From positions 2,852,001 through 2,916,000 of the forward strand of contig NZ_SODI01000001.1 in the NCBI RefSeq assembly GCF_004365915.1: a stretch of DNA of 64,000 bases, read 5' to 3'. This DNA is from Cryobacterium psychrophilum. Lineage in GTDB: Bacteria; Actinomycetota; Actinomycetes; Actinomycetales; Microbacteriaceae. Shown one piece after another: positions 1-64,000 of this stretch. The notes beneath the pieces were generated by a model. The model did no database searches. It worked only from the letters and a program-made list of their open reading frames with translations, and had not been told where the DNA came from. The position numbers and the translations under genes were made by a program. Numbering within the stretch: position 1 is the first letter of the stretch; each line of letters starts with the position of its first letter.

Positions 1-548
1 TTGAGCTTGTCGGTCAGCGGCCCGAGGACCGTGTGCGGCAGGCTGCTGGTGATGAGCTCTCCCCAGTAGGTCGTGCGGGCACCACCTCCCGTGAACTGTC
101 CGGCGAGCTGACGAACCAGGTCGGATCCCTCGGTTCCGAGCATCATGGTCATCACGAGCGCGCGGGCACGCTCCGGATCGTCAACGGCGATTCCGTGCAC
201 CTCGCTCACGGACTGGGCGAACAGCGCCGTCGCTTCCAGGAAACCCGCGGTTTCCACGCCGGAGAGGGCAAGGGTGATGCCGGTACCGACCCCGGGAATC
301 ACGGCCGTGGCGCCGACGGCCGCGCCACCCATGGTGGCGGCCGTGAGGTAGCGCCGCTCCAGAACGCGAATGATGTGTTCGGGCGTTGCCTGTGGATTGT
401 GTCGCCGGATGGCGCGAATGTGAGCGAGCACGACGGGACGGTGGATCGCCAGGATCCGGTCAAAGCCGCGGACGAATCCGCGGGGAAGCTGGCCGCTCTG
501 GGGTGTGCCGCCCGTCGGCGATGCGAGCGGCGGTGGTTTTCTGGCCAT
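1..548 (-). CDS. conserved hypothetical protein, C-terminus cut by window edge
   Basis: An open frame runs from an ATG at 548 to the window edge without a stop (182 codons visible). The start is supported by AGGAGGA a few bases upstream on the minus strand. The product begins MARKPPPLASPTGG, has a basic N-terminal third (GFDRILAIHRPVVLAHIRAIRR), then a hydrophobic Gly/Ala-rich stretch around TMGGAAVGATAVIPGVGTG that could be one or two membrane segments, then a helical region. I do not recognise a family with a known function. It is divergent from the XRE gene at 634. Confidence 0.7.
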   Translation of the reverse strand, partial: MARKPPPLASPTGGTPQSGQLPRGFVRGFDRILAIHRPVVLAHIRAIRRHNPQATPEHIIRVLERRYLTAATMGGAAVGATAVIPGVGTGITLALSGVETAGFLEATALFAQSVSEVHGIAVDDPERARALVMTMMLGTEGSDLVRQLAGQFTGGGARTTYWGELITSSLPHTVLGPLTDKL

Positions 549-633
549 CGGGTCCTCCTACGCTGTTCGGTTAGAGCCTACGTGCCCCGCGCGGGGTCTG
601 GTAATGCTGGGTTTCGTCGAGTAGACAGGGACC

Positions 634-933
634 ATGGCTCATCTGACCTCCGAAGCAAGTCGACTACTGGGACTTCGTCTGCGTGAGCGCCGCCTCGCCC
701 TTGCGCTCAACCAGGAGGATGTGGCATTGGCCGCCGGGATCAACGTGTCGAACTACGCCCGCATCGACCGTGGACACGGGAATCCCACGTTTCACACACT
801 GCTTCGCCTGTCCCATGTGCTGGGGATTGATCTGAGTGCGTTGTTCTCTGACTTCAACGCGGGCCCTCCGGCCGGTCGCGCTCAGGGGAAGAGCGCAGCT
901 CAGGCCGGCTTGACACCGTACTCGGCGTTGTAG
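634..933 (+). CDS. XRE-family helix-turn-helix regulator, 99 aa
   Basis: A small DNA-binding protein. Residues about 10-70 form a classic five-helix Cro/C1-type domain: RLRERRLALALNQEDVALAA is the first helices and the recognition-helix region, followed by INVSNYARIDRGHGNPT and a leucine-rich closing helix. The tail is short and non-conserved. Its 3' end overlaps the 3' end of the convergent ABC ATPase gene by 34 bases. Target genes are unknown; the divergent neighbour at 548 is one possibility. Confidence 0.8.
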   Translation: MAHLTSEASRLLGLRLRERRLALALNQEDVALAAGINVSNYARIDRGHGNPTFHTLLRLSHVLGIDLSALFSDFNAGPPAGRAQGKSAAQAGLTPYSAL

Positions 934-1673
934 CGGGCGAGCACCTCATCGATGGGGCCGTCGAGCACAAGATCGCCCTTGTCGAGGTAAAGTCCTCGTT
1001 TGCAGAATCGACGAAGATCGCGTTCGTTGTGCGACACGATGAACAGGGTGCGTCCTCCGGCGAGCAACTCTTCGATGCGGCGGTAGCACTTCTCTCGGAA
1101 GGCCTTGTCTCCGACGGCCAGAACTTCGTCGACGAGGATGATCGGTTCCTCGAGCCGTGAAATGACGGCGAACGCGATGCGCACCTTCATGCCGCTCGAG
1201 AGATGCTTGTACGGCGTGTCAACGAAATCGGCGATTTCCGCGAATTCGATGATCTCGTCAAACTGCGCATCGATCTGCTTGCGAGTCATCCCGTGCAGCC
1301 CCGCAGTCAGGTAGACGTTGTCGCGAACCGTCAGGTCGTCGACGAAGCCGCCCGTGATCTCGATCAGCGGGGCGACGCCCTCCGTGACATTCACAACACC
1401 GGCATCGGGGAGAACGACCCCGGTCACGAGCTTGAGAAGAGTCGACTTGCCCTGGCCGTTGCGCCCCACGACGCCGATCGCCTCGCCGCGTTGCACGGTG
1501 AAAGACACGTTTTGGAGCGCCCAGAACTCGCCTGGTCGACTCCGGCGGCTGCGGGCGGCAAAAAGGTCCTTGAAGTTTCGGCGGCTTCGCCGATTCCGGC
1601 GAAAGCGGATGCCGACATCCGTCAGGGAGATCACGGGCAGGGTGCTCGGTACAGTACCGACGGGAGTAGCCAC
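900..1673 (-). CDS. ABC transporter ATPase, polysaccharide/teichoic acid export type
   Basis: ATP-binding subunit of an exporter for lipid-linked cell-surface glycan (Wzt/TagH class). Visible motifs: Walker A GRNGQGKST, signature LSSGMKVRIAF, Walker B IILVDEVLAVGD and H-loop SHN. The start chosen is GTG at 1673, which shares one base with the stop of the permease gene (TAGTG) and has GGAG just upstream; a longer in-frame reading further upstream would run through the permease gene and is rejected. It has no Wzt-like C-terminal carbohydrate-binding domain, so substrate choice probably rests elsewhere. Operon with the permease at 1673-2476 and perhaps the nucleotidyltransferase at 2557. Confidence 0.9.
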   Translation of the reverse strand: MATPVGTVPSTLPVISLTDVGIRFRRNRRSRRNFKDLFAARSRRSRPGEFWALQNVSFTVQRGEAIGVVGRNGQGKSTLLKLVTGVVLPDAGVVNVTEGVAPLIEITGGFVDDLTVRDNVYLTAGLHGMTRKQIDAQFDEIIEFAEIADFVDTPYKHLSSGMKVRIAFAVISRLEEPIILVDEVLAVGDKAFREKCYRRIEELLAGGRTLFIVSHNERDLRRFCKRGLYLDKGDLVLDGPIDEVLARYNAEYGVKPA

Positions 1674-2476
1674 TAGATCTCCTTCAGGACCGCGCGCTCG
1701 GTGCGCGAGAAGACGAACAGGCCGAGGACCAGGAATGCAACCGACATGGCGCTGCCAACGCCCACGGCGAACCAGTCGAGCTGCTCGGGAAAGAATGCGG
1801 AACGGTAGAGGCTGAAGATGCCGCTCAGGGGATTGAAGGCCGCCCAAAAATGCAGGTCGGGTGGCAGATCTGCCGTGCTGTAAATGATGGGGGACGCGTA
1901 GAAGAGAAAGCGCAGGATGAGCTTCACGGCGCGTTCGAGATCACGGAAGAACACCACGAGCGGTGCCACCAGCAAGCCGACGCCGGCGGTGAGGAGTACT
2001 TGGAGCACGATGGCCAGGGGAAAGAAGAGGATGTCGAGGTTGATTTCGGCCCCGTAGACCACGGCGAAGAGCACGAGCACGGGAATCGCAGCAAGAAATT
2101 CGATTCCTTTGGAGAGTACGAGGCGATTAACCCAGATGGTGCGGGGAATGCGGGTCGACCGGATCAGCTTGGCCTCGCGAAGGAAGGCGCGGGTGCAGTC
2201 GGAAACGGCACCGTTGAACCACATCCAGGGCAGGAGGGCCGACAGAAGAAACACGATGTAGGGCGACTCGCCCACATCGCGTTCGAAGACCTGGGTGAAC
2301 ACGAACCAATAGATCCCGGCCATAACCAGCGGATCCAGGATCGACCAGAAGTAGCCGAGAGCCGAGGTCGAATAGCGCACGCGCAGGTCACGTCGGGTCA
2401 GTAGCCACAGGGAATGCCAATACCGCGCAAGCGGGCTGCGCTGCTGCGGGGACACCGTGGCGAAACTACTATTCAC
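1673..2476 (-). CDS. ABC-2 type permease, polysaccharide export
   Basis: Integral membrane partner of the ATPase that follows it. 267 aa with about six hydrophobic segments, a basic cytoplasmic N-terminus (LWLLTRRDLRVRYSTSALGYFWSILDPL) and the typical ABC-2 exporter layout of TagG/Wzm proteins. The gene pair is translationally coupled. Together they would move an undecaprenyl-linked glycan or teichoic-acid-like polymer across the membrane; the substrate cannot be read from the sequence. Confidence 0.88.
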   Translation of the reverse strand: MNSSFATVSPQQRSPLARYWHSLWLLTRRDLRVRYSTSALGYFWSILDPLVMAGIYWFVFTQVFERDVGESPYIVFLLSALLPWMWFNGAVSDCTRAFLREAKLIRSTRIPRTIWVNRLVLSKGIEFLAAIPVLVLFAVVYGAEINLDILFFPLAIVLQVLLTAGVGLLVAPLVVFFRDLERAVKLILRFLFYASPIIYSTADLPPDLHFWAAFNPLSGIFSLYRSAFFPEQLDWFAVGVGSAMSVAFLVLGLFVFSRTERAVLKEI

Positions 2477-2556
2477 GCGCTCTATCGTAGGTGAGCGAAT
2501 GCGACCGTGCGTTCACGGCGCATCCGCTCGCTCGCCACAGCGACACGAAGGTCTGG

Positions 2557-3249
2557 TTAGACGAACAGGTTGGCGCGCTCGAGGTCTTCGGCGAAGTCAA
2601 CCTCGACGGCGTAGAAGTCGGAGATGTTGACCGGCTCCACGAGCATGCTGTTCTTCTCGATGGCCAGCTCAATGCCGCGTTCGAAGTAGTCCTGGTCGCC
2701 GACCTTGGCGAGCTGACGCATGAGAACGGCCTTGTCTGCGCTGGAGACGTAGTTGATGCCAACGGCCTCACCGAGACCGTTCTTGACGGTCTTCGAGAGC
2801 TCCTTGATGTAGCCCTCGGCGCTCGTGGTGTACTTCACTTCTTCATCGGACACCTTGTCGGTGTTGACCGTGACGAACGACTGGTCGCGGGCCATCATGG
2901 CTGCGGCACGGTCGAGAATTGCCGGGTCGAAGACAACGTCACCGTTCATCCACAACACGCCACCCGTGGCCGAGGCCTGAAGGGCGCGCAGAAGGCTCTT
3001 GGACGTGTTTGTCTGGTCGTACTCTTCGTTGTAGACGAAGGAAGCCTGCGGGAACGCCTCGATGATGTGCTCAAGCTTGTAGCCGACGACGATCGTGACC
3101 TGGGCTGCTTTGCCGAAGGCGTGATCGATGTTGTCGAACTGCTGCTGCATGATCGTGCGACCGTCGTTGAGTTCGGTCAGCGGTTTCGGGAGCGAGCGGC
3201 CAAGACGGCTGCCCATTCCTGCCGCAAGAATTACAATTTGGGTATTCAC
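2557..3249 (-). CDS. sugar-nucleotidyltransferase-like protein (NTP_transferase fold)
   Basis: 230 aa protein starting MNTQIVILAAGMGSRLG, the nucleotide-binding loop of NDP-sugar or CDP-alcohol pyrophosphorylases, with LPKPLTEL after it and an acidic metal site in WMNGDVVFD. It is short and lacks the left-handed beta-helix tail of GlmU or GlgC, closer in size to phosphocholine/phosphosugar cytidylyltransferases (LicC type). Located upstream of the glycan exporter on the same strand, with an 80-base gap, so it may make an activated precursor for the exported polymer. The exact substrate is unknown. Confidence 0.82.
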   Translation of the reverse strand: MNTQIVILAAGMGSRLGRSLPKPLTELNDGRTIMQQQFDNIDHAFGKAAQVTIVVGYKLEHIIEAFPQASFVYNEEYDQTNTSKSLLRALQASATGGVLWMNGDVVFDPAILDRAAAMMARDQSFVTVNTDKVSDEEVKYTTSAEGYIKELSKTVKNGLGEAVGINYVSSADKAVLMRQLAKVGDQDYFERGIELAIEKNSMLVEPVNISDFYAVEVDFAEDLERANLFV

Positions 3250-3504
3250 GATTATCTCCTCGAGATGGATCGGGTGACCCCGATTACCTCTCAGAGAGAA
3301 GAGTTTGCTCAGGGTTCACCCACAAGTTTCTGTAAAGACACACCGTTATGCCAACCTCATCGTACTGCTTTACCCGTCAAAATGGGGAAGTGTGCCCGAT
3401 TATGGGACCATGCTGTGACATACCACCGGGCTGTTTCTCTGCTCGGATCGCGGTGATAACGAACGATCACCACTCACTCAGATTGACCTTGGTAAGTTTG
3501 CAAG

Positions 3505-5240
<1,736 letters not shown>

Positions 5241-5265
<25 letters not shown>

Positions 5266-6815
5266 GACTTCGGCTCCTGTCCAATCTTTTCCGACGCAAT
5301 CCCGGGCAGATAGCGGGCGTGGTTGCGGGCCTTCTCTACGCCCTCGCCGTGGTCGTGGCCCTGCTCGTGTCACTCGTCGGCTTGCGCTTCGTCGGCGAAC
5401 TCACCGTCATCCGTGACGCCTCCACGGTTGCCGGCTCGATCGTGGTTCTCGGCTTCGTGCTGTTACCGCTCGCGTTCGGAGCCGAAGACGGCATGGACCC
5501 CCGCAAGTTCGCTCTCCTGGGACTCCCGAACCGGCAGCTGTCGCTCGGGCTCGGGCTCGCTGGCCTCCTCGGCCTTCCCTCCCTCGCCCTGACCCTGGTG
5601 CTGCTCGGAACGGTCGTGACCTGGTCCAGAGGCTTTCTCGAGACCCTGCTCGCGATTGTTGCCGCCGCGCTTGTGCTCGCCACCTGTGTTCTCGTGTCGC
5701 GCCTCAGCATGGGTATGGGCGCCCTGGTGCTGTCGACGCGCCGATCTCGGGAGTTCACCGGGGTCGGTGGCCTCGTCCTGCTCGTGATCATCGCGCCGGT
5801 CGTTCTCCTCGTGGTCAACTCGAACTGGGTCTGGAGCGGCCGCAGCCTGCTTGGTGATCTCTCCGCAATCCTTGGGTGGACGCCCCTCGGCGCGGCCTGG
5901 TCGGTTCCCGGGGACGCGTCAACGGGCCTGTGGGGAGCTGCGGCGTTGAAGCTGCTCGTGGCTGCCGCGACGGTCGGCATCCTCTGGTTGGCCTGGCAGG
6001 CCGTCGTCGCCCGCCTGATCCTGACGCCCGGACGGGAAGTCCTCACCCGTCCGAACACCGGCCTGGGCTGGTTCGACCGGCTGCCGCACAACCCGATCGG
6101 AGCCATCGCGGCGCGGAGTCTGACGTACTGGGCACGCGACTCCCGGTACTGGGTCTCCTTCCTCATGATTCCGGTCGTGCCGATAATCGCTGTGCTCCCG
6201 CTGGCCATTGCCGGCGTGCCCCTGCAATGGCTGGCACTGCTTCCCGTGCCGCTCATGTGCGTTTTTTTGGGCTGGACGATCCACAACGACGTGGCCTATG
6301 ACAGCACCGCGATCTGGTTGCATGTGTCTTCCGGGATGCGGGGCTTCGCCGACCGAATCGGACGGTTGCTCCCGACGCTGTCCGTGGGCATTCCGCTGAT
6401 CGGCCTGGGGTCAGCCCTGAGTATTTACCTCTACGATGACTGGGCGGTCCTGCCGTCCATGCTTGGGGTCAGCACCTGCATATTCCTGTGCGGGCTCGGA
6501 TTCGCAAGTTTCACTTCGGCGCGTTTTCCGTACCCTGTAGCCAAGCCGGGCGACAGCCCCTTCGCCCAGCCACAGGCATCCGAATCATCGTCGCCCCTGA
6601 CCCAGAGCCTGACCTTTTTGGGGCCGATTGTTCTGGCGCTACCCGCCTTCGCCGGTGCCTACCTGGGCCTGACGAGCGACCCCAAGTGGCACGTCACCGC
6701 GCTCGTGTGGGGTGTGGGGATCGGGCTCGTCGTCGTGATCACGGGGGTGTGGGCCGGTGGCCGCGCGTTCGAGCGTCGCGGCCCCGACATGCTCGCGGCC
6801 GCCCAACGTGCCTGA
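5241..6815 (+). CDS. ABC-2 type transporter permease-like membrane protein
   Basis: About 524 aa, beginning MVTQLLGLRLRLLSNLFRRNPGQ and then at least ten hydrophobic segments. GTG at 5241 is chosen because GGAG lies directly upstream and the overlap with the ATPase gene is then only 25 bases; the longer open frame upstream runs antiparallel to conserved ATPase codons in another frame. This is the likely membrane partner of the ATPase at 3505. Substrate unknown; no extracellular substrate domain is visible. Confidence 0.8.
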
Positions 6816-6853
6816 TCTGGTACGCGGCCCGCGGCGCGGTTTACACTGGAGTC

Positions 6854-7141
6854 ATGACTGATATCTTCCGTGCAAGCATTGCTGAACCCGGCCAGCCCGG
6901 GGGCGGAACCTCCACCCTCGACCGTGAATTGGAAGAGCTGCTCAATCAAGAGCAGATTGAGCCGGGCGACCACGAGCGATTCTCGCACTACGTGCCCAAA
7001 GACAAGATTCTTGAGGCGGCCATGACCGGCAAGCCCGTCAAGGCGCTGTGCGGCAAGAAGTGGCTGCCGGGCCGCGACCCGGAGAAGTTTCCGGTGTGCC
7101 CCACCTGCAAGGCCATCTGGGAGAAGATGAAGGACAAGTAG
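6854..7141 (+). CDS. DUF3039 family protein, 95 aa
   Basis: Small actinobacterial protein of unknown function: STLDRELEELLNQEQIEPGDHERFSHYV, then VKALCGKKWLPGRDPEKFPVCPTCKAIW. The Cys pair CPTC plus an upstream Cys suggests a metal-binding or redox site. ATG at 6854 chosen because the family begins here; the longer reading upstream lies in the permease gene. Adjacent to the nicotinate phosphoribosyltransferase gene, an arrangement I recall as common in this phylum. Confidence 0.85.
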   Translation: MTDIFRASIAEPGQPGGGTSTLDRELEELLNQEQIEPGDHERFSHYVPKDKILEAAMTGKPVKALCGKKWLPGRDPEKFPVCPTCKAIWEKMKDK

Positions 7142-7182
7142 TCCTTGGGCAACTGGTCGTTGGGGCTACCGGTCGTTGGGGA

Positions 7183-8514
7183 CTAGCGGTAGATCGTGGG
7201 GATGACCGCCTCGCCGCGGCCGAGGCGGAAAGCCTCAATCGGCAGTTCCGTCATCACCGTCGCACAGTGGGCACGGGCCAAAGTGGTGCCCGCTGTGCCG
7301 GTGTAGCGTTCGTCGACGACGCCCTCCACGATCAGGGGAACGAGCAGCGCACGATCGCGGGTTCCCTCTTGGGGAGGCTCGGTATCGAGGGGCGCGGCGG
7401 CGGGTTCCGCGCCGAGCAGCACGATCTCCTGCCGTGCAGTGCCGTGCTCATCAAGGCGGCGGACGGCATTCTTGCGCCCGCCGATGGACACCTTTGACGC
7501 AGACGTTTTGGCGACCGGGACCCACTCGGTATCCGGGCTGCGGTGCGCCACGAGCTTGTAGACCAGGCCGGCGGCGGGTTCGCCCGATCCGGTGACAACG
7601 GATGTCCCCACGCCGAACGCGTCAACCGGGGAGGCCGACAGGGCCGCAATGGAAAATTCATCGAGGTCGCTCGTGACGGTGATGGTCGTGTTGACGGCGC
7701 CGAGAGAGTCGAGCTGCACTCGGGCCGCGGCCACGACGGTCGGCAGATCTCCCGAGTCGATGCGGATCGCGCCGAGCTGCGGCCCGGCTACCTTCACGGC
7801 GAGGGCGATGCCGCGCGGGACGTCGTACGTGTCAACGAGCAGGGTGGTGTTCGTTCCGAAGGCGTCGACCTGCGCGCGGAAGGCCTCCTCCTCACTGTCG
7901 TGCAGCAGCACGAAGGAGTGCGCTGCCGTGCCCATGGTGGGAATGCCCCAGGTGCGTCCCGCTTCGAGGCTGCTCGTTGCGGCAAAGCCGGCAATGTAGG
8001 CGGCGCGTGCGGCGGCCACGGCGGCATGCTCGCTCGTGCGGCGGGAGCCCATTTCGGCGAGGGGCCGCCCGAGGCTCACCGAGACCATGCGGGCCGCGGC
8101 GCTCGCCACGGACGTGTCGTAGTTGAGAACGCTCAGGATGATGGTTTCGAGCATGACGCCCTCGGCGAAGGTGCTCTCGACCTGCAGCAGGGGCGAGCCG
8201 GGAAAGTAGGCGTCGCCCTCCTGATAGCCCCAAATGCTGCCGCGGAAGGAGTAATTCGCGAGAAAATCAAGGGTGGGGCGGCGCACGACCGCGTTCTCCT
8301 CCAGCCAGCTCAGTTCGGAATCCTCGAACCGAAACTGGCGGATGAGCTCCAGGAGGCGTCCGGTCCCGGCGACGATCCCATACCGGCGCCCGGTCGGCAG
8401 CCGCCTCGCGAAGGCTTCAAACATGCACTCAAGGTCGGCGCGCCCGCTCTGGATCGCGGCGTCAACCATGGTGAGTTCGTAGCGGTCTGTGCGGAATGCG
8501 GGGGACGGGGTCAC
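7183..8514 (-). CDS. pncB: nicotinate phosphoribosyltransferase
   Basis: 443 aa, full length. Enzyme of NAD salvage: nicotinate + PRPP + ATP to nicotinate mononucleotide. The conserved N-terminus [20 protein letters not shown], the substrate-binding stretch [19 protein letters not shown] and the GTAAHSFV loop are all present. GTG start at 8514. It is divergent from murI with only 63 bases between the starts, so the two promoters overlap or are very compact. Confidence 0.92.
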
Positions 8515-8577
8515 GGCAAAAGCCTATCCGCCCTGCCCGTCCGCCGTGGCGAGGGCCGGGCGACTAGGCTGGATCGA

Positions 8578-9447
8578 GTGACTGACGCGCCGATTGGAAT
8601 CTTTGACTCCGGAGTGGGTGGCCTCACGGTCGCGCGGGCGATCAAGGACCAGTTGCCCAACGAGTCCCTTCTCTACATCGGCGACACGGCGCATTCGCCC
8701 TACGGGCCGAAGAAGATCGCCGACGTGCGCGGATTCGCGCTCGGCGTACTCGACGACCTCGTGGCGCAAGACGTGAAACTCATTGTCATCGCGTGCAATA
8801 CGGCGTCTGCGGCGATGCTTCGCGACGCGAGGGAACGCTACAGCGTGCCCGTGATTGAGGTCATTCAGCCGGCCGTGCGCCGGGCCGTTGGTACGACGCG
8901 CAACAAACGCGTCGGGGTGATCGGCACCAGCGGGACAGTGAATTCCCGGGCCTACAATGATGCCTTCGCCGCGGCCACGGACATCCGCTTGTTCAGTCAG
9001 GCCTGCCCCCGATTCGTGGAATTCGTGGAGGCTGGCATCACCTCGGGCGCGGAGGTGCTCGCCGTTGCCGAGGAATATCTCGCACCGCTGCGCGACGCGA
9101 ACGTTGACACGCTCGTGCTCGGTTGCACGCACTACCCGTTTCTGCGCGGCGCCATCTCCTACGTGATGGGCGACGCGGTGACGCTCGTGTCGAGCGACAC
9201 CGAAACCGCCAACGACGTGTACCGCGTGCTCGTGAGTCAGGGCCTTGAACGTCAGAGTCGAACGGCTTCCACCTATCGCTACGAGGCCACCGGCGCGAGC
9301 GCCGACGACTTTCTGAACCTCGCCCACCGCTTGCTCGGCCCCGAGATTTCCCGGGTCAACCTGATCGAGACGGGTTCCCTCAGCCTCAGCGACCTCAATG
9401 AGTTCGCCGCACTGCACCCACACACCACACGCAAGGAGAACCAGTGA
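8578..9447 (+). CDS. murI: glutamate racemase
   Basis: 289 aa. Makes D-glutamate for peptidoglycan. Both catalytic cysteines are in context: ACNTASA and LGCTHYPF. The substrate loop [15 protein letters not shown] is at the N-terminus and [10 protein letters not shown] follows. GTG at 8578 gives the standard family N-terminus; the open frame extends far upstream through pncB on the opposite strand and that part is a shadow. The stop overlaps the rph start (GTGA), so the genes are coupled. Confidence 0.94.
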
Positions 9448-10178
9448 ACGACACCCGACGTATCGACGGACGTACCAACGACGAGCTGCGCCCCGTCACG
9501 ATCGAACGCGGCTGGAGCGACCAGGCCGAAGGTTCGGCGCTGATCTCCTACGGTCGCACCAAGGTATTGTGCACCGCCTCGTTCACCAACGGTGTGCCCC
9601 GTTGGATGTCCGGCAAGGGCAAGGGCTGGGTCACCGCGGAATACTCCATGCTTCCCCGCTCCACCAACTCCCGGATGGACCGTGAATCGGTCAAGGGTAA
9701 GGTCGGCGGACGCACACACGAGATCAGCCGCCTCGTGGGGCGCAGCCTGCGCGCCGTCGTCGATATGAAGGCCCTCGGCGAGAACACGATCGTTCTGGAC
9801 TGTGACGTGCTGCAGGCCGACGGCGGTACGCGCACGGCGGCCATCACAGGCGCCTACGTGGCCCTCGCGGATGCCCTGGCGTGGGGCCGGGAGAAGAAGT
9901 TCATTGCGCAGAAGGCGCAACCGCTCACCGACAGCGTCTCGGCCGTCTCGGTCGGCATCATCAACGGTGTACCCATGCTCGACCTGGCATATACCGAGGA
10001 CGTGCGTGCCGATACCGACATGAACGTCGTGGTCACCGGTCGCGGCAAGTTCGTCGAGGTGCAGGGCACCGCGGAGGCTGCGCCCTTCGACCGCAGCGAA
10101 CTCGACACCCTGCTTGACCTCGCACTCGGCGGCGCCATCACCCTGACCGATTTTCAGAACCGCGCGTTGGAGGGCTGA
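9444..10178 (+). CDS. rph: ribonuclease PH
   Basis: 244 aa, the usual length. Phosphorolytic 3'-5' exoribonuclease that trims tRNA 3' ends. Conserved N-terminus [35 protein letters not shown] and the phosphate-binding [13 protein letters not shown] are visible. GTG start overlapping the murI stop by four bases; followed four bases later by rdgB. murI-rph-rdgB is a compact operon. Confidence 0.95.
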
Positions 10179-10182
10179 CCCG

Positions 10183-10773
10183 ATGCAGATCGTGCTGGCC
10201 ACGCACAACGCCCATAAGGTCGACGAGTTGCGCCGCATTCTCGAGCCGCAACTGCCCGGCATCGAGGTGCTCGCGTACGACGGCCCCGAACCGATCGAGG
10301 ACGGCGCGACGTTCACCGAGAACGCGCTGATCAAGGCGCGGGCCGCCGCAACCCACACGGGCCTGCCTGCCATCGCTGATGACTCCGGCATCTGCGTCGA
10401 CGTGTTGGGTGGTTCGCCGGGCATCTTCTCCGCCCGCTGGGCCGGTCCGGCCCGCGACTCTGAGCAGAACCTGCGGCTTCTCCTCTGGCAGATCAGTGAC
10501 ATCGCCGATGACCACCGGGGCGCGCACTTCACGTGTGTCGCCGCGCTGGCGCTGCCCGATGGAGCTGAACGCGCCGTGTCCGCGGAGTGGCCCGGGCAGC
10601 TGCTGCACGAGCCCAACGGCACCAACGGGTTCGGGTATGACCCCATCTTTCTGCCGGACGGGTACGCCATTTCTGCGGCAGAGCTCTCCGCGCACGTGAA
10701 GAACCAGGTCAGCCATCGTGCGATGGCCTTTGAAGCGCTCATTCCCGTGGTGCGCGAGATTCTGGGCGGGTAG
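10183..10773 (+). CDS. rdgB: XTP/dITP diphosphatase (RdgB/HAM1 family)
   Basis: 196 aa. Removes non-canonical purine NTPs from the pool. Motifs: VLATHNAHKVDELRRIL at the N-terminus, ENALIKARAAATHTGLPAIADDSGICVD with the acidic metal-binding residues, and TNGFGYDPIFLPDG. Third gene of the murI operon. Confidence 0.93.
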   Translation: MQIVLATHNAHKVDELRRILEPQLPGIEVLAYDGPEPIEDGATFTENALIKARAAATHTGLPAIADDSGICVDVLGGSPGIFSARWAGPARDSEQNLRLLLWQISDIADDHRGAHFTCVAALALPDGAERAVSAEWPGQLLHEPNGTNGFGYDPIFLPDGYAISAAELSAHVKNQVSHRAMAFEALIPVVREILGG

Positions 10774-10851
10774 CCGCCAGCCGAGAACGGCTCTCATTCC
10801 CAACCAGCGGCCCAACTGGCATTCCTGCAGCGACGCACCTAACGTGGAGTC

Positions 10852-11766
10852 ATGGGTCATGACCACGCGCACTCCTCGGAGTCGAACCGCACCCGCTTGT
10901 CCCTCGCGATCGGCATCATCGGCCTGGTGCTGCTGGCCGAAGTCGTGGGCGCCATCATCAGCGGTTCGCTCGCGCTGCTGGCCGATGCCGGTCACATGCT
11001 CTCCGACCTGCTGGGGCTGTTCGTCGCCCTCACCGCAACCGTCGTCGCGGCACGACCGGCCACCGACCGGCAAACCTTCGGCTACCAGCGAGCCGAGGTC
11101 TTTGGTGCACTGATCAACGGGATGCTTCTGCTCGGCGTCGCCGTTTTCGTCGTGATCGCGGCGGTGACGCGACTGCTGAACCCCGTGGAGGTCGAGGTTC
11201 TCGGCGGCCCCATGCTCGTTGTGGCCATCATCGGCCTCGTCGCCAACATCGCCGCACTACTGCTGCTGCGCCCGGCCGCCGCCGGCTCGATCAACATGCG
11301 CGGCGCCTACCTCGAGGTGCTCGGCGACACGCTCGGCTCGGTCGCCGTGATCATCGCGGCCACCGTCATCCTGATCACCGGCTTCGCCCCAGCGGATGCG
11401 ATTGCCTCGCTGCTCATCGCAGCGATGATCGTGCCGCGCGCGTTCGTGCTGCTTCGTGACGTGGTGCGTGTGTTCAGCGAGTCGGCACCGGCAGACACCG
11501 ACGTGGCCGAGATTCGCCGCCACCTCGAGGGGGCCTCCGGCGTGGTTGCCGTGCACGACGTGCACGTGTGGGCGATCACGAGCGGTGCGCACGTGTTCAC
11601 GGCGCACATTGTCGTCGAAGCGGAGGTGCTCGCCGGCGGCGGCGCCGGGGCGCTTCTCGACGAGCTGTCCGAGTGCCTCTCGACCCACTTCGACGTGGAG
11701 CACTCCACTTTTCAGCTGGAGCCCGCGGAACACGCCGACCACGGGCACGACCACATGCATCCCTGA
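10852..11766 (+). CDS. cation diffusion facilitator (zinc/cobalt-type) efflux protein
   Basis: 304 aa CDF family transporter with six membrane helices. The His-rich N-terminus (GHDHAHSSES), the helix II metal site HMLSD in LADAGHMLSDLLGL, the helix V site around YLEVLGDTLGSV, and a His-rich C-terminus (EHADHGHDHMHP) are visible. Likely a proton-driven Zn2+/Co2+ exporter. It has its own short upstream region after rdgB. Confidence 0.9.
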   Translation: MGHDHAHSSESNRTRLSLAIGIIGLVLLAEVVGAIISGSLALLADAGHMLSDLLGLFVALTATVVAARPATDRQTFGYQRAEVFGALINGMLLLGVAVFVVIAAVTRLLNPVEVEVLGGPMLVVAIIGLVANIAALLLLRPAAAGSINMRGAYLEVLGDTLGSVAVIIAATVILITGFAPADAIASLLIAAMIVPRAFVLLRDVVRVFSESAPADTDVAEIRRHLEGASGVVAVHDVHVWAITSGAHVFTAHIVVEAEVLAGGGAGALLDELSECLSTHFDVEHSTFQLEPAEHADHGHDHMHP

Positions 11767-11787
11767 CCCGGCAGGCTTCTCGGCCGA

Positions 11788-12474
11788 CTACACCTCTGGA
11801 CGATCCATGAGGGGGATCCGCGCGGTGCGGCGGGCCTTCACGGTGGACTGCACGTAGTGAAACACCGTGGGGATGAGCGTGATTGCCACGGCGGCGAGCA
11901 GGATCAGGTCGATGTAGCTGGTCACGAAATCCGCAACAGGCGGGATGTATCCGAGAAAGTACCCGGCATACGTGAGCCCGGTGCCCCAGGTCAGGGCGCC
12001 GATCAGGTTATAGAGCGTGTACTTGCGGTAGTTCATCTTGCCCACGCCGGCCGCGACCGGCGCGAACGTGCGCACAATGGGCACGAACCGGGCCACGATC
12101 ACCGCCACGCCGCCGTAGCGCACGAAGAACGAATTGGTGCGCTCCACATTCGCGATACTGAACAGACCCGACTCCTTGCGTTCGAAGACGTGCGGGCCGA
12201 ACTTACGCCCAATGAAATACCCGGCCTCCCCGCCGAGGAAGGCGGCCAGCCCGATCGCCAGGGCAACCCACCAGATGTCGATCGTGATCACACCGGCGGC
12301 CGGAAACGCGAGCAGACCCGTGATCACGAGGAGGGTGTCACCGGGCAGCAGGAATCCGACCAGCAGACCGGTCTCGGCGAAGACGATGGCGCACACGACA
12401 AGCAGGGCCCACGGGCCGGCTGAGTTGATAATCTGGTTCGGATCCAGCCAGGGAATCAAGGCGGTTTGAATCAC
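11788..12474 (-). CDS. DedA-family membrane protein
   Basis: About 228 aa with VVCAIVFAETGLLVGFLLPGDT, the DedA hallmark, then GEAGYFIGRKFG and the RFVPIVRTFAPVAAG re-entrant motif. The family is linked to lipid carrier (undecaprenyl phosphate or phospholipid) flipping and membrane homeostasis. GTG at 12474 chosen with CTGGAG upstream; the further upstream reading is low-complexity and overlaps a dispersed repeat. Confidence 0.88.
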   Translation of the reverse strand: MIQTALIPWLDPNQIINSAGPWALLVVCAIVFAETGLLVGFLLPGDTLLVITGLLAFPAAGVITIDIWWVALAIGLAAFLGGEAGYFIGRKFGPHVFERKESGLFSIANVERTNSFFVRYGGVAVIVARFVPIVRTFAPVAAGVGKMNYRKYTLYNLIGALTWGTGLTYAGYFLGYIPPVADFVTSYIDLILLAAVAITLIPTVFHYVQSTVKARRTARIPLMDRPEV

Positions 12475-12599
12475 AGGTGAATACTCCAGTTGACGACGGT
12501 GCGCCGAGATGGTGAGCGAATACTCTGGCACACGATACCGTGTTAGACCGACAATTTGCCCGGGTGGCAACCCTCGTCGTCGGGGTGTCTCCATCCGAT

Positions 12600-12655
12600 T
12601 CTGTGGGAGATTCGGGAAGCCCTTCAGGGCCGGGCAGACGGGGAGCGCCGTTCCG
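12600..12655 (+). repeat. dispersed intergenic repeat, copy 1
   Basis: The stretch from GGGAGATTCGGGAAGC to GGGGAGCGCCG resembles 18,405-18,460 (GAGAGATTCGGGAAATCC ... GGGGGAGTGCCG) with roughly three quarters identity by eye and the same orientation. It lies between the DedA gene and the decayed ccdA. Confidence 0.5.
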
Positions 12656-12667
12656 GCTGGGCGGGAT

Positions 12668-13424
12668 TCAGATCCTGATGTAGGCCCACCCGTCAAGTTG
12701 TCTGGTCGCGAGGTGAGCGACGGCGGCCGGGACCACCGTCACGTCCCGTCGACGCGTACGCAGGAAGTAGATGCCGGCGACTGCGATGAAGATGACCAAC
12801 GCACCGAGGCCGATGGAAAGCAGACCCGACGCAACCATCAGCCATGAATTCTGCCACCGTCCCACGCGAACCGTGTGGGGCTTCACCCAGCCACGTTCGG
12901 CAACTTTCAGTCGATCCCAGACGAGCGCCAGCACGAAGAGGGGAATGGTCATGCCGAGTGCATAAATTGTCAGCAGGATGCCGCCGCAGGCTGCGTTCCC
13001 TCCGACGGCGGCGATGGTCAGAACCGACCCGAGAATGGGTCCCGCGCGCAACCCGGCGACCCCATAGGCAGACCCCAGTATGAAAACGGATGCGGAGGAG
13101 GTTCCCTCGCCCGCACCGCTGCGGGTCAATGCCGGAATCCGGATCCCGACCAGCTGGATGAGCCCCAGCACGATCACAAGGGATGCCGCGCCAATCACCA
13201 GCATGGTGCGGTTCTGCATCAGGAATGCGCCGACCGTACCTGCCAGAATGACCACCGGCACCAGGGTGGTGATCAGTCCAAGGTAAAAGATGACCGTTCG
13301 GCCCAGGAGCCGTGTAGGGGACGAGAACGCCAAGGCGAAAAACGCCGGCAACAGCATGACCGAGCACGGACTCAGGAGCGTGAGTACCCCCGCCTATCAG
13401 CGCGCCCGCATAGCCAATATCCAC
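12668..13424 (-). pseudogene. ccdA: ccdA-like cytochrome c biogenesis / disulfide-relay membrane protein, frameshifted
   Basis: A CcdA/DsbD-transmembrane-type protein (six hydrophobic segments) that shuttles reducing equivalents across the membrane. The GTG at 13424 gives VDIGYAGALIGG, after which one extra base in the C5 run at 13387-13391 (G5 on the coding strand) shifts the frame. Removing one base gives VLTLLSPCSVMLLPAFFALAF, the family's first helix with its Pro-Cys. The rest is intact from 13357 to 12668. The second Cys is in GGNAACGGILL. The start overlaps the stop of the dsbA-like fragment (TAGTG). True mutation or a homopolymer sequencing error. Confidence 0.8.
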
Positions 13425-13740
13425 TACTTCGCTGCCTTCGCGAGCTCACTCTCGACTATCTGGCGGAAGACGTCGACGGGTTGCGCTCCGGACAGGGGCG
13501 TGCCGTTGATGAGGAACAAGGGGTACCCGTAGCGCCGATCGAATTGGCCTCCTTCAGGTCCGCGTTCACGCGTTCCAGGAGACCAGGGTTGGTCAGATCG
13601 CTCGCGAAACGCGTCATGTCGGGCACGCCGGAATCCTTGGCAAATTGGAGCAGGATCTCCTTCGTCACGTCGAGATGAGCCCGCTCAGGGGCGTGCGCGA
13701 AAATTGTTGCGCTGAACTCCCAAAATTTCCCTGGCTCCCC
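13424..13740 (-). pseudogene. DsbA-like thioredoxin-fold protein, C-terminal fragment, frameshifted
   Basis: Minus-strand codons from about 13738 read GKFWEFSATIFAH, then LDVTKEILLQFAKDSGVPDM, the helical insert of DsbA-like thioredoxins. At GATGTP near 13527 one base is missing: adding it gives LFLINGTPLSGAQPVDVFRQ, the cis-Pro loop and C-terminus, ending at the TAG at 13424. Upstream of about 13740 the similarity stops abruptly and no CxxC active site is found in any frame. So the gene has lost its 5' half and carries a frameshift. It was the redox partner gene of ccdA. Confidence 0.75.
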
Positions 13741-13741
13741 G

Positions 13742-14031
13742 CCGCTCGCGTGCGCCCCCTGCTCGTCGTGGACTTTGCCGACACCGCTCTGTACAAGGAA
13801 CTTCGGGAACGCTGTGGCATCACGCTGGACGGAGGGCGAGAGGAGATTCGCGCCGACACGGCGGCAGCCACCGATCTGAAGAGCCTTGACTGCGCCGTCG
13901 GCGCTCCGATATTTCGCATTAGTAGGATCGGCTTTCATCAGGGATCCGCGCTGGAGTTGCGGTGCAGTCGCATCCGCGGCGATCGTTTGGTGGTGACGGC
14001 AACCTTCGGCGAAGGAGTACCAGACTCGTAG
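13742..14031 (+). pseudogene. C-terminal UTRA-domain fragment of a GntR-type regulator
   Basis: Plus-strand codons read LLVVDFADTALYKELRERCG, then VGAPIFRISRIGF and ELRCSRIRGDRLVVTATF, ending at a TAG at 14029. This pattern (LYxxLxxxxGI ... GAPxxRIxRI ... RGDR) is the effector-binding UTRA domain of HutC-subfamily GntR regulators. No winged-helix DNA-binding part is present; the frame before about 13742 is the antisense of the dsbA-like fragment. The two fragments therefore meet head to head at a rearrangement joint. 14,032-14,310 beyond it holds no gene I can support. Confidence 0.6.
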
Positions 14032-14310
14032 CCCGCCGCGACGAGATGCGGGACACCGCCTGCGGGACGACCTGAAAGAATCACGCTGCGAACCCGCCGG
14101 CCGGGCCTCACAGAACGAAGGCTGGCCTTACCGTGAGCGCCCGTGGGCTCACTTCCTCGCGGTGCCATCTGAGCGCCGCCCCACGACGAGGTACGCCAGC
14201 ACATGGAACGCCGGAGCGAGGCCCCGGGGAACCCGTGGTGGCGCTGTCCGCCTTCGTGCTGGTTGAACAGATCGACAGCAAATTTGACCGTCGACCTGCC
14301 GTGGCTTTCG

Positions 14311-15054
14311 TCAGTGGCCCGTGGTTGAGGCTCTTGAGGACTCGGTCTTCGCGGTCGCGTCGAGGGTCGCTTGAAGCTCTGCGATCTGCTGGACCAATGC
14401 CCTGATCTCTCCGTGCGTTGCGACTCGCGAATCCTCTTCCTGTTGGGCGACGCGCTCAACGATCCAGGAGGCGAGAGTTGCGGTCACGACGCCGAGAAGC
14501 GCAATGCCCCCGAGCATCAGTCCGCCGGCAATCAGGCGTCCGGCATCCGTGACGGGTGAGAAGTCTCCATACCCGACAGTTGTAATCGTGACGAAGGCCC
14601 ACCACAGTGCATCACCAAAGGTCGTGATGTTCGAGTTGGGAGCGGATCGATCGGCGTCCAGCACGGCCAGGGAAGCGACGAAAACGAGCAAGATTGAAGC
14701 TCCGGCAACGTAAACCACGACACGTTCACGGAACGCCGCCCCGGCAGTTCGTTTCAAAACGGTCAACAGGGTGATGACCCGCAGCAGACGCAGCGGCCTG
14801 AGAACAGGAAGCACGACGACGAGGAGGTCAAAGATGTGACCGCGAAACCATCCCCAACGCTGAGGAGCGAGAGCGAGGTTGGCCACGTAGTCAACCATGA
14901 AGATCACCCACGTGGCCCAGATTATCGACTCGGCGGTCACTCCTGCGACGCCTTCCAGATCGGCGATAACCTCCCATGCGTAGGCGACGAGGAAGACAAT
15001 TGCCGCGATCGTCAGGGGCCACTCGGCATTCTTCTGCCAGCGTTGTTGGGTCAT
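14311..15054 (-). CDS. voltage-gated-type potassium channel
   Basis: 247 aa. Four to five N-terminal hydrophobic segments, an Arg-repeated helix PLRLLRVITLLTVLKR that looks like an S4 voltage sensor, then a pore helix and selectivity filter TTVGYGD, followed by a final membrane helix and a coiled-coil tail (QQIAELQATLDATAK). Likely a tetrameric K+ channel of the plasma membrane. Monocistronic as far as seen. Confidence 0.88.
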   Translation of the reverse strand: MTQQRWQKNAEWPLTIAAIVFLVAYAWEVIADLEGVAGVTAESIIWATWVIFMVDYVANLALAPQRWGWFRGHIFDLLVVVLPVLRPLRLLRVITLLTVLKRTAGAAFRERVVVYVAGASILLVFVASLAVLDADRSAPNSNITTFGDALWWAFVTITTVGYGDFSPVTDAGRLIAGGLMLGGIALLGVVTATLASWIVERVAQQEEDSRVATHGEIRALVQQIAELQATLDATAKTESSRASTTGH

Positions 15055-15566
15055 CAGAGGACTCTAGGGGATCCTGTCGGTCCCGGCCGACGGCCGTCAA
15101 CGATCGCAGCCTGTCACGACGAGCACTCGCATGCCCCAGGGCCTGGTTATCGAATGATCCCAGGCACGCCAACGACGGGGAAAACGTTGGCGCTCATTCC
15201 CCGATTCGCCACTGCATCACAGGGTTTCAGAACGGCCGGCGCGGACCCTCCATGTTCGGTTGCCGAAAGCCCAACGAAGTCCACTATGAAGGAAATTCGA
15301 CCTTCTAAATCCGGAAATTACACCTAGACACTGGATTGCAGGTCCGAGATCAGAGCAAGATGCCTGGTTGCTCCCGGCCCTCGGGGATCTCGACCTCATC
15401 AGCCCTGCACCGCTCACTGGCGCGCGACCACCCCTACCAGATGTCCTAGAAGGCGCTACGGTATCCGCGAGCGTGGAGGTATTGCCATGGATATGAGGGC
15501 CCCACGGGCCGCGATCGAGCGGTCTCCTGTCGGGAGGGCTGCGTTCCCCAGGGAAGGGGCGCGACC
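15055..15566. other. intergenic, no gene seen
   Basis: About 510 bases between the potassium channel gene (minus) and the lipoprotein gene (plus). Frames on both strands are short and of poor composition. It must hold two divergent promoters, but I cannot place them with confidence. Confidence 0.5.
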
Positions 15567-16394
15567 GTGAGTTTGAGGGGCTCATCCCTGCGGCGCCACA
15601 TCGGGGTCATCGCGGTGGGAATCCTTGCAGCGTGGCTGATGGTCGGCTGCAGTCAAGTTGGCGCGCCAACCGCCAACGACACCGCCACGGATTCTCCACC
15701 AGAGTCGAGTTCGTCCACCACAGAACCCACCGTGTCGCCGACGCCGCCGGTCGCGCCCGAAACTGATTCTGATGACTTCGTCACCCTCTTGGGCAATGTT
15801 TCCGCCCTGTGCGGTGACGGGGCTGGCATGCCGGGGACAACCGCCTACGACCCTGCTGCCCAAGGACGGCACCCGGTTTTCGTCGTCACCGGAGACCACC
15901 CCGACTACGACTCCTACTTTCCCGTGTTGTGGTCGGGCGACGGGGTCGTAGGGAACCTGGACGCCAACCAGTACACGCAGGCGCAGTTGGTTGCTTGCGT
16001 CGACGGCAGAAAAGGACTCGAGTTGGCCCGAGCCTGCGGCCCGTACGGAGGGTCTGAGGATCACAGAGTCGAGATCTACGAGGCCGCCGAATACCACATC
16101 ACCGTCCACGTGGCAGCAACCGGCAAGCCGCTCACTGAGACCAGCGTGATAGAGAGTGAGCTCGCGGAGTGTCCCCTCCTGGTGAATTTTAGCCACGATC
16201 AGACGGTGGTCCGCCGGTATTCAGGCCCCAGCGAGGAGAGCCTCCGAGCGGTCCTGGCACCCCTGATCGGTGGGGCGGAAGTCCTCGCTGGACGCGATGT
16301 CGATCGTGCCCAGGCCTCCTTCGAAGACTTTTCGTGTGAACATCCTGGCGGCGGCCCGGCGCAGGGAGGCTCCGATCGCTCAGGTTGCCCATGA
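15567..16394 (+). CDS. putative lipoprotein of unknown function
   Basis: 275 aa with a signal peptide: Arg-containing N-region (RGSSLRRHIG), hydrophobic core and lipobox LMVGC, so Cys is the expected lipidation site. A Ser/Thr/Pro-rich linker follows (residues about 35-65), then a globular domain with several Cys residues (ALCGDG, VACVDG, ACGPYGG, ECPLL) that may form disulfides outside the membrane. No family recognised. GTG start at 15567. Confidence 0.65.
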   Translation: MSLRGSSLRRHIGVIAVGILAAWLMVGCSQVGAPTANDTATDSPPESSSSTTEPTVSPTPPVAPETDSDDFVTLLGNVSALCGDGAGMPGTTAYDPAAQGRHPVFVVTGDHPDYDSYFPVLWSGDGVVGNLDANQYTQAQLVACVDGRKGLELARACGPYGGSEDHRVEIYEAAEYHITVHVAATGKPLTETSVIESELAECPLLVNFSHDQTVVRRYSGPSEESLRAVLAPLIGGAEVLAGRDVDRAQASFEDFSCEHPGGGPAQGGSDRSGCP

Positions 16395-16429
16395 CTTCGT
16401 AGCCCCGAACCTGTTCACAGAGCCAGCAG

Positions 16430-16454
16430 TTGTGCACAACTCACTTGTGTGCAA
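16430..16454. promoter_or_regulatory. candidate OhrR operator (two TTGTGxxCAA sites)
   Basis: TTGTGCACAA at 16430-16439 is a perfect 10-bp palindrome, and TTGTGTGCAA at 16445-16454 is a near copy 15 bases further. They end 10 bases before the ohrR start codon, where an autoregulating OhrR would bind. AT-containing dyads of this type are known OhrR targets; the assignment is inference. Confidence 0.55.
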
Positions 16455-16464
16455 TCATATTTTC

Positions 16465-16941
16465 ATGTCCGTAACCGATGAGATGGTGTGTTTCTCCCTC
16501 TACGCCGCCACCCGAGCGACGAACCAGGCCTACCGCGCCCTGCTCGAACCGTGGAAGTTGACGTATCCGCAGTACCTCGTACTGGTGACGCTGTGGATCG
16601 AAGGCGATCAGACGGTGTCCTCGCTGGGCGAGCACCTGCAGCTGGATTCGGGAACACTCTCACCGCTGCTCCGACGGATGGAGCAGGCGGGCCTGGTCCG
16701 TCGCGAGCGACGGCACCCCGACGAGCGCGTCGTGACCGTGATGATCGGCGATCGCGGCCGTGAACTCCGGGCCGAACTGGCCCACATACCGGCCACAATC
16801 GCCGCCGGCACCGGACTGCCCGACGAACTATCCGCCGCCGGGCTCATCGAAACACTTCACCGCCTCACCGAGACGATGCACGCCGTGGGCACACGGCAAA
16901 CGGTCAAAGACACTGAAACGAAAGAAGAACAGCACAGATGA
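16465..16941 (+). CDS. ohrR: OhrR-type MarR family peroxide-sensing repressor
   Basis: 158 aa. The reactive Cys of OhrR is present at residue 9 in MVCFSLYAATRATNQAYR, followed by LLEPWKLTYPQYLVLVTLW and the winged helix (LGEHLQLDSGTLSPLLRRMEQAGLVRRER). Organic hydroperoxides oxidise this Cys and release the repressor from DNA. ATG at 16465 matches the family N-terminus; the longer upstream frame overlaps the lipoprotein gene. It overlaps ohr by four bases. Confidence 0.92.
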   Translation: MSVTDEMVCFSLYAATRATNQAYRALLEPWKLTYPQYLVLVTLWIEGDQTVSSLGEHLQLDSGTLSPLLRRMEQAGLVRRERRHPDERVVTVMIGDRGRELRAELAHIPATIAAGTGLPDELSAAGLIETLHRLTETMHAVGTRQTVKDTETKEEQHR

Positions 16942-17366
16942 ACGTCCTCTACACCGCAGAAGCCATCTCAACGGGCGCCGGCCGTGACGGGCGCGTCGCC
17001 ACCAGCGACGACTCGTTCGTCCTCGACCTTGCCATCCCGAAGGAGATGGGCGGCTTCGGCTCCGGCTCCGGTACGAATCCCGAGCAGCTCTTCGCCGCGG
17101 GGTATGCCGCGTGCTTCCACTCGGCTCTGCAGTCCGTCGCCCGCGCCCAGAAGCTGAAGCTCTCGGACTCATCGGTCGGCGGCCGCGTGCAGATCAGTCC
17201 GAACGGTGAGGGCGGCTACCAGCTCGCGGTGCTGCTGGAGGTCATACTGCCCGGGATCGAGCCCGACCAGGCGCAGGAGCTCGCGGATGCAGCCCACCAG
17301 GTGTGCCCGTACTCCAACGCGACGCGCGGCAACATCGATGTCACGATCACGATCTCGGAGGACTGA
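16938..17366 (+). CDS. ohr: organic hydroperoxide resistance protein (Ohr)
   Basis: 142 aa OsmC/Ohr-family thiol peroxidase that reduces organic hydroperoxides. The two catalytic Cys are Cys59 (AGYAACFHSAL) and Cys123 (HQVCPYSNATRGN). ATGA overlap with ohrR, so both are co-expressed and derepressed together by peroxide. Confidence 0.95.
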   Translation: MNVLYTAEAISTGAGRDGRVATSDDSFVLDLAIPKEMGGFGSGSGTNPEQLFAAGYAACFHSALQSVARAQKLKLSDSSVGGRVQISPNGEGGYQLAVLLEVILPGIEPDQAQELADAAHQVCPYSNATRGNIDVTITISED

Positions 17367-17370
17367 GCAC

Positions 17371-18363
17371 ATGACCACCACTACGATGCGCGCCCTCGTT
17401 CAGCACGAGTTTGGTGACCCCGCCGTTGTCCTCGCGGTCGAGGAACGTCCCCTCCCGCAGCCCGGCCCCGGCCAGGTCCGCGTGCGCACCCTCCTCTCAC
17501 CCATTCACAACCATGATCTGTGGACCGTGCGCGGCATCTACGGCTTCAAGCCCGCCCTGCCCGCCCTGGCCGGAACCGAGGCCGTCGGCGTCGTGGATGC
17601 GCTCGGTGCCGGCGTCGATCAGCTCGACCTTGGCCAGCGGGTGGCCACGGGGGGAACCTTTGGCCTGTGGACCGAGCACTTCGTAGCCGACGCTGCGGGA
17701 CTCATCCGGGTGCCGGATGCGCTGCCCGACGAGTCCGCGGCCCAGTTCGTCGCCATGCCCTTTAGCGCCATCAGCCTCCTGCACTCGCTCGACCTCCGCG
17801 AGGGCGATTGGCTCATTCAGAATGCCGCCAACGGCGCAGTAGGCCGGATGGTCGCCCAGCTGGGTGCGGCGCGTGGCATCAATGTCGTCGGGCTCGTTCG
17901 TCGAGCAGGCGGTGTCAACGAGCTCCGCACCCAGGGCATCGAGCGCGTCATTGCCACCGACACCGACGACTGGCGTGACAAGCTCGCTGAGATCACCGGC
18001 GGCGCGCCCCTCCACGTCGGCATCGACTCCGTCGGCGGGACATCCGCGGGCGACATCATGTCCGTCCTTGCGACGAACGGCACCCTCGTGGTCTTCGGCG
18101 CGATGGCGTCGCCGACCCTCGAGATCGCCTCCGGCGACATCATCTTCAAGCAGGCCGCTGTGAAGGGCTTCTGGGGCAGCGTCGTCAGCCGCGAGATGCC
18201 CGCGGACATTAAGGGACAGCTCTTTCAGGAGCTGATGGGGCGCGTTCTCGACGGCACGCTGACCCTGCCGGTCGCGGCGACGTACGACATCTCGGAGATC
18301 AGTGCCGCGGTCGCAGCGAGCGGCGAGGCTGGGCGAGTCGGCAAGGTGCTGCTGCGGGCGTGA
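17371..18363 (+). CDS. zinc-type alcohol dehydrogenase / quinone oxidoreductase family protein
   Basis: 330 aa MDR-superfamily reductase: MRALVQHEFGDPAVVL, a GroES-like N-terminal domain, then an NADPH-binding Rossmann domain at WLIQNAANGAVGRMVAQLGAARGI. No structural zinc Cys cluster is visible, as in quinone oxidoreductases. It starts four bases after ohr, so it is probably the third gene of the peroxide-response operon and may detoxify aldehydes or quinones formed in oxidative damage. Confidence 0.85.
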   Translation: MTTTTMRALVQHEFGDPAVVLAVEERPLPQPGPGQVRVRTLLSPIHNHDLWTVRGIYGFKPALPALAGTEAVGVVDALGAGVDQLDLGQRVATGGTFGLWTEHFVADAAGLIRVPDALPDESAAQFVAMPFSAISLLHSLDLREGDWLIQNAANGAVGRMVAQLGAARGINVVGLVRRAGGVNELRTQGIERVIATDTDDWRDKLAEITGGAPLHVGIDSVGGTSAGDIMSVLATNGTLVVFGAMASPTLEIASGDIIFKQAAVKGFWGSVVSREMPADIKGQLFQELMGRVLDGTLTLPVAATYDISEISAAVAASGEAGRVGKVLLRA

Positions 18364-18689
18364 GAGGCCGGCCGCAGCATGCGCGCTTGCCGAACTTCTC
18401 CTGGTGAGAGATTCGGGAAATCCATTTGGGGCCGGAAACACGGGGGAGTGCCGAACCCGTTCGCGGTGCCATTCCACGAGAAAACTCCGAAAATTCCAGA
18501 TGAATAGTGGCGACCCCTCGGCGTCGGCGCGCAGCCTGCTCAAGTCGGACCAAGTTCACGGCAATTTGGACGAACTTCGATTGGCTGCGCGATGGCCAAC
18601 TTCTGCAACCGCACATACGCCGCCGGCAACCGGGTCGCACACTGGCGGTCTCGATGGTCACCCCGGTGAGATCGTGAAGGTGGTGTCGG
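18364..18689. other. intergenic with dispersed repeat copy 2
   Basis: 326 bases. 18,405-18,460 resembles 12,600-12,655. No gene-like frame is supported. The downstream toxin gene lacks its N-terminal delivery part, so some of this stretch may be the remains of a longer gene or of a rearrangement joint. Confidence 0.45.
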
Positions 18690-19697
18690 ATGCGCGGCCC
18701 TGACGGCGGCGCGATGATGGCCGCAGGTGCGGGGATTGCTCTGGCCGGTGCCGGGGGCAGCCTGGTCGGCGATGGCCTCGACCAGATGTTGACGGTCGGC
18801 ACGATCGACCCCGGCCGCCTCGCTTCCGCGACGGTCGCGGGAGGAATTGCCGGCGGTGTCATTAGGGGCGCCTTCCAAGGTCGCACCATGGCCGCAGGTG
18901 CCTGTCACAGCTTCGATCCGTCAACCCATGTCCTCATGGCAGACGGCTCCACCAAACCCATCAAGGACGTGAAACTCGGCGACGAAGTCGCTGCCACCGA
19001 CCCCGAGACTGGAGAGACCACATGGGAACCGGTCACTCGGCTTCACGTCAACCAGGACACCGACCTTACCGACGTCACTGTCGAAAACGAGGCGACCGGT
19101 ACGCGCGCCGTGTTGCGCACGACATCGAAGCACCCATTCTGGGTCGCAGACAGGGGCGAATGGGTTGACGCTGCGGACTTGCAACCGGGTACGCAACTGC
19201 TCGGCGCCGAGGCTGCGGCGACCCCAAGAGTCGTCGCAGTGAGCGTCGTACCCAGGACTGGAGAGATGCGCGACCTGACAGTCGAGAAAATTCACACCTA
19301 CTATGTCGTCGCCGAGAGCACGTCAGTACTCGTTCACAACTGCGGCGTTGGTGGCACGGCCGCGTCGCCCCCGGTTCTGTTGATCGACTCCCTGAGAGTG
19401 CCGAACATCGCCCGAAATGTGCAAGACGCCTTGAACGCGGGTCATCCAAGCGTCCTGAACCGGACAACGAATCCACTGAAAATCAAGGCCAATCGCTCCG
19501 CTGCGTGTGCTGGATTCTGCGGTCCCGGAAGCACCGATGAATACCCATTCGCCTCCACAGTGCAAGGTGGCGTTGGAGCTCGAGTCCGCGGCGTTCCATT
19601 GGCAGAACAACGGGTTCAGGGCGGAATCCTATCCAGATTCTATAAGCTCAATAACATCGGACCAGGCGACCCATTCGAAGTGAAAGTAATCAAATGA
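18690..19697 (+). CDS. polymorphic toxin C-terminal part: Hint domain plus NucA/NucB-type nuclease
   Basis: 335 aa. Residues about 1-70 are a Gly/Ala-rich pre-toxin segment. Residues 72-218 are an intein-like Hint domain: Cys72 (ACHSFDPSTHVLMADGS), block B TTSKHPFW at 144-151, and the C-terminal VHNC at 215-218; this would cut itself and free the toxin. Residues about 250-335 have DEYPFAST (283-290), GARVRGVP and QRVQGG, the pattern of NucA/NucB DNases. The N-terminal trafficking region (WXG, LXG or RHS) is missing, so this looks like a displaced toxin cassette. GC content falls towards the 3' end. It overlaps the next gene by four bases. Confidence 0.8.
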   Translation: MRGPDGGAMMAAGAGIALAGAGGSLVGDGLDQMLTVGTIDPGRLASATVAGGIAGGVIRGAFQGRTMAAGACHSFDPSTHVLMADGSTKPIKDVKLGDEVAATDPETGETTWEPVTRLHVNQDTDLTDVTVENEATGTRAVLRTTSKHPFWVADRGEWVDAADLQPGTQLLGAEAAATPRVVAVSVVPRTGEMRDLTVEKIHTYYVVAESTSVLVHNCGVGGTAASPPVLLIDSLRVPNIARNVQDALNAGHPSVLNRTTNPLKIKANRSAACAGFCGPGSTDEYPFASTVQGGVGARVRGVPLAEQRVQGGILSRFYKLNNIGPGDPFEVKVIK

Positions 19698-20077
19698 ACC
19701 GAGATCAAGAAATTACCTTTGAAGCTTCGCCTCTCTACGGCCAAATCGAAATCGGTGATCGCGACACAACTGATATCCCTCAATGGTCCAGCGGCGAGGA
19801 GCCCGTAATCTCAAGCGGAAGTATGGTTTGTGTTGCTACGCAACCTGACACGGCTGGAGATGTACGGGTGACGATTCGCTCGGGAGAGGACAACTCGGTG
19901 AACGGGAGCGAAGTTTTTTCTGGCGAAATCAACTTGCCGAGCGGCATCTTGGCTGTTGGCAATTCCATAGCAGCACAGAGCGAAGAGCTCGAACTTTCGC
20001 CAGCTCGACGGCTGCAACTGCGTGTCTTCGTAAGCCCAATAGCGGCACCCAACCAGATCACAGTGCTGCTTCCGTAG
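19694..20077 (+). CDS. candidate immunity protein for the NucA/NucB-type toxin
   Basis: 127 aa, acidic, no signal peptide or membrane segment, predicted mainly beta-strand. I recognise no family. It starts inside the toxin stop (ATGA) and shares its lower GC content; a small coupled gene right after a toxin is the standard place for the immunity gene. Function is inferred from position only. Confidence 0.65.
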   Translation: MNRDQEITFEASPLYGQIEIGDRDTTDIPQWSSGEEPVISSGSMVCVATQPDTAGDVRVTIRSGEDNSVNGSEVFSGEINLPSGILAVGNSIAAQSEELELSPARRLQLRVFVSPIAAPNQITVLLP

Positions 20078-20081
20078 CGGC

Positions 20082-20640
20082 GTGGTGCCCAGCAAGGCTG
20101 TGGTGAATGACGCTGACATTGAACAGTGCGACGATCACGCTGCAGCAACTTGGCGGGACGTTGCGACACACATCGGAGGCGCATCTCCGGTTTCGCGAAA
20201 AGCCAGAGGATTTTTGGACAAGGCTCAAAGGATCGGCGAATTCACTCACAAGAATCTCGTGGAACTGACCAGTCAAACAACGGGTCGCGCCGTCAGATTG
20301 AGTTCTGCAATCAACCCACAGAACGCCCGTATTGGGCGAATACGGCGCGATTCATGGCCGGCCTGTTCACGCCCGGTGATTTGGCGGCTGTGGCCGATCT
20401 GCTGGAAGAGGCCATCGAACGCGAACCGGAACGGCAATGGCCGAGGCGATTCGCTTACACACTCCTTCGTGATGGGGTCTTCGAACGCGTACGCAGACCT
20501 CAGGACCGCCTCACGAAGGCTGTTCACCCGCCACGGTGCCTCTTCCGCCGACAACCCGATTCCAGGCATGAAAAAGGCCGTAGAACCAAGAAACAGTTGT
20601 CGCGACCTATTTTCCTAACGAACAGCCGGAATTTTCCGAA
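20082..20640. other. probable gene remnants downstream of the toxin/immunity pair
   Basis: Several frames give protein-like stretches but none forms a convincing gene: one reads ADIEQCDDHAAATW near 20,110, another MAGLFTPGDLAAVADLLEEA near 20,355. They are in different frames with stops between. This is the pattern of decayed accessory genes such as extra immunity genes. No product is assigned. Confidence 0.35.
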
Positions 20641-20647
20641 TGTCCCC

Positions 20648-20732
20648 TGGTGCGGGAGAGGGGACTTGAACCCCCACGCTCGAAAGCACAGGATCCTAAA
20701 TCCTGCGTGTCTACCAATTCCACCACTCCCGC
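20648..20732 (-). tRNA. tRNA-Leu (UAG anticodon)
   Basis: The minus strand folds as a class II tRNA: acceptor GCGGGAG paired with CTCCCGC, D-arm with GGTGGAATTGGTAGACA, anticodon stem CAGGA/TCCTG with loop TTTAGGA (anticodon TAG), a long variable arm, and T-arm GGGGGTTCAAGTCCCC. Discriminator base A, then an encoded CCA at 20648-20650. It reads CUA and, by wobble, CUG codons. No integrated element abuts it. Confidence 0.95.
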
Positions 20733-20767
20733 AATTACCGTGCCAGTCTACTTTCATTACGCCAGCG

Positions 20768-21697
20768 TCATTGCGCGACGGAGCGACCCATCAGCACATG
20801 GGCGTAGGCGGCGGTCTGGGCGCGAAGGGCATTGACGACGGCCGCAACGGCAGGTTGGCGTAGGGAATCGGGTCGCAAGACCATCCAGTACGGAAGTTGT
20901 TCCTTGAAATCGTTCGGCAGTAGCCGCACGAGGTCGTTGTGCTGGTCGGCCATGAAACACGGCAGAAAGCCGATTCCGGCGCCCGCGCGCGTCGCCTCCA
21001 CGTGTACGAAAACGTTCGTTGAGGTGATCGAATCCCGCATCTGCGGCACGAGACGGCGGGGCGCGTCCAGGTCATCCACCTGCAGCATCGAATCGACGAA
21101 GTACACGAGCGGATGCGCGCAGAGTTCGGCCACGTTCTGCGGGATGCCGTTCTCGGCCAGGTAGCTGCGCGAGGCGTACATGCCGAGCATGTAGTAACCC
21201 AGCTGAAAGGCCTCGGTCCGGTGAACCTGCGGCTCACCGACGACCACCTCGATGTCGAGGCCGGAGCGTTGTTGCAGGGCGCGGCGGGTCACAGTGACGA
21301 TCTCGACCCGCAGCTTCGGATTTCTGCGCTGCAGGTTGGCGACGGCCGGTGCGGCAATGTAGGCGCTGAAGCCGTCCGTTGCGGAGAGCCGCACGACGCC
21401 CGAGAGCTGCGGCGTCGCTCCGAGCGGGGCGGCGAGAAGGGCGACGGCCGCTTCCACGTTTTCGGCCGCTTCCACGGCGCGGGTGCCGAGGGTGGTGAGT
21501 TCCCAGCCGCCCACGGTTTTGGAGAGCAACCGGCCGTCGAGGACCTTCTCGAGGGCTGTGATGCGCCGGGAGATCGTGGTGTGGTTGAGGCCCAGGCTTT
21601 CGGCGGCGAGGGTGTACCGACCCGTGCGCGCGACAGCGAGCAGAACGAGCAGGTCATCGGGATTCGGGGGCGTTTGTGACGCGGACAGGAATGTCAT
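20768..21697 (-). CDS. LysR-family transcriptional regulator
   Basis: About 309 aa. N-terminal winged helix (LLVLLAVARTGRYTLAAESLGLNHTTISRRI), then a periplasmic-binding-like effector domain. ATG at 21697 is preferred because the dyad TGCAATTATGCA then lies upstream; an ATG at 21715 is also possible. CATAAT eight bases before this ATG suggests a leaderless transcript. Divergent from the transporter-dehydrogenase pair, which it probably regulates. Confidence 0.88.
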   Translation of the reverse strand: MTFLSASQTPPNPDDLLVLLAVARTGRYTLAAESLGLNHTTISRRITALEKVLDGRLLSKTVGGWELTTLGTRAVEAAENVEAAVALLAAPLGATPQLSGVVRLSATDGFSAYIAAPAVANLQRRNPKLRVEIVTVTRRALQQRSGLDIEVVVGEPQVHRTEAFQLGYYMLGMYASRSYLAENGIPQNVAELCAHPLVYFVDSMLQVDDLDAPRRLVPQMRDSITSTNVFVHVEATRAGAGIGFLPCFMADQHNDLVRLLPNDFKEQLPYWMVLRPDSLRQPAVAAVVNALRAQTAAYAHVLMGRSVAQ

Positions 21698-21700
21698 ATC

Positions 21701-21712
21701 TGCAATTATGCA
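21701..21712. promoter_or_regulatory. possible LysR-type operator in the divergent region
   Basis: TGCAATTATGCA is a dyad with TGCA arms (contained in a T-N11-A type sequence) just upstream of the LysR start and about 150 bases from the transporter start. Position fits autoregulation plus activation of the divergent operon. Weak evidence on sequence alone. Confidence 0.35.
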
Positions 21713-21864
21713 CACAGCGTGTGTCGAAGTGGTTCTTGTTGCACGCCGAGGTGACAGGAATACTCGGTGGAGGCGTCTGCTTCATGCACGCGCGCCACCA
21801 TTCATACTGTGCCGGCCCTGGGCCGGTCAATCGCGTGTCAGAGACGACACTGAAGGAGACTGAC

Positions 21865-23271
21865 ATGAGCGTCAACCAGCAAGTCGGGGGCGCGAAACCC
21901 AGCGCAGGAACCAAGGGGAACGGTGACGTAACCGAAACCTCCGGGCTCAAGAAGATTGTGGCCGCCTCGATGGTGGGAACCGTCGTGGAATGGTACGAAT
22001 TCTTCCTGTACGCCACGGCCGCGAGCCTTGTCTTCGGCAAGGTCTTCTTCCCGAACGCCGGCAGCGAGCTGGACGGCATCCTCGCCGCCTTCCTGACCTA
22101 CGCGGTGGGCTTCATCGCCCGGCCACTGGGTGGCATCGTGTTCGGCCAGATCGGCGACAGGCTGGGCCGCAAGCACACGCTGCAGCTCACGATCGTCCTC
22201 GTCGGCGTCGCGACCTTCCTGATGGGTTGTCTGCCGGGCTTCGACAGCATCGGCTACTGGGCTCCCGCGCTCCTCATCGCCCTGCGCTTCATCCAGGGCT
22301 TCGCCGTTGGTGGCGAGTGGGGCGGCGCCGTGCTGCTCGTCGCCGAGCACAGCCCCAACAAGTCCCGAGGTTTCTGGTCCAGCTGGCCTCAGGCCGCGGT
22401 TCCGGTCGGTAACCTCCTCGCGACCCTCGTGTTGCTGGCCAGCTCCGCGCTCCTGACCCCTGAAGCGTTCCTCAGCTGGGGCTGGCGCGTCGCGTTCTGG
22501 CTTTCCGCCATCATCGTCGTCGTCGGCTATTACATCCGCACGCACGTCAGCGAAGCCCCGATCTTCCTCGAGACTCGCGCCCAGGCCGAGGCCCAGAAGG
22601 TCGTCAACTACGGCGTGCTCGAAGTCGTGCGCAAGTACCCGCGCGGAATCCTCAGCGCCATGGGCCTGCGTTTCGCCGAGAACATCCTGTACTACATCAT
22701 CGTGAGCTTCTCGATCGTCTACCTCGTCACGGTGCACCAGTACGACACCAGCAAGTTGCTGTTCGCGCTGCTCCTGGCCCACCTCGTGCACTTCCTCGTG
22801 ATCCCGCAGGTCGGGCGCCTCTCCGACAGGGTCGGCCGCAAGCCGGTGTACCTGGCCGGCGCCGTCCTCGGCGCGACCTGGGCGCTGTTCGCTTTCCCGA
22901 TGTTCGACACGAAGAACCCGGTTCTGATCATCCTGGCGATCACGCTGGGACTCTGCTTCCACGCCCTGATGTACGCCGGCCAGCCGGCGATCATGGCCGA
23001 GCTGTTCCCGACCCGGATGCGCTACTCCGGTGTGTCGCTCGGCTACCAGGTGACGTCGATCCTGGCCGGTTCGATGGCGCCGATCATCGCCGTCGCCCTG
23101 CTCAAGGCGTACGGTTCCTGGGTGCCGGTCGCGATCTACCTCGCGATCGCCTGCTCGATCACCGTCGTCGCCGTGCTCACGCTCAAGGAATCCCGTGGAT
23201 CCTCGCTGCGCGAGATCGACGCGATCGACGCCCGTAAGCACGGTCTGCCCACGGCCGTCCCTGTCAAATAG
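21865..23271 (+). CDS. MFS transporter, metabolite:H+ symporter (MHS) family
   Basis: 468 aa with 12 hydrophobic segments. MVGTVVEWYEFFLYATAASL and GQIGDRLGRKHTL are the MHS-family signatures (KgtP, ShiA, ProP relatives), with the second half-motif GRLSDRVGRKPVYL. ATG at 21865 has GAAGGAG upstream. Organic acid uptake coupled to protons is likely; the dehydrogenase next to it points to hydroxybutyrate, which is inference. Confidence 0.88.
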   Translation: MSVNQQVGGAKPSAGTKGNGDVTETSGLKKIVAASMVGTVVEWYEFFLYATAASLVFGKVFFPNAGSELDGILAAFLTYAVGFIARPLGGIVFGQIGDRLGRKHTLQLTIVLVGVATFLMGCLPGFDSIGYWAPALLIALRFIQGFAVGGEWGGAVLLVAEHSPNKSRGFWSSWPQAAVPVGNLLATLVLLASSALLTPEAFLSWGWRVAFWLSAIIVVVGYYIRTHVSEAPIFLETRAQAEAQKVVNYGVLEVVRKYPRGILSAMGLRFAENILYYIIVSFSIVYLVTVHQYDTSKLLFALLLAHLVHFLVIPQVGRLSDRVGRKPVYLAGAVLGATWALFAFPMFDTKNPVLIILAITLGLCFHALMYAGQPAIMAELFPTRMRYSGVSLGYQVTSILAGSMAPIIAVALLKAYGSWVPVAIYLAIACSITVVAVLTLKESRGSSLREIDAIDARKHGLPTAVPVK

Positions 23272-23305
23272 CGACAACATCCGCTACCCCCTCGAGAGGC
23301 GAATC

Positions 23306-24106
23306 ATGACTGACACATTCCAATCACCACTCACTGCACAGCGTTCCGGCCCGCTCGCAGGCAAGCGCGCGATGGTCACGGGGGGAGCGAGCGGAATCGG
23401 CGCCGCGATCACGCGCTCCCTCTCGGACCAGGGTGCGCACGTGATTGTTGCGGACATGGACGCTCATGGCGCCGCCGCGCTCGCCGAGGAGGTGGGGGGC
23501 TCGAGTTGGGCCGTCAACCTGCTCAAGACCGAAGAATTCGGTGAGCAGGGCCTCGCAGCAGCGATGGACGGCGTGGATATCCTCGTCAACAACGCGGGAA
23601 TCCAGCGGATCAGCCCGATCCAGGACTTTGATCCGGGCGATTTCCGGCGCATCCTCGCGCTCATGCTCGAAGCCCCGTTCCTGCTCATTCGCGCGGCGCT
23701 GCCACAGATGTATGAGCGCAACTTCGGCCGCATCATCAACGTGTCGTCCGTGCACGGTCTGCGCGCATCGCCGTTCAAGGCCGCGTACGTGTCGGCCAAG
23801 CACGGGCTCGAGGGCCTCTCGAAGGTCACCGCACTGGAGGGCGGCGCGCACGGGGTGACGAGCAACTGCGTCAGCCCGGGTTACGTGAACACGCCGCTCG
23901 TGCAGAAGCAGATCGCCGACCAGGCCATCGCGCACGGTATCCCCGAGTCGGAGGTGCTGAGCAAGATCATGCTCACCGAAAGCGCCATCAAGCGCCTCGT
24001 GGAACCGGCCGAGGTCGGTTCCCTCGTGGGCTGGCTCGCGTCGGAGCACGCGGCCATGGTCACCGGCTCGAGCTACACCATGGATGGCGGCTGGTCGGCC
24101 CGCTAA
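23306..24106 (+). CDS. short-chain dehydrogenase, 3-hydroxybutyrate dehydrogenase-like
   Basis: 266 aa SDR: cofactor loop TGGASGIG, ADMDAHG after strand 2 (NAD preference), VNNAG, catalytic Ser in INVSSVHG and Tyr/Lys in YVSAKHG. The family look (LRASPFKAAYVSAKHGLEGL, NCVSPGYVNTPLV) is that of 3-hydroxybutyrate dehydrogenases, which oxidise (R)-3-hydroxybutyrate to acetoacetate. 34 bases after the transporter, same operon. Confidence 0.85.
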   Translation: MTDTFQSPLTAQRSGPLAGKRAMVTGGASGIGAAITRSLSDQGAHVIVADMDAHGAAALAEEVGGSSWAVNLLKTEEFGEQGLAAAMDGVDILVNNAGIQRISPIQDFDPGDFRRILALMLEAPFLLIRAALPQMYERNFGRIINVSSVHGLRASPFKAAYVSAKHGLEGLSKVTALEGGAHGVTSNCVSPGYVNTPLVQKQIADQAIAHGIPESEVLSKIMLTESAIKRLVEPAEVGSLVGWLASEHAAMVTGSSYTMDGGWSAR

Positions 24107-24132
24107 CCCTCGGGTTCGCTCACTCTGTCAGT

Positions 24133-24200
24133 AAACCGGCCGCCGACCTCCGTGTGACCCTCGCTACTACGGGGGCAATCGGAGGCTGGCGGCCGGTTTT
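24133..24200 (+). terminator. rho-independent terminator after the dehydrogenase gene
   Basis: AAACCGGCCGCCGACCTCCG (24133-24152) pairs with 24180-24199 with 18 of 20 bases complementary, followed by TTTT at 24197-24200. Strong GC stem 26 bases after the stop codon. Confidence 0.85.
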
Positions 24201-24227
24201 GTCGTCGCGGCCCTCGGCGGGCGAGAG

Positions 24228-24376
24228 AATCTCCGAGGCTATGCACCGGGGACGTGCGTAACCTCGGAGAAAATCGCGGCACACCGTCTCTGGCGCCTAC
24301 GGACACGGCGTGCCGCGAAAATCTCCGAGAATACGTACCCGGCGGGCGCGAAACCTCGCAGAAAATCGCGGCACAC
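24228..24376. repeat. two copies of a 57-bp intergenic hairpin element
   Basis: Copy 1 is 24228-24284 and copy 2 is 24320-24376. Each begins AATCTCCGAG and ends with CTCGGAGAAAATCGCGGC (copy 2 has CTCGCAG), so each can fold on itself. 24263-24286 and 24306-24329 also form a 24-base inverted repeat between copies. The element lies just upstream of the cpaF-type gene. Confidence 0.75.
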
Positions 24377-24455
24377 CTGCCTGGACCGCTGGTGTGGCGC
24401 GAACGGGGCTGTGGATAACTCTCGATGAGCCGCCGAAGTGGGGCATCATGCACCC

Positions 24456-24923
24456 ATGACTGAGGCTGTACGTATTATTACCGAGCAGGTGCGCCTGCGC
24501 GTGCGCCGTGACGGCGTTGACCTGGCGGCCGATAACGCGCTCGCCGAGCAGTACGTGCGCGACGAGGTGCGGCGCTACAGCGAACGCGCCCTCGGTGGTT
24601 CGCTTCCGCTGCTCGCCGACGAGCACCAGGCGACACGGGAGGTCGTCGCATCGCTCACGGGCTTCGGCGCGCTGCAGCCGTTTCTCGATGATCCCGACAT
24701 CGAGGAGGTCTGGATCAACGGGCCGGCGCGGGTGTTCGTGGCGCGAGACGGTGTGCCCGAGCTCACCACACTGCTTCTCACCGAGCGCGACGTTCGTGAC
24801 CTGGTCGAGCGGATGCTGCAAGCCTCCGGCAGGCGGGTCGACCTCTCCTCGCCTTTTGTCGACGCGTCGCTGCCCGATGGCTCACGCCTCCACGTGGTGA
24901 TTCCCGACGCTATACGTCCATAG
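24456..24923 (+). pseudogene. cpaF: cpaF/tadA-type secretion ATPase, 5' part, interrupted by prophage
   Basis: ATPase of Tad (Flp) pilus or type II/IV-like secretion systems. Residues about 1-150 are the N-terminal domain of the CpaF family: REVVASLTGFGALQPFLDD, EEVWINGPARVFVARDG, LPDGSRLHVVIPD. After Pro-Asp (24,908) the reading frame enters prophage attP sequence and ends at a TAG at 24,921. The missing part, with Walker A and B, lies beyond the right attachment site at 63,907. Start ATG 24456. Confidence 0.9.
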
Positions 24924-24934
24924 CTAAAGGGGCA
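24889..24934. other. attL (host-prophage left junction)
   Basis: Host half CTCCACGTGGTGATTCCC, core GAC at 24906-24908, then prophage half-site with the arm TAGCTAAAGGGGCA at 24921-24934. This arm is the inverted partner of TGCCCCTGTAGCTA at attR with 13 of 14 bases matching, as expected for a serine-integrase attP half. Confidence 0.9.
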
Positions 24935-26328
24935 CCCCAGCGAGGCACAATCGTCAAGGTTCGCGGTGCACTGAAATCGATCACGATGCTAGACACCAGG
25001 CTGCGGATCACTGCGCGCTTCGTCTGCAAAGGCACCGTAGGCCAGCCCTCCACAAGGCTCTGCGCGATCTTCGCCGGGTTTTCCGGCGCGAGTACGACCA
25101 TAGACTCTATGGCCCGCAGCGAGTCACTGAGCACTTCCCGCCGAGACTCCATATCCGCGACCGCCGCCCGGTACGCTCGCTCTGGAACGATCCCCTGCGC
25201 AAGGTGCTGCGTGAGCGTACTCATTTGAGCGTCTACCGCCAGGATCTCGCGGGCGAACCGCTGGGAGTCCACCTTCGCCGCGGCCGCAGCATAGTCCGGC
25301 GCTGGGTCGCTCATAGTGCCCACTGTCTCAAGCCACGCGAAAATATTGGGGTCAATGAACTTGATCGAGATATTCGCGGGCCCGTGGTTCGGGTTCAGGG
25401 CGGCGTCGTGGCACCGGTAACCGTAGAACGGCACCTTCGACCGCTTCCCCATGAGATTGGAAAACCCGTGCATCGTGCCGCCGCACGCGCACTTCATGAG
25501 CCCTGACAACAGGTAGCTAATTCTCGGAGCGCGCTCGTCGGCCCGCTCGACTCTCATCGCCTGGTACTGCTGGAATTTCTTCACCGTGATCAACCCCTCG
25601 TGGCCGCCGGGAAATAGCTCGCCACGATAGGTGATCTGGCCACTGTGAAAGGGCGAGTCGAGGATAGCGGTCACCGTGGAGTGTGACCATGACGGTTTTC
25701 CGTAGTAGGTGCGGTAACCGTTCTGCTCAAGCCATGCGGCCAGTTGCCGGGAGCCGAGGCCGCTCAGGTAGAGGTCGTACAGCTGCGGGATTGCGGGGGC
25801 CTGCTCCGGGTTCTGTGCGACACCTCTCTCGTGGCTCGACCATCCCCACGGCAGCCGTCCGGAGGGCAGCCCCCGGCTTACGCGGTTCACGTGCACTTCC
25901 CGCCATTGCTCACCGATGCGCTCCGACTCGAATGCCGACAGCTCGGTCATGACCCCACGAGCGAACCGGCCCGATGCGGATACATCATTGGGTTCCGTCG
26001 CCGACTCGATCTTTCCCCCGGCGACTTCGATGCGATCGACGGCAAGCGCCCAATCCTTGCGTGATCGAGAGAGGCGCGACCATCGCCAGAGCACGACGAC
26101 ATCGGCTTGTTTGCTCTCGATCATGTCCATGACTCGCACGACGGCAGGGCGCTTCCATGTGCGGCCGCTGATGCCTGGGTCGGCCTCGACGCCGACGACG
26201 ACATATCCGTGTTTCGCGCAGTGGTCCCGGCCCGCAGTCTCTTGCAGCTCAAGGCTGATGGATTCCTCGCGGTATGTGGACTGGCGCAGGTACAGGATCG
26301 CCCGCGGTTTGGCCTCCGCGCGGCTCAT
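24910..26328 (-). CDS. int: large serine recombinase (phage integrase)
   Basis: 472 aa. N-terminal resolvase domain with catalytic Ser17 in ILYLRQSTYREESISLELQ and the conserved WRWSRLSRSRKDW and GRFARGVMTELSAFESERI segments. A recombinase domain follows (about 165-260), then a zinc ribbon (LMKCACGGTM ... GYRCHD, about 285-320) and a coiled-coil region near 360-420. The stop codon lies at 24910-24912, so the gene's last codons are part of the attP half-site. This enzyme fits the attP dyad and 3-bp core seen at the prophage ends. Confidence 0.95.
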   Translation of the reverse strand: MSRAEAKPRAILYLRQSTYREESISLELQETAGRDHCAKHGYVVVGVEADPGISGRTWKRPAVVRVMDMIESKQADVVVLWRWSRLSRSRKDWALAVDRIEVAGGKIESATEPNDVSASGRFARGVMTELSAFESERIGEQWREVHVNRVSRGLPSGRLPWGWSSHERGVAQNPEQAPAIPQLYDLYLSGLGSRQLAAWLEQNGYRTYYGKPSWSHSTVTAILDSPFHSGQITYRGELFPGGHEGLITVKKFQQYQAMRVERADERAPRISYLLSGLMKCACGGTMHGFSNLMGKRSKVPFYGYRCHDAALNPNHGPANISIKFIDPNIFAWLETVGTMSDPAPDYAAAAAKVDSQRFAREILAVDAQMSTLTQHLAQGIVPERAYRAAVADMESRREVLSDSLRAIESMVVLAPENPAKIAQSLVEGWPTVPLQTKRAVIRSLVSSIVIDFSAPRTLTIVPRWGAPLAMDV

Positions 26329-26353
26329 GCCGCGCCGCTGTTCGAGAGAGGTG

Positions 26354-26608
26354 CTACTCCGTAGAGCGCACGGCTACGGCAAATACCTCCACGGGGTCGA
26401 TGCTCAGCACGCGGCACATGGTCACGAACAAGTCCACATCTATGGCCCGTTCCCCGCGCAGGTATAGCGAGACTGTCGACTGCGGCACCCCGCCGAGCAT
26501 TTCTCCGAATCGCTTTTGTGTCACGAGCAGTTCGAGAAATGCGTCGTTGAGGAGCGGTGCTAGTGCCAGGGACACGGGGCCGGGTTTGGGCGCGGTTCCT
26601 TTTGGCAC
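26354..26608 (-). CDS. XRE-family repressor-like protein, 84 aa
   Basis: Helix-turn-helix domain at about residues 18-70: LELLVTQKRFGEMLGGVPQSTVSLYLRGERAIDVDLFVTMC. GTG start at 26608 (VPKGTAPKPGP). It lies 25 bases upstream of the integrase gene on the same strand, so the two are likely co-transcribed. Actinophages with serine integrases often keep the immunity repressor beside the integrase; which of the two XRE proteins here is the immunity repressor cannot be decided. Confidence 0.75.
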   Translation of the reverse strand: MPKGTAPKPGPVSLALAPLLNDAFLELLVTQKRFGEMLGGVPQSTVSLYLRGERAIDVDLFVTMCRVLSIDPVEVFAVAVRSTE

Positions 26609-26623
26609 GGTTCGACGCTATCG

Positions 26624-26676
26624 GCTTGGACATGCCCAAGCGTTGAAGCTTAGACTCGACCATATACATGGTTCGA
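26624..26676. promoter_or_regulatory. operator-like inverted repeats upstream of the repressor gene
   Basis: GCTTGG/CCAAGC arms at 26624-26629 and 26636-26641, and a larger dyad at 26656-26676 with arms TCGACCAT and ATGGTTCGA (one bulge). They sit 15-70 bases upstream of the 84-aa regulator start, a usual place for autoregulation. Confidence 0.45.
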
Positions 26677-26748
26677 CTGAATGTTCGGTCCGTGTCGTGA
26701 GTGTCGCCGGTCGGATGTATGTTCGATACAACGTAAAGTGGGGAAGCA

Positions 26749-26961
26749 GTGAATTTTTCGGAAGTCGTTCGATCCAGGCTCTCAAGCGCGGCCAACGCCG
26801 CGGGCGTGCCTGACGAGTTGCCAGTAGATGACGCGGATCTGCTGGTCAGCTCCGTCATTCGGCAGGCGCGTCGGTGCGCCGTGGCAGTGTCAGGCATTCT
26901 CGATGAGCCTCTCGGCCTCGACGGCGATCTCCGAGGCGGTCGACCCGAGCACGCCAGCTAG
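26749..26961 (+). CDS. doubtful small ORF in the immunity region
   Basis: 70 codons from GTG at 26749 after GGGGA. The first about 55 residues (FSEVVRSRLSSAANAAGV, DDADLLVSSVIRQARR) have normal composition, but the 3' end overlaps the opposite-strand regulator at 26890. No family recognised. It may be real, or an antisense shadow. Confidence 0.3.
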   Translation: MNFSEVVRSRLSSAANAAGVPDELPVDDADLLVSSVIRQARRCAVAVSGILDEPLGLDGDLRGGRPEHAS

Positions 26962-27135
26962 AAGGCGAAGTTCGCCGACCGTCGCGGCCCGGTGGCCTTC
27001 GAGTATGCGAATGAGCGTCCGAGGGTGAATTCCGGTCGTGGCGGCCAGGTGGACGTTCGTGACGTTCTTTTGTCCCTGGTGGCCGCGTAGCACTGTGCTT
27101 ACGGCGAGGTCTAGGGGATCTATTCTTGCGGTCAT
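26890..27135 (-). CDS. XRE-family regulator, likely lysogeny repressor candidate
   Basis: 81 aa from ATG 27135: HLAATTGIHPRTLIRILEGHRAATVGELRLLAGVLG is a helix-turn-helix with its supporting helices. A longer frame to 27231 would run through the operator cluster and is less likely. Divergent from the small Cro-like gene at 27254; the 118 bases between carry repeated TGACA...TGTCA dyads, the layout of a phage genetic switch. Confidence 0.75.
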   Translation of the reverse strand: MTARIDPLDLAVSTVLRGHQGQKNVTNVHLAATTGIHPRTLIRILEGHRAATVGELRLLAGVLGSTASEIAVEAERLIENA

Positions 27136-27148
27136 AGTTGTCACTTTA

Positions 27149-27259
27149 TGACCATATCTGTCACTTGCCAAGTCCCCGGATAGGGGATTGCCTATCGAAA
27201 CCGATGTAGTGACAGATTTGTCATGTGCCATAAATGTCTGTACAGTGACATATATGTCA
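27149..27259. promoter_or_regulatory. phage switch operators: TGACA/TGTCA dyads
   Basis: Three related sites: TGACCATATCTGTCA (27149-27163), TGACAGATTTGTCA (27210-27223) and TGACATATATGTCA (27246-27259), the last a perfect 14-bp palindrome that overlaps the start codon of the 27254 gene. Half-site GTGACA/TGTCAC is constant. They lie between two divergent helix-turn-helix genes. Confidence 0.7.
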
Positions 27260-27499
27260 CCAACTTTTACTCAAGCAGACGGGATTACTAAGCCGGTCCC
27301 CGCACCGGATGTAATCAACGCCCTACGAAAGTCCCTCGACATGTCAGACGGAGCTCTCGCCTCGGCATCCGGAATCGCACGGTCCACACTCCGGACGAAA
27401 ATCCAGAACGTAGACCTCTTCACAGTCGCTGAACTCAAGCGCCTCGGGACGGCCCTCGGTGCCGACTACATGGCCTGGCTCGATCCGGTCGCTGCGTAA
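27254..27499 (+). CDS. Cro-like / small helix-turn-helix protein, 81 aa
   Basis: Begins MSPTFTQADGITKPV; residues about 20-70 (VINALRKSLDMSDGALASASGIARSTLRTKIQNVDLFTVAELKRLGTALG) form an XRE-type domain. The ATG lies inside the third operator, so binding there would block its own translation start and transcription, as with a leaderless early gene. First gene of the rightward early operon. Confidence 0.72.
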   Translation: MSPTFTQADGITKPVPAPDVINALRKSLDMSDGALASASGIARSTLRTKIQNVDLFTVAELKRLGTALGADYMAWLDPVAA

Positions 27500-27663
27500 T
27501 GAACAAGCTGGAAATCCTCGACCAAGCCGCATCCCTCTTCTGGGCTGGTATGCGTGAGGCCCGCAAGCTGACGCCTCATGCTCAAGCCGTAGCAGCGCAC
27601 TATGCGGGTGGCCCTTCCGTCGCCTCGCTCGAACGAATTATCACGGCAGAACGCGCCGCGTAG
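27499..27663 (+). CDS. small coupled phage protein, 54 aa
   Basis: ATG at 27499 shares one base with the stop of the preceding gene (TAATG). Sequence MNKLEILDQAASLFWAG then MREARKLTPHAQAVAAHY; helical, no Cys, function unknown. Confidence 0.6.
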   Translation: MNKLEILDQAASLFWAGMREARKLTPHAQAVAAHYAGGPSVASLERIITAERAA

Positions 27664-28044
27664 CATCACCGCCTGCATCTGAGTCGGGCCGCATCACCCC
27701 AAATCTTGCCTTGCACTGCAGGGCGAACCGCCGGCGTGCCCAAACGCGCTGGTCGCATCACCTTGGCCGTCCTTCTCCACTGGGGGCGCGCCCGCTCGTG
27801 CATCACAAAGCGCTCGGCAGGACCAAGCGTTGATAACTACACAGAGATACGCACTGCCTCGGCTAGGTCTCCGGGATGGCGTATGAGCCCCCGCTTAGCG
27901 GGGAGATCGCGGCGTGACAAGCCGCAACGGGTCGGTGGGCCTTGCTCGTTCCCCACCAGCGGCGACCGGGTAACCCCGGCGTCGCACTGACCAAAAAAAA
28001 CGGCCCCCTGCTCTAACAGGGGGCCACGACAACAGGGAGAAACA
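27664..28044. other. non-coding early-region gap of the prophage
   Basis: 380 bases without a supported gene. It contains three GCATCACC octamers (27664, 27692 and 27756 areas) and ends in a minus-strand-oriented terminator-like hairpin at 27993-28025. It might hold a promoter, an origin of a small RNA or a regulatory leader for the genes from 28045. Confidence 0.45.
27993..28025 (-). terminator. terminator-like hairpin facing the minus strand
   Basis: GGCCCCCTG (28002-28010) pairs with CAGGGGGCC (28017-28025), a 9-bp perfect stem. Eight A residues at 27993-28000 become a U8 tract on the minus-strand transcript. No minus-strand gene precedes it, so it would stop antisense transcription coming from the early region. 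Confidence 0.7.
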
Positions 28045-28383
28045 GTGTCAGTTCCACAGCCTATTCCACGCCCTGAGCGGGCGACCCGCTCACGAGACCC
28101 CGAGACCAGCCACGAGGCGGGAGAGTCCATCACCGCCGACGCACTCACCGAGCTTCAATCGTGGGTGAGCGTCACTCTACGAGAGAAGGCCCGCACTGAT
28201 GGCGAGTTGGTCGCCGCTCACGCGCTCGCCGTCACCAACCATGAGGTGAACCGCCCCGCAACACCGCAACGCATCCGCACAGCTCGTAAAGAGTTGGAGC
28301 TGCGCAAGCTCGTCTACTTCACCGGCTCCTTCGACAAGACGGGCTTTGGCCGGCGCACTCGCATATGGGGTGTGGCCACGTGA
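28045..28383 (+). CDS. phage early protein, helical, 112 aa
   Basis: GTG start with GGGAGAAACA upstream. SRDPETSHEAGESI near the N-terminus is a motif shared with many phage winged-helix-like early proteins, followed by a domain with LVAAHALAVTNHEVNRPATPQRIRTARKELE that resembles a helix-turn-helix; the end is FGRRTRIWGV. DNA binding is likely but unproven. Confidence 0.65.
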   Translation: MSVPQPIPRPERATRSRDPETSHEAGESITADALTELQSWVSVTLREKARTDGELVAAHALAVTNHEVNRPATPQRIRTARKELELRKLVYFTGSFDKTGFGRRTRIWGVAT

Positions 28384-28676
28384 AGCGTCCCGCCGACCCG
28401 TACCCCGAGTACTCGGTGTTCGAGCGGCTCGACGGCCTCGGTACTCCGATCCGGCCGGCCCCGCCCCGCGAGCGCCGCGTCATCACTGCCGTGCACCTCG
28501 CGGCGATCCTTTCCCTGCTCGCGATCGCCGTCGCCGCCGTGCGGCTGGTGCGCGACATCACGACGCTCGACGGCTCGCTGCTGCTGAGCATGTCGCTGAT
28601 TTTCGCGGCCGCCATCGTGCTGCTGCTCAGTGACCCGATCCCCTCCGACCACCTCGATTCAAAGGAACACGAATGA
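28380..28676 (+). CDS. small membrane protein of the early region
   Basis: About 98 aa from GTG 28380 (GTGA overlap with the previous gene). A polar N-terminus (PYPEYSVFERLDG) is followed by two hydrophobic segments (VHLAAILSLLAIAVAAVRLV and LLLSMSLIFAAAIVLLL) and an acidic tail. Early phage membrane proteins of this size are sometimes superinfection-exclusion factors; that is only a possibility. Confidence 0.65.
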   Translation: MKRPADPYPEYSVFERLDGLGTPIRPAPPRERRVITAVHLAAILSLLAIAVAAVRLVRDITTLDGSLLLSMSLIFAAAIVLLLSDPIPSDHLDSKEHE

Positions 28677-29788
28677 ACCTCGATAACGCACTCGATGACC
28701 TGCTCTCCCGAGCTGGGTCATCGTCCGAAGACCGGCCAGCCTGGCACGCTGAGCGCAACGGCGGTGTGACCGCGACCGACATCGCCAAGCTCGACAACGG
28801 CGGGCCTGCTGTACGCCGGCGTCTGATCGAGGGAAAGCGAGCGGCGGGCGAGCCCGCAGAGCTGAAATCCCGCGCTGTCGCCTACGGCAAGCAGCGTGAG
28901 GCACCGCTAGCCGAGTGGGTGCAACGCCGATACGGCATCAAGCCGAACACCCGCGTTTTCCACGCCGCTCTCAACTCGCGGCACCTCGCCACACCGGACG
29001 GCATCGGAATCAACTTTGACGAGGCGCTCCAGCTCGCAGAAATCAAAACGACCAGCACACCGCTCGATACGATCCCGCGCAGCTACCTGCTCCAGATGCT
29101 CTGGCAGCTCATCGTCTGCGGTGCGGACCGGACGCTGTTCGTGTGGGAGTTGCACGACAACGACTGGTCGCACTGGCCCAAGCGCCCACCGCAGCCGGTC
29201 GGAGATCCCGTCGCGATCTGGCTGACCCGCTCCGACATCGAGGCGCTACTCAAGCGCACCGTAGACCAGCTCGTCATCACCGCCGACGAATTCCTCACCC
29301 TGCTCGACACCGCGAGCGAAGAAGCCGAGGTGCTGCCTGAGGCCGACGAGCTCGAACGCCTAGCCGGATCGCTGCTGTTCCACCGCGACGCGGAAGCGCT
29401 CGCCAAAGCCTCGAAAGTCACCGACTGGGACGCGCTCAACGCGCTCGCCGCGATCAGGGGCGAATTCGCTACCAAGTTTGCACACGCCTCGCTCAGCTAC
29501 AAGGTAACGAAAACCGACTCGTGGGCCGTCGACCTCGACGCGGCCAAGGCTGACGACCCGGATCTGGCCGCAGCGCACGACCTGGCGCAATCGAAGGTTC
29601 TGGCGAACTCCATCGTCACGCGTGACGAGATCGCCAAGCTCTCCGAGCGCGCACGAGCGTACGAGGTCGAGCAGCTCGAACCGACCCGTGAGGCGTGGGC
29701 ATTGCACCTCGACACCTTCACCACCAACACCCCGACGAGCAGCGGAAAGCTGACCGTCACCGCCGTCAAAACAAAGGACACCAAATGA
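28673..29788 (+). CDS. YqaJ-type phage exonuclease (lambda Exo-like)
   Basis: 371 aa. Recombination exonuclease that makes 3' overhangs for the annealing protein encoded next. Motifs: GVTATDIAKL (30-40), GKQREAPLAEW with Glu76, then catalytic Asp109 (ATPDGIGI), Glu123-Ile-Lys125 (AEIKTT), and YLLQMLWQL at 138-146. The C-terminal half is helical and probably phage specific. ATGA overlaps at both ends. Confidence 0.85.
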   Translation: MNLDNALDDLLSRAGSSSEDRPAWHAERNGGVTATDIAKLDNGGPAVRRRLIEGKRAAGEPAELKSRAVAYGKQREAPLAEWVQRRYGIKPNTRVFHAALNSRHLATPDGIGINFDEALQLAEIKTTSTPLDTIPRSYLLQMLWQLIVCGADRTLFVWELHDNDWSHWPKRPPQPVGDPVAIWLTRSDIEALLKRTVDQLVITADEFLTLLDTASEEAEVLPEADELERLAGSLLFHRDAEALAKASKVTDWDALNALAAIRGEFATKFAHASLSYKVTKTDSWAVDLDAAKADDPDLAAAHDLAQSKVLANSIVTRDEIAKLSERARAYEVEQLEPTREAWALHLDTFTTNTPTSSGKLTVTAVKTKDTK

Positions 29789-30609
29789 CGACCACCAAAA
29801 CAGAAGCACCCGTCGAAGCCCCGGCGAAGTCACCCGTCAAGCGAAAGCCCACCCCGCGCACCCCGGTCGTAGAACAGGCTCCACCGACGCCCGGTCCGGT
29901 GACGGCGGCACGATCGCTCTGGGGCGTGCTCGCCGCTGTGCAAGCTGTCGGTAAGAATCAGCGCAGCGAAGACGACACCTACAACTTCCGGAGCTTGGAC
30001 GACGTCCTCGATGCCGTTCACCCGGCGCTCGTCAAGGTCGGCGGGTTCTACATCGGGAAGGATGTCGGCCAGAGTCTGGAAGCGCTGAACACACCGGATG
30101 GTGAAGTACTCACCACGGTGCGGCTCCGGGTGCAGTACTCGTGGCACGGTCTCGACGGCGGCAAGCCAATCCGCACGATCGTCTCGGCCGAGGGCAGCAG
30201 TTCGACGGGCGGCGCAACGGCGGCCGCGTGGTCGATCGCTCTGCGCACGTACCTGGTGCAGACGCTCTGCCTTCAGACCAACAGTCCCGACCCGGACCAG
30301 TCCACCCAGAAAGCCAGCGCAACGGCCAAGCCGAAGGCGGCTCTGAAAAAGATCGATGACGTTCCCGGCGTAGCCGCTGCGGCGCCAGAGGTCGAAGTGA
30401 ACTGGCCGAACCTCGCAGCCGCATGCACGACGGTCGAAGCGCTGACGAAAGTCCACGCGCAGGCCGAGAAGGCCAGCCAGCTCGGTGCGGTGCTCGACTT
30501 CAATGGGACAACGGTTCTTGAAATGCTCACGGCGGTGCGGCGGGTGCTCGTGCAGAAGACCACGGAGGCCAATCAGCCGGCCCCGACCCTGAGTCCAGCC
30601 AATGGCTGA
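29785..30609 (+). CDS. ERF-family single-strand annealing protein
   Basis: 274 aa. The ERF domain spans about residues 40-170: LAAVQAVGKNQRSEDDTYNFRSLDDVLDAVHPALVKVGGF and GGKPIRTIVSAEGSSSTGGATAAAWSIALR. A Pro/Lys-rich leader precedes it and a variable C-terminus follows. With the YqaJ exonuclease it forms a two-component recombination system used in replication or genome circularisation. Confidence 0.85.
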   Translation: MTTTKTEAPVEAPAKSPVKRKPTPRTPVVEQAPPTPGPVTAARSLWGVLAAVQAVGKNQRSEDDTYNFRSLDDVLDAVHPALVKVGGFYIGKDVGQSLEALNTPDGEVLTTVRLRVQYSWHGLDGGKPIRTIVSAEGSSSTGGATAAAWSIALRTYLVQTLCLQTNSPDPDQSTQKASATAKPKAALKKIDDVPGVAAAAPEVEVNWPNLAAACTTVEALTKVHAQAEKASQLGAVLDFNGTTVLEMLTAVRRVLVQKTTEANQPAPTLSPANG

Positions 30610-31063
30610 CATGACGCCGGCCATCGCGCTCCAGCTCGAAGAAGTGGGCATCTACGCTCCGTCACACCTCAACGAGCTGGACCGCCGCCTGGTCGCGGCA
30701 CTCGATAGAACCGCAATCAGTGGTCGTGGTGCGCAGCTCGTCGCAATGCAGTGGGTTTTCGGCTGGGATATGGGCCGCGCTGGCAAGGAGTTCGCAGATG
30801 CGAAAGCGGCCTATGAGGTACTCACCGCCATGCACGAGGTCAAGTTCCGCGACGCCGGTGAACGGTCTGGGGAGATGTGCGGCAAGCGTGCCGCAGCGCT
30901 CCCCGATGTCAACGCCGCGAACCTCCGGTACCGGCTGGCCGAGCAGCTCGAACGGCTCGCACGGAAGCGCCTCGACACGATCAAAAACCAGATCGAAGTG
31001 TGGCGCTCGATGAACGCCAATGAGCGTGAGGCCGATCGGGTTCACGCGCACGTCGGCACGTGA
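30602..31063 (+). CDS. hypothetical phage protein, 153 aa
   Basis: Overlaps the ERF gene by eight bases. Mostly helical (LVAALDRTAISGRGAQLVAMQWVFG, YRLAEQLERLARKRLDTIKNQI), ends in a basic, polar tail. Its position next to the recombination genes suggests a DNA-metabolism role, but no family is recognised. Confidence 0.65.
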   Translation: MADMTPAIALQLEEVGIYAPSHLNELDRRLVAALDRTAISGRGAQLVAMQWVFGWDMGRAGKEFADAKAAYEVLTAMHEVKFRDAGERSGEMCGKRAAALPDVNAANLRYRLAEQLERLARKRLDTIKNQIEVWRSMNANEREADRVHAHVGT

Positions 31064-31182
31064 TTCGCGTACATCGCGGCGCGGACGCCGCCTGGTTAGT
31101 TCGCAGATTCAAGAAGCAACCAGGCGGGAGGGCTCGCCTGTTCATTCAGGCGGGCCGCTGGTCCGTCCAGATCGGAAAGTAA
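31060..31182 (+). CDS. coupled micro-ORF with QAGRW motif, copy A (40 aa)
   Basis: GTG at 31060 overlaps the previous stop (GTGA). The product is basic: VIRVHRGADAAWLVRRFKK, then RLFIQAGRWSVQIGK. Its second half is related to the micro-ORF at 32133 (AYLITQAGRWFTRTGRK). Two copies of a related peptide, each coupled to its upstream gene, are hard to explain by chance. Function unknown. Confidence 0.55.
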   Translation: MIRVHRGADAAWLVRRFKKQPGGRARLFIQAGRWSVQIGK

Positions 31183-31188
31183 TTCACC

Positions 31189-32136
31189 ATGGACCGTTTC
31201 ATCTGCCCACCTGATCACCGGCATGGAGTCGTTGGCACCTGCTACGTATTCCACAAATGCCGGTGCGACAACTGTCGAACTGGCAACACCGATCGCTCAC
31301 GTGCACGTAGCCGGCAGCATCTCTACGGCACGTACGACAACGGTCTGACTGATGCTGGTCCGGTGCGTGAACACCTCGCGCACCTTCAGTCGTTTGGTCT
31401 GGGGTGGAAGAGGATCGCCGCCCTGTCCGGTGTCGGCAACACTGCGGTGCAGTCGCTGATCTACGGGCGCAAAGGCGGTCCGGACGATCCGCGCAAGGGC
31501 GAAGTGATCAAGCGCACACCTCGGGCTAAGGCCGCTGCCATTTTGGCCGTCAAGCCCGAATTGACAGCGCTCGCACCGTCGGCTTGCATTCCCTCGCGGG
31601 GCGTGCACCGGCGTGTGCAGGCGCTGGTGGCTCGTGGTTGGTCGCAGTCGAAGCTCTGCGCGATGGTCGGGCGGGAGCGTGGCAACTGGTGGACGATGAT
31701 GCAGGCCGATCAGGTCACCGTGTCTTTCCACCTCGAAGTATCGAAGCTATACGACCGGATCTGGAACACAGAGCCACCGCATGCCGACTGGCCCGACAAG
31801 ACGGCGCGCACGCGAGCTTTGAACTACTCGAAGCAGCGCCGGTGGTTGCCGCCTTTGGCATGGGATGACATCGACACCGATGTCACACCGCCGATCTCAG
31901 ATGGCGCCAACGGAATCGATGAAATGGCAGTCGATCTGGCATTGCAGGGCGAGGACGTGCGCCTATCGCCTGCCGAGCGGCGCGAAGCCGTCACCCGGCT
32001 GCACTCTCATCGGTGGTCTGATCCTCGCATCGCGCAGCAACTGCACATTGCGAACAGAACCGTGTTGCGGATTCGCCAGGAACTGAATCTCGAAGCGTTT
32101 GAAGACGGCGACCTAGTGAAGCGTGACGCGGCATGA
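31189..32136 (+). CDS. putative DNA-binding phage protein with Cys/His N-terminus, 315 aa
   Basis: The N-terminus FICPPDHRHGVVGTCYVFHKCRCDNCRT carries Cys and His residues fit for zinc. A helix-turn-helix-like stretch follows (FGLGWKRIAALSGVGNTAVQSLIYG), a second one near residue 150 (WSQSKLCAMVGRERGNW) and a third near the C-terminus (LHSHRWSDPRIAQQLHIANRTVLRIR). Possibly a regulator or nucleoid-type protein of the phage; no exact family named. Confidence 0.65.
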   Translation: MDRFICPPDHRHGVVGTCYVFHKCRCDNCRTGNTDRSRARSRQHLYGTYDNGLTDAGPVREHLAHLQSFGLGWKRIAALSGVGNTAVQSLIYGRKGGPDDPRKGEVIKRTPRAKAAAILAVKPELTALAPSACIPSRGVHRRVQALVARGWSQSKLCAMVGRERGNWWTMMQADQVTVSFHLEVSKLYDRIWNTEPPHADWPDKTARTRALNYSKQRRWLPPLAWDDIDTDVTPPISDGANGIDEMAVDLALQGEDVRLSPAERREAVTRLHSHRWSDPRIAQQLHIANRTVLRIRQELNLEAFEDGDLVKRDAA

Positions 32137-32225
32137 AATCCATATTCAACACTGCAACCGCAGCGGCTTACCTGATCACTCAGGCAGGCCGCTGGTTTAC
32201 ACGAACAGGGAGAAAAAGAGCATGA
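32133..32225 (+). CDS. coupled micro-ORF with QAGRW motif, copy B (30 aa)
   Basis: ATG at 32133 overlaps the previous stop and TGA at 32223-32225 overlaps the next start, both as ATGA. Product: MKSIFNTATAAAYLITQAGRW then FTRTGRKRA in the next residues; an amphipathic start and a basic end. Shares the core LxxQAGRWxxxxGK pattern with the ORF at 31060. The DNA also carries the shared stretch CAGGCxGGCCGCTGGT. Confidence 0.55.
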   Translation: MKSIFNTATAAAYLITQAGRWFTRTGRKRA

Positions 32226-33628
32226 CAGCACCGAAAAAGTCCAAAGAATCCGATGCGAACTCCACGCTGGAAAACCTCGATCCGGGGACGCTGATCATCG
32301 CTGCGAACGTCCGGACTGAAACCAAGATCAGCCCCGAGTTCGTCGCGAACATCAAGCTGAACGGGGTGATTGTCCCGATCCTTGGGGAGCGAGACGCAAC
32401 CGGCGCGGTAGAAGTCACGGACGGTCAGCGTCGAACGCTCGCAGCGGTTCAGGCCGGGCTAAAGCTCGTGCCTGTGTTCATCGTGAGTGCAGCCGACAGC
32501 GCGGCTGCACGGCTGCTGACGCAGATCACAGTGAACGACCAGCGCGAGGGGTTGGACGAGGCCGAGCACGTTGCAGCGTACAAGCAACTCAGCCTGTTCG
32601 GGATACCCGCCGCGACCATCGCCAAGTCGACGGGAGCCAACAAGGCGCGCGTGCAGAAGTCGCTCGACGTGGCCGCGAACGAGGTCGCAGCGAATGCGTT
32701 CTCCAAGTACGCGCTGACGCTCGACCAAGCGGCGCAGCTCGTGGACTTCGGCGACGACGCCGAGGTCGTAAAGGCATTGACGAAGGTGGCTGAAACCGAC
32801 CCGTCAAAGTTCGACCACGCCGTGAATGGGTTTCTCACCAAGAAAGCTATGGCTGAGGAACGCGACCGGATAGACGCGCAGCTCGTTTCTGAGGGGGCTG
32901 TCGTTCTCACTCGGGTTGAGGGTGACTATGTGGGGCATGGTGACGGACCGGAGTTCGAGCGGCTTGAACGGATGGCCCGCACAGAGTCTCCGACCGTGTG
33001 CCTGCTCGCCGCCGATTTGGCTGGGCATCCCGGCCTAGCTGGCCGATCTTCCCTGACCTATGGTGCTCGCCCGGACGGGTCTTATGGGAGCTGGCCGACT
33101 ATCCAATACCTGTTGTTGAAAGAGTATGCAGGGGAGTTCGTGCCGTTGACCTACGACCGGAAGTTAACGCCAGAACAGGAAGAAGCTCGGGCCGAGCGAG
33201 AAATCGAGATCCAGGCCCAGAACGTCAAGCGTGCGGCACTCGCTGCGGCTGACAAAGTGCGGTCCGTATGGATTGCCGAATTTTTCCAGCGGTCAAAACT
33301 GCCCGATGTGACTGCGTTCCTCGCTCTCGGCATGACGTTCTCAGGGTACGGCGGAGTGTCCGAAGAGGTCTTGACATGGTTAGAGATCCCTGGCGACGAA
33401 GAGACTAAGGATCGCGGAGACATCGGTCGTGCGTATCTGGCCGCGAACCCGAGAAAGTCAGAGCGCTTCATGGTGGCGGTAATTGTTGCCGACAACGAAC
33501 AGAACCTCGCCCACACGTGGAATATCGACCCATTGCAAGCGGCCGGCTACATGGCCCAGCTCAAGGAATGGGGATACGGGCTCTCGGAGATCGAGCAGGC
33601 ATTCATCACTAACGCTGACGCGGCGTAG
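32222..33628 (+). CDS. ParB/Srx-domain protein, 468 aa
   Basis: N-terminal ParB-like domain (about residues 20-100): IIAANVRTETKISPEFVANIKLNGVIVPILGER and VEVTDGQRRTLAAVQAGLKLVPVFIV, with DGQRR in place of the usual GERR. A KorB/HTH-like stretch follows (LFGIPAATIAKSTGANKARVQKSLDVA). The large C-terminal part is not recognised. Could act in partition, regulation, or as a CTP-dependent switch; on a chromosomally integrated phage, a regulatory role is more likely. Start at ATG 32222 within the micro-ORF stop. Confidence 0.75.
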   Translation: MTAPKKSKESDANSTLENLDPGTLIIAANVRTETKISPEFVANIKLNGVIVPILGERDATGAVEVTDGQRRTLAAVQAGLKLVPVFIVSAADSAAARLLTQITVNDQREGLDEAEHVAAYKQLSLFGIPAATIAKSTGANKARVQKSLDVAANEVAANAFSKYALTLDQAAQLVDFGDDAEVVKALTKVAETDPSKFDHAVNGFLTKKAMAEERDRIDAQLVSEGAVVLTRVEGDYVGHGDGPEFERLERMARTESPTVCLLAADLAGHPGLAGRSSLTYGARPDGSYGSWPTIQYLLLKEYAGEFVPLTYDRKLTPEQEEARAEREIEIQAQNVKRAALAAADKVRSVWIAEFFQRSKLPDVTAFLALGMTFSGYGGVSEEVLTWLEIPGDEETKDRGDIGRAYLAANPRKSERFMVAVIVADNEQNLAHTWNIDPLQAAGYMAQLKEWGYGLSEIEQAFITNADAA

Positions 33629-33631
33629 GTC

Positions 33632-34027
33632 GTGGCCGGCGCTCGGATCGCGAAGAACCCACCGAGGTCAGTAACCGACCAGGTGGACCGCCGCGACCTG
33701 TATCGCTGCATGAGGTGTGGTGTCGCGATCGATGGAGGATCGCGGCACCACCGGCAGCGGCGACAGGTCGGGGGTCATTCGCTCCCACAGCTCGTGTTGC
33801 TCTGCGGCTCCGGCACGACCGGTTGCCATGGCTGGGTTCACGCCCACCCGCAGCAGTCACGCGAGCACGGCTACATCGTACGAACGCACGTACCTGATCC
33901 CGCAACCATCCCGGTACTGATCGGGGCGGTGCGGCAGTCAGGGAACTACTGGGCGCTGCTGACCGATCTGGGCGGCATCGTCCGGATCACATCAACCGAA
34001 GCACAAGAAAGGCTGGAGGCGAACTAA
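33632..34027 (+). CDS. HNH-type nuclease, 131 aa
   Basis: GTG start three bases after the previous stop. Cys pair YRCMRCG (about 25-31), GGSRHHRQRRQVGGHS as the His motif, then VLLCGSGTTGCHGWVH with the second Cys and His. Short HNH proteins of this kind are common in actinophage early regions. Confidence 0.72.
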   Translation: MAGARIAKNPPRSVTDQVDRRDLYRCMRCGVAIDGGSRHHRQRRQVGGHSLPQLVLLCGSGTTGCHGWVHAHPQQSREHGYIVRTHVPDPATIPVLIGAVRQSGNYWALLTDLGGIVRITSTEAQERLEAN

Positions 34028-34028
34028 T

Positions 34029-35117
34029 TTGTCCTGGTTCAAGATCGATGACGGGTTCTGGAGTCACCCCAAGATTTTAGGCCTGAGCCCGGAGGCGATC
34101 GCGCTGTGGGTTCGGGCAGGTAGCTGGTGCTCGCAGCAGCTCACAGACGGGCAGGTGCAGAAGCACGTACTGCCGTTGTTCATGTCGACAGAGGCCGTCG
34201 TGCAGGAGCTGGTGCGCGCCGAGCTGTGGGAGGTCAAACCGTTCGGGTTCGAGTTCCACGACTGGCTCGTGTATCAGCTCAGTCGTGAGTACGTGCTGGC
34301 CGAGCGGGCATCTAACGCCGCTCGGCAGGCCGTCTCACGTAACCCTGATCTGCGCGAAGCGGTCAGGGCACGTGACGGCGATAACTGCCGATACTGCGGG
34401 CTACGGGTCGGCTGGAGCGACCGCCGAGGCAACAAGGGCGGCACCTATGATCACGTCGACCCGACTGGGCCGAGCGTGGTCGACAACCTCGTGGTGTCGT
34501 GCCGGGGGTGCAATTCGAGCAAGGGGAGACGCACCCCGCAAGAGGCCGGATTGGTCTTGATTCAGATCGAAGCTAGATCCGATCTAGGTACGAACCTAGA
34601 TCCCACAAGCTCCGAACTTGGCTCAGAACCTGAGTCAGACCTAAAACACGGTGGGTCTTCGTACCTAGATCATCCAGCCAAGTCCGATCTAGATAAAAAC
34701 AAGACTGTTCGTGATCCCCGACCCGACCCGACCCGACCCGACCTACTTAAAGAGAAAGACAAAGAACACGTCGACGCCCTCTGCGCGCTGCTGAGCGAAC
34801 TCATCGTGGGCAACGGGTCGAAGCGGCCGACGATCGGCAAGGGGTGGCTGAACGCTGCTCGGCTGATGCTGACGGCTGATGCGCGCGACCCTGTCGCCGC
34901 TGAGCGACTCATGCGCTGGTGCCAAGCGGACTCGTTCTGGAAAGCCAATGTGATGTCGATGCCGACGTTCCGGAAGAACTACGACCGGCTGCGTCTCGCG
35001 GCCAATAAGTCGATCGCAGACAAGGCGCGTCCGGGCGGTCGGCCCACACCCGAACAACGAGCGATGCAGACGCTATCGCTTGCCACTCAGACCGACGAGA
35101 GGGAGATCGGCGCATGA
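34029..35117 (+). CDS. replisome-organizer-like protein with inserted HNH nuclease domain
   Basis: 362 aa. Residues 1-95 (WFKIDDGFWSHPKILGLSPEAIALWVRAG) match the winged-helix N-terminus of phage replication initiators. Residues 110-175 are a full HNH domain: C120-x2-C123, DH at 141-142, C158-x2-C161-N162. A linker (180-240) is coded by CTAGATC repeats and a CCCGA repeat. Residues 245-340 (WLNAARLMLTADARD, FWKANVMSMPTFRKNYDRL) look like the C-terminal helical domain of such proteins. Probably opens the phage origin and recruits the helicase loader. TTG start at 34029 is directly after the previous stop. Confidence 0.72.
   Translation: MSWFKIDDGFWSHPKILGLSPEAIALWVRAGSWCSQQLTDGQVQKHVLPLFMSTEAVVQELVRAELWEVKPFGFEFHDWLVYQLSREYVLAERASNAARQAVSRNPDLREAVRARDGDNCRYCGLRVGWSDRRGNKGGTYDHVDPTGPSVVDNLVVSCRGCNSSKGRRTPQEAGLVLIQIEARSDLGTNLDPTSSELGSEPESDLKHGGSSYLDHPAKSDLDKNKTVRDPRPDPTRPDLLKEKDKEHVDALCALLSELIVGNGSKRPTIGKGWLNAARLMLTADARDPVAAERLMRWCQADSFWKANVMSMPTFRKNYDRLRLAANKSIADKARPGGRPTPEQRAMQTLSLATQTDEREIGA
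34573..34692. repeat. cluster of five CTAGATC/GATCTAG repeats, candidate phage origin
   Basis: CTAGATC at 34573-34579, 34596-34602 and 34665-34671, GATCTAG at 34581-34587 and 34686-34692. The pair at 34581-34602 forms a perfect inverted repeat with 9-bp arms (GATCTAGGT/ACCTAGATC). They lie inside the replication gene, as lambda iterons lie inside gene O. Two longer words, CGTACCTAGATC and CGATCTAGATAAAA, recur at 41.3 kb. Confidence 0.7.
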
Positions 35118-35578
35118 ATGAGCAGATAATGACCGTGCAGCAGCTGCTCACGGCCGTGGATGGGCTACAGGGCGAGATCTTGCGCCAGGGTGGCACGCCG
35201 ATGTCGCTGGCTAACATGCAGGCGCTGGTGTCGAAAATCCAGTTGGACGACAGCAGGCAGGTTGACCGGCTGGTGCTGCTGGGCTGGTACGAGAAGCTCG
35301 GGGATCTCAACTTCGAAGAGGCTCGCGATGCCGTGCTGATGCACCGGAAGGAGTCTCCGGACTATCTCCAGGCAGCGCACGTCCGGGCCAACGTCAAGCT
35401 GATCAGGAAGGACCGTGCGCGGTCGGCCCGAGTCGACGCGGCGAAGAGCCGGGGCGCGATTGAGCCGCGGCGCATCACGCTCGACAAGGCCAAGTTCGAG
35501 GCTGACACGTTGGCGTCGATTCGGTCTCACCGCATCGCTCGCGGCGTCGACCCGGACACGGGCAAGGCGGTGGACTGA
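35114..35578 (+). CDS. helicase-loader-like phage replication protein
   Basis: 154 aa, ATGA overlap with the replication gene. The stretch DRLVLLGWYEKLGDLNFEEARDAVLMHRK, then DYLQAAHVRANVKLIRKDRAR, follows the pattern of G39P-type helicase loader/inhibitor proteins (WYxxLxDxxYExxxxAV ... P/ADI). Basic C-terminus. Function by family resemblance and position only. Confidence 0.5.
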   Translation: MNEQIMTVQQLLTAVDGLQGEILRQGGTPMSLANMQALVSKIQLDDSRQVDRLVLLGWYEKLGDLNFEEARDAVLMHRKESPDYLQAAHVRANVKLIRKDRARSARVDAAKSRGAIEPRRITLDKAKFEADTLASIRSHRIARGVDPDTGKAVD

Positions 35579-35832
35579 TGGATACCGGCTACACGTTCAG
35601 CACGCAGAAGGGCGTCCGGCTGATGCTGTATGTCCTCGATGGTGTCGAGCCCCCGCGCGAAGTCGTGTGCACGGTCAACGGGGAGGCGGTGACGTTCTTT
35701 CGGGTGTCTGACCGTTCCCTCGAATGCGATCCGAAATGCACCTCGCGGGACTGCCACCGGGCGCGCCTGGGCGACTGCCTGTGTGGCCGGCACGAAAAGC
35801 CGGTGCGGTTCGCGAAAGCGGCAGTGCCGTGA
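35578..35832 (+). CDS. hypothetical Cys-rich phage protein, 84 aa
   Basis: Starts at the A of the preceding TGA (TGATG). Beta-rich first half (GVRLMLYVLDGVEPPREVVCTVNGEAVTFFRV), then SLECDPKCTSRDCHRARLGDCLCGRH with six Cys and two His, suited to zinc binding. No family recognised. Confidence 0.6.
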   Translation: MDTGYTFSTQKGVRLMLYVLDGVEPPREVVCTVNGEAVTFFRVSDRSLECDPKCTSRDCHRARLGDCLCGRHEKPVRFAKAAVP

Positions 35833-36011
35833 TTCCCGAGGTGGATTTCATGCGGTTCCTCGACAACAGGAGCATGCGAACGCTCGAACGTGAGCGTTTC
35901 GTGCCGAGCATCTCCACCACGCTCGATCGGCTCTATGAGGCCACCACTGAAAAGTATCTGCTACTCATCCGAGCGCAGAACAAGACCCAACAAATTGAGA
36001 GCGCGAAATGA
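35829..36011 (+). CDS. small phage protein, 60 aa
   Basis: GTG start overlapping the previous stop by four bases. VIPEVDFMRFLDNRSMRTLER then a helical stretch (TLDRLYEATTEKYLLLIRAQNKT). Unknown function; overlaps the next ATG by ATGA. Confidence 0.6.
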   Translation: MIPEVDFMRFLDNRSMRTLERERFVPSISTTLDRLYEATTEKYLLLIRAQNKTQQIESAK

Positions 36012-36529
36012 CTCGCACCCAAATCGCTATACCCATCGCGCTCGCAGACGCGTTCTTCTGGCCAAAAGTCGACACCTCGGGCGGTGTGAAGTCGTGCTGG
36101 CCGTGGACTGGCTCGATCAACAAGGTGAATGGATATGGGGTATTCCACCCGCCAAGAGGTGCCGTCGGATTGCCGCACACGATCTCGGCGCATCGTTACG
36201 CCGCAGCTGCGATGGGGATCATCGATCTCTCCGACCCGACTCAGCATGTCGACCATTCCTGCCACAACGGGACGGGCTGCCCGCCCGGACCTTGCGTGCA
36301 CAGGGCGTGCTGCAACCCGCTGCACCACAAGAGCACCGGCAATGCGGAGAACGTCAACAACTCGCACAACGCGAACAAGTGGAAGACCCACTGTCCACGC
36401 AACCACGAGTACACGCCAGAGAACACCAGGACTCAGGCGAAGGGCAACACCATCAGCCGAAAGTGCATCGCTTGCGAGCGAGAGCGCGACCGGAATCGAG
36501 CACCACAAACACCTAGGAGATCCGCATGA
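36008..36529 (+). CDS. HNH endonuclease, 173 aa
   Basis: HNH_3-like: [18 protein letters not shown] near residue 30, central [36 protein letters not shown] with the Asp-His and Asn residues and many Cys, and a C-terminal NUMOD-like Cys pair ([12 protein letters not shown]). Homing-type or general phage nuclease. ATGA overlap at both ends. Confidence 0.8.
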
Positions 36530-37104
36530 GCGGCGAAACCGTAATTACCATCGTTGGCAATCTGACCAGCGATCCAGAAATGCGCTACACACAGAACGGG
36601 CTGGCGGTCGTGAATATGACCATCGCGAGCACGGCGCGTGTCTTCGACCGGGCGGCGAACGAATGGAAGGACGGCGACGCGCTGTTCTTGCGGGCGAGCG
36701 TGTGGCGTGAGTTCGCGGAGCACGTGGCCGGCAGCCTGACGAAGGGCACGCGCGTTATTGCGTCGGGTCGGTTGCGGCAGCGCTCTTACGAGACGAAGGC
36801 AGACAGCCAGGGCAACGGTGGCGGCGAGAAGCGCACGAGCATGGAACTGGAGATTGACGAGATCGGGCCGTCGCTGCGGTACGCCACGGCCTCGCTGACT
36901 CGCGTCCAGTCCAACAACCAGGCGCAACAGGGACAGCAGCAGCAAGGCCAGCAGCAGCGACCGCAGCAGACGCAGCAGCAGCGCCCCCAACAGAGCCAGC
37001 AGCGACCGCAGCAGGGCAATGACCAGCCGTGGGCACCGATCCCGCCGACTGGTGGCAGCGACGTGTGGGGCCAGAACGGCTACGCCGATGAGACGCCGTT
37101 CTGA
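36526..37104 (+). CDS. ssb: single-stranded DNA-binding protein
   Basis: 192 aa. OB fold at 1-115: [57 protein letters not shown] Gln/Pro-rich disordered linker (about 125-165) leads to the conserved acidic tip ADETPF that binds partner proteins. The phage's own SSB for replication and recombination. Confidence 0.93.
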
Positions 37105-37262
37105 TGACGATCAAGGGATCTTTCAACGGGCTTATGCCCCCGGCCCCCGGATCTTCTCGGGGCGGGACCAAGCCTGAGCATCGGTGCGGTCAGTGCTGCG
37201 GGCCGCTCGGTAAGAGCACCATTCCATGCAAGAACGAGTCTAAGAAAGCGGCAACCTCGTGA
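37104..37262 (+). CDS. small Cys-containing phage protein, 52 aa
   Basis: ATG at 37104 shares a base with the ssb stop; ends in a GTGA overlap with the next gene. [20 protein letters not shown] then HRCGQCCGPLG and IPCKNES: Cys-x2-Cys-Cys plus a further Cys, compatible with one zinc site. Unknown function. Confidence 0.6.
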   Translation: MTIKGSFNGLMPPAPGSSRGGTKPEHRCGQCCGPLGKSTIPCKNESKKAATS

Positions 37263-37636
37263 GCGAGAAGAACGAAGTAGCCACCACGGAGGATGCCAAA
37301 GCGCAACCGGATGGTCAATGGGTCGAAGATGCGAACGGGAAAGCGTATTGCCTGATCGACACGCATATGGGTTTCCCGCAGCGCATGGCGATGCATAAAC
37401 GAAATCTGACCAACGTGGACAATCTCGCCTATCCGCTGCACCTATGCCGTTTTGTGGGCGGCTGCGAACACAAATGGGGAACCCATGGTCTAGGCCACTG
37501 CATACGGTGTGGCGTCGTCGTTGATGAACCGCGCCCGATGACTTTTGACGACGAGGGCATGGAATTGTTCCGGTTCGCAGCCGAGCATAACGCTCGTGCC
37601 GACGAGTGCCGCAAGACCGAACCGGAGGGCGAGTGA
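37259..37636 (+). CDS. hypothetical Cys/His-rich phage protein, 125 aa
   Basis: GTG start. Contains LHLCRFVGGCEHKWGTHGLGHCIRCGVVVDEP, a likely zinc-binding loop with four Cys and three His, flanked by acidic sequence. Part of the run of coupled small genes between ssb and 39.6 kb. Confidence 0.6.
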   Translation: MSEKNEVATTEDAKAQPDGQWVEDANGKAYCLIDTHMGFPQRMAMHKRNLTNVDNLAYPLHLCRFVGGCEHKWGTHGLGHCIRCGVVVDEPRPMTFDDEGMELFRFAAEHNARADECRKTEPEGE

Positions 37637-38094
37637 TGCTCACACTCGTAAAGCACCGGCTACCCCCGGTGTGGGACGGAAGCAAAGTGAAGTGGGGCAA
37701 GTTCGAGTCGTTCGCAAAGATGCAGATTTGCCCACCGCCCAAAGTTGAGCCATGCGACTGCGGGAGCGTTTCCCCGAAGATGGGCGCAACCGGGGCTAGG
37801 CAGCCTGAGCCGGGGGAAATGATCGCGTCTACTAAGCCGACTTGGGGGCGTGGAGGCCGCAAAGTGCATGTCCCCGCCATGGTTCCCGCATGGCCGGTAA
37901 ATGATCTATATGCCTTCCATTGCCCGGACTGCAACACGGATGACGTTTGGGACATGCGCGCGGACGAATGGTGGACGCTCGGCCCGGAGGACTACGGCCC
38001 AGACGGTTCGGCGCGCCCCGTAAAACGAGAGTGGAGCGGCGGGTTATTCGACCTGTTGCCCGATGAGACCGAGAGCGAGACGAACCATGAGTGA
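37636..38094 (+). CDS. hypothetical phage protein with two Cys motifs, 152 aa
   Basis: ATG at 37636 in the previous stop (TGATG). CDCGSVS at about residue 40 and FHCPDCNTDDVWDM near 95 give zinc-ribbon-like Cys pairs; the C-terminus is acidic (LLPDETESETNHE). Function unknown. Confidence 0.6.
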   Translation: MLTLVKHRLPPVWDGSKVKWGKFESFAKMQICPPPKVEPCDCGSVSPKMGATGARQPEPGEMIASTKPTWGRGGRKVHVPAMVPAWPVNDLYAFHCPDCNTDDVWDMRADEWWTLGPEDYGPDGSARPVKREWSGGLFDLLPDETESETNHE

Positions 38095-38302
38095 TCTACG
38101 AGTCCCCAAGTCCATGAGCGCCGAGGCTGTCATCTGGGCATTCCGTCATGGCGTTGTTTCTGGGATGCGGCAGTCTGGCCGGATCCTCCGGAAGCAAGGC
38201 AGCGCCTATGTGAGCGCGCCCTCAAATGTATTGAAACTCGCCAGCCGTGTGCGCCGAGAGTGGACGCGGCTACACACTAAAAGTGACGTGCCCAATGAGT
38301 GA
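38087..38302 (+). CDS. small basic phage protein, 71 aa
   Basis: Overlaps the previous gene by eight bases. MSDLRVPKSMSAEAVIWAFRH, then an Arg/Lys-rich C-terminal half (LKLASRVRREWTRLHTKSD). Perhaps nucleic-acid binding. Function unknown. Confidence 0.6.
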   Translation: MSDLRVPKSMSAEAVIWAFRHGVVSGMRQSGRILRKQGSAYVSAPSNVLKLASRVRREWTRLHTKSDVPNE

Positions 38303-39023
38303 GCCATGCGTAATGGATCACGCGATCCGGAACGCTCATTGGGACCCGTGCCTGGTGAAGGATTGCGGCGGCTGCAAGATGGCGCAGGCAGCAAAGGGTC
38401 AGCTCTGCGAGTGGTGTTTCAAACGCCTGCTCTCGCACCTCGAAGAGGCACCGGATCTCGTGGCGCACATTCGGGCGCAGGTCATCCCGGCAATGGGCGG
38501 CGCGCAGGGCGAGCGCGTCGACGCGTCGAAGGAAGCGCCGTTACCGCTGCGCGCCGACGCGATGGAAGACACCGATGACCTATTCGGACGTCTGGTTGAC
38601 TGGGCGGCAGCGCTCGCGGCCGAGATGGGCGTGAAGCCTCCCGAGGCTGCTGTCGGGCTGTGGGATGGCGCAGATCAGTGCCGGGGGTTCCGGGCCGCTA
38701 CAGGTCCGGTCGCTGCGTACCGGCTGGCGCTGGAGGTCACCAAGTGGCTGTCTGGCCGTGCGGAGTCGATCGCATACCTGCCGAGTGCGGAGGCGTTCAC
38801 GACGGCGGTTATCGAGCTGGTGCGCACGTACCGGAAGCGGTATCCGATGGCGCCACGACCGCCTCGCCGGTACCAGCCGAAACCGTGCCCGGTGTGCAAC
38901 GAGGCCGCGCTATTCGTGCATTGGCCAGACAACACCGCAGCCGGCGTCGAGGTGAAATGTGAGGTCTGCCACCACGTCGTGGAGGCGGATTGGGAAAAGA
39001 TCATGAAGGAGCAGATCGAATGA
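38295..39023 (+). CDS. hypothetical phage protein with terminal zinc-binding motifs, 242 aa
   Basis: N-terminal Cys cluster (EPCVMDH ... CLVKDCGGCKMAQAAKGQLCEWCFKRLL) and a C-terminal zinc ribbon (KPCPVCNEAALFVHW ... VKCEVCHHVVEADW) flank a helical middle. Such an arrangement fits a DNA- or RNA-binding protein. ATG at 38295 chosen because the family-like Cys cluster begins there. Confidence 0.6.
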   Translation: MSEPCVMDHAIRNAHWDPCLVKDCGGCKMAQAAKGQLCEWCFKRLLSHLEEAPDLVAHIRAQVIPAMGGAQGERVDASKEAPLPLRADAMEDTDDLFGRLVDWAAALAAEMGVKPPEAAVGLWDGADQCRGFRAATGPVAAYRLALEVTKWLSGRAESIAYLPSAEAFTTAVIELVRTYRKRYPMAPRPPRRYQPKPCPVCNEAALFVHWPDNTAAGVEVKCEVCHHVVEADWEKIMKEQIE

Positions 39024-39352
39024 CCAAGCAAACAACGATCGTCAAGGACAGTCACACGATGACGATTACGGATGGCGTGCCAGTTTTCGCCTGCTCGTTC
39101 AGCATCTCGGCATCGTGCTATCAGTACCCAGATTGCGAGTGTGAGTCGTGGGTGCCTGGCGCTCACGAGCACCCGAGCATCACACACGCAGAGTGCCTCC
39201 TGGCCGGGTGGTTCAAGCACCCCGGCGACACTCGGGAAATGTTCATCGAGGACGGTTCCATGATGCCCGAGAACGCATCCGGCCCGATTGAAGTCGAGTG
39301 GGATGACTGCCCACTGTGGTTCTTCACCAAGACGGACGAGGTGACGGCGTGA
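39020..39352 (+). CDS. hypothetical phage protein, 110 aa
   Basis: ATGA overlap with the previous gene. TIVKDSHTMTITDGVPVFAC is a beta hairpin-like start, followed by SASCYQYPDCECESW and an acidic C-terminal half. No family recognised. Confidence 0.6.
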   Translation: MTKQTTIVKDSHTMTITDGVPVFACSFSISASCYQYPDCECESWVPGAHEHPSITHAECLLAGWFKHPGDTREMFIEDGSMMPENASGPIEVEWDDCPLWFFTKTDEVTA

Positions 39353-39633
39353 CCGGCCAGATGGCTCCGCACCTGCGCAAGTATGTGCTGATCACTCGTG
39401 ACGGCGATGAGGTCCGGGCAGGCTTGACGTTCGCTCAGGCTGCCAAACGTGTCGCCCGTCACGTGAAGACCGTCAAGCGGTGGAAGCGCAACGGGATGGT
39501 GTGCACGCTGGTCGACGGTCGCAACATCGTGGACGAGGAAGACCTGCTGAAGTGGTGGCGTGAGCGGATGGTGGCTAGTCCGATTCGGGTGTACCAGGTG
39601 CGGAAGGTGCACCGCGGCGTCGACGGCGAGTAG
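39349..39633 (+). CDS. helix-turn-helix protein, excisionase-like, 94 aa
   Basis: GTG start with GTGA overlap. ITRDGDEVRAGLTFAQAAKRVARHVKTVKRWKRNGMVCTLVDGRNIVDEEDLLKWWRER has the MerR/Xis-type pattern: helix-turn-helix, then a wing that ends in DEEDLLKWW. It could act as a recombination directionality factor for one of the two recombinases or as a regulator. Confidence 0.65.
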   Translation: MTGQMAPHLRKYVLITRDGDEVRAGLTFAQAAKRVARHVKTVKRWKRNGMVCTLVDGRNIVDEEDLLKWWRERMVASPIRVYQVRKVHRGVDGE

Positions 39634-39673
39634 CTGGGTTCGAGGGGGCTGGGTGACTGGCCCCCTCAACCAG

Positions 39674-39703
39674 TTGACAAAGACCTAGTTTAGGTCTTAC
39701 TCT
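39674..39703 (+). promoter_or_regulatory. promoter with an operator in its spacer
   Basis: TTGACA at 39674-39679 and TACTCT at 39698-39703, spacing 18. The whole spacer holds AGACCTAGTTTAGGTCT (39681-39697), a perfect palindrome with 7-bp arms. A protein bound there would block the promoter for the genes from 39749. This is the only clear sigma-70-like promoter in the early region. Confidence 0.7.
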
Positions 39704-39748
39704 GGTGTCAGAGGTTGGCACCGGCCACCACATCCGAAAGGAAAAACA

Positions 39749-39937
39749 ATGATCGATTCAACGACTCACGGAGTAGACGGCATCCGCCGCATCCAACGCT
39801 TCATCGGCCCACGCACCGAGGCCTACACACTCCTTCGCGGCGCGATGAACGCCGACGCCAACGCGCGTCTCGCCGCGCTCACCCCCCGAGAGGCCACCCG
39901 CCCGACATCCGCCGAATATGTGGCGGCTGCACGATGA
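39749..39937 (+). CDS. small phage protein, 62 aa
   Basis: First gene after the operator-bearing promoter, with AAAGGAAAAACA as ribosome binding site. IDSTTHGVDGIRRIQRFIGPR, then an Ala/Arg-rich helix. Function unknown. Confidence 0.62.
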   Translation: MIDSTTHGVDGIRRIQRFIGPRTEAYTLLRGAMNADANARLAALTPREATRPTSAEYVAAAR

Positions 39938-40542
39938 CCGCCACGCTGGTCTGCGCTCGCTGCATGGGAACGTGGGACGTGTGGGGGCGGGATATGCAGG
40001 TTACGGCCGAGGCGATCACGCAGCACCTCGCCCAGGTGCACGAGCTGCACGGTACCTCGGCAGCCGAGGCAATCATGACCTCAGCCACGCTCGGCGCGAA
40101 GCTGGTCGACGCTCGCCGGAATCTGGCAGCCGTCACCGAACGGGCACGAGGGACGCGGGACCAGTCGGAGGCCGTAACGGTCGGCGGTATCACCGGGTAT
40201 GACTCGGCAGTGCTGTCGGGCACGATGCGCAAGGCGAGCCCTCGGAAGCAGGCTGCACGCCTGATGGCCTACGACCGCGAGGCCAAGGCGTGGGAAGTCG
40301 TAGCAGCCTCGGAGCGCGCTATCCGTGTGATTGAGTCACAGATCAAGCGTGAGCACAGGGACAAGCTCATCCCGTACACCGAGGACGAGCTGCGCGCTTG
40401 CAATCGCATCCGCACCGACCTCGGCTGGCACCGGGTGGTCAGGGTGAATAAAACCAGCGTGAGCGTGGAGACCGGCTACTCGTGGGTGGACCGCATACCG
40501 CTCGCCAAGGTGATCGAGGTCCGGAAGGTGGCCGACGCATGA
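39934..40542 (+). CDS. hypothetical phage protein with Cys pair, 202 aa
   Basis: ATGA overlap. LVCARCMGTWDVWGRDMQVT and the His residues that follow (ITQHLAQVHELH) resemble a C2H2-like zinc finger. The rest is helical and charged, with a beta C-terminus (TSVSVETGYSWVDRIPLAKVIEV). Unknown function. Confidence 0.6.
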   Translation: MTATLVCARCMGTWDVWGRDMQVTAEAITQHLAQVHELHGTSAAEAIMTSATLGAKLVDARRNLAAVTERARGTRDQSEAVTVGGITGYDSAVLSGTMRKASPRKQAARLMAYDREAKAWEVVAASERAIRVIESQIKREHRDKLIPYTEDELRACNRIRTDLGWHRVVRVNKTSVSVETGYSWVDRIPLAKVIEVRKVADA

Positions 40543-40604
40543 CTGCCCCAATTGCCGTCAATTCTCAGTTGACACTATTTGAACGCGTCGGGAGGGCCGA
40601 ATAA
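40539..40604 (+). CDS. 21-aa coupled micro-ORF with sliding-clamp-binding-like motif
   Basis: ATG at 40539 overlaps the previous stop (ATGA) and TAA at 40602-40604 overlaps the next ATG (TAATG). Product: MTAPIAVNSQLTLFERVGRA plus a final Glu. QLTLF matches the bacterial beta-clamp-binding pentapeptide consensus QL(S/D)LF with one conservative change. The short size and the coupling are seen; clamp binding is inferred from the motif only. Confidence 0.45.
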   Translation: MTAPIAVNSQLTLFERVGRAE

Positions 40605-40870
40605 TGGCCGTCGAAACGACCGAATATCTGGGCATGCTCCGGCGCATGATCCGTGCAGCAGGTCGCAGGGTCGCGGATGCCGACGAATTGGAAATGGCAG
40701 CACTGCTCGACCTTCGCGACGAGCTGGAAGCGGCCGTGCGCCTCGCCGTGCTCGGGCAGCGCGCCACGCTGGGTCGCTCGTGGGCATGGGTCGGGTCGGC
40801 GCTCGGCATCACCAGGCAGGCAGCGCAGCAACGCTACGGACGTACGACACCGACGAAAGAGACAGAATGA
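40604..40870 (+). CDS. helix-turn-helix phage protein, 88 aa
   Basis: Helical first half (YLGMLRRMIRAAGRRVADADELEM), then SWAWVGSALGITRQAAQQRYGR, a sigma-70 region 4/HTH-like recognition pattern. ATG at 40604 within the micro-ORF stop. Possibly a regulator of late genes. Confidence 0.65.
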   Translation: MAVETTEYLGMLRRMIRAAGRRVADADELEMAALLDLRDELEAAVRLAVLGQRATLGRSWAWVGSALGITRQAAQQRYGRTTPTKETE

Positions 40871-41319
40871 GCTATGACGATGATCTGGACCGGGCGATGG
40901 AAGCGCACTACTCCGGAGGGGACGAGGACACAGTGACAGCAGCAGAGTTCAAGATCCTGCGAGAGCGTCTCGGCGTCTCGGGCCGGTGGCTTGCCGATCG
41001 GGTCGGCGTGCAGGATCGGCAGGTGCGGCGCTGGGAGTCCGGCGTGGCCCCAGTGCCGGCCGATGTCGTCGCACTGATCGAGGGCATGGACGTTGCGGCC
41101 GACAAGCGTGCCGACGACATCGCACGCGAGTGGCGCACCGGTGGCCCCGCACGGATGGTGAGCTATCGCAACGATGACGAGTACTGGGCGAGCGACGCGG
41201 ACGCTATGGAGCGGGGGGAGCCGGCCAGCTATTACCGGGCGATTCTCGGCCGCGTCATGGCGCAGGGGGTCACGCCGATTGAGTACCTACCCGCTGAGTA
41301 CGATCTAGATAAAACCTAG
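40867..41319 (+). CDS. XRE-like helix-turn-helix protein, 150 aa
   Basis: MSYDDDLDRAMEAHYSGG leads to FKILRERLGVSGRWLADRVGVQDRQVRRWESGVAPVPADV, a Cro/C1-type domain of the DUF1870-like kind. The C-terminus is an acidic helical segment ending YDLDKT. The three CTAGATC repeats at 41302-41333 overlap its last codons and stop. Last gene of the early run. Confidence 0.75.
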   Translation: MSYDDDLDRAMEAHYSGGDEDTVTAAEFKILRERLGVSGRWLADRVGVQDRQVRRWESGVAPVPADVVALIEGMDVAADKRADDIAREWRTGGPARMVSYRNDDEYWASDADAMERGEPASYYRAILGRVMAQGVTPIEYLPAEYDLDKT

Positions 41320-41333
41320 ATCGTACCTAGATC
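41302..41333. repeat. second CTAGATC repeat cluster
   Basis: GATCTAG at 41302-41308 and CTAGATC at 41316-41322 and 41327-41333, three sites in 32 bases. CGATCTAGATAAAA and CGTACCTAGATC are identical to words in the 34.6-kb cluster. Located over the stop codon of the XRE-like gene and just upstream of a TTGACA at 41355. Confidence 0.75.
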
Positions 41334-41856
41334 GGGACGTGCATTTTTGACGACTTGACACGTACCCGTTGTACCCCTCTAGGTTTACAAGTGGTGAAGA
41401 AGGGCCGGAGCTAGACGCTCCGGCCTTTCGCGTATCCGCGCGCGAGCGCACGAACGCGGCGCGAGGCTCAGCGTCAACCCCAAGCGAGCCCCCTACGCGT
41501 GCTGGGTTGCTCATGCCCCTTCATTCGGTTCCGGACCGATGCACGAAAAACCCGGCGTAACGGCACCGCGTCAAGGGCCAGACTTTCCCGGCTACCACCA
41601 GCGCCCCAAGGGGAAACGCGTCCAATGGCCGGAGAAAACGCCCGTAGGGGCAACGCGGCGCAGCCCGCTTAAAACTGAATAGCGCGACTGTAGGGCAGAT
41701 GCCGGCCAACGCTGGTCTCTGCCCTGCTTTCGGCACCCACAGATTTTCGGCATCACGTCAACGCTGGTTGGACATTGCGGCGAAGGACCCCTGAAGCACC
41801 ATCACCCTGTGGTGTGGTCATCCTGCGTGCTGCCGAAACCCTTTCGAGGAGCAGTC
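41320..41856. other. non-coding gap between early and late regions of the prophage
   Basis: About 535 bases. It holds a possible -35 TTGACA (41355-41360), a terminator (41403-41428), and a stem GGGCAGA/TCTGCCC near 41694-41727 with the repeated word CAACGCTGGT. No gene is supported; frames there have poor composition. A late promoter or DNA-processing signals would fit this place. Confidence 0.45.
41403..41428 (+). terminator. terminator at the end of the early region
   Basis: GGCCGGAG (41403-41410) pairs with CTCCGGCC (41418-41425), then TTT. The 8-bp GC stem lies 84 bases after the last early gene; the U tract is short. Confidence 0.6.
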
Positions 41857-41922
41857 ATGACCGACACGGATCGCGAGGAAGCGTACGCCGTGCAGGCCGA
41901 CGACGACAAAGGGTGCGAGGAG

Positions 41923-42267
41923 CTACTGCTCAGCGTCCCGCATCCGCTTTGCGATCTTCCGTTCCTTGCGCATCATCGAAATGGTGGTCGGCAACAGCAG
42001 CAACGCGATCGGCGACTTCATCGTGTCAGCCAGGGAGCTAGACGACATGCCCAATGCCAACTGGTTGTGGATGCGCTTCTGCTCCTCCGTCATCGGGACA
42101 ATCTCAGGAGGCTTAGCAGCCTCCACACGCGCAGCCTTAGCCGCAGCTTGCCGCTCCTTGAACGCCGCCTCCTTCGCCTTGCGCGCTACAGTCTGAGCGT
42201 CGTACTTCGCTTTGATCTCAACGTTGCGACGGTCATAGTCGGCTTTGCGTTCTTCGCGTGTCCTCAT
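41923..42267 (-). CDS. minus-strand phage gene, charged helical protein, 114 aa
   Basis: MRTREERKADYDRRNVEIKAK and the Lys/Ala/Glu-rich part that follows look like a long helix; a hydrophobic stretch near SPIALLLLPTTISMM may insert in the membrane. TAGTAT lies seven bases before the ATG, which suggests a leaderless transcript. It is the only supported minus-strand gene in the plus-strand part of the prophage, so it may be expressed in the lysogen. An alternative plus-strand frame from 41857 overlaps it and has weaker composition after about 25 codons. Confidence 0.5.
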   Translation of the reverse strand: MRTREERKADYDRRNVEIKAKYDAQTVARKAKEAAFKERQAAAKAARVEAAKPPEIVPMTEEQKRIHNQLALGMSSSSLADTMKSPIALLLLPTTISMMRKERKIAKRMRDAEQ

Positions 42268-42287
42268 GCCCGCATACTACCGAGGGG

Positions 42288-42599
42288 GTGACCGTGCGCA
42301 CCAACAGTCGACGCATGCACATCCTCAGAAAAGCCTTCTACGACGAAGGCAAGAAGCTCGACGCCAAGGGTGATCGAGAAGCGAACTGCTGGCTGTGCAA
42401 GGAACCCATCGACTACACGGCCACACCGAGCACCACGCCGAGCAGTCACAACCTCGACCACTTCTTCCCGGTGTCCACCCACCCGGACGCACAAGAAGAC
42501 CCCACCAACTTCCGCCATGCGCACATGCTCTGTAACCAGTCGCGCGGGAAGAACGCCCCATCACTCGGCATCGGTGAAGCCGTCGCCGACTGGTGGTAA
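42288..42599 (+). CDS. HNH endonuclease next to the terminase genes, 103 aa
   Basis: GTG at 42288. NCWLCKEPIDYTA with the first Cys pair, HNLDHFFPVSTHPDAQED with the HNH His-Asp, and NFRHAHMLCNQSRGKN with the closing Asn and Cys. HNH proteins beside the terminase are needed for cos cleavage in several phage groups, so it probably works with the packaging motor. Confidence 0.82.
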   Translation: MTVRTNSRRMHILRKAFYDEGKKLDAKGDREANCWLCKEPIDYTATPSTTPSSHNLDHFFPVSTHPDAQEDPTNFRHAHMLCNQSRGKNAPSLGIGEAVADWW

Positions 42600-42620
42600 C
42601 GAAGCCGGAAAGGACACCCC

Positions 42621-42923
42621 ATGTCGTACCACGATCGCGCACCTATGAATGGCATCCCCATCGGTGATGGCCTGCTCTACACATGGACGTGCGGAGACGA
42701 TCACCAGCACGCGATCGAGTGCCTGTACATCTGGCACGACTGCCAGCAGATCTTGGGCCCTGACACAGTGGCTCCCGGTGAGACCTTTGGTTGGAGGCCC
42801 GCCGGTGTGAGAGCACACACACTGGTGCAGGCAGACCCGCTCACCATCACAGCCAGTGTCATCTGGCCCGCGTGCTGCGGTCGACACGGGTTCATCACCG
42901 ACGGTAGATGGGTCGAGGTCTAG
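42621..42923 (+). CDS. hypothetical phage protein, 100 aa
   Basis: GAAAGGACACCCC precedes the ATG. Contains YTWTCGDDHQHAIECLYIWHDCQQILG and a C-terminal VIWPACCGRHGFITDGRWVEV. Conserved Trp, Cys and His suggest a metal-binding fold. Function unknown. Confidence 0.62.
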   Translation: MSYHDRAPMNGIPIGDGLLYTWTCGDDHQHAIECLYIWHDCQQILGPDTVAPGETFGWRPAGVRAHTLVQADPLTITASVIWPACCGRHGFITDGRWVEV

Positions 42924-42926
42924 CCC

Positions 42927-43088
42927 ATGCCCCACTGCTGTGAAGCCTGCCGCTCTACGCTCGTGGGTAACTGCCACGACCTGTACTGCTCGTGTCACCC
43001 AGGCTCCCTACTCGCCGGAGAGACCGTCCTGCCGTGGTCAGCGATCCGCTCCGCAGTAGAGAGCCACCTCAACACCCACCCGCAATAA
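42927..43088 (+). CDS. small Cys-rich phage protein, 53 aa
   Basis: MPHCCEACRSTLVGNCHDLYC, then SCHPG: seven Cys and three His in the first 28 residues, enough for one or two zinc ions. Starts three bases after the preceding stop. Function unknown. Confidence 0.55.
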   Translation: MPHCCEACRSTLVGNCHDLYCSCHPGSLLAGETVLPWSAIRSAVESHLNTHPQ

Positions 43089-43165
43089 AATCCAGCAACA
43101 CCCGACACCACGGCCCACTCCCCACACGAGTGGTCCTCCCTCCCCGGGATTTCTGAGGGGTCGCC

Positions 43166-43179
43166 CGCGTGCGCACGCG
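43166..43179. promoter_or_regulatory. perfect 14-bp palindrome upstream of the small terminase gene
   Basis: CGCGTGCGCACGCG lies 16 bases before the small terminase start, in a 106-base gap rich in CCTCCC and CCCCGGG. Packaging recognition or cos sequences are usually found here; this is a candidate only. Confidence 0.35.
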
Positions 43180-43194
43180 AGAAGGGGGTGCGTT

Positions 43195-43545
43195 GTGAGC
43201 ACTGTCGTTGAGGCCACAGAGATTTCGGTTCAGGCTGCGAGCCATTTGGACCGCACAGGCAAGGACGCTGGTGCTGTCGCGGCCATCTTGGCTTTGGCTC
43301 GGAAGATCGATGATTGGGATGCCGTGGTGGATCACATCATGGAGCAGATTGCGATGGACCCCGAATCGAAGATGCGCCCTCCAGGGGTTGACAATTCTTC
43401 TCTCCCGACTTACCTGAAGTTCTGTGAGTCGCTGGGCTTGACGCCTGGTAGCCGGGGTGAGCTTTCGACTACCGGTAAGCCGGCCGCGCCAACGAAGGTG
43501 AAGAATGATCTCGCAGACTTCAAGCAGCGGAACGGGGTCGGCTAG
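43195..43545 (+). CDS. terminase small subunit
   Basis: 116 aa, GTG start. Helical N-terminal half (VQAASHLDRTGKDAGAVAAILALARKIDDWDAVVDHIM), then SLPTYLKFCESLGLTPGSR, the pattern of actinophage small terminases, and a basic tail. Overlaps the large subunit gene by 41 bases. Confidence 0.78.
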   Translation: MSTVVEATEISVQAASHLDRTGKDAGAVAAILALARKIDDWDAVVDHIMEQIAMDPESKMRPPGVDNSSLPTYLKFCESLGLTPGSRGELSTTGKPAAPTKVKNDLADFKQRNGVG

Positions 43546-45166
43546 GCGGTACGGCTTTGAGGTTCCACGAATTTGGACGAAGCCTCTCCGTGAGCTCACG
43601 CCGGAGACCTCGCTGGGCTTTGAGGTCATCGAGTTTGCGCTGACCATTCTGGGCGTGGATCTATACCCCTGGCAGAAGTTCTTGCTCATCCATGCCTTGG
43701 AGCTGCTCGAAGATGGGCAGTACCGGTTCCGCCGCGTTGTCGTTCTGGTAGCACGCCAGCAGGGCAAAACTTTGCTGGCGTCGGTGCTGGCCGCGTGGTG
43801 GCTGTACGTCGACTCGGCGCGTCACCCTGACCGTGTGCCGCCACTGAAGTTCAAGGTCGTCGGTGTCGCGCAGAACCTCGATATCGCACGCGAGCCCTGG
43901 GCGTCCGTGAAGCTGTGGTGCGACCCGAAGCCTGACACGGCTGAGGAATCGGAGCTCGCTATTGAGGCGCTGCAGGATGCGACGGCGAAGGTTTCGGACA
44001 CGAACGGCAAAGAGTCGATCATCGCCCTGTCGCGTGCTCACTATGAGATCCGCGCGGGAAAGAATGCCCGTGGTAAGCCGGCGGCGCGCGTGCTCATGGA
44101 TGAGATGCGCGAGCAACGGGACTGGGCTGTCTGGAACGCTGTGTCGCAAACAACGAAGTCGTTCTGGAACGGCATGTTGATCGGTTTCTCGAACGCTGGC
44201 GATGCGGGCGCGGTGGTACTTCGGACGCAGCGTGATGCTGCGACTGCGGACATCATCGAGTGGGAAACCTACGTCGACGCCGGGATCATGTCGGCTGAGG
44301 AGTTCGCGAACGGCCGCGATATGTCCCTGGGGCTGTTTGAGTGGTCAGCGCCAGAAGGTTGCGATAAGGACGACATCGAAGGCATCCTTCAGGCGAACCC
44401 GTCTATTGGTCATGGGTCAATGACGGTGCAGTCGGCTCTCGCGGACATCCGAGGCATGACCGACGCCGGGTACCGGACCGAGGTCCTGTGCCAGTGGGTC
44501 TCGTCGCGGGTTGAGTCGTTCATCGACATCAAGGACTGGAAGGACCTGCAGGTGTCGATCGGGTCGGTGCGGATTCCGAAGGGCTCGCGCACCGTCTGGG
44601 GCGTGGATACGTCAGCTGACCGTAAGACGTCGTGGGTGTCTGCTGCGGTATTCACAGACTCGGGGAAGCCGTTCGTCACCGTGCGGGTGAGGCGTCCCGG
44701 CATGATGTGGGTCCCTGACTACCTCGCGGCTCTTGCGGAGAAGTCAGGGCACGTAGAGGTGGTTCTGCAAGGCAAGGGCTGTCCGGCTGTGGACTTTATC
44801 GAGCCGCTCAAAAAGGCCGGCCTGATCGTGCACGCCTTGGAGGGTGGCACCTTCGCTCTTGCGACGGGCCGCATTCAAGACCGGGTGCGTGACGGCGACC
44901 TAATCATCGTTGAACAGCCGGACGTTGACCTCGGCATCGAGGGCGGCGTCGCCATGTCCTATGCGGAGAACCTCGCCTGGGCGCGTCACAAGTCGCTGCC
45001 TGTGGACATTAGCGGGGCTGTCTCTGAGACGGTCGCGCTATACGGGCTCGAAGTCCTCGAACCTGCCACGCCCGAACCAACACCACCACCCCCGCCGCAA
45101 GCCGAGCTTGTCACGCGGGACGACACTTCGCCGTCTGATGCAAATCTCGCGACGGCCGCATTTTAG
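43505..45166 (+). CDS. terminase large subunit
   Basis: 553 aa. ATPase part: adenine/PWQKF motif (YPWQKFLLIHALELL), Walker A VARQQGKT at about 82-89, Walker B RVLMDE (195-200), coupling motif region SQTTKSFW. Nuclease part: first catalytic Asp in VWGVDTSADRK, later acidic residues near PAVDF and the C-terminal AMSYAENLAWAR. Motor that cuts and packages DNA into the prohead. Confidence 0.93.
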   Translation: MISQTSSSGTGSARRYGFEVPRIWTKPLRELTPETSLGFEVIEFALTILGVDLYPWQKFLLIHALELLEDGQYRFRRVVVLVARQQGKTLLASVLAAWWLYVDSARHPDRVPPLKFKVVGVAQNLDIAREPWASVKLWCDPKPDTAEESELAIEALQDATAKVSDTNGKESIIALSRAHYEIRAGKNARGKPAARVLMDEMREQRDWAVWNAVSQTTKSFWNGMLIGFSNAGDAGAVVLRTQRDAATADIIEWETYVDAGIMSAEEFANGRDMSLGLFEWSAPEGCDKDDIEGILQANPSIGHGSMTVQSALADIRGMTDAGYRTEVLCQWVSSRVESFIDIKDWKDLQVSIGSVRIPKGSRTVWGVDTSADRKTSWVSAAVFTDSGKPFVTVRVRRPGMMWVPDYLAALAEKSGHVEVVLQGKGCPAVDFIEPLKKAGLIVHALEGGTFALATGRIQDRVRDGDLIIVEQPDVDLGIEGGVAMSYAENLAWARHKSLPVDISGAVSETVALYGLEVLEPATPEPTPPPPPQAELVTRDDTSPSDANLATAAF

Positions 45167-45180
45167 AGAGAGGGTTTCAC

Positions 45181-46443
45181 GTGCCAGAAGAACAGGGCTA
45201 TCAGGTCGGCATTCTGTCATCCTGGGCGAGCATGGCGGCTGAGTCTCACGAGACAAACCCGGATCTTGCCTGGCCGTTGTCGATCGAAGTGTTCGACAAG
45301 ATGCGCCGCGAGGATTCGCAAATCGGCAGCGTCCTCCGCGCTGTCACCCTGCCAATTCGTGGTGCCGAGTGGATGATCGACCCCGCCGGTGCTCGCGCTG
45401 AGGTGGTGGATCTGATCGCTACTGACTTGGGGTTACCGGTCAAGGGGCAGCCCCCGGCGAAAGCGGCGCGAACCCGCGGCCGGTTCCAGTGGGGCGAGCA
45501 TCTACGGATGGCACTCCTTGAGCTGGTCTACGGGCACTCGTACTTCGAGCAGGTGTACAAGCCTGAGGGTGACCGGTTGCGGTTGAAGAAGCTGTCTTGG
45601 CGTCCGCCGCGCAGCATCTCGAATGTGCAGGTCGCCCGTGATGGTGGCTTGATCGCGATCGAGCAGCATGGGGTGAAGGACCCGATTCCAGTGGACCGGC
45701 TCGTCGCGTATGTCAACGATCGCGAAGGTGGCAACTGGATCGGCCAGAGCCTCCTACGCACCGCGTATAAGAACTGGCTTCTGAAGGACCGGATGCTGCG
45801 CGCTCAGGCGTTGACCGTCGAGCGCAACGGCCTCGGCGTTCCCGTGTACACCGGAGCGCCCGTGCCGGACACAGCATCGACTGAAGAGCGAGCAAAGTGG
45901 ATGGACTCCGAGAAGGAGGCCGGCCTGAAACTTGCCACCGGGTTCCGCGCCGGCGCGGCTGCGGGCGCATCGATACCTCACGGGGCGACGCTTGAGCTGA
46001 AGGGTGTCACGGGCAAGCTGCCGGACACCGATGAGCCGATCCGCTACCACGACGAGCAGATTGCCCGCGCAGTGCTGGCTCACTTCCTGAACCTTGGAAC
46101 CGAGACGGGATCGTGGGCGCTCGGGTCGACGTTCGCGAACTTCTTCACGGACTCGCTGAATGCCGTAGCGGCACACATCGCCGATGTGACTCAGGCGCAC
46201 GTCGTTGAGGACCTCGTGGACTGGAACTGGGGCGAGTCTGAGCCTGCGCCGAGGATCACTTTCAAGCCCATCGGTGCCGGGCATCCACTGACTGCCGAGG
46301 CGCTGAAGCAGCTGATCGAAGCTGGCGTGATCAACCCGGACGAGACACTCGAATCGTTCATGCGGGCGGCATACAGCCTGCCCGTGAAAGACACCGGTTC
46401 GGAGCCCGATGCTCCCGTCAATGACCCCCAGGAGGACTCATGA
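45181..46443 (+). CDS. portal protein (DUF935 / Mu gp29-like)
   Basis: 420 aa, GTG start after AGAGAGGGTTTC. VFDKMRREDSQIGSVLRAVTLPIRGAEW, LLELVYGHSYFEQVYK and AYKNWLLKDRMLRAQALTVERNGLGVPVY are typical of the family. Forms the dodecameric ring at the capsid vertex. ATGA overlap with the protease gene. Confidence 0.85.
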   Translation: MPEEQGYQVGILSSWASMAAESHETNPDLAWPLSIEVFDKMRREDSQIGSVLRAVTLPIRGAEWMIDPAGARAEVVDLIATDLGLPVKGQPPAKAARTRGRFQWGEHLRMALLELVYGHSYFEQVYKPEGDRLRLKKLSWRPPRSISNVQVARDGGLIAIEQHGVKDPIPVDRLVAYVNDREGGNWIGQSLLRTAYKNWLLKDRMLRAQALTVERNGLGVPVYTGAPVPDTASTEERAKWMDSEKEAGLKLATGFRAGAAAGASIPHGATLELKGVTGKLPDTDEPIRYHDEQIARAVLAHFLNLGTETGSWALGSTFANFFTDSLNAVAAHIADVTQAHVVEDLVDWNWGESEPAPRITFKPIGAGHPLTAEALKQLIEAGVINPDETLESFMRAAYSLPVKDTGSEPDAPVNDPQEDS

Positions 46444-47615
46444 AACACCCGACCGCGGCAAGCGCCGCCGGTGCCAAGGATTGGTTTCGCATCCAGGCCG
46501 CCGCGAAAACGGATGATGCGCCGGCATCGGCCGATGTGTATATCTACGAGCACATCGGTCAGGACTGGTGGGGTGACGGGGTTGGCGCGAAGACATTCTC
46601 GGAGCAGCTCGACGCCCTCGACGTTGACACCATCCGCCTCTACCTGAACTCACCGGGTGGAGCGGCGTGGGAGGGCGTGGCGATCATGAACTCGCTACGT
46701 CGGCACAAGGCACGCATCGAGGTCATTGTCGACGGCATCGCAGCTTCTGCGGCGTCGGTCATCGCAATGGCGGGCGATCACATCACCATGAACCGCGGTT
46801 CCGAACTCATGATCCACGATGCGTGGGGAATGGCAGCGGGCAACGCGAAGGACATGGAGGACACTGCGCTGATCCTCGCGAAGCTGTCCGACTCGCTTGC
46901 CGACACGTATGCGGCTCGCGCCGGCAAGGACCGTGCGTACTGGCGCGATCTGATGCGAGCTGAGACCTGGTACACGGCTGAGGAAGCCGTGATCGCTGGT
47001 CTCGCAGATGAATGGGTTGACGCGCCCGCAGCGTCGGCCGCTTTTGACCTCTCGAAGCTCGGCTTCGCGTTTGCGGGCCGTGCGCACGCTCCCGCGCCGC
47101 GCATCGAGACCCCTGAACTCCCGAGCTCGACCGAGCCGGGTAACACCAACCGAAAGGAGAACGTCGTGGCTTACGACGATCTGAAGGCTGGCCTCCGTGA
47201 ACGGCTCGGCATGGCCGATGCTGCGGCCTCTGACGAGCAGCTTCTCGCTGCTGTGGACGAGACTCTCACCGCGAAGGCCGACATCACCACCCCAGAGGGA
47301 ACCGTCCTGATCGACTCCACCATGCTCGCCGACCTGCAGGCATCCGCCGCGCTTGGACGCCAGGCACGCGAGGAGCAGGACACCACCCGCCGCGAGTCGA
47401 TCGTGCACAACGCGGTCAGTGAAGGCCGGATCTCGCCGGCGTCGCGCGAAACGTGGCTCGCTCAGCTCGCGACGAACGAAGAGGGCACGAATGCTCTCAT
47501 TGGGTCGCTGGCGAAGAACACGGTCCCGGTCGCAGAGATCGGAACTGCCGAGGAACCGTCCGAAGCTGACAGCCTCTACGCCTCGGCGTGGGGCACCGAC
47601 ACGAAGGAGGCCTGA
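46440..47615 (+). CDS. ClpP-type prohead protease fused to scaffold domain
   Basis: 391 aa. Residues 30-200 are a ClpP/SppA-like serine protease: LYLNSPGG (68-74), catalytic Ser103 in GIAASAAS, His126 in ELMIHDAW. Residues 243-391 are a charged helical scaffold (LLAAVDETLTAK, ASAALGRQAREEQDTTRRESI). An internal GTG at 47166 with AAAGGAG upstream allows separate synthesis of the scaffold, like lambda C/Nu3. Confidence 0.88.
   Translation: MKHPTAASAAGAKDWFRIQAAAKTDDAPASADVYIYEHIGQDWWGDGVGAKTFSEQLDALDVDTIRLYLNSPGGAAWEGVAIMNSLRRHKARIEVIVDGIAASAASVIAMAGDHITMNRGSELMIHDAWGMAAGNAKDMEDTALILAKLSDSLADTYAARAGKDRAYWRDLMRAETWYTAEEAVIAGLADEWVDAPAASAAFDLSKLGFAFAGRAHAPAPRIETPELPSSTEPGNTNRKENVVAYDDLKAGLRERLGMADAAASDEQLLAAVDETLTAKADITTPEGTVLIDSTMLADLQASAALGRQAREEQDTTRRESIVHNAVSEGRISPASRETWLAQLATNEEGTNALIGSLAKNTVPVAEIGTAEEPSEADSLYASAWGTDTKEA
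47166..47615 (+). CDS. nested scaffold protein from an internal start
   Basis: In frame with the protease. GTG at codon 243 is preceded at eight bases by AAAGGAGA, a stronger site than most in this prophage, although it lies in the middle of a gene. Product about 149 aa: VAYDDLKAGLRERLGMADAA then helical. Excess scaffold over protease is what head assembly needs. Confidence 0.6.
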   Translation: MAYDDLKAGLRERLGMADAAASDEQLLAAVDETLTAKADITTPEGTVLIDSTMLADLQASAALGRQAREEQDTTRRESIVHNAVSEGRISPASRETWLAQLATNEEGTNALIGSLAKNTVPVAEIGTAEEPSEADSLYASAWGTDTKEA

Positions 47616-47617
47616 TC

Positions 47618-47983
47618 GTGGCTGACTACCTGCCCAAGTTCACTCCCGGCAAGGCCGTGACTTTCACCGCCTCGGGCGACGTCATTGGCGGTCGCCTGGT
47701 CAATGTCACCGGCAACCGAACCGTTGCCCCTGCCGGTGCTGACTCCGCGGCCGTTGTCGGCGTGGCCGGTTTCGACGCACTGACCGGAGAATCGGTCACT
47801 GTCTACACCCGCCCGTCCGGCGTGCAGCAGCTGGTGGCCAGCGCCGCGATTGCCGCCGGCGCGAAGATCATCTCGGCAGCCGCAGGGAAGATCGCCACTC
47901 AGGGTGCAGGCACCAACCCCATCGGCATTGCCCTCGCGGCTGCCACCGCCGACCTGGACGTCATCGACGTCCTGTTCATCTAA
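47618..47983 (+). CDS. head decoration protein (DUF2190-like)
   Basis: 121 aa, beta-rich. FTPGKAVTFTASGDVIGGRLVNVTGN, VVGVAGFDALTGESVTVY and AAIAAGAKIISAAAGKIAT match small capsid-stabilising proteins that sit beside the major capsid gene. GTG at 47618. Confidence 0.78.
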   Translation: MADYLPKFTPGKAVTFTASGDVIGGRLVNVTGNRTVAPAGADSAAVVGVAGFDALTGESVTVYTRPSGVQQLVASAAIAAGAKIISAAAGKIATQGAGTNPIGIALAAATADLDVIDVLFI

Positions 47984-47997
47984 GGAGCACAAGAGAC

Positions 47998-48915
47998 ATG
48001 GCGTCTTACACATACCCGGTGGCGCGGCCCGAGGGCTCGCTCACCGTCGCACAGATCCACCTTCTGCTGCAGAGCCCCCAGCTCATCGCGAAGCGCGTCG
48101 CGGATCTGACCAAGATGCGTTTCGTCGCGGATTACCTCCTCTCGGGGCGGTACACCGCGGCCGGTGGCGGACTCTTCTACGAGACCGGCGAGGAGATCTT
48201 CGCCGCGGACTCGCCTGAGGCTGTCGGGCCGGGAGGCGAGTACCCGAAGACGGTGTTGACGCAGGGCGAGATCGCCGCCGCGAAGACTGTCAAGTGGGGC
48301 ATCGAGACGGACATCACCGACGAGAAGATCTCCCAGCAGGGAATCGCGATCATCAATAAGGCGCTCATTCGCCTCAGCAACACCGTCGTCAAGCACGTTG
48401 ACGGCGTGGCAATGGCCGTCATCGCATCGAAGGTCACGAGCACGTTTGCGTCGCCGGCCCCGTGGACGACCGCTGGCGCGGCAATTGAGGCACTCACGAG
48501 CATCTCGCTCACGCGCTCTGATGCAGGTACCGGCCTTGATCTGTCCACGGTCGTGCTGAAGCCCACGCAGTACGCGAAGCTCATCCGCATCCTGGTCGAT
48601 GACAAGGCGCTCCCGCGCGAGCAGGGCAACATTGCCGTCACCGGCAACCTGCCCGTCGACGCGCTCGGCTTCACCTGGGTGACGAGCCCGTTCTACACCG
48701 GGACCGACCCGCTCCTGATCGACCGCGATCAGCTCGGCGGCGTCGCGGATGAGAAGCTCGGCTCCCCGGGTTACGCGTCCTTCGGCGGCTCTGGCGTCGA
48801 AACGAAGTCCGACCGTCACCGCGACGACAAGTACGAGCTGCGCGCCCGCCGCGTTGTTGTCCCTGTCGTCACGGAGCCGCTCGCCGGCGTCAAGATCACG
48901 AACACGGGCCTCTAA
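47998..48915 (+). CDS. major capsid protein (HK97-fold family)
   Basis: 305 aa. SPQLIAKRVADLTKMRFVADYLLSGRYTA, GPGGEYPKTVLTQGEI and TDEKISQQGIAIINKALIRLSNTVVKHVDG are the capsid's spine-helix and axial regions. It stands in the standard place after protease and decoration genes. One base overlap with the next gene. Confidence 0.85.
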   Translation: MASYTYPVARPEGSLTVAQIHLLLQSPQLIAKRVADLTKMRFVADYLLSGRYTAAGGGLFYETGEEIFAADSPEAVGPGGEYPKTVLTQGEIAAAKTVKWGIETDITDEKISQQGIAIINKALIRLSNTVVKHVDGVAMAVIASKVTSTFASPAPWTTAGAAIEALTSISLTRSDAGTGLDLSTVVLKPTQYAKLIRILVDDKALPREQGNIAVTGNLPVDALGFTWVTSPFYTGTDPLLIDRDQLGGVADEKLGSPGYASFGGSGVETKSDRHRDDKYELRARRVVVPVVTEPLAGVKITNTGL

Positions 48916-49196
48916 TGGCCGCGTACGTGGTGACGGGTGCCGCCGTCGTGCTCCCCACGGAGGGCGGCAGCGAGCGGTATCTGTACCGTGGCGCTCCCGT
49001 CGGCGACGGCTTCACGGCCGAGGGCATCAAGCACGCCGTGTCGGTGGGCCTCATCGAGAAGGTCAAGGCACCGGCTGTGAAGTCCGCAGCCGAGAAGTCG
49101 GCAGATGCCAAGGCTGAAGCCGACGCGAAGGCCGCGGCCGAGAAAGCAGCAGCCGACGCGAAGTCTTCCGCTGCCGAAGAACAGAACAGCAAGTAA
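48915..49196 (+). CDS. small head protein with Lys/Ala-rich tail, 93 aa
   Basis: AAYVVTGAAVVLPTEGGSERYLYRGAPV is a short beta domain; from residue 45 on it is Ala/Lys/Glu repeats, probably one long helix. Common directly after the capsid gene in actinophages. Exact role unknown. Confidence 0.65.
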   Translation: MAAYVVTGAAVVLPTEGGSERYLYRGAPVGDGFTAEGIKHAVSVGLIEKVKAPAVKSAAEKSADAKAEADAKAAAEKAAADAKSSAAEEQNSK

Positions 49197-49214
49197 CCAG
49201 AGGGGGGCGATGGG

Positions 49215-49565
49215 GTGATAGTTTCAACGGATCTCACGGGCGTCGATGAGTTGCTGGCGCAGCGGATAATCGCAGTTGCCGTATCCATCGCCCCCTGCTT
49301 GGACTCGCTTCCTGATGGTAGTGGCCGAAGCAGTGCGGTCGCGATCCTGAGAGGGATTGCGGCGGATGTCGCGGACCGCGGTTCGCGGATGGTCAAGTCG
49401 CAGCGGATGGGTCCGGCATCGGTTGAGTACACGTCAACTGATTCGTGGTTCTCCGCAGATGACCGGTCGGCGCTGCGTTCCCTCTGTGGCGCTGTGGCAC
49501 AGCCCGGGATGCCCGTTGGCCAGTTCCCCAAAAGTGGCCTTGTCAACAGGCTCTGGCCAGAGTAG
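49215..49565 (+). CDS. head-tail connector (adaptor-type), 116 aa
   Basis: GTG start after GGGGGGCGATGGG. Residues LLAQRIIAVAVSIAPCLDSL, VAILRGIAADVADRGSRMVKSQRMGPASVEYTS fit a helical Gp6/Gp15-type adaptor. Assigned largely by position. Confidence 0.68.
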   Translation: MIVSTDLTGVDELLAQRIIAVAVSIAPCLDSLPDGSGRSSAVAILRGIAADVADRGSRMVKSQRMGPASVEYTSTDSWFSADDRSALRSLCGAVAQPGMPVGQFPKSGLVNRLWPE

Positions 49566-49574
49566 AGGGTACGC

Positions 49575-49925
49575 ATGGATCTCCTATTCGGACAGGCAGT
49601 GTTCCGGGATCGGCGAAAGTCGGCCCCGGACCCGTACAACCCCGGATCGACCATCCCGGGCAGTTGGAGTGATCCGGACACGGTCACCATTCAGGGCGCG
49701 TTCGTCGCGTCGTCGTCAAGCTCATCAGTTGCCACGGCGACGCGCACGCAGACCCTCACGGCAAAGAGCCTGTTCTGCGATGCGGCGTCCGATGTGCTCG
49801 TGGGCGATCGCATCCGGGCGGGCGCAGAATCGTACCAGGTCGACGCGAAACCTGCCGCTGACGTGAATCCGTTCACTGGGTGGCAGCCAGCGCAGGAGAT
49901 CCCGCTTGAGGAGGCATCTGGATGA
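49575..49925 (+). CDS. head-tail stopper protein, 116 aa
   Basis: LLFGQAVFRDRRKSAPDPYNPGS then beta-rich sequence to FTGWQPAQEIPLEE. The gene length and the order adaptor-stopper-gp10-terminator fit a stopper. ATGA overlap with the next gene. Confidence 0.65.
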   Translation: MDLLFGQAVFRDRRKSAPDPYNPGSTIPGSWSDPDTVTIQGAFVASSSSSSVATATRTQTLTAKSLFCDAASDVLVGDRIRAGAESYQVDAKPAADVNPFTGWQPAQEIPLEEASG

Positions 49926-50191
49926 AGTTCAACGACAGATATTTCGATGAGCTGGGCAACTCTGCGCAAGTGGAGCGCATCGTCGTCGGGGCGGCTGAGG
50001 ATGCCGCTGGGGTCGCGCGCAGCACGGCTCCGGTCGATTCGGGCGAGTATCGCGACAGTATTCACGTCGAGGTTGATCGCGCAGCACACCGGGTGGTCGC
50101 GAAGGTTGTGGCCAGCTCGGATCACTCGATGCTTGTCGAGTCGCAGACGGGCAACCTTTCGCGAGCACTGAGGTCGGTGACGCGTGGCTGA
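49922..50191 (+). CDS. HK97 gp10-like tail component, 89 aa
   Basis: EDAAGVARSTAPVDSGEYRDSIHVEVDRAAHRVVAKVVASSDHSMLVESQTGNLSRAL carries the gp10 pattern APVDSGxYRxSI and a terminal ExGTxxL-like part. Connects head and tail. Overlaps the next gene. Confidence 0.8.
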   Translation: MKFNDRYFDELGNSAQVERIVVGAAEDAAGVARSTAPVDSGEYRDSIHVEVDRAAHRVVAKVVASSDHSMLVESQTGNLSRALRSVTRG

Positions 50192-50615
50192 CCCGCTGGT
50201 CGTGCACGCCGACCTCGAACTGTTCCTGACGGCGTGGTATCGAGCGGCGCTCGCTGCACGGCCTGAACCTGTGTGTCAGGGGGTGGTGGTGTCGAATCGT
50301 GAGCCTGGCCCCAATGACCCGTTCCCGGCGCGGCTGCTCGTCATTCGTGATGACGGCGGCGCTGATACGTCGGTCATTGGTGCTGACCGCGACGTTGGCC
50401 TGTCAGTTCTGGCTGGCACGAAAGAGAACCCGCAGGATGCGAACGATCTAGCTCGCATCGTGCACGCTCTCCGTTCTCAGATCCCCGCGGTCGCACCAGA
50501 TAACCCGGTTTCGGCTGTCCTGTCCTCGCGCGGCCCGTTCGCTGTGACGGAATCCCAGCCGAAGGCGAGGCTATACATCACGATGACTCTCGCCGTCGTC
50601 GGCTCTCTCCTGTAA
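50184..50615 (+). CDS. tail terminator protein, 143 aa
   Basis: GTG at 50184. LELFLTAWYRAALAARPEPVCQGVVVSNREP, FPARLLVIRDDGG, RIVHALRSQIP and the C-terminal ARLYITMTLAVVG agree with tail terminators that cap the tail tube. Ends before a terminator at 50638. Confidence 0.72.
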   Translation: MADPLVVHADLELFLTAWYRAALAARPEPVCQGVVVSNREPGPNDPFPARLLVIRDDGGADTSVIGADRDVGLSVLAGTKENPQDANDLARIVHALRSQIPAVAPDNPVSAVLSSRGPFAVTESQPKARLYITMTLAVVGSLL

Positions 50616-50637
50616 TTCACCCTCTTACTCTCTCACC

Positions 50638-50666
50638 GCCCCCAAACATGGGGGCTTTTCGCTTTT
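50638..50666 (+). terminator. terminator between head and tail modules
   Basis: GCCCCC (50638-50643) pairs with GGGGGC (50650-50655), then TTTTCGCTTTT. It precedes the major tail gene by about 12 bases, so it may only attenuate readthrough or protect the 3' end of the head transcript. Confidence 0.65.
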
Positions 50667-50677
50667 AAGGAGCAATC

Positions 50678-51493
50678 ATGATCGACGCCTTCGGAAACGA
50701 CGTTGCGGCCGTTGGAATCCCGGTCTCGGGAATCCTCGGATTCGCCCCCAAGGGGACCGCCTTCCCCACGGCCTCGGAGGGTGCCAACCCGGCATTCGTT
50801 CTTCCGGTGGCATTCAAGAAGGCGGGCCTCTTCGCCGAGGATGGGGGTTTCGAGTGGACGCTTGAGGCCGATGGGGACCCCATCAAGTTCTGGCAGGACG
50901 GCTACTCGATCCCGTCCGGCCTCGCGAATGCCGACGTGGTCGCGAAGCTCGCCCAGTACGACGCGATCGTTCGTGAGCTCGCCTACGGCAAGACCGCCGA
51001 CGCGAACGGATACATCACGATCGACGCTGGCGGTCATGCCACGGAGTACGTCATGTTCACCGAGGAGATCTTCAAGAACGGTGTCATTCGCCGCCGTATC
51101 GCGGAGGTCAGCGTGAAGAGCGCCAAGACCGACAAGTCCGAGCGCGGCAGCGTCAATGCTACCGAAATTACGTTCAAGGCGAAGCGTTCCGCGTCCCTGA
51201 ACAACGAGCACTTGGGCGAGTGGCTGATTCCCGCCCCAGGGACCGCGCTTCCGACGATCACCTCGGCGCTTCCGACGGGCATGGGCGCAGGTAGCACGGT
51301 GGAGCTGGTTGGTACCGGCTTCACTGGCGCTACCGCGGTCACGGTCGGTGGTGTGGCTGCTGCGATGTTCACTGTGAACTCGGCTACGTCAATCACGCTC
51401 GCCATGCCTACCGGCTCCGCGGGTTCTTCGCCGATCGTCGTCACGACACCGGTGGGCGCATCGGTCGCGAAGGCGTACACGCGCGTCGCCTAG
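50678..51493 (+). CDS. major tail tube protein with C-terminal IPT/Ig-like domain
   Basis: 271 aa. Residues 1-180 are the tube protein (IPVSGILGFAPKG, FEWTLEADGDPIKFWQDGY, RRRIAEVSVKSAKTDKS). Residues about 185-270 (PTITSALPTGMGAGSTVELVGTGF, AVTVGGVAAAMFTVNS, VVTTPVGASVAKAYT) are an IPT/TIG immunoglobulin-like fold, which would decorate the outside of the tail. GGAGCAATC is the ribosome site. Confidence 0.88.
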   Translation: MIDAFGNDVAAVGIPVSGILGFAPKGTAFPTASEGANPAFVLPVAFKKAGLFAEDGGFEWTLEADGDPIKFWQDGYSIPSGLANADVVAKLAQYDAIVRELAYGKTADANGYITIDAGGHATEYVMFTEEIFKNGVIRRRIAEVSVKSAKTDKSERGSVNATEITFKAKRSASLNNEHLGEWLIPAPGTALPTITSALPTGMGAGSTVELVGTGFTGATAVTVGGVAAAMFTVNSATSITLAMPTGSAGSSPIVVTTPVGASVAKAYTRVA

Positions 51494-51504
51494 CCGAACT
51501 GACT

Positions 51505-51550
51505 GCTGGCCGGGGTTCTGATGGGCTCCCCGGCCAGCTTCACCCTTTTG
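51505..51550 (+). terminator. terminator after the major tail gene
   Basis: GCTGGCCGGGG (51505-51515) pairs with CCCCGGCCAGC (51528-51538), an 11-bp perfect stem, then TTCACCCTTTTG. This would let the major tail protein be made in excess over the genes downstream. Confidence 0.75.
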
Positions 51551-51581
51551 CCCATCATTACATCAACCCGAAAGGCCCATC

Positions 51582-51965
51582 ATGGCTACTTCCAAGACCG
51601 CCGGCCCCAAGCCCGACTTCCTCGTTGTTGAGGACCACCTCAAATGCCAGACGAACGAGGGGGAGATCTCCATCGACATGCGGATCCCGCTCGACCGCAT
51701 CGAGCTGTTCATGGACATGGACGAACTCGACATCGAGCAGAAGCACTATCCGCGGTACGTCATCGACAACATCCTTTGGCCGGAGGACAAGGACACTCTC
51801 AACGGCATGCGCGACGGCGCAAAGGCCATGACGATCGTCTTGAAATTCTCCACGTTCCTCGGCGAGCGAATGGGGGCCGATATGGGGGAATCATCGGGCT
51901 CTACAGAGTCGTCGGAAAGCACCGTCGAGCCCTCAGCTACGACTTCCGACACCGATTCGGAGTAG
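51582..51965 (+). CDS. tail assembly chaperone, short form (gpG-like)
   Basis: 127 aa. KPDFLVVEDHLKCQTNEGEISIDMRIPLDRIELFMDMD, a helical middle and a Ser/Thr/Glu tail. Binds the tape measure during tail assembly. Two G5 runs near its end (51872-51876 and 51884-51888) are the likely sites of a -1 frameshift that makes the longer form. Confidence 0.82.
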   Translation: MATSKTAGPKPDFLVVEDHLKCQTNEGEISIDMRIPLDRIELFMDMDELDIEQKHYPRYVIDNILWPEDKDTLNGMRDGAKAMTIVLKFSTFLGERMGADMGESSGSTESSESTVEPSATTSDTDSE

Positions 51966-52276
51966 GCCTCTCGGAGATCGGTCGCAGTATCCCATTTCGG
52001 GAGGCGATCGATCTCATTGAGGAGCTCCGGCGTGAGTTTGGGTCGCACCTGAACGCGAACGCCCACGGATGGGACTTCGCGGCCAGTTACGGCGATGCTA
52101 TGGCCGGGATTCACGCGGCAGCGTTCATGAATGCCAACCGCGACGAAAAAGAGCATCCGGAACCGTTCAAGGTGCCCATGCCGTGGCCCGCCGAGGTTGC
52201 GGTCGAGGAAGTCACTGAAGAAGAACGCGCTGAGCTGCGCGCGTCACTGCAGCGCCGATCGGCGTTCGCTCACTAG
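51884..52276 (+). CDS. tail assembly chaperone, -1 frameshift extension (gpGT-like)
   Basis: In the -1 frame, after GGG-GGA the sequence reads GIIGLYRVVGKHRRALSYDF, then FGVGLSEIGRSIPFREAIDLIEELR and a helical end to 52276. It has no own start codon with a ribosome site. GIIGLYRVV is conserved at this position in actinophage second chaperones. The fusion from 51582 would be about 231 aa. Slippage in ATGGGGGAA at 51882-51890 or in the earlier run gives the fusion. Confidence 0.8.
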   Translation, partial: GGIIGLYRVVGKHRRALSYDFRHRFGVGLSEIGRSIPFREAIDLIEELRREFGSHLNANAHGWDFAASYGDAMAGIHAAAFMNANRDEKEHPEPFKVPMPWPAEVAVEEVTEEERAELRASLQRRSAFAH

Positions 52277-52296
52277 AACATGGAAGCGAGGCCGAT

Positions 52297-54687
52297 ATGT
52301 CGTCCGTCGGATCTGCAGATGTGGCCATCTTCCCAACTTTTAAGGGATTCCGAGCCACAGTAGTGTCGGAGGTTGACTCTACCGGTCAGTCGGCGGGCGA
52401 CAAGTTCGCGTCCACATTCGGCAGGGCCGTGAAGGGCATCGGTGCTGGCATTGCTGTCGGCGTCGGTGCCGCTATCGGTGCGGTCGCCGCCGTTGCCGGG
52501 AAGGGGCTCAGCCGGGCGCTGAACCTTCAGGACGCGAAGGCGCAGCTCAAAGGACTCGGGCACGATGCCGAGGGCGTAGAGAAGATCATGGTCTCCGCGC
52601 TGGACTCCGTGACGGGGACCGCGTTTGGGCTGGATAAGGCTGCGACGATCGCTGCATCTGCGGTGGCTGCTGGCGTCAAGCCAGGTGAGGCGCTCACGCG
52701 CACGCTCAAGCTCACTGCGGATGCCGCGACTATCGGCAAGTCGTCGTTGTCCGAAATGGGTGACATGGTGAACAAGGTCGCCACGAACGGCAAGCTGAGT
52801 ACGGAAGTGCTGAACCAGTTCCAAGGCCGCGGCATCCCCCTGCTGCAGCTCGTCGCCGACCAGTACGGTATCACTGCCGAGGCTGCCTCTGAAATGGTCA
52901 CGAAGGGTGAGGTTGACTTCGCGGCCTTCCAGACGGCGCTTGAGAAGGGCGTCGGCGGCGCTGCGCTGTCCAGTGGCGCTACCGCGCGCGGAGCGTTCGC
53001 GAACATCGGGGCATCATTCGGTCGGCTCGGAGCAATGTTCACGGGCTCATCTGTCGACGCGGCACCGGCGCTGTTCGTCTCGATCGCCGGCGCAGTAGAC
53101 CGGCTTTCGGATTCGCTCGCCCCCCTAGCTGAGAAGTTCAACGGCAAGGTGACACCGGCGGTCGCCGCGCTGTCGGCATGGATCGACGGCATCGACTTCA
53201 ATGCGGTGGCAGCCAATGTGTCCGGCGCATTTTCGGCTATCTCGGGAGCATTCTCCAAAGTCGTGGGTGCTTTCCAGTCTGGGGATTTCTCCACCCTCGG
53301 CGAATCTTTCGGCAACATCAGCTCGATCCTGCAGCCGATGCTCCCGATCTTCATTGAGGTCGGTCGCGGAATCGGCGGGATTGCTGGCACGGTGGGTGAA
53401 CTCATCGCGGCGGGGATCCCGCTGCTCGTCCCGATTCTGCAATCCTTCACGGACATTCTGGGCTGGATCGGCGATAACTCCCAGATCGTAACCCCGATCA
53501 TCCTGGCGCTTGCTGCCGGATTTGCAATCTATCGTGCGGCGCAGGTCGCTTCCATCGGCGCGGCCATCATTTCGCTCCCGCTGACGGCACTGCAGGTAGT
53601 TGCTGACCTCGCCCGCACCCGGGCGCTCGTCGCCAATACGAACGCGATGAACGTACAGCGCGCCGCAGAGGGCGCGGGAATGCTGGTCCGCACGCCGGCC
53701 ACGGCGTCCATTCTCGCCAGCGCAGCTGCATCTATCGCGCACCGTGTCGCAACGGCCGCTATGGGTATTGCGCAGAAGGCGGCTGCGGCAGCTCAATGGT
53801 TACTCAACGCAGCGATGTCGGCGAACCCGATCGCGCTGGTCGTGATTGCGATTGCCGCCCTAGTCGCTGGTCTCATCTGGTTCTTCACCCAGACGGAGCT
53901 TGGGCAGGCGATCTGGTCCAATTTCACCAAGTTTCTGGGTGAGGCGTGGGCGAATATCTCGGCTACTGCGATGGCGATTTTTCAGGCGCTGGGAGCGTTT
54001 TTCTCCGGGTTCTGGGAAGGGGTAAAGGCTTTCTTTACTGGTGCTATCGCGGTGATTATCGCCCTTTTCCTCAACTGGACGCCTCTGGGCATCATCATCA
54101 AGAACTTTTCCGGGATCGTTGGATTCTTCACGGGCCTCTGGTCGAACATCACCAGTTCAGTGTCCTCAGGCGTGAGCAACGTGGTTCGGTTCTTCACGGA
54201 GATGCCGGGCCGGGTTATGAGTGCTCTCGGGAACCTGGGCAACCTGCTCAAGAATTCGGGGCAGGCGCTGATTCAGGGATTCCTCAACGGCATCTCAAGC
54301 ATGATCGGCAAAATCGGCGATGTCATCGGTGGAGTCATGGACTTTGTGGGCGGCTTCTTCCCCCACTCGCCGGCTAAGCGAGGACCCTTCTCGGGTTCTG
54401 GGTGGCGGGCTATCGGCGACTCCGGCAAGGCGGTGATTGATGAATTCCAGTCGGGCATTCCAGCCGATGCGCTGCGTTTGAATGGTTCATTCGCGGCGAA
54501 AATGACGAGCACGAGCCGTGGGTCTGTGGCCGGCGGCACTGCGTCATCCGCTGCGGCGATTTACGTGCAAAACCCGTTCACCGGAGAGTACCTGCTCGCG
54601 CAGGTCGGGTCGGTCGCTGACGGGCGCATTCAGGTGAAAGACAGCGCGGATGAGCGCGTGACTAGCGGACGCAGAAGGGCTAACTGA
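52297..54687 (+). CDS. tape measure protein
   Basis: 796 aa. DVAIFPTFKGFRATVVSEVDSTGQSAGDKFASTF at the N-terminus, Ala/Gly-rich helices and several hydrophobic segments (LVVIAIAALVAGLIWFF, AVIIALFLNWTPLGIII), and the end GGFFPHSPAKRGPFSGSGW, a very common tail-tape-measure C-terminus. It sets the tail length; 796 residues would give about 110-120 nm at 0.15 nm per residue. Siphovirus tail. Confidence 0.92.
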   Translation: MSSVGSADVAIFPTFKGFRATVVSEVDSTGQSAGDKFASTFGRAVKGIGAGIAVGVGAAIGAVAAVAGKGLSRALNLQDAKAQLKGLGHDAEGVEKIMVSALDSVTGTAFGLDKAATIAASAVAAGVKPGEALTRTLKLTADAATIGKSSLSEMGDMVNKVATNGKLSTEVLNQFQGRGIPLLQLVADQYGITAEAASEMVTKGEVDFAAFQTALEKGVGGAALSSGATARGAFANIGASFGRLGAMFTGSSVDAAPALFVSIAGAVDRLSDSLAPLAEKFNGKVTPAVAALSAWIDGIDFNAVAANVSGAFSAISGAFSKVVGAFQSGDFSTLGESFGNISSILQPMLPIFIEVGRGIGGIAGTVGELIAAGIPLLVPILQSFTDILGWIGDNSQIVTPIILALAAGFAIYRAAQVASIGAAIISLPLTALQVVADLARTRALVANTNAMNVQRAAEGAGMLVRTPATASILASAAASIAHRVATAAMGIAQKAAAAAQWLLNAAMSANPIALVVIAIAALVAGLIWFFTQTELGQAIWSNFTKFLGEAWANISATAMAIFQALGAFFSGFWEGVKAFFTGAIAVIIALFLNWTPLGIIIKNFSGIVGFFTGLWSNITSSVSSGVSNVVRFFTEMPGRVMSALGNLGNLLKNSGQALIQGFLNGISSMIGKIGDVIGGVMDFVGGFFPHSPAKRGPFSGSGWRAIGDSGKAVIDEFQSGIPADALRLNGSFAAKMTSTSRGSVAGGTASSAAAIYVQNPFTGEYLLAQVGSVADGRIQVKDSADERVTSGRRRAN

Positions 54688-55505
54688 TGAGTCTCACGAT
54701 CGACCCCAATTGGGGTGATAAGCCTTCACCGTTCGTGGATGTGCTCGTGTCGAATATTCCGGCTGGCACGGATCGTTTCACGGTCACGCGGACGGTGGAG
54801 GGTCGCGCATTCAAGGTGCGTGGCCTGGTCGATGTGCTGGCGGCGGGCGGCGGCACGATCCGCGACCACGAGGCACCGTTTATCACCCCGTGCACGTACC
54901 AGACGGAGTATTTCACTGCTGGCCTGTCGTCGGGCTTCTCAACGCAGCAGACGACGGTGCTCTATGGCCTCGATCCGGGTTGGGCGTGGTTTTCGGATCC
55001 GCTCGACCCGGAGTCGGCGGTGAAGGTTCGCCTGGTGAATGGTGCGGCCGGGACCATCACGCGTTCGACGCCTGCAGAGTTCATGGACGTGCCGCGCCGC
55101 AGCGTCGGATTCACGATGCCAGGCACGCGCGGCGGCGTCCAACAGGTCGTTCTCGACTGCTACACGGAGACTCGGGAGGACGGTAAGCGGTTCGATGCGC
55201 TCTTCGGCGCGTACGACTCGGATGCGCTCTCGATCATCTGCGTTCGATCCCGCCCTGAAACGTGGCTGCCCCCGACTCTGTTCGCGTTCGTGGGCTCGCC
55301 GAGCATGCGCCCGGTGGGCGAGTCTGGGCAGCGGCTGTTGTGGGATCTCGTGGGCGAGGAAACGACGCCTCCGGCTCCCGCTTTCGTCACACCGCTGCTG
55401 ACCTATCAGCACTTCACGGATTTCTATTCCACCTATGCAGAGTTCACTGCGGCGTACCCCAGCTACCTCGAAGCTTCACGCGACTACACGGTTAGGGGGT
55501 CCTGA
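54687..55505 (+). CDS. distal tail / minor tail protein
   Basis: 272 aa. First gene after the tape measure: VDVLVSNIPAGTDRFTVTRTVEGRAFKVRGLVDVLAAGG then a beta-rich body. The position and size fit a Dit-like baseplate hub. One base overlap on each side. Confidence 0.72.
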   Translation: MSLTIDPNWGDKPSPFVDVLVSNIPAGTDRFTVTRTVEGRAFKVRGLVDVLAAGGGTIRDHEAPFITPCTYQTEYFTAGLSSGFSTQQTTVLYGLDPGWAWFSDPLDPESAVKVRLVNGAAGTITRSTPAEFMDVPRRSVGFTMPGTRGGVQQVVLDCYTETREDGKRFDALFGAYDSDALSIICVRSRPETWLPPTLFAFVGSPSMRPVGESGQRLLWDLVGEETTPPAPAFVTPLLTYQHFTDFYSTYAEFTAAYPSYLEASRDYTVRGS

Positions 55506-56608
55506 TGATTCCGGTTTCTGATCAGATGGTGTCGGCAATCGCTGACGGCTCCGCCACTTCGGGATGGGTAGGTGACCTCATCGTTGACGGGCAGGTTGTC
55601 CTCCGTGACCTTGAGTTCACGGGCGAGCTGATCTCTGATTCTGGGGCGCTCGTGCTCACGCAGGGCTCTCTGAAGCTGAACTACACGGATGACCTCGGGC
55701 ACACGATCGTTCCCGAGAAGCTGACGTCCTGGTTGATGCCTTTCGCTTCCTTTATCGATATTTCGTATCGGGTGACGATTAAGGGCATTTTCTCGAAGAA
55801 GGTGCTGCGCGGCCGGCTGAAGGTGATCGGCGTGACCGACCCGCAGGAGACCCGCATTCGCATGGCAGACCGGCTGATCACTGTCGGTTCGTCGGTGCAG
55901 ATCAAGGTTGCTGACCTCTTCTACACAACGGACTTGGAAAGGTTCGAGGCACCGTCCGGGCCGACCGATAAGAGTTCTGTGTGGGCTGAGATCCAGCGAT
56001 TGACGCTGCTGCCCCTGAATCGATCAGTGCCTGATGCGGCGATCACGCGGACGGTCCTCTACAAGGAGAATCGGCTCGACGCGATCGAGGAGCTATCGGC
56101 ACTGATCGGCGGTCGCCCGTACATCACGCCCATGGGCGAAGTGTCGGTTTCTCCCTTCGAGTGGGGCAGCCCCGTCGCGAAGTTGAGCATGGGCGCTGGT
56201 GGGCGCGTCGGCCGGGCGAGCGCGGACGACCTCACGCCGGAAGGGATATGCAACAAGGTGAGCGTCCGGTCATGGAATGACGAGCAGGCCACGGTTCTGG
56301 CCGAGGCGATTATTCCGACGGGGCCGCTGCGGTGGGGCGGCGGTCATGGCCGCGTGCCGTACTTCCTTTCGTCGGAGTTCGTCACAACGCAGGCGCAGGC
56401 GCAGGAGTGGGCGGATCGCACCTTGCCGCTCGTATCGGTCATGAAGGCGGTCACGTACACGATTCAGTGCACGGCTGACCCGCGCCTCGAGGTATGGGAC
56501 GTGATCGAGTTCGAGAAGGACGGGGTTACTATCGTGGGTCGAATCGAAAAGATCACGATGCCTGCTCGCGGCCAGATGACGCTCGTTGTGAGCGTGAGCC
56601 GTGGGTAA
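55505..56608 (+). CDS. tail-associated baseplate protein (DUF5047-like)
   Basis: 367 aa. MIPVSDQMVSAIADGSATSGWVGDLIVDGQVV, DLEFTGELISDSGALVLTQG and the C-terminal TCTADPRLEVWDVIEF/GRIEKITMPARGQMTLVV fit the actinophage minor tail family that forms the tail tip. Overlaps the next gene by eight bases. Confidence 0.72.
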   Translation: MIPVSDQMVSAIADGSATSGWVGDLIVDGQVVLRDLEFTGELISDSGALVLTQGSLKLNYTDDLGHTIVPEKLTSWLMPFASFIDISYRVTIKGIFSKKVLRGRLKVIGVTDPQETRIRMADRLITVGSSVQIKVADLFYTTDLERFEAPSGPTDKSSVWAEIQRLTLLPLNRSVPDAAITRTVLYKENRLDAIEELSALIGGRPYITPMGEVSVSPFEWGSPVAKLSMGAGGRVGRASADDLTPEGICNKVSVRSWNDEQATVLAEAIIPTGPLRWGGGHGRVPYFLSSEFVTTQAQAQEWADRTLPLVSVMKAVTYTIQCTADPRLEVWDVIEFEKDGVTIVGRIEKITMPARGQMTLVVSVSRG

Positions 56609-57500
56609 CGCTGAGAAGGTCGCGCAGAGGCAGGAGGCGACCCCGGAAGTGTCTACTCTGGTTGCCACGTACATGAGCACAAACATTGACGGCACGGTGA
56701 ACGTTGACTTCGGCGGCGGTGCGGTGACGGTCTACTCGGCAGGCTTCACGACCCCGCTGCCGGGCACCAGCGTGCGCGTGCTGCGTCTGAATGGCTTCAC
56801 CCTCATGCTGGGACCGGTCAAGCCTAATCCGACCTATGGCGTCGTCGTGGCTACCGGCACGCCGTTCCTCACGGTGCGAATGCCTGACGGCACCGAACAG
56901 CAGATCGGCTACATCAGCTCGTACACAACCCCTGCTGTCGATGATGCGGTTCTGATCTCTTGGGCGGACGGCCCGATGGTGATCGGGACTCCGGCCGAGG
57001 TGCCCACCTCCGCGTATATTCCGCCTGAGACTGGCGGAGGAAGCGCGGCGCAAGCATCCCCAGAGTTCGTGGCTACTGACTCAGGCAACTTCTATGTTCC
57101 CGGTGGCAGTTGGAACTACAACGACCCGTGGAGTTCGGCGAGCAACACTGGCGCGTTCTTCTACAACAACATCGCGGGGACCATTCCGAACAGTGCGGCG
57201 ATCTCGCTCGTGCAGGTCTACCTCACCGAGACGTTCAACCAGCACCCGAATGTGCTGGCGAAGGTTGGCCTCCACTCACTCGGTGGCAAGTCGGGCAACC
57301 CGAATATTAGGGATGCCGTTTCCATCTCATCGGGTTCTGGGTGGAAGACCCTGCCCAACTCATTTGGCGATGCGCTCAAGACTGGCGCAGCGCTCGGCGT
57401 CGGATTCCCCACGGTCCCCGGTGGAGTGAGTTATCACAAGTTCCGGGGCGCAGCCGGGGGCGCTCTTGAGGGGCAGCTCCGCATCACATACACCGCTTGA
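56601..57500 (+). CDS. minor tail protein, 299 aa
   Basis: GTG start. The first half is a beta-rich domain (NIDGTVNVDFGGGAVTVYSAGF, TPFLTVRMPDGTEQQIGY); after a Gly/Ala linker the C-terminal half (FVATDSGNFYVPGGSWNY to GALEGQLRITYT) may be a receptor- or glycan-contacting beta-sandwich. Followed by a weak stem GGTCCC/GGGGCC with TTTT near 57507. Confidence 0.68.
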   Translation: MGNAEKVAQRQEATPEVSTLVATYMSTNIDGTVNVDFGGGAVTVYSAGFTTPLPGTSVRVLRLNGFTLMLGPVKPNPTYGVVVATGTPFLTVRMPDGTEQQIGYISSYTTPAVDDAVLISWADGPMVIGTPAEVPTSAYIPPETGGGSAAQASPEFVATDSGNFYVPGGSWNYNDPWSSASNTGAFFYNNIAGTIPNSAAISLVQVYLTETFNQHPNVLAKVGLHSLGGKSGNPNIRDAVSISSGSGWKTLPNSFGDALKTGAALGVGFPTVPGGVSYHKFRGAAGGALEGQLRITYTA

Positions 57501-57539
57501 TTCACGGTCCCTGACGGGGCCTTTTCCTTTGGAGGCACC

Positions 57540-58100
57540 ATGGCACGCTCAGGCAATAACGCACGGATTCCGGCGATCGGCAACTACTCCCAGGCGTCCG
57601 CGCCAAAGTTCGGGGCAGACCTGACGGAACTCGCTGATGACATCGCGGACCTGATCGGTGAGTCGTTCGATACGGTCGGCGCGCTCCCGTCGTCTGGCAA
57701 TTGGCCGGGCCGCACTGCCCGCGTTGCCAGCGATGGCTTGCAGCACGTCCACAACGGCACCGCATGGACGGATGGGACCGGGGACACTGGATGGATTACG
57801 CCTACCGCTCTCGGCAGTGGATGGTCCAACGAATCTGGCAATGGATTCCAGTATCGACGCAGGAATGGTGAAGTCCGGTTCCGGGGGCGGGGATCTTCGA
57901 CGGGCGCGAGCTCGGCGCTATTCACTCTTCCTGCCGGCTTCCTTCCGGACGTTTTGCCCGGCGCGAACTTCGCGTTTTTAACGGATGCGCAAAGTGGTGC
58001 GGTGCGCATGAATGTCCTTTCGACGGGGGCAATGACATCTCTCACGACTGGCACGATCACGAACATTTCGCTGGGTAACATCCGATTCGACGCGGCCTAA
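57540..58100 (+). CDS. minor tail / fibre-tip protein, 186 aa
   Basis: FGADLTELADDIADLIGESFDTVGALPSSGNWPGRTARVASDGLQHVHNGTAW is a common trimeric-fibre start, and the C-terminal part NGFQYRRRNGEVRFRGRGSS, SALFTLPAGFLPDV looks like a fibre-tip beta domain. Shares one base with the endolysin start. Confidence 0.68.
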   Translation: MARSGNNARIPAIGNYSQASAPKFGADLTELADDIADLIGESFDTVGALPSSGNWPGRTARVASDGLQHVHNGTAWTDGTGDTGWITPTALGSGWSNESGNGFQYRRRNGEVRFRGRGSSTGASSALFTLPAGFLPDVLPGANFAFLTDAQSGAVRMNVLSTGAMTSLTTGTITNISLGNIRFDAA

Positions 58101-58978
58101 TGGGCATTATCGACAACTTCACGCACCCCGTGATCCTGGTTGATGACCGCGACCCGGAAACATCGTGGGCGAACCACCTCAAGCGCGGCAGTTCGGGCGG
58201 CGTCGATCTCGCGTACCCATACGGCTCCGAGGTTCGCGCACCCGCAGACGGAGTATTTCAGTATTTCGACGGCAACGGGCGGGTCGGCAAGGGCTCGGGC
58301 GGCAACATCGGCCGGCTTCGTCTGCCCAACCAGGACTACATCGAGTTCATGCACTTGTCGTCCGGTTCCCCAGACAGAGACGTGAAGACCGGTGATTTGC
58401 TCGGGCGTTCCGGTGCGAGCGGGTTTGGCAACCTATGGCACTACGGCCCGCACCTACACGTACACATCTACATCGGCGGCGTGCGCCGCAACCTGTTCCA
58501 CTACTTCACCGCGACCAGCTCAGCGGCTGCGTCCTCATCATCCGTCACGATTACCCCCGCAGCGGCCGAGCCCGCAGGGAGGAAGCGAAACATGTACATC
58601 ACTAAGGACACCAACGGCACCATCCTCCTCGCCACCGATCAGGGATTCTGGGGGCTGCCGACCACGGCCTACGTCGCCTTGTTCGAGCGCATGATCGAGG
58701 CCGACCGCACCGGTGTCGGTGAGGTGTTCAACCCTCAGCAGATCGGCATGATGGACACAATGCTGCGCAACATCGTTCGGTCCAACGTCGCTCAACCCGT
58801 CGTCCAGACCGTGGACGCGGGGGCTGTCGCCAAGGCCGTCATCGACGCTCTCGCGCCACAGATCGGAAACGTCGTCGTAGACCAGGTCGCAATTGCCAAG
58901 GCGGTCGACGCGGTACTCGCTGACAACTTCGCGGCGATCCCTGGGGCCGTCGTCGGTGGCCTCAAGGCTGCGCTGTAG
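58100..58978 (+). CDS. endolysin with M23 metallopeptidase domain
   Basis: 292 aa. Residues about 20-135 are an M23 (LytM-like) peptidase: His and Asp of the zinc site in NHLKRGSSGGVDLAYP, YGSEVRAPADGVFQYF, and HLHVHIY. It cuts peptide cross-bridges in peptidoglycan. A Ser/Thr/Ala linker and a C-terminal region of about 120 residues (WGLPTTAYVALFERMIEADR, AVAKAVIDALAPQIGNVVVDQV) not recognised follow. No signal peptide, so release needs a holin. Confidence 0.85.
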   Translation: MGIIDNFTHPVILVDDRDPETSWANHLKRGSSGGVDLAYPYGSEVRAPADGVFQYFDGNGRVGKGSGGNIGRLRLPNQDYIEFMHLSSGSPDRDVKTGDLLGRSGASGFGNLWHYGPHLHVHIYIGGVRRNLFHYFTATSSAAASSSSVTITPAAAEPAGRKRNMYITKDTNGTILLATDQGFWGLPTTAYVALFERMIEADRTGVGEVFNPQQIGMMDTMLRNIVRSNVAQPVVQTVDAGAVAKAVIDALAPQIGNVVVDQVAIAKAVDAVLADNFAAIPGAVVGGLKAAL

Positions 58979-58981
58979 CTC

Positions 58982-59218
58982 GTGCCTGAGTGGCTACCAA
59001 CAATCATCATCGCCGCGATTGCGGCATCCGGCGCATGGTTCACCGCACGCGTCACGGGCCGCACTGGATCCTATGGGCGTATCCGTGATCTTGAATCACG
59101 CGTCGATCTTGTCGAGCGCCGCAATCAGATCCTCTGGAATTACAACCGGCAGTTGATTGATCACATTTATCAAGGCACACCACCCCCACCACCAGCAATG
59201 CCTAACGGCATTATCTAA
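58982..59218 (+). CDS. small membrane protein of the lysis cassette, 78 aa
   Basis: GTG start. One N-terminal membrane helix (LPTIIIAAIAASGAWFTARV) then a charged coiled-coil (YGRIRDLESRVDLVERRNQIL) and a Pro-rich tail. Resembles the DUF2746-type proteins often found beside holins; may be a second holin or a spanin-like factor. Confidence 0.72.
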   Translation: MPEWLPTIIIAAIAASGAWFTARVTGRTGSYGRIRDLESRVDLVERRNQILWNYNRQLIDHIYQGTPPPPPAMPNGII

Positions 59219-59227
59219 GGAGAAATC

Positions 59228-59551
59228 ATGATCCAGTTCACCCCCGACATCCCCATGCTGATCTGGCTGGCCGTCACCGTCATCCTGCCGATCCTCGTAG
59301 GCCTGGTCACGACACGCGAGACGAGTCCGGCGCGGAAGGCGATCTTCCTCAGCGTGCTCGCATTCGCCGCCGGCATCCTCACCAACCTTCTCGCGTCCAT
59401 CACTGCGGGGATGCCGTACGACCTGTTCGCTGGCCTCGTGCAGGGCCTCGCAACGTTCCTGATCGCCGTTGCTGCCTACTTCGGACTCTGGAAGCCGACC
59501 GGTGTTGCTTCTGCCGCTCAGGCTGTCGGCACTGGCAAGCACGCCGCGTAA
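59228..59551 (+). CDS. holin candidate, 107 aa
   Basis: Three hydrophobic segments: PMLIWLAVTVILPILVGLV, AIFLSVLAFAAGILTNLL and LFAGLVQGLATFLIAVAAYFG, with a short polar C-terminus. TAAGGAGAAATC is a very good ribosome site. It would make the membrane hole that times lysis. Confidence 0.78.
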   Translation: MIQFTPDIPMLIWLAVTVILPILVGLVTTRETSPARKAIFLSVLAFAAGILTNLLASITAGMPYDLFAGLVQGLATFLIAVAAYFGLWKPTGVASAAQAVGTGKHAA

Positions 59552-59600
59552 TACCCTCGCCCCGATTTCTGCCATCACGCACCAACAGTAAGGATTCTTC

Positions 59601-61289
59601 ATGCCAGTAATCACTTCGGGGCTGCCGCTCCTCGACGGCGCATCGCTGCCCGCAAATGGCCGCATTGCAGGTGAAGTAACCGCACGCATCAGCACCGTAA
59701 CCGGCATCATTACGCGGACTCCATTCCTCGGCGTCATCAAGGATGGTGTGATCTTCGGCCCGGATGGTGTGAGCGCGCTCACTCTGGCCGCCACTCCCAC
59801 GGGCGAAGCGGTGCACATTTGGGAGCTCCTCGAAGGCAAGAATCACAACGGGAGCACCGTCGTGCGCCCTTATGCGCGCGTTGTGCAGATCCCCGATGTC
59901 GCGTCGGTCGCATACAGCGACTTGATCGACGTCGAGAGCATGCCTACGGGCGGCTGGGTCATCCCGCCATACATTCAGACGCTGATTGATCAGGTCGAGG
60001 CGGATGCCGCGCAGGTGGCGCTCGACCGAATCGCGGTAGCTGCGGACCGCGCGGCCGTCGAGTTGATCCCCGGCCAGGTCGATACTGCCATGGCCGCGCA
60101 GGTCGGCACGGGCGGAGTTTTCGATACGGCACTAGATGCCACGATTGCGGCCGATGCCGCACCGATCAGCGCGATGACGCCAGAGGCGCACATGCTTACC
60201 GGGAGTATTCACTTCAACCCCCCGTTCTACAGCTCCGTCCTTCTTGATCGCCCCGATCTCGGGAATGCAGTCGTTGTCGGCACGAACGCCACCTTTGGCG
60301 TGATGACAGTTGACTCCGTTCAGGGAAAAGTATTCAGTTACCAGTTCACTGCGCTGGCAGGAGCCGGTAGTGCTCCGCCCACAGGCGCTTTCTTGAACGA
60401 CAACAACTCAGGGAAAATGGCTATCAACCGTTTTGGGAATGAGTATTACGGCGTCTTCGCGATGCCCAACAACCAATGGAGCGTATTTCGAGCGCCAACT
60501 GCCGAGCCCTACGTCTGGACGAAAGTTCTCGACCTGACTACGGACGGCACCTCAACTGGTGTCGGTACATCTATAGGTACTGGTATGGACAGCGGCAACG
60601 GCTACTTGTTCGTGAGCGAATACGGCGACCCCACAGCGGGAGGGGTCGACTCTCCGAGCCTGTGGCGAACTCAGGACGGTTTTGCATGGACGAAGCTTTA
60701 CACCGGGACATTCCGACACATTCACGCTGTAGCTTGCGACCCGTTCAACCTCGGCCATGTTTATATGACCAGCGGCGACGGAAGTGCCGCCGCTAAGCTG
60801 CTCAAGAGCATCGACAACGGCACAACCTGGACGACCATCTATACCGGTGACGCGCTGTTTCAGGCGGTGCAGATCAGTTTCTCAACTAACTTCATCTGGC
60901 TCGCGGCTGACGCTGACGGGATCTCAGCATTGGTCGTAGACAGGGCGACTGGCATCCCCAAATTCGCGGCTAAAAATTCACATATGAATATTGCGGTTCC
61001 CGGTGGAGCGCCCGGCGATATGTTCCATTCACAAGCATACTTTGGCGCGTTTGATAGCGTAACGAGTCGATACTACTTCATCACCGCTATAGCGGGCATC
61101 ACGGGGAACCGACACGGGCTTTTCTACATTGATAAGCCGGGCGGCACGACTCATCTTCTTACCCCGCTGCCGGACAGATTTATACCGCAGAGAGTAATCT
61201 TTATAACGGAAGATTCACGGCGCATTCTCTATGCTGGCAACCTGCGAGCGGAGATTACGGACCACTTCGCCCCCGAAGGCGTCGCATAA
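59601..61289 (+). CDS. tail fibre with BNR/sialidase-like beta-propeller
   Basis: 562 aa. N-terminal about 200 residues: LDGASLPANGRIAGEVTARI and a helical VDQVEADAAQVALDRIAVAADRAAVEL, typical for attachment and trimerisation. Residues about 200-560 hold repeated Asp-box-like sequences (SLWRTQDGFAWTKLYTG, SIDNGTTWTTIYTG) of a sialidase or Vps10-type propeller. Likely binds or trims a surface glycan. It lies after the lysis genes rather than with the tail genes. Confidence 0.78.
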   Translation: MPVITSGLPLLDGASLPANGRIAGEVTARISTVTGIITRTPFLGVIKDGVIFGPDGVSALTLAATPTGEAVHIWELLEGKNHNGSTVVRPYARVVQIPDVASVAYSDLIDVESMPTGGWVIPPYIQTLIDQVEADAAQVALDRIAVAADRAAVELIPGQVDTAMAAQVGTGGVFDTALDATIAADAAPISAMTPEAHMLTGSIHFNPPFYSSVLLDRPDLGNAVVVGTNATFGVMTVDSVQGKVFSYQFTALAGAGSAPPTGAFLNDNNSGKMAINRFGNEYYGVFAMPNNQWSVFRAPTAEPYVWTKVLDLTTDGTSTGVGTSIGTGMDSGNGYLFVSEYGDPTAGGVDSPSLWRTQDGFAWTKLYTGTFRHIHAVACDPFNLGHVYMTSGDGSAAAKLLKSIDNGTTWTTIYTGDALFQAVQISFSTNFIWLAADADGISALVVDRATGIPKFAAKNSHMNIAVPGGAPGDMFHSQAYFGAFDSVTSRYYFITAIAGITGNRHGLFYIDKPGGTTHLLTPLPDRFIPQRVIFITEDSRRILYAGNLRAEITDHFAPEGVA

Positions 61290-61329
61290 TAGTTTGAAAG
61301 ATGCCCACCCATTGTCGTGCTAGCGTTCG

Positions 61330-62709
61330 ATGGTGGGTGGGTACATAAGCGGGCCAGTGAAGAGTCGACCGACAGTAATCGTAGGAACTTCTGCGGTCGC
61401 GCTGATACTTGCCGCGAGCAGGTGGGGAACCAACATTGGCGCATCACCGATCTACATCACTGACATCCTCATCGGACTGGGGATTGCCGGATGGTTCATC
61501 GCTACGCGAATGCAGGGCAAGCGCGCCCTAGACGGCTGGGTTACACGCAATCGGCCAAGCGCTCTCTTTGCTCTGTTCTTCGTCTACGTTTCGGCGCGCT
61601 TCCTGCTCTCGCTCGGGGGTGGCCCGATGTTGGATTGGGTCAGGGATGGCGTTCCTTTCCTTTACGGCGTGCTGGCGTTCGTCAGTGCATCCTCCTTGGC
61701 CCGATCCACCCACGAAGCTCGCGCGCGAACGATGCGCATATTCTGGGCCGCGCTCATTTTCCACACTCTTTGGGCTTGCGTGATCATCTTCGGAGGCATC
61801 CAGGAAACCCCATCAGTTCCGTTTTCAACCGCGCCTCTGTTCCAGCTGCGTCCCGACATTGATGCGGCGCTCCTCGGCGTAACAGCTGGAATGTGTCTCT
61901 TGCGTATCCTTCGCGGACACAAGAAGTTCTGGCCGTTCATTGGCATGGTCGCGTCTGCCGCTGCTGTATTGACCCTTGAGACACGGGCGGGTTTGATCGC
62001 TCTTGCGCTCTCCGTGGCGCTTGCGATCCTGTTGCAATATGCGGCCACACCGCGACAGAACGTTCGCCGGACCGTTATGGTGATGGTCATTCCCGCGCTT
62101 GCCTTGATCGCTCTTATGATTCTGCCAACGACCCCACCGGGTGAACGCCTTGTGGCGACCTTCAAATCAAGCCAGGGGTCGACATCTGCGGCAGAAAGCG
62201 CACAGGGCACCCAACGCGCCCGTGAGCTCGTCTGGTCAGGCGTTATTGACTGGACGAACGAAGAGACATCCCGCACAATTTTCGGGGGTGGTTTCGGCAA
62301 TAACTTCCTCGATGAGTCTGGCACGCTTGCGTATCTTGAAGGCAGTACCTACTCAGGCGTAAGAAGCCCACACAACTGGTTTGTCGGAAACTATGCACGC
62401 CTAGGCGTTATTGGTTTCGCACTGTCCATCGCCGTGTGCTTGCAGCTCTTAGGGACCATTGTCCGTTACCGGCGACGAATCGGCGAAGACCCGCTCCTTA
62501 GCCTCTCGGCGCTGCTGATCGTGGCCATCCTGCCAGTAGCGTCCTTTGGGGTAGTTCTTGAGGCACCCCACGGTGCCGTTCCGTTCTGGTGGGCCGCGGG
62601 GATCATCTTTGCTCTTCGAGAATCCAAGACCAAAGCGGCGGGACTGTCACAGGTGGATTCCAGCCCGGCCCCGGCCGCTGCGGTGGGGCGAGGCATACCT
62701 GCGTTATAA
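61330..62709 (+). CDS. O-antigen ligase / polymerase-like membrane protein (Wzy_C family)
   Basis: 459 aa with about eleven hydrophobic segments. The two family marks are present: an Arg in TLETRAGLIALALS (the SRG/TRAG loop) and the His of SPHNWFVGNYARLGVIGFALS at about residue 348, with a large extracellular loop between (EETSRTIFGGGFGNNF). Such proteins join lipid-linked glycans or polymerise them. On a prophage it would alter the host surface. Stands alone 40 bases after the fibre and before a strong terminator. Lower GC than its neighbours in places. Confidence 0.8.
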   Translation: MVGGYISGPVKSRPTVIVGTSAVALILAASRWGTNIGASPIYITDILIGLGIAGWFIATRMQGKRALDGWVTRNRPSALFALFFVYVSARFLLSLGGGPMLDWVRDGVPFLYGVLAFVSASSLARSTHEARARTMRIFWAALIFHTLWACVIIFGGIQETPSVPFSTAPLFQLRPDIDAALLGVTAGMCLLRILRGHKKFWPFIGMVASAAAVLTLETRAGLIALALSVALAILLQYAATPRQNVRRTVMVMVIPALALIALMILPTTPPGERLVATFKSSQGSTSAAESAQGTQRARELVWSGVIDWTNEETSRTIFGGGFGNNFLDESGTLAYLEGSTYSGVRSPHNWFVGNYARLGVIGFALSIAVCLQLLGTIVRYRRRIGEDPLLSLSALLIVAILPVASFGVVLEAPHGAVPFWWAAGIIFALRESKTKAAGLSQVDSSPAPAAAVGRGIPAL

Positions 62710-62744
62710 TTCACCGAGCTAGACCGGCACTAACTTCATCAGAT

Positions 62745-62781
62745 AGCCCCTCGGCCTCTTCGGAGGTCGGGGGGCTTTTTT
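62745..62781 (+). terminator. terminator after the O-antigen-ligase-like gene
   Basis: AGCCCCTCGGCCTC (62745-62758) pairs with GAGGTCGGGGGGCT (62763-62776) with small mismatches, loop TTCG, then six T. Strong rho-independent terminator that closes the late transcript. Confidence 0.88.
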
Positions 62782-62895
62782 GTTGTAGAACGGGGGGGTA
62801 CAGACGTAGGCTAGAAGTCTTCGCAAAAGCGAAAGGCCCCGCCCCGTGTTTCAGCACGAGACGAGGCAGCCAGACAACCATCCACCATCAAGCAC

Positions 62896-63822
62896 ATGGA
62901 GTCCGACATGACAAACTCTAATACCCTCGCGCCCACGTTCAGCCCTCGGATGACCGAGGAAGAGATCGCAGCCGCGGCGTTCCTCGCCCGGTATAAAGGC
63001 GATACCCGCACGATGTACATCAGCGATCTGCGCATTTACTTCGAGTGGTGCTACTCGAACGGCATCAAGCCTCTCGAAGCCGAGCGGGTGCACCTCGAAT
63101 TCTTCGCCCGCTACTTGGAAGAGGTGCGCGGCAATGGCCCGGCCGCCACCTGCCGGCGACTCGGTACCCTGAAGGGCTTCTACCGGATTGCCGAGGCCGA
63201 CGACCGCATCAAGCGCAGCCCGATGACGTTTGTCCGGATGCCCAAAGTCATCTGGGACGAGAACGCCGCGATGGGCCTCGACCGGGTGCAGCTCGGCACC
63301 CTGATTCAGGCCGCCCGTGCCAAGTCACCGACCGACGCCGCCCTGGTCACGCTCATGGGTATGCTCGGCCTACGCGTCTCCGAGGCCACCAGCGTGCAGA
63401 TTGAGGACTTCGCGGAGACGAAGAGCGGCCACCGTGTGCTGCGCGTTCTCGGCAAGGGAGGCAAGCCCGCCACGATCCCACTGCCGGTCCCGGTGATCCG
63501 CATGCTCGATGCGTGCGCCGGCGACCGCAAGTCCGGGCAGCTGCTCTACACCGACCTCGGCACGGTCATGGATCGACGCTCGGCCTACCGGCGCATCAAG
63601 TCCCTCGCCAAGCGTGCAGGACTTCCCGCCGGCCTCCACCCGCACACCCTCCGCCACAGCGCGATCACTGCGGCGCTCGACTCCGGGGCAACGCTGCGAG
63701 ACGCTCAGATCTTCGCCCGGCACTCCGACCCCCGCATGACGAACCGCTACGACCGGAACCGCGGCAACCTCGACCGGCATGCAGCGCACGGGCTCGCCGC
63801 CTACCTCGCCGGCGCAGCGTAG
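62896..63822 (+). CDS. tyrosine recombinase (XerC/D-like)
   Basis: 308 aa. N-terminal core-binding domain (DTRTMYISDLRIYFEWC). Catalytic residues visible: Arg160 (GLRVSEAT), Lys187 or Lys190 (GKGGKPATIP), His250-x2-Arg253 (HPHTLRHS), His276 (ARHSDPR) and Tyr285 (MTNRYDR). All are intact. Starts at ATG 62896 or 62908. The attachment sites fit the serine integrase, so this enzyme has another job or is left from another element. It has its own terminator. Confidence 0.9.
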   Translation: MESDMTNSNTLAPTFSPRMTEEEIAAAAFLARYKGDTRTMYISDLRIYFEWCYSNGIKPLEAERVHLEFFARYLEEVRGNGPAATCRRLGTLKGFYRIAEADDRIKRSPMTFVRMPKVIWDENAAMGLDRVQLGTLIQAARAKSPTDAALVTLMGMLGLRVSEATSVQIEDFAETKSGHRVLRVLGKGGKPATIPLPVPVIRMLDACAGDRKSGQLLYTDLGTVMDRRSAYRRIKSLAKRAGLPAGLHPHTLRHSAITAALDSGATLRDAQIFARHSDPRMTNRYDRNRGNLDRHAAHGLAAYLAGAA

Positions 63823-63831
63823 GCAGACAGA

Positions 63832-63875
63832 AGCCCCGCCGCTCGATCCTCACGGACTGGGTGGCGGGGCTTTTC
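63832..63875 (+). terminator. terminator after the tyrosine recombinase gene
   Basis: AGCCCCGCC (63832-63840) pairs with GGCGGGGCT (63863-63871), 9 bp perfect with a 22-base loop, followed by TTTTCC. It shields the host gene downstream from phage transcription. Confidence 0.8.
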
Positions 63876-63879
63876 CGAT

Positions 63880-63925
63880 TGCCCCTGTAGCTAGTGATAC
63901 ATCCCGGACATCACCCGCAAATTTT
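63880..63925. other. attR (prophage-host right junction)
   Basis: Prophage arm TGCCCCTGTAGCTA at 63880-63893, then GTGATACATCCCG, the core GAC at 63907-63909 and host sequence ATCACCCGCAAATTTT. Combined with attL this gives an attP dyad of about 55 bp centred on the core, the form and size usual for large serine integrases. Confidence 0.9.
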
Positions 63926-64000
63926 GGGCCGTGAACATTCGCAAGTTCACGCGCCGCATCCACGACCTGAACCAGCTCGTGGCGCTCGGTTCCCTCACGA
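63907..64000 (+). pseudogene. cpaF: cpaF/tadA-type secretion ATPase, 3' part (start of)
   Basis: Reads D-ITRKFWAVNIRKFTRRI, HDLNQLVALGSLT in the frame of the 5' part at 24456, and continues beyond the window. VNIRKF and LVALGSL are conserved in the CpaF N-terminal domain. The ATPase core must lie further downstream. Without its start, this half is probably not expressed in the lysogen. Confidence 0.88.

Follow-up and report, generated by a model that had tools for sequence, protein, structure and literature searches.

Mobile elements in the tad pilus and comEC genes of Cryobacterium: a probable disarming of DNA uptake

Why should a temperate phage of a glacier bacterium reside precisely inside the gene for a pilus ATPase? 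In Cryobacterium psychrophilum (genome G000), the analysed stretch of 64,000 nucleotides (contig NZ_SODI01000001.1, positions 2,852,001 to 2,916,000; hereafter the window) contains a tadA gene interrupted by a 39,001-bp prophage, which encodes a large serine integrase and is bordered by two copies of a 3-bp GAC, at 24906-24908 and 63907-63909 of the window. The frame of the N-terminal part starts at ATG 24456 and stays open for 151 codons, through VVIPD; reading resumes at the second GAC as ITRKFWAVNIRKF, and past the window the C-terminal part is a 263-codon open frame with a match to PF00437 (T2SSE ATPase). A preliminary description of this DNA had proposed that the prophage cuts a cpaF/tadA gene exactly and that excision would restore it, and both points are borne out by the PF00437 match, the GAC at both ends, and the rejoining of the two halves in frame across it. 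The host-derived part of the fragments has no internal stops, as expected with periodic restoration and equally with a recent insertion.

The same description looked to relatives for an empty attB. Indeed, tadA is unbroken in 50 of the 57 Cryobacterium genomes and split in 7; "unbroken" here means that tadA reads open over 415 codons or more, confirmed by full-length alignment in 27 genomes and resting on the open frame in the remaining 23. In the nearest relative, G194, VVIPDITRKF runs uninterrupted across the insertion site. The conserved codons VVIPD-ITR probably serve as the attB of the prophage integrase. A coincidental 3-bp match does not account for the junction: the two half-sites of attP are inverted copies of each other (TGCCCCTGTAGCTA ... 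TAGCTAAAGGGGCA, read by eye), with the GA of GAC at the centre. A chance repeat is ruled out by these paired arms, by the empty sites in the 50 genomes, and by a related prophage in G078, which has TC at the aligned core place and is inserted the other way round (alignment by eye). In large serine integrases, the central dinucleotide sets the orientation of insertion. A longer, 7-bp core, TCCCGAC, was rejected, as attR reads CCCGGAC.

The integrase combines Resolvase, Recombinase and zinc ribbon domains in one protein adjoining the att site (the zinc ribbon match, at 24.6 bits, is just below the cut-off of 25.3), and the short GAC core lies between paired inverted-repeat attP arms, both as is typical of large serine integrases. 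With its integrase, repressor, terminase, portal, protease, capsid, tail and tape-measure genes (Table 1), the inserted feature is a prophage of a temperate phage. A search of IMG/VR with the G000 integrase and with comEC found no relative, and searches of phage records yielded remote integrases only, none above 60% identity. Arthrobacter phage Maja (Majavirus, MK279899) is similar in that a serine integrase (43% identity) and a tyrosine integrase (55%) flank its presumed attP; it differs in the sequence of the inverted repeat between the two integrase genes, in having a portal/MuF fusion, and in its far longer tape measure.

Table 1. Features of the interrupted tadA gene and of the prophage (window coordinates)
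Feature	Position	Strand	Evidence and remarks
tadA (cpaF-type pilus ATPase), N-terminal fragment	24456..24908	+	151 codons, ending at GAC core; 92% identity to unbroken G194 TadA, residues 1-155
attL core GAC	24906..24908	.	Presumed crossover dinucleotide GA; in register with attR; arms of attP inverted repeat
Large serine integrase	24910..26328	-	472 aa; 3' end overlaps attP arm; Resolvase, Recombinase, Zn_ribbon_recom; phrog_95 integrase
HTH repressor	26890..27231	-	HTH_3; phrog_4583 transcriptional repressor
Phage replication-initiation / HNH protein	34029..35117	+	
Terminase large subunit	43505..45166	+	phrog_9
Portal protein	45181..46443	+	Portal_Mu; phrog_113
Head maturation protease	46440..47615	+	CLP_protease; phrog_2976
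Major capsid protein	47998..48915	+	Phage_capsid_4; phrog_1650
Major tail protein	50678..51493	+	phrog_10909
Tape measure protein	52297..54687	+	TMP_3; several tape-measure phrogs, yet top single phrog labelled endolysin
M23 peptidase (lysin or tail-associated)	58100..58978	+	
Protein with O-antigen-ligase (Wzy_C) domain	61330..62709	+	
Tyrosine recombinase, at opposite prophage end	62896..63822	+	Phage_integrase; phrog_1; 55% identity to Arthrobacter phage Maja Y-int
attR core GAC	63907..63909	.	Second GAC copy, in register with attL
tadA, C-terminal fragment	63907..64000	+	Extends beyond window to genome position C1:2916689; 95% identity to G194 TadA residues 150-411

A tad operon had been expected after position 64,000, and it is there: downstream of tadA come tadB, one additional ORF, tadC, a short gene resembling flp, two resembling tadE and one resembling tadG, so that a lack of tad genes downstream is excluded. 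TadB and TadC are assigned by a T2SSF match; for flp, tadE and tadG, the assignment is from gene order and appearance. Together with the T2SSE core, these neighbours identify the interrupted gene as that of a Tad/CpaF ATPase. G000 has two additional Tad-type loci, each with its own TadA, and the third locus of the genome encodes, as judged by eye, an ATPase resembling TadZ. Second TadA-like matches of this kind (E<=1e-40) occur in 20 of the 57 genomes. The earlier proposal that the lysogen lacks the appendage is therefore likely for this Tad system, but not for all Tad pili of the cell. Whether another intact cpaF covers the function has a mixed answer: two further TadA proteins are present, but paralogous Tad systems need not rescue each other, because in Micrococcus luteus both Tad clusters are required, natural transformation depending on tad-1, tad-2 and comEC (PMC4322843, whose passages on this do not discuss mobile elements). 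The genes struck in Cryobacterium are of the tad-1-like and comEC types, correspondence to M. luteus being presumed from gene order and architecture; G000 differs from M. luteus, with its Flp (Tad) pilus transformation, in having the third locus with the TadZ-like ATPase.

The insertion in G000 is one of many. Seventeen of the 57 Cryobacterium genomes have an interrupted tad operon, at tadA in 7, tadC in 8 and flp in 2. Prophages, AICE-like elements and small elements are responsible, and their integrases belong to several lineages. In the AICE-like elements (G203, G152), a scan of ten ORFs revealed no gene for a phage structural protein. Three counted cases are weaker: in G180, with tyrosine recombinases, the halves are on two contigs and the in-frame join is less certain; in G160, the halves are likewise on two contigs, with 5.5 kb between the integrase and the end of tadC; and in G196, where the flank was read by eye, the rejoined flp is 3 codons shorter than the reference. 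Left out of the count were a contig gap at flp in G180, and G191, where tad and comEC are on separate contigs and no element is seen. The tad-2-like TadA, matched in 56 of the 57 genomes at E<=1e-75, has no clear insertion and is not a target; G162 has no match at this threshold, and in G157, G170 and G198 the tad-2-like gene is partial for no apparent reason.

Insertions also occur in a gene outside the pilus. ComEC is the inner-membrane channel of DNA import, and comEC, one competence gene tested by choice after tad, is split in 6 of the 57 genomes, at two sites, one per integrase lineage. None of the six is among the 17 tad-split genomes, a mutual exclusion that is not significant (P = 0.106, a crude value). 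The comEC halves are on different contigs in 4 of the 6 cases, and two cases are weaker, with the integrase about 4.8 kb (G177) and about 2.5 kb (G201) from the comEC end; G157 and G176, with short comEC frames (570 and 528 codons) from another cause, were left out. Of the 23 tad and comEC insertions that were compared, 22 rejoin cleanly and in frame. Finally, comM, which surfaced among integrase neighbours, is truncated in two genomes beside large serine recombinases. Neither comEC nor comM belongs to the pilus; DNA uptake and transformation are what links them to Tad.

Viewed from the side of the integrases, 50 matches to PF07508 in Cryobacterium, less 6 short or broken ones, give 44 large serine recombinases, a census that does not capture tyrosine recombinases or the G203 and G152 integrases. 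Fourteen are located in tad, 6 are in comEC and 2 adjoin a truncated comM; the 22 that lie elsewhere have no piece of tad-1, comEC or comM in the retrieved stretch. In a tree of the 44 together with the integrases of G203 and G152, tad requires 7 label changes, at least 5 of them forced by well-supported branches, and comEC requires 2. Different integrase lineages have thus targeted the same genes recurrently and convergently.

Such pairs of integrase and site extend to other genera. An flp insertion in two Agreia has an integrase 61.6% identical, and a tadC insertion in a Glaciihabitans MAG has one 65.6% identical, each the same integrase-site pair as in Cryobacterium; in two further genomes of other genera, G037 and G073, elements interrupt tadA. 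As the scoring covered 20 candidates per genome, the lack of a match in it carries little weight. Three genomes were not counted as having insertions: G071 looks frameshifted, and G025 and G009 have a truncation near other genes, the missing part not being found. In G009, a tape-measure gene lies 1.3 kb from the truncation.

We consider it probable that varied mobile elements of Cryobacterium and other Microbacteriaceae disarm presumed DNA-uptake genes, namely the tad-1-like tadA, tadC and flp, the channel gene comEC, and comM, and hence persist. A resident element would abolish Tad-dependent natural transformation. DNA of uninfected kin could, via transformation, swap the occupied site for an empty one and thereby delete the element, so that elements which silence uptake would last longer; the host would not be permanently harmed, because excision in lytic growth would restore the gene. 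The more specific form of this proposal, which we favour by a modest margin, is that Microbacteriaceae take up DNA by means of the tad-1 pilus, which is disarmed independently at tadA, tadC, flp or its partner ComEC by prophages, AICEs, and small serine-integrase and tyrosine-recombinase elements, and that about 40% of the examined Cryobacterium species (23/57) would now be non-transformable. Half of the serine integrases (22/44) lie elsewhere and the tad-2-like locus is spared, which speaks against disarming; and, since Tad pili have a role in adhesion as well, a loss of DNA uptake may be incidental.

An unlikely, though the least unlikely, alternative is that tadA, tadC, flp and comEC are neutral ground, conserved enough to serve as attB and dispensable enough to be split at little cost, where integrases drift with no gain from an uptake block. 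Conserved coding sites are frequent targets of serine integrases, and conserved, dispensable genes may merely be good attB sites; tadA, tadE2 and comEC are present in all 57 genomes, and yet split copies survive. Against this, 8 of 18 integrase clusters (40% identity; hand count, with G203 and G152 left out) include a tad or comEC inserter, and the probability of four genes drawing so many, if 200 genes were equally suitable, is about 1e-9, a crude value under a uniform null, with clusters taken as independent and a hypothesis framed after tad had been seen. Moreover, among the neighbours of the remaining serine integrases (20 ORFs scanned), the sole repeat besides comM is a calcineurin-like phosphoesterase gene beside two of them (G154, G179); for these 22 integrases, the scan of adjoining ORFs resolved a minority and gives neighbours rather than established disrupted genes.

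Pili commonly act as phage receptors, and the 17 genomes with struck pilus genes would fit removal of a receptor by a prophage against its competitors; this is improbable given that comEC (6/57) and comM are also struck and that the AICE-like elements target the pilus too. Least probable, by a little, is active lysogeny, of which the Listeria prophage in comK is an example and in which the phage would excise on a host signal, switch the pilus on and reinsert. Reversible insertion in a gene related to DNA uptake is a shared feature, and the frame that clean excision would restore and the stop-free fragments would fit. Regulated excision is not in evidence in the G000 prophage, however, and no regulatory link is seen. 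The one G000 assembly contains the right junction region once and shows no excised form; element type, orientation and site vary among species, unlike in a co-evolved switch; and comEC, no part of the pilus, makes this and receptor removal less likely.

The disarming of uptake has parallels in other phyla. Croucher et al. (2016, PMC4774983) described how mobile elements and transformation come into conflict, and presented theory and precedents (further ones in PMC12637031), including elements in comYC, comFA, comK, comM and comEC of Firmicutes and Proteobacteria. There too, transformation genes are hit, integrases converge, and one gene is struck in several genera; the uptake pilus, however, is the ComG/ComY pseudopilus or is made of Pil proteins, whereas in Cryobacterium, a member of Actinomycetota, it would be a Tad (Flp) pilus. 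The words Tad and Actinobacteria are absent from the main text of PMC4774983, and our searches of the open-access literature, PMC10067761 and PMC12507030 among it (most subscription papers and preprints lie outside this scope), found no report of such insertions for Tad, Cryobacterium or Microbacteriaceae. Nor did we find in the literature a natural transformation phenotype of any Cryobacterium.

If the proposed disarming is correct, the conflict between mobile elements and transformation would reach Actinomycetota and the Tad pilus, and Tad-dependent transformation is predicted to be widespread in these bacteria and costly to mobile elements. The proposal makes a testable claim as to the Tad locus, among several, that is responsible for DNA uptake, and about 20 natural insertion mutants are at hand within one genus. 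Integration sites would then amount to a natural screen that marks transformation genes in a phylum where transformation is little studied.

The tadA gene of the tad-1-like pilus operon is interrupted by an insert of 39,001 bases with GAC at both ends, and its reading frame resumes past the second GAC as ITRKFWAVNIRKF, in agreement with the preliminary description, which had claimed an exact cut and a restorable frame. The same description had called for a look beyond position 64,000, where the tad operon does continue: the C-part of tadA (the piece past the insertion) runs outside the window as a 263-codon open frame with a T2SSE match, followed by tadB, an extra 261-aa ORF, tadC, a flp-like gene of 58 aa, two genes like tadE and one like tadG. 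TadB and TadC have T2SSF matches, and the flp-like, tadE-like and tadG-like labels reflect gene order and appearance. Aligned relatives leave no space for the extra ORF; in G173, another Cryobacterium genome, tadB and tadC are also some 5 kb apart (locus L164). An ORF of 518 aa, resembling by eye an IS transposase, lies 1.7 kb beyond the tad genes.

Features of the split tadA region and its prophage (window, G000:C1:2852001-2916000; L008 and L072, loci fetched from genomes)
Feature	Sequence	Position	Remark
tadA start	window	24456	ATG
attL GAC	window	24906-24908	tadA codon 151; prophage begins
Serine integrase	window	24910-26328	
Wzy_C protein	window	61330-62709	O-antigen-ligase-like
Tyrosine integrase	window	62896-63822	
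attR GAC	window	63907-63909	prophage ends
Extra ORF	L008	2338-3123	between tadB and tadC
Transposase-like ORF	L008	7652-9208	
AICE-like element of G152	L072	1165-6439	

The prophage looks complete, with genes for two recombinases (the serine integrase and a tyrosine recombinase), a repressor and a replication protein, for terminase, portal, protease and capsid, for a tail protein and the tape measure, and for an M23 peptidase. Its Wzy_C protein is possibly a surface-changing cargo. No excised form was seen in the assembly of this genome (G000).

Large serine integrases are expected to have inverted-repeat arms about a short centre, and the attP arms form such a repeat, with TGCCCCTGTAGCTA to the left of attR, TAGCTAAAGGGGCA to the right of attL, and the GA of GAC as the centre. 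The two integrases flank attP, one on each side, as they do in Arthrobacter phage Maja, whose serine and tyrosine enzymes are, respectively, 43% and 55% identical to those of the window. In G078, a related prophage whose integrase is 73% identical to that of the window occupies the same tadA site; its flanks have CGGACA in common, and the element is inverted in tadA relative to ours (L077, L079). Compared by eye after bringing the two integrases to the same side, the arms have equal lengths from CCTGTAGCTA to the centre, and the two central bases read TC in G078 versus GA in G000. Since the central dinucleotide sets orientation for large serine integrases, TC together with the opposite orientation is independent evidence for where the crossover falls, and the pair makes a natural test of how these enzymes set orientation.

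The empty attB that the preliminary description had sought in relatives is common in the genus: the tadA C-part was found in all 57 Cryobacterium genomes searched, and tadA is unbroken (an open frame of at least 415 codons, confirmed by full-length alignment in 27 cases) in 50 and split in seven. In the residue numbering of TadA from G194, the nearest relative, whose gene is unbroken, the breaks fall at about 152-158 (G000, G078), 139-142 (G203, G152, G180) and 296-308 (G178, G189). Both halves lie on a single contig in six of the seven; in G180 they are spread over two, and tyrosine recombinases adjoin them. A 15.4-kb IMG/VR viral contig terminates in tadA residues 294-411.

In nine genomes 13 to 76 kb separate the tadA C-part from tadE2, versus about 3.2-3.5 kb in the others, apart from G160, G180 and G191, where the two genes are on different contigs. 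Inspection placed eight insertions in tadC (G173, G176, G194, G198, G186, G160, G172, G150) and two in flp (G169, G196), the tadC stub of G150 and the flp N-part of G196 being identified by eye. Nine of these ten have a serine integrase no more than about 60 bases from a junction; in G160 it is 5.5 kb away. Altogether the tad operon is split in 17 of the 57 genomes, with a serine integrase in 16 and tyrosine recombinases in one (G180).

The inserting elements are of several different kinds. Besides the prophage of G000, there is a 54-kb element in G078, called a prophage from its size and integrase, an element of 15 kb in G178 that encodes portal and capsid, and an element carrying a kinase in G189. 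Those of G203 (FtsK-like and Rep_1 proteins) and G152 (Rep_1, restriction-type and SIR2-type genes) resemble actinobacterial integrative and conjugative elements (AICE); the restriction/methylase-type and SIR2-domain proteins of G152 possibly serve phage defence. For the elements in tadC, flp and comEC, annotation covered the integrase.

If what links the targets is DNA uptake, the DNA-import channel gene comEC should also be a target, and this prediction was tested. All 57 genomes have a PF03772 match, and comEC is broken in six (G190, G164, G153, G201, G168, G177), at one of two sites, SSL|SHL or VSG|AN. A serine integrase adjoins the comEC C-part in four, and is 2.5 kb off in G201 and about 4.8 kb in G177; G164 and G153 have the N-part on the same contig (8.6 and 9.4 kb away, respectively), the remaining four on a separate one. 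Counting comEC and tad together, six cases have halves on different contigs. No genome belongs to both the 17 tad-split and the six comEC-split, an exclusion that is not significant (P = 0.106). In G178 and G158 comM is truncated at its C-terminal end next to an integrase, which may stop its function; these two integrases are closely related (L182, L188), and G158 has comM and integrase merged into one frame of 1035 codons.

A PF07508 search of the 57 genomes gave 50 matches, from which one of 166 aa with a stop and five frames of 229-281 aa were dropped. The remaining 44 large serine recombinases include 14 in tad, 6 in comEC, 2 at comM and 22 elsewhere, i.e., with no tad-1, comEC or comM piece within the fetched stretch; by genome share, a crude estimate, tad and comEC together should hold 0.08 of the 44, versus 20 observed. 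G203 and G152 have tadA integrases that this search missed and that were added to the tree only. In the tree of 46 there are seven label changes for tad (at least five on well-supported branches) and two for comEC, so these genes were targeted by several integrase lineages.

Similar cases occur in other genera. Of 90 genomes sampled from the family, including G000 and G078, 64 had a tadA match at E<=1e-55; tadA is split by a 57-kb element with a tyrosine recombinase in G037 and a 12-kb element with a serine recombinase in G073, broken by an apparent frameshift in G071, and ambiguous in G009 and G025, which are kept apart from the element-split genes. In two Agreia species flp is split at the G169 site (integrase 61.6% identical), and in a Glaciihabitans MAG the halves of a split tadC lie on two contigs; its integrase and the one of G173 are 65.6% identical.

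According to PMC4322843, M. luteus is no longer transformable once tad-1, tad-2 or comEC genes are deleted, except that tadB deletion only reduces transformation, and loss of Flp complexes always coincided with loss of transformability. G000 has ComEA and ComEC intact. The preliminary description had raised another cpaF that covers the function; G000 does have two further Tad-type loci with their own TadA, but M. luteus needs both of its Tad clusters, so that a second locus need not make up for the loss. One, tad-2-like, has TadA, one long TadB/C-like protein and flp with GAATAEY, and the third has a TadZ-like ATPase, TadA, TadB and TadC, all these names being given from gene order and appearance; the loci resemble those of M. 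luteus in architecture, not by sequence comparison. Because M. luteus needs tad-1, tad-2 and comEC, the G000 lysogen, with its split tadA, would be expected to be non-transformable.

Transformation could swap an occupied site for an empty one, and so delete the element. PMC4774983 and PMC12637031 argue that an element inserted in comYC, comFA, comK, comM or comEC escapes such removal, and the Cryobacterium case fits the same kind, differing in the tad genes and the phylum. Selection and safe harbour are inseparable by sequence. The tad-2-like TadA, matched in 56 of 57 genomes, has no clear insertion, and the uptake hypothesis leaves unexplained why that locus is not targeted; the match is partial in G157, G170 and G198 (contig end, incomplete genome or real break). 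That the prophage serves receptor exclusion, removing the Tad pilus as a phage receptor, is very improbable. Elements splitting competence genes were known, and tad as a target and the phylum are new; the elements inserting in tad and comEC would, rather probably, disarm the transformation that could delete them.
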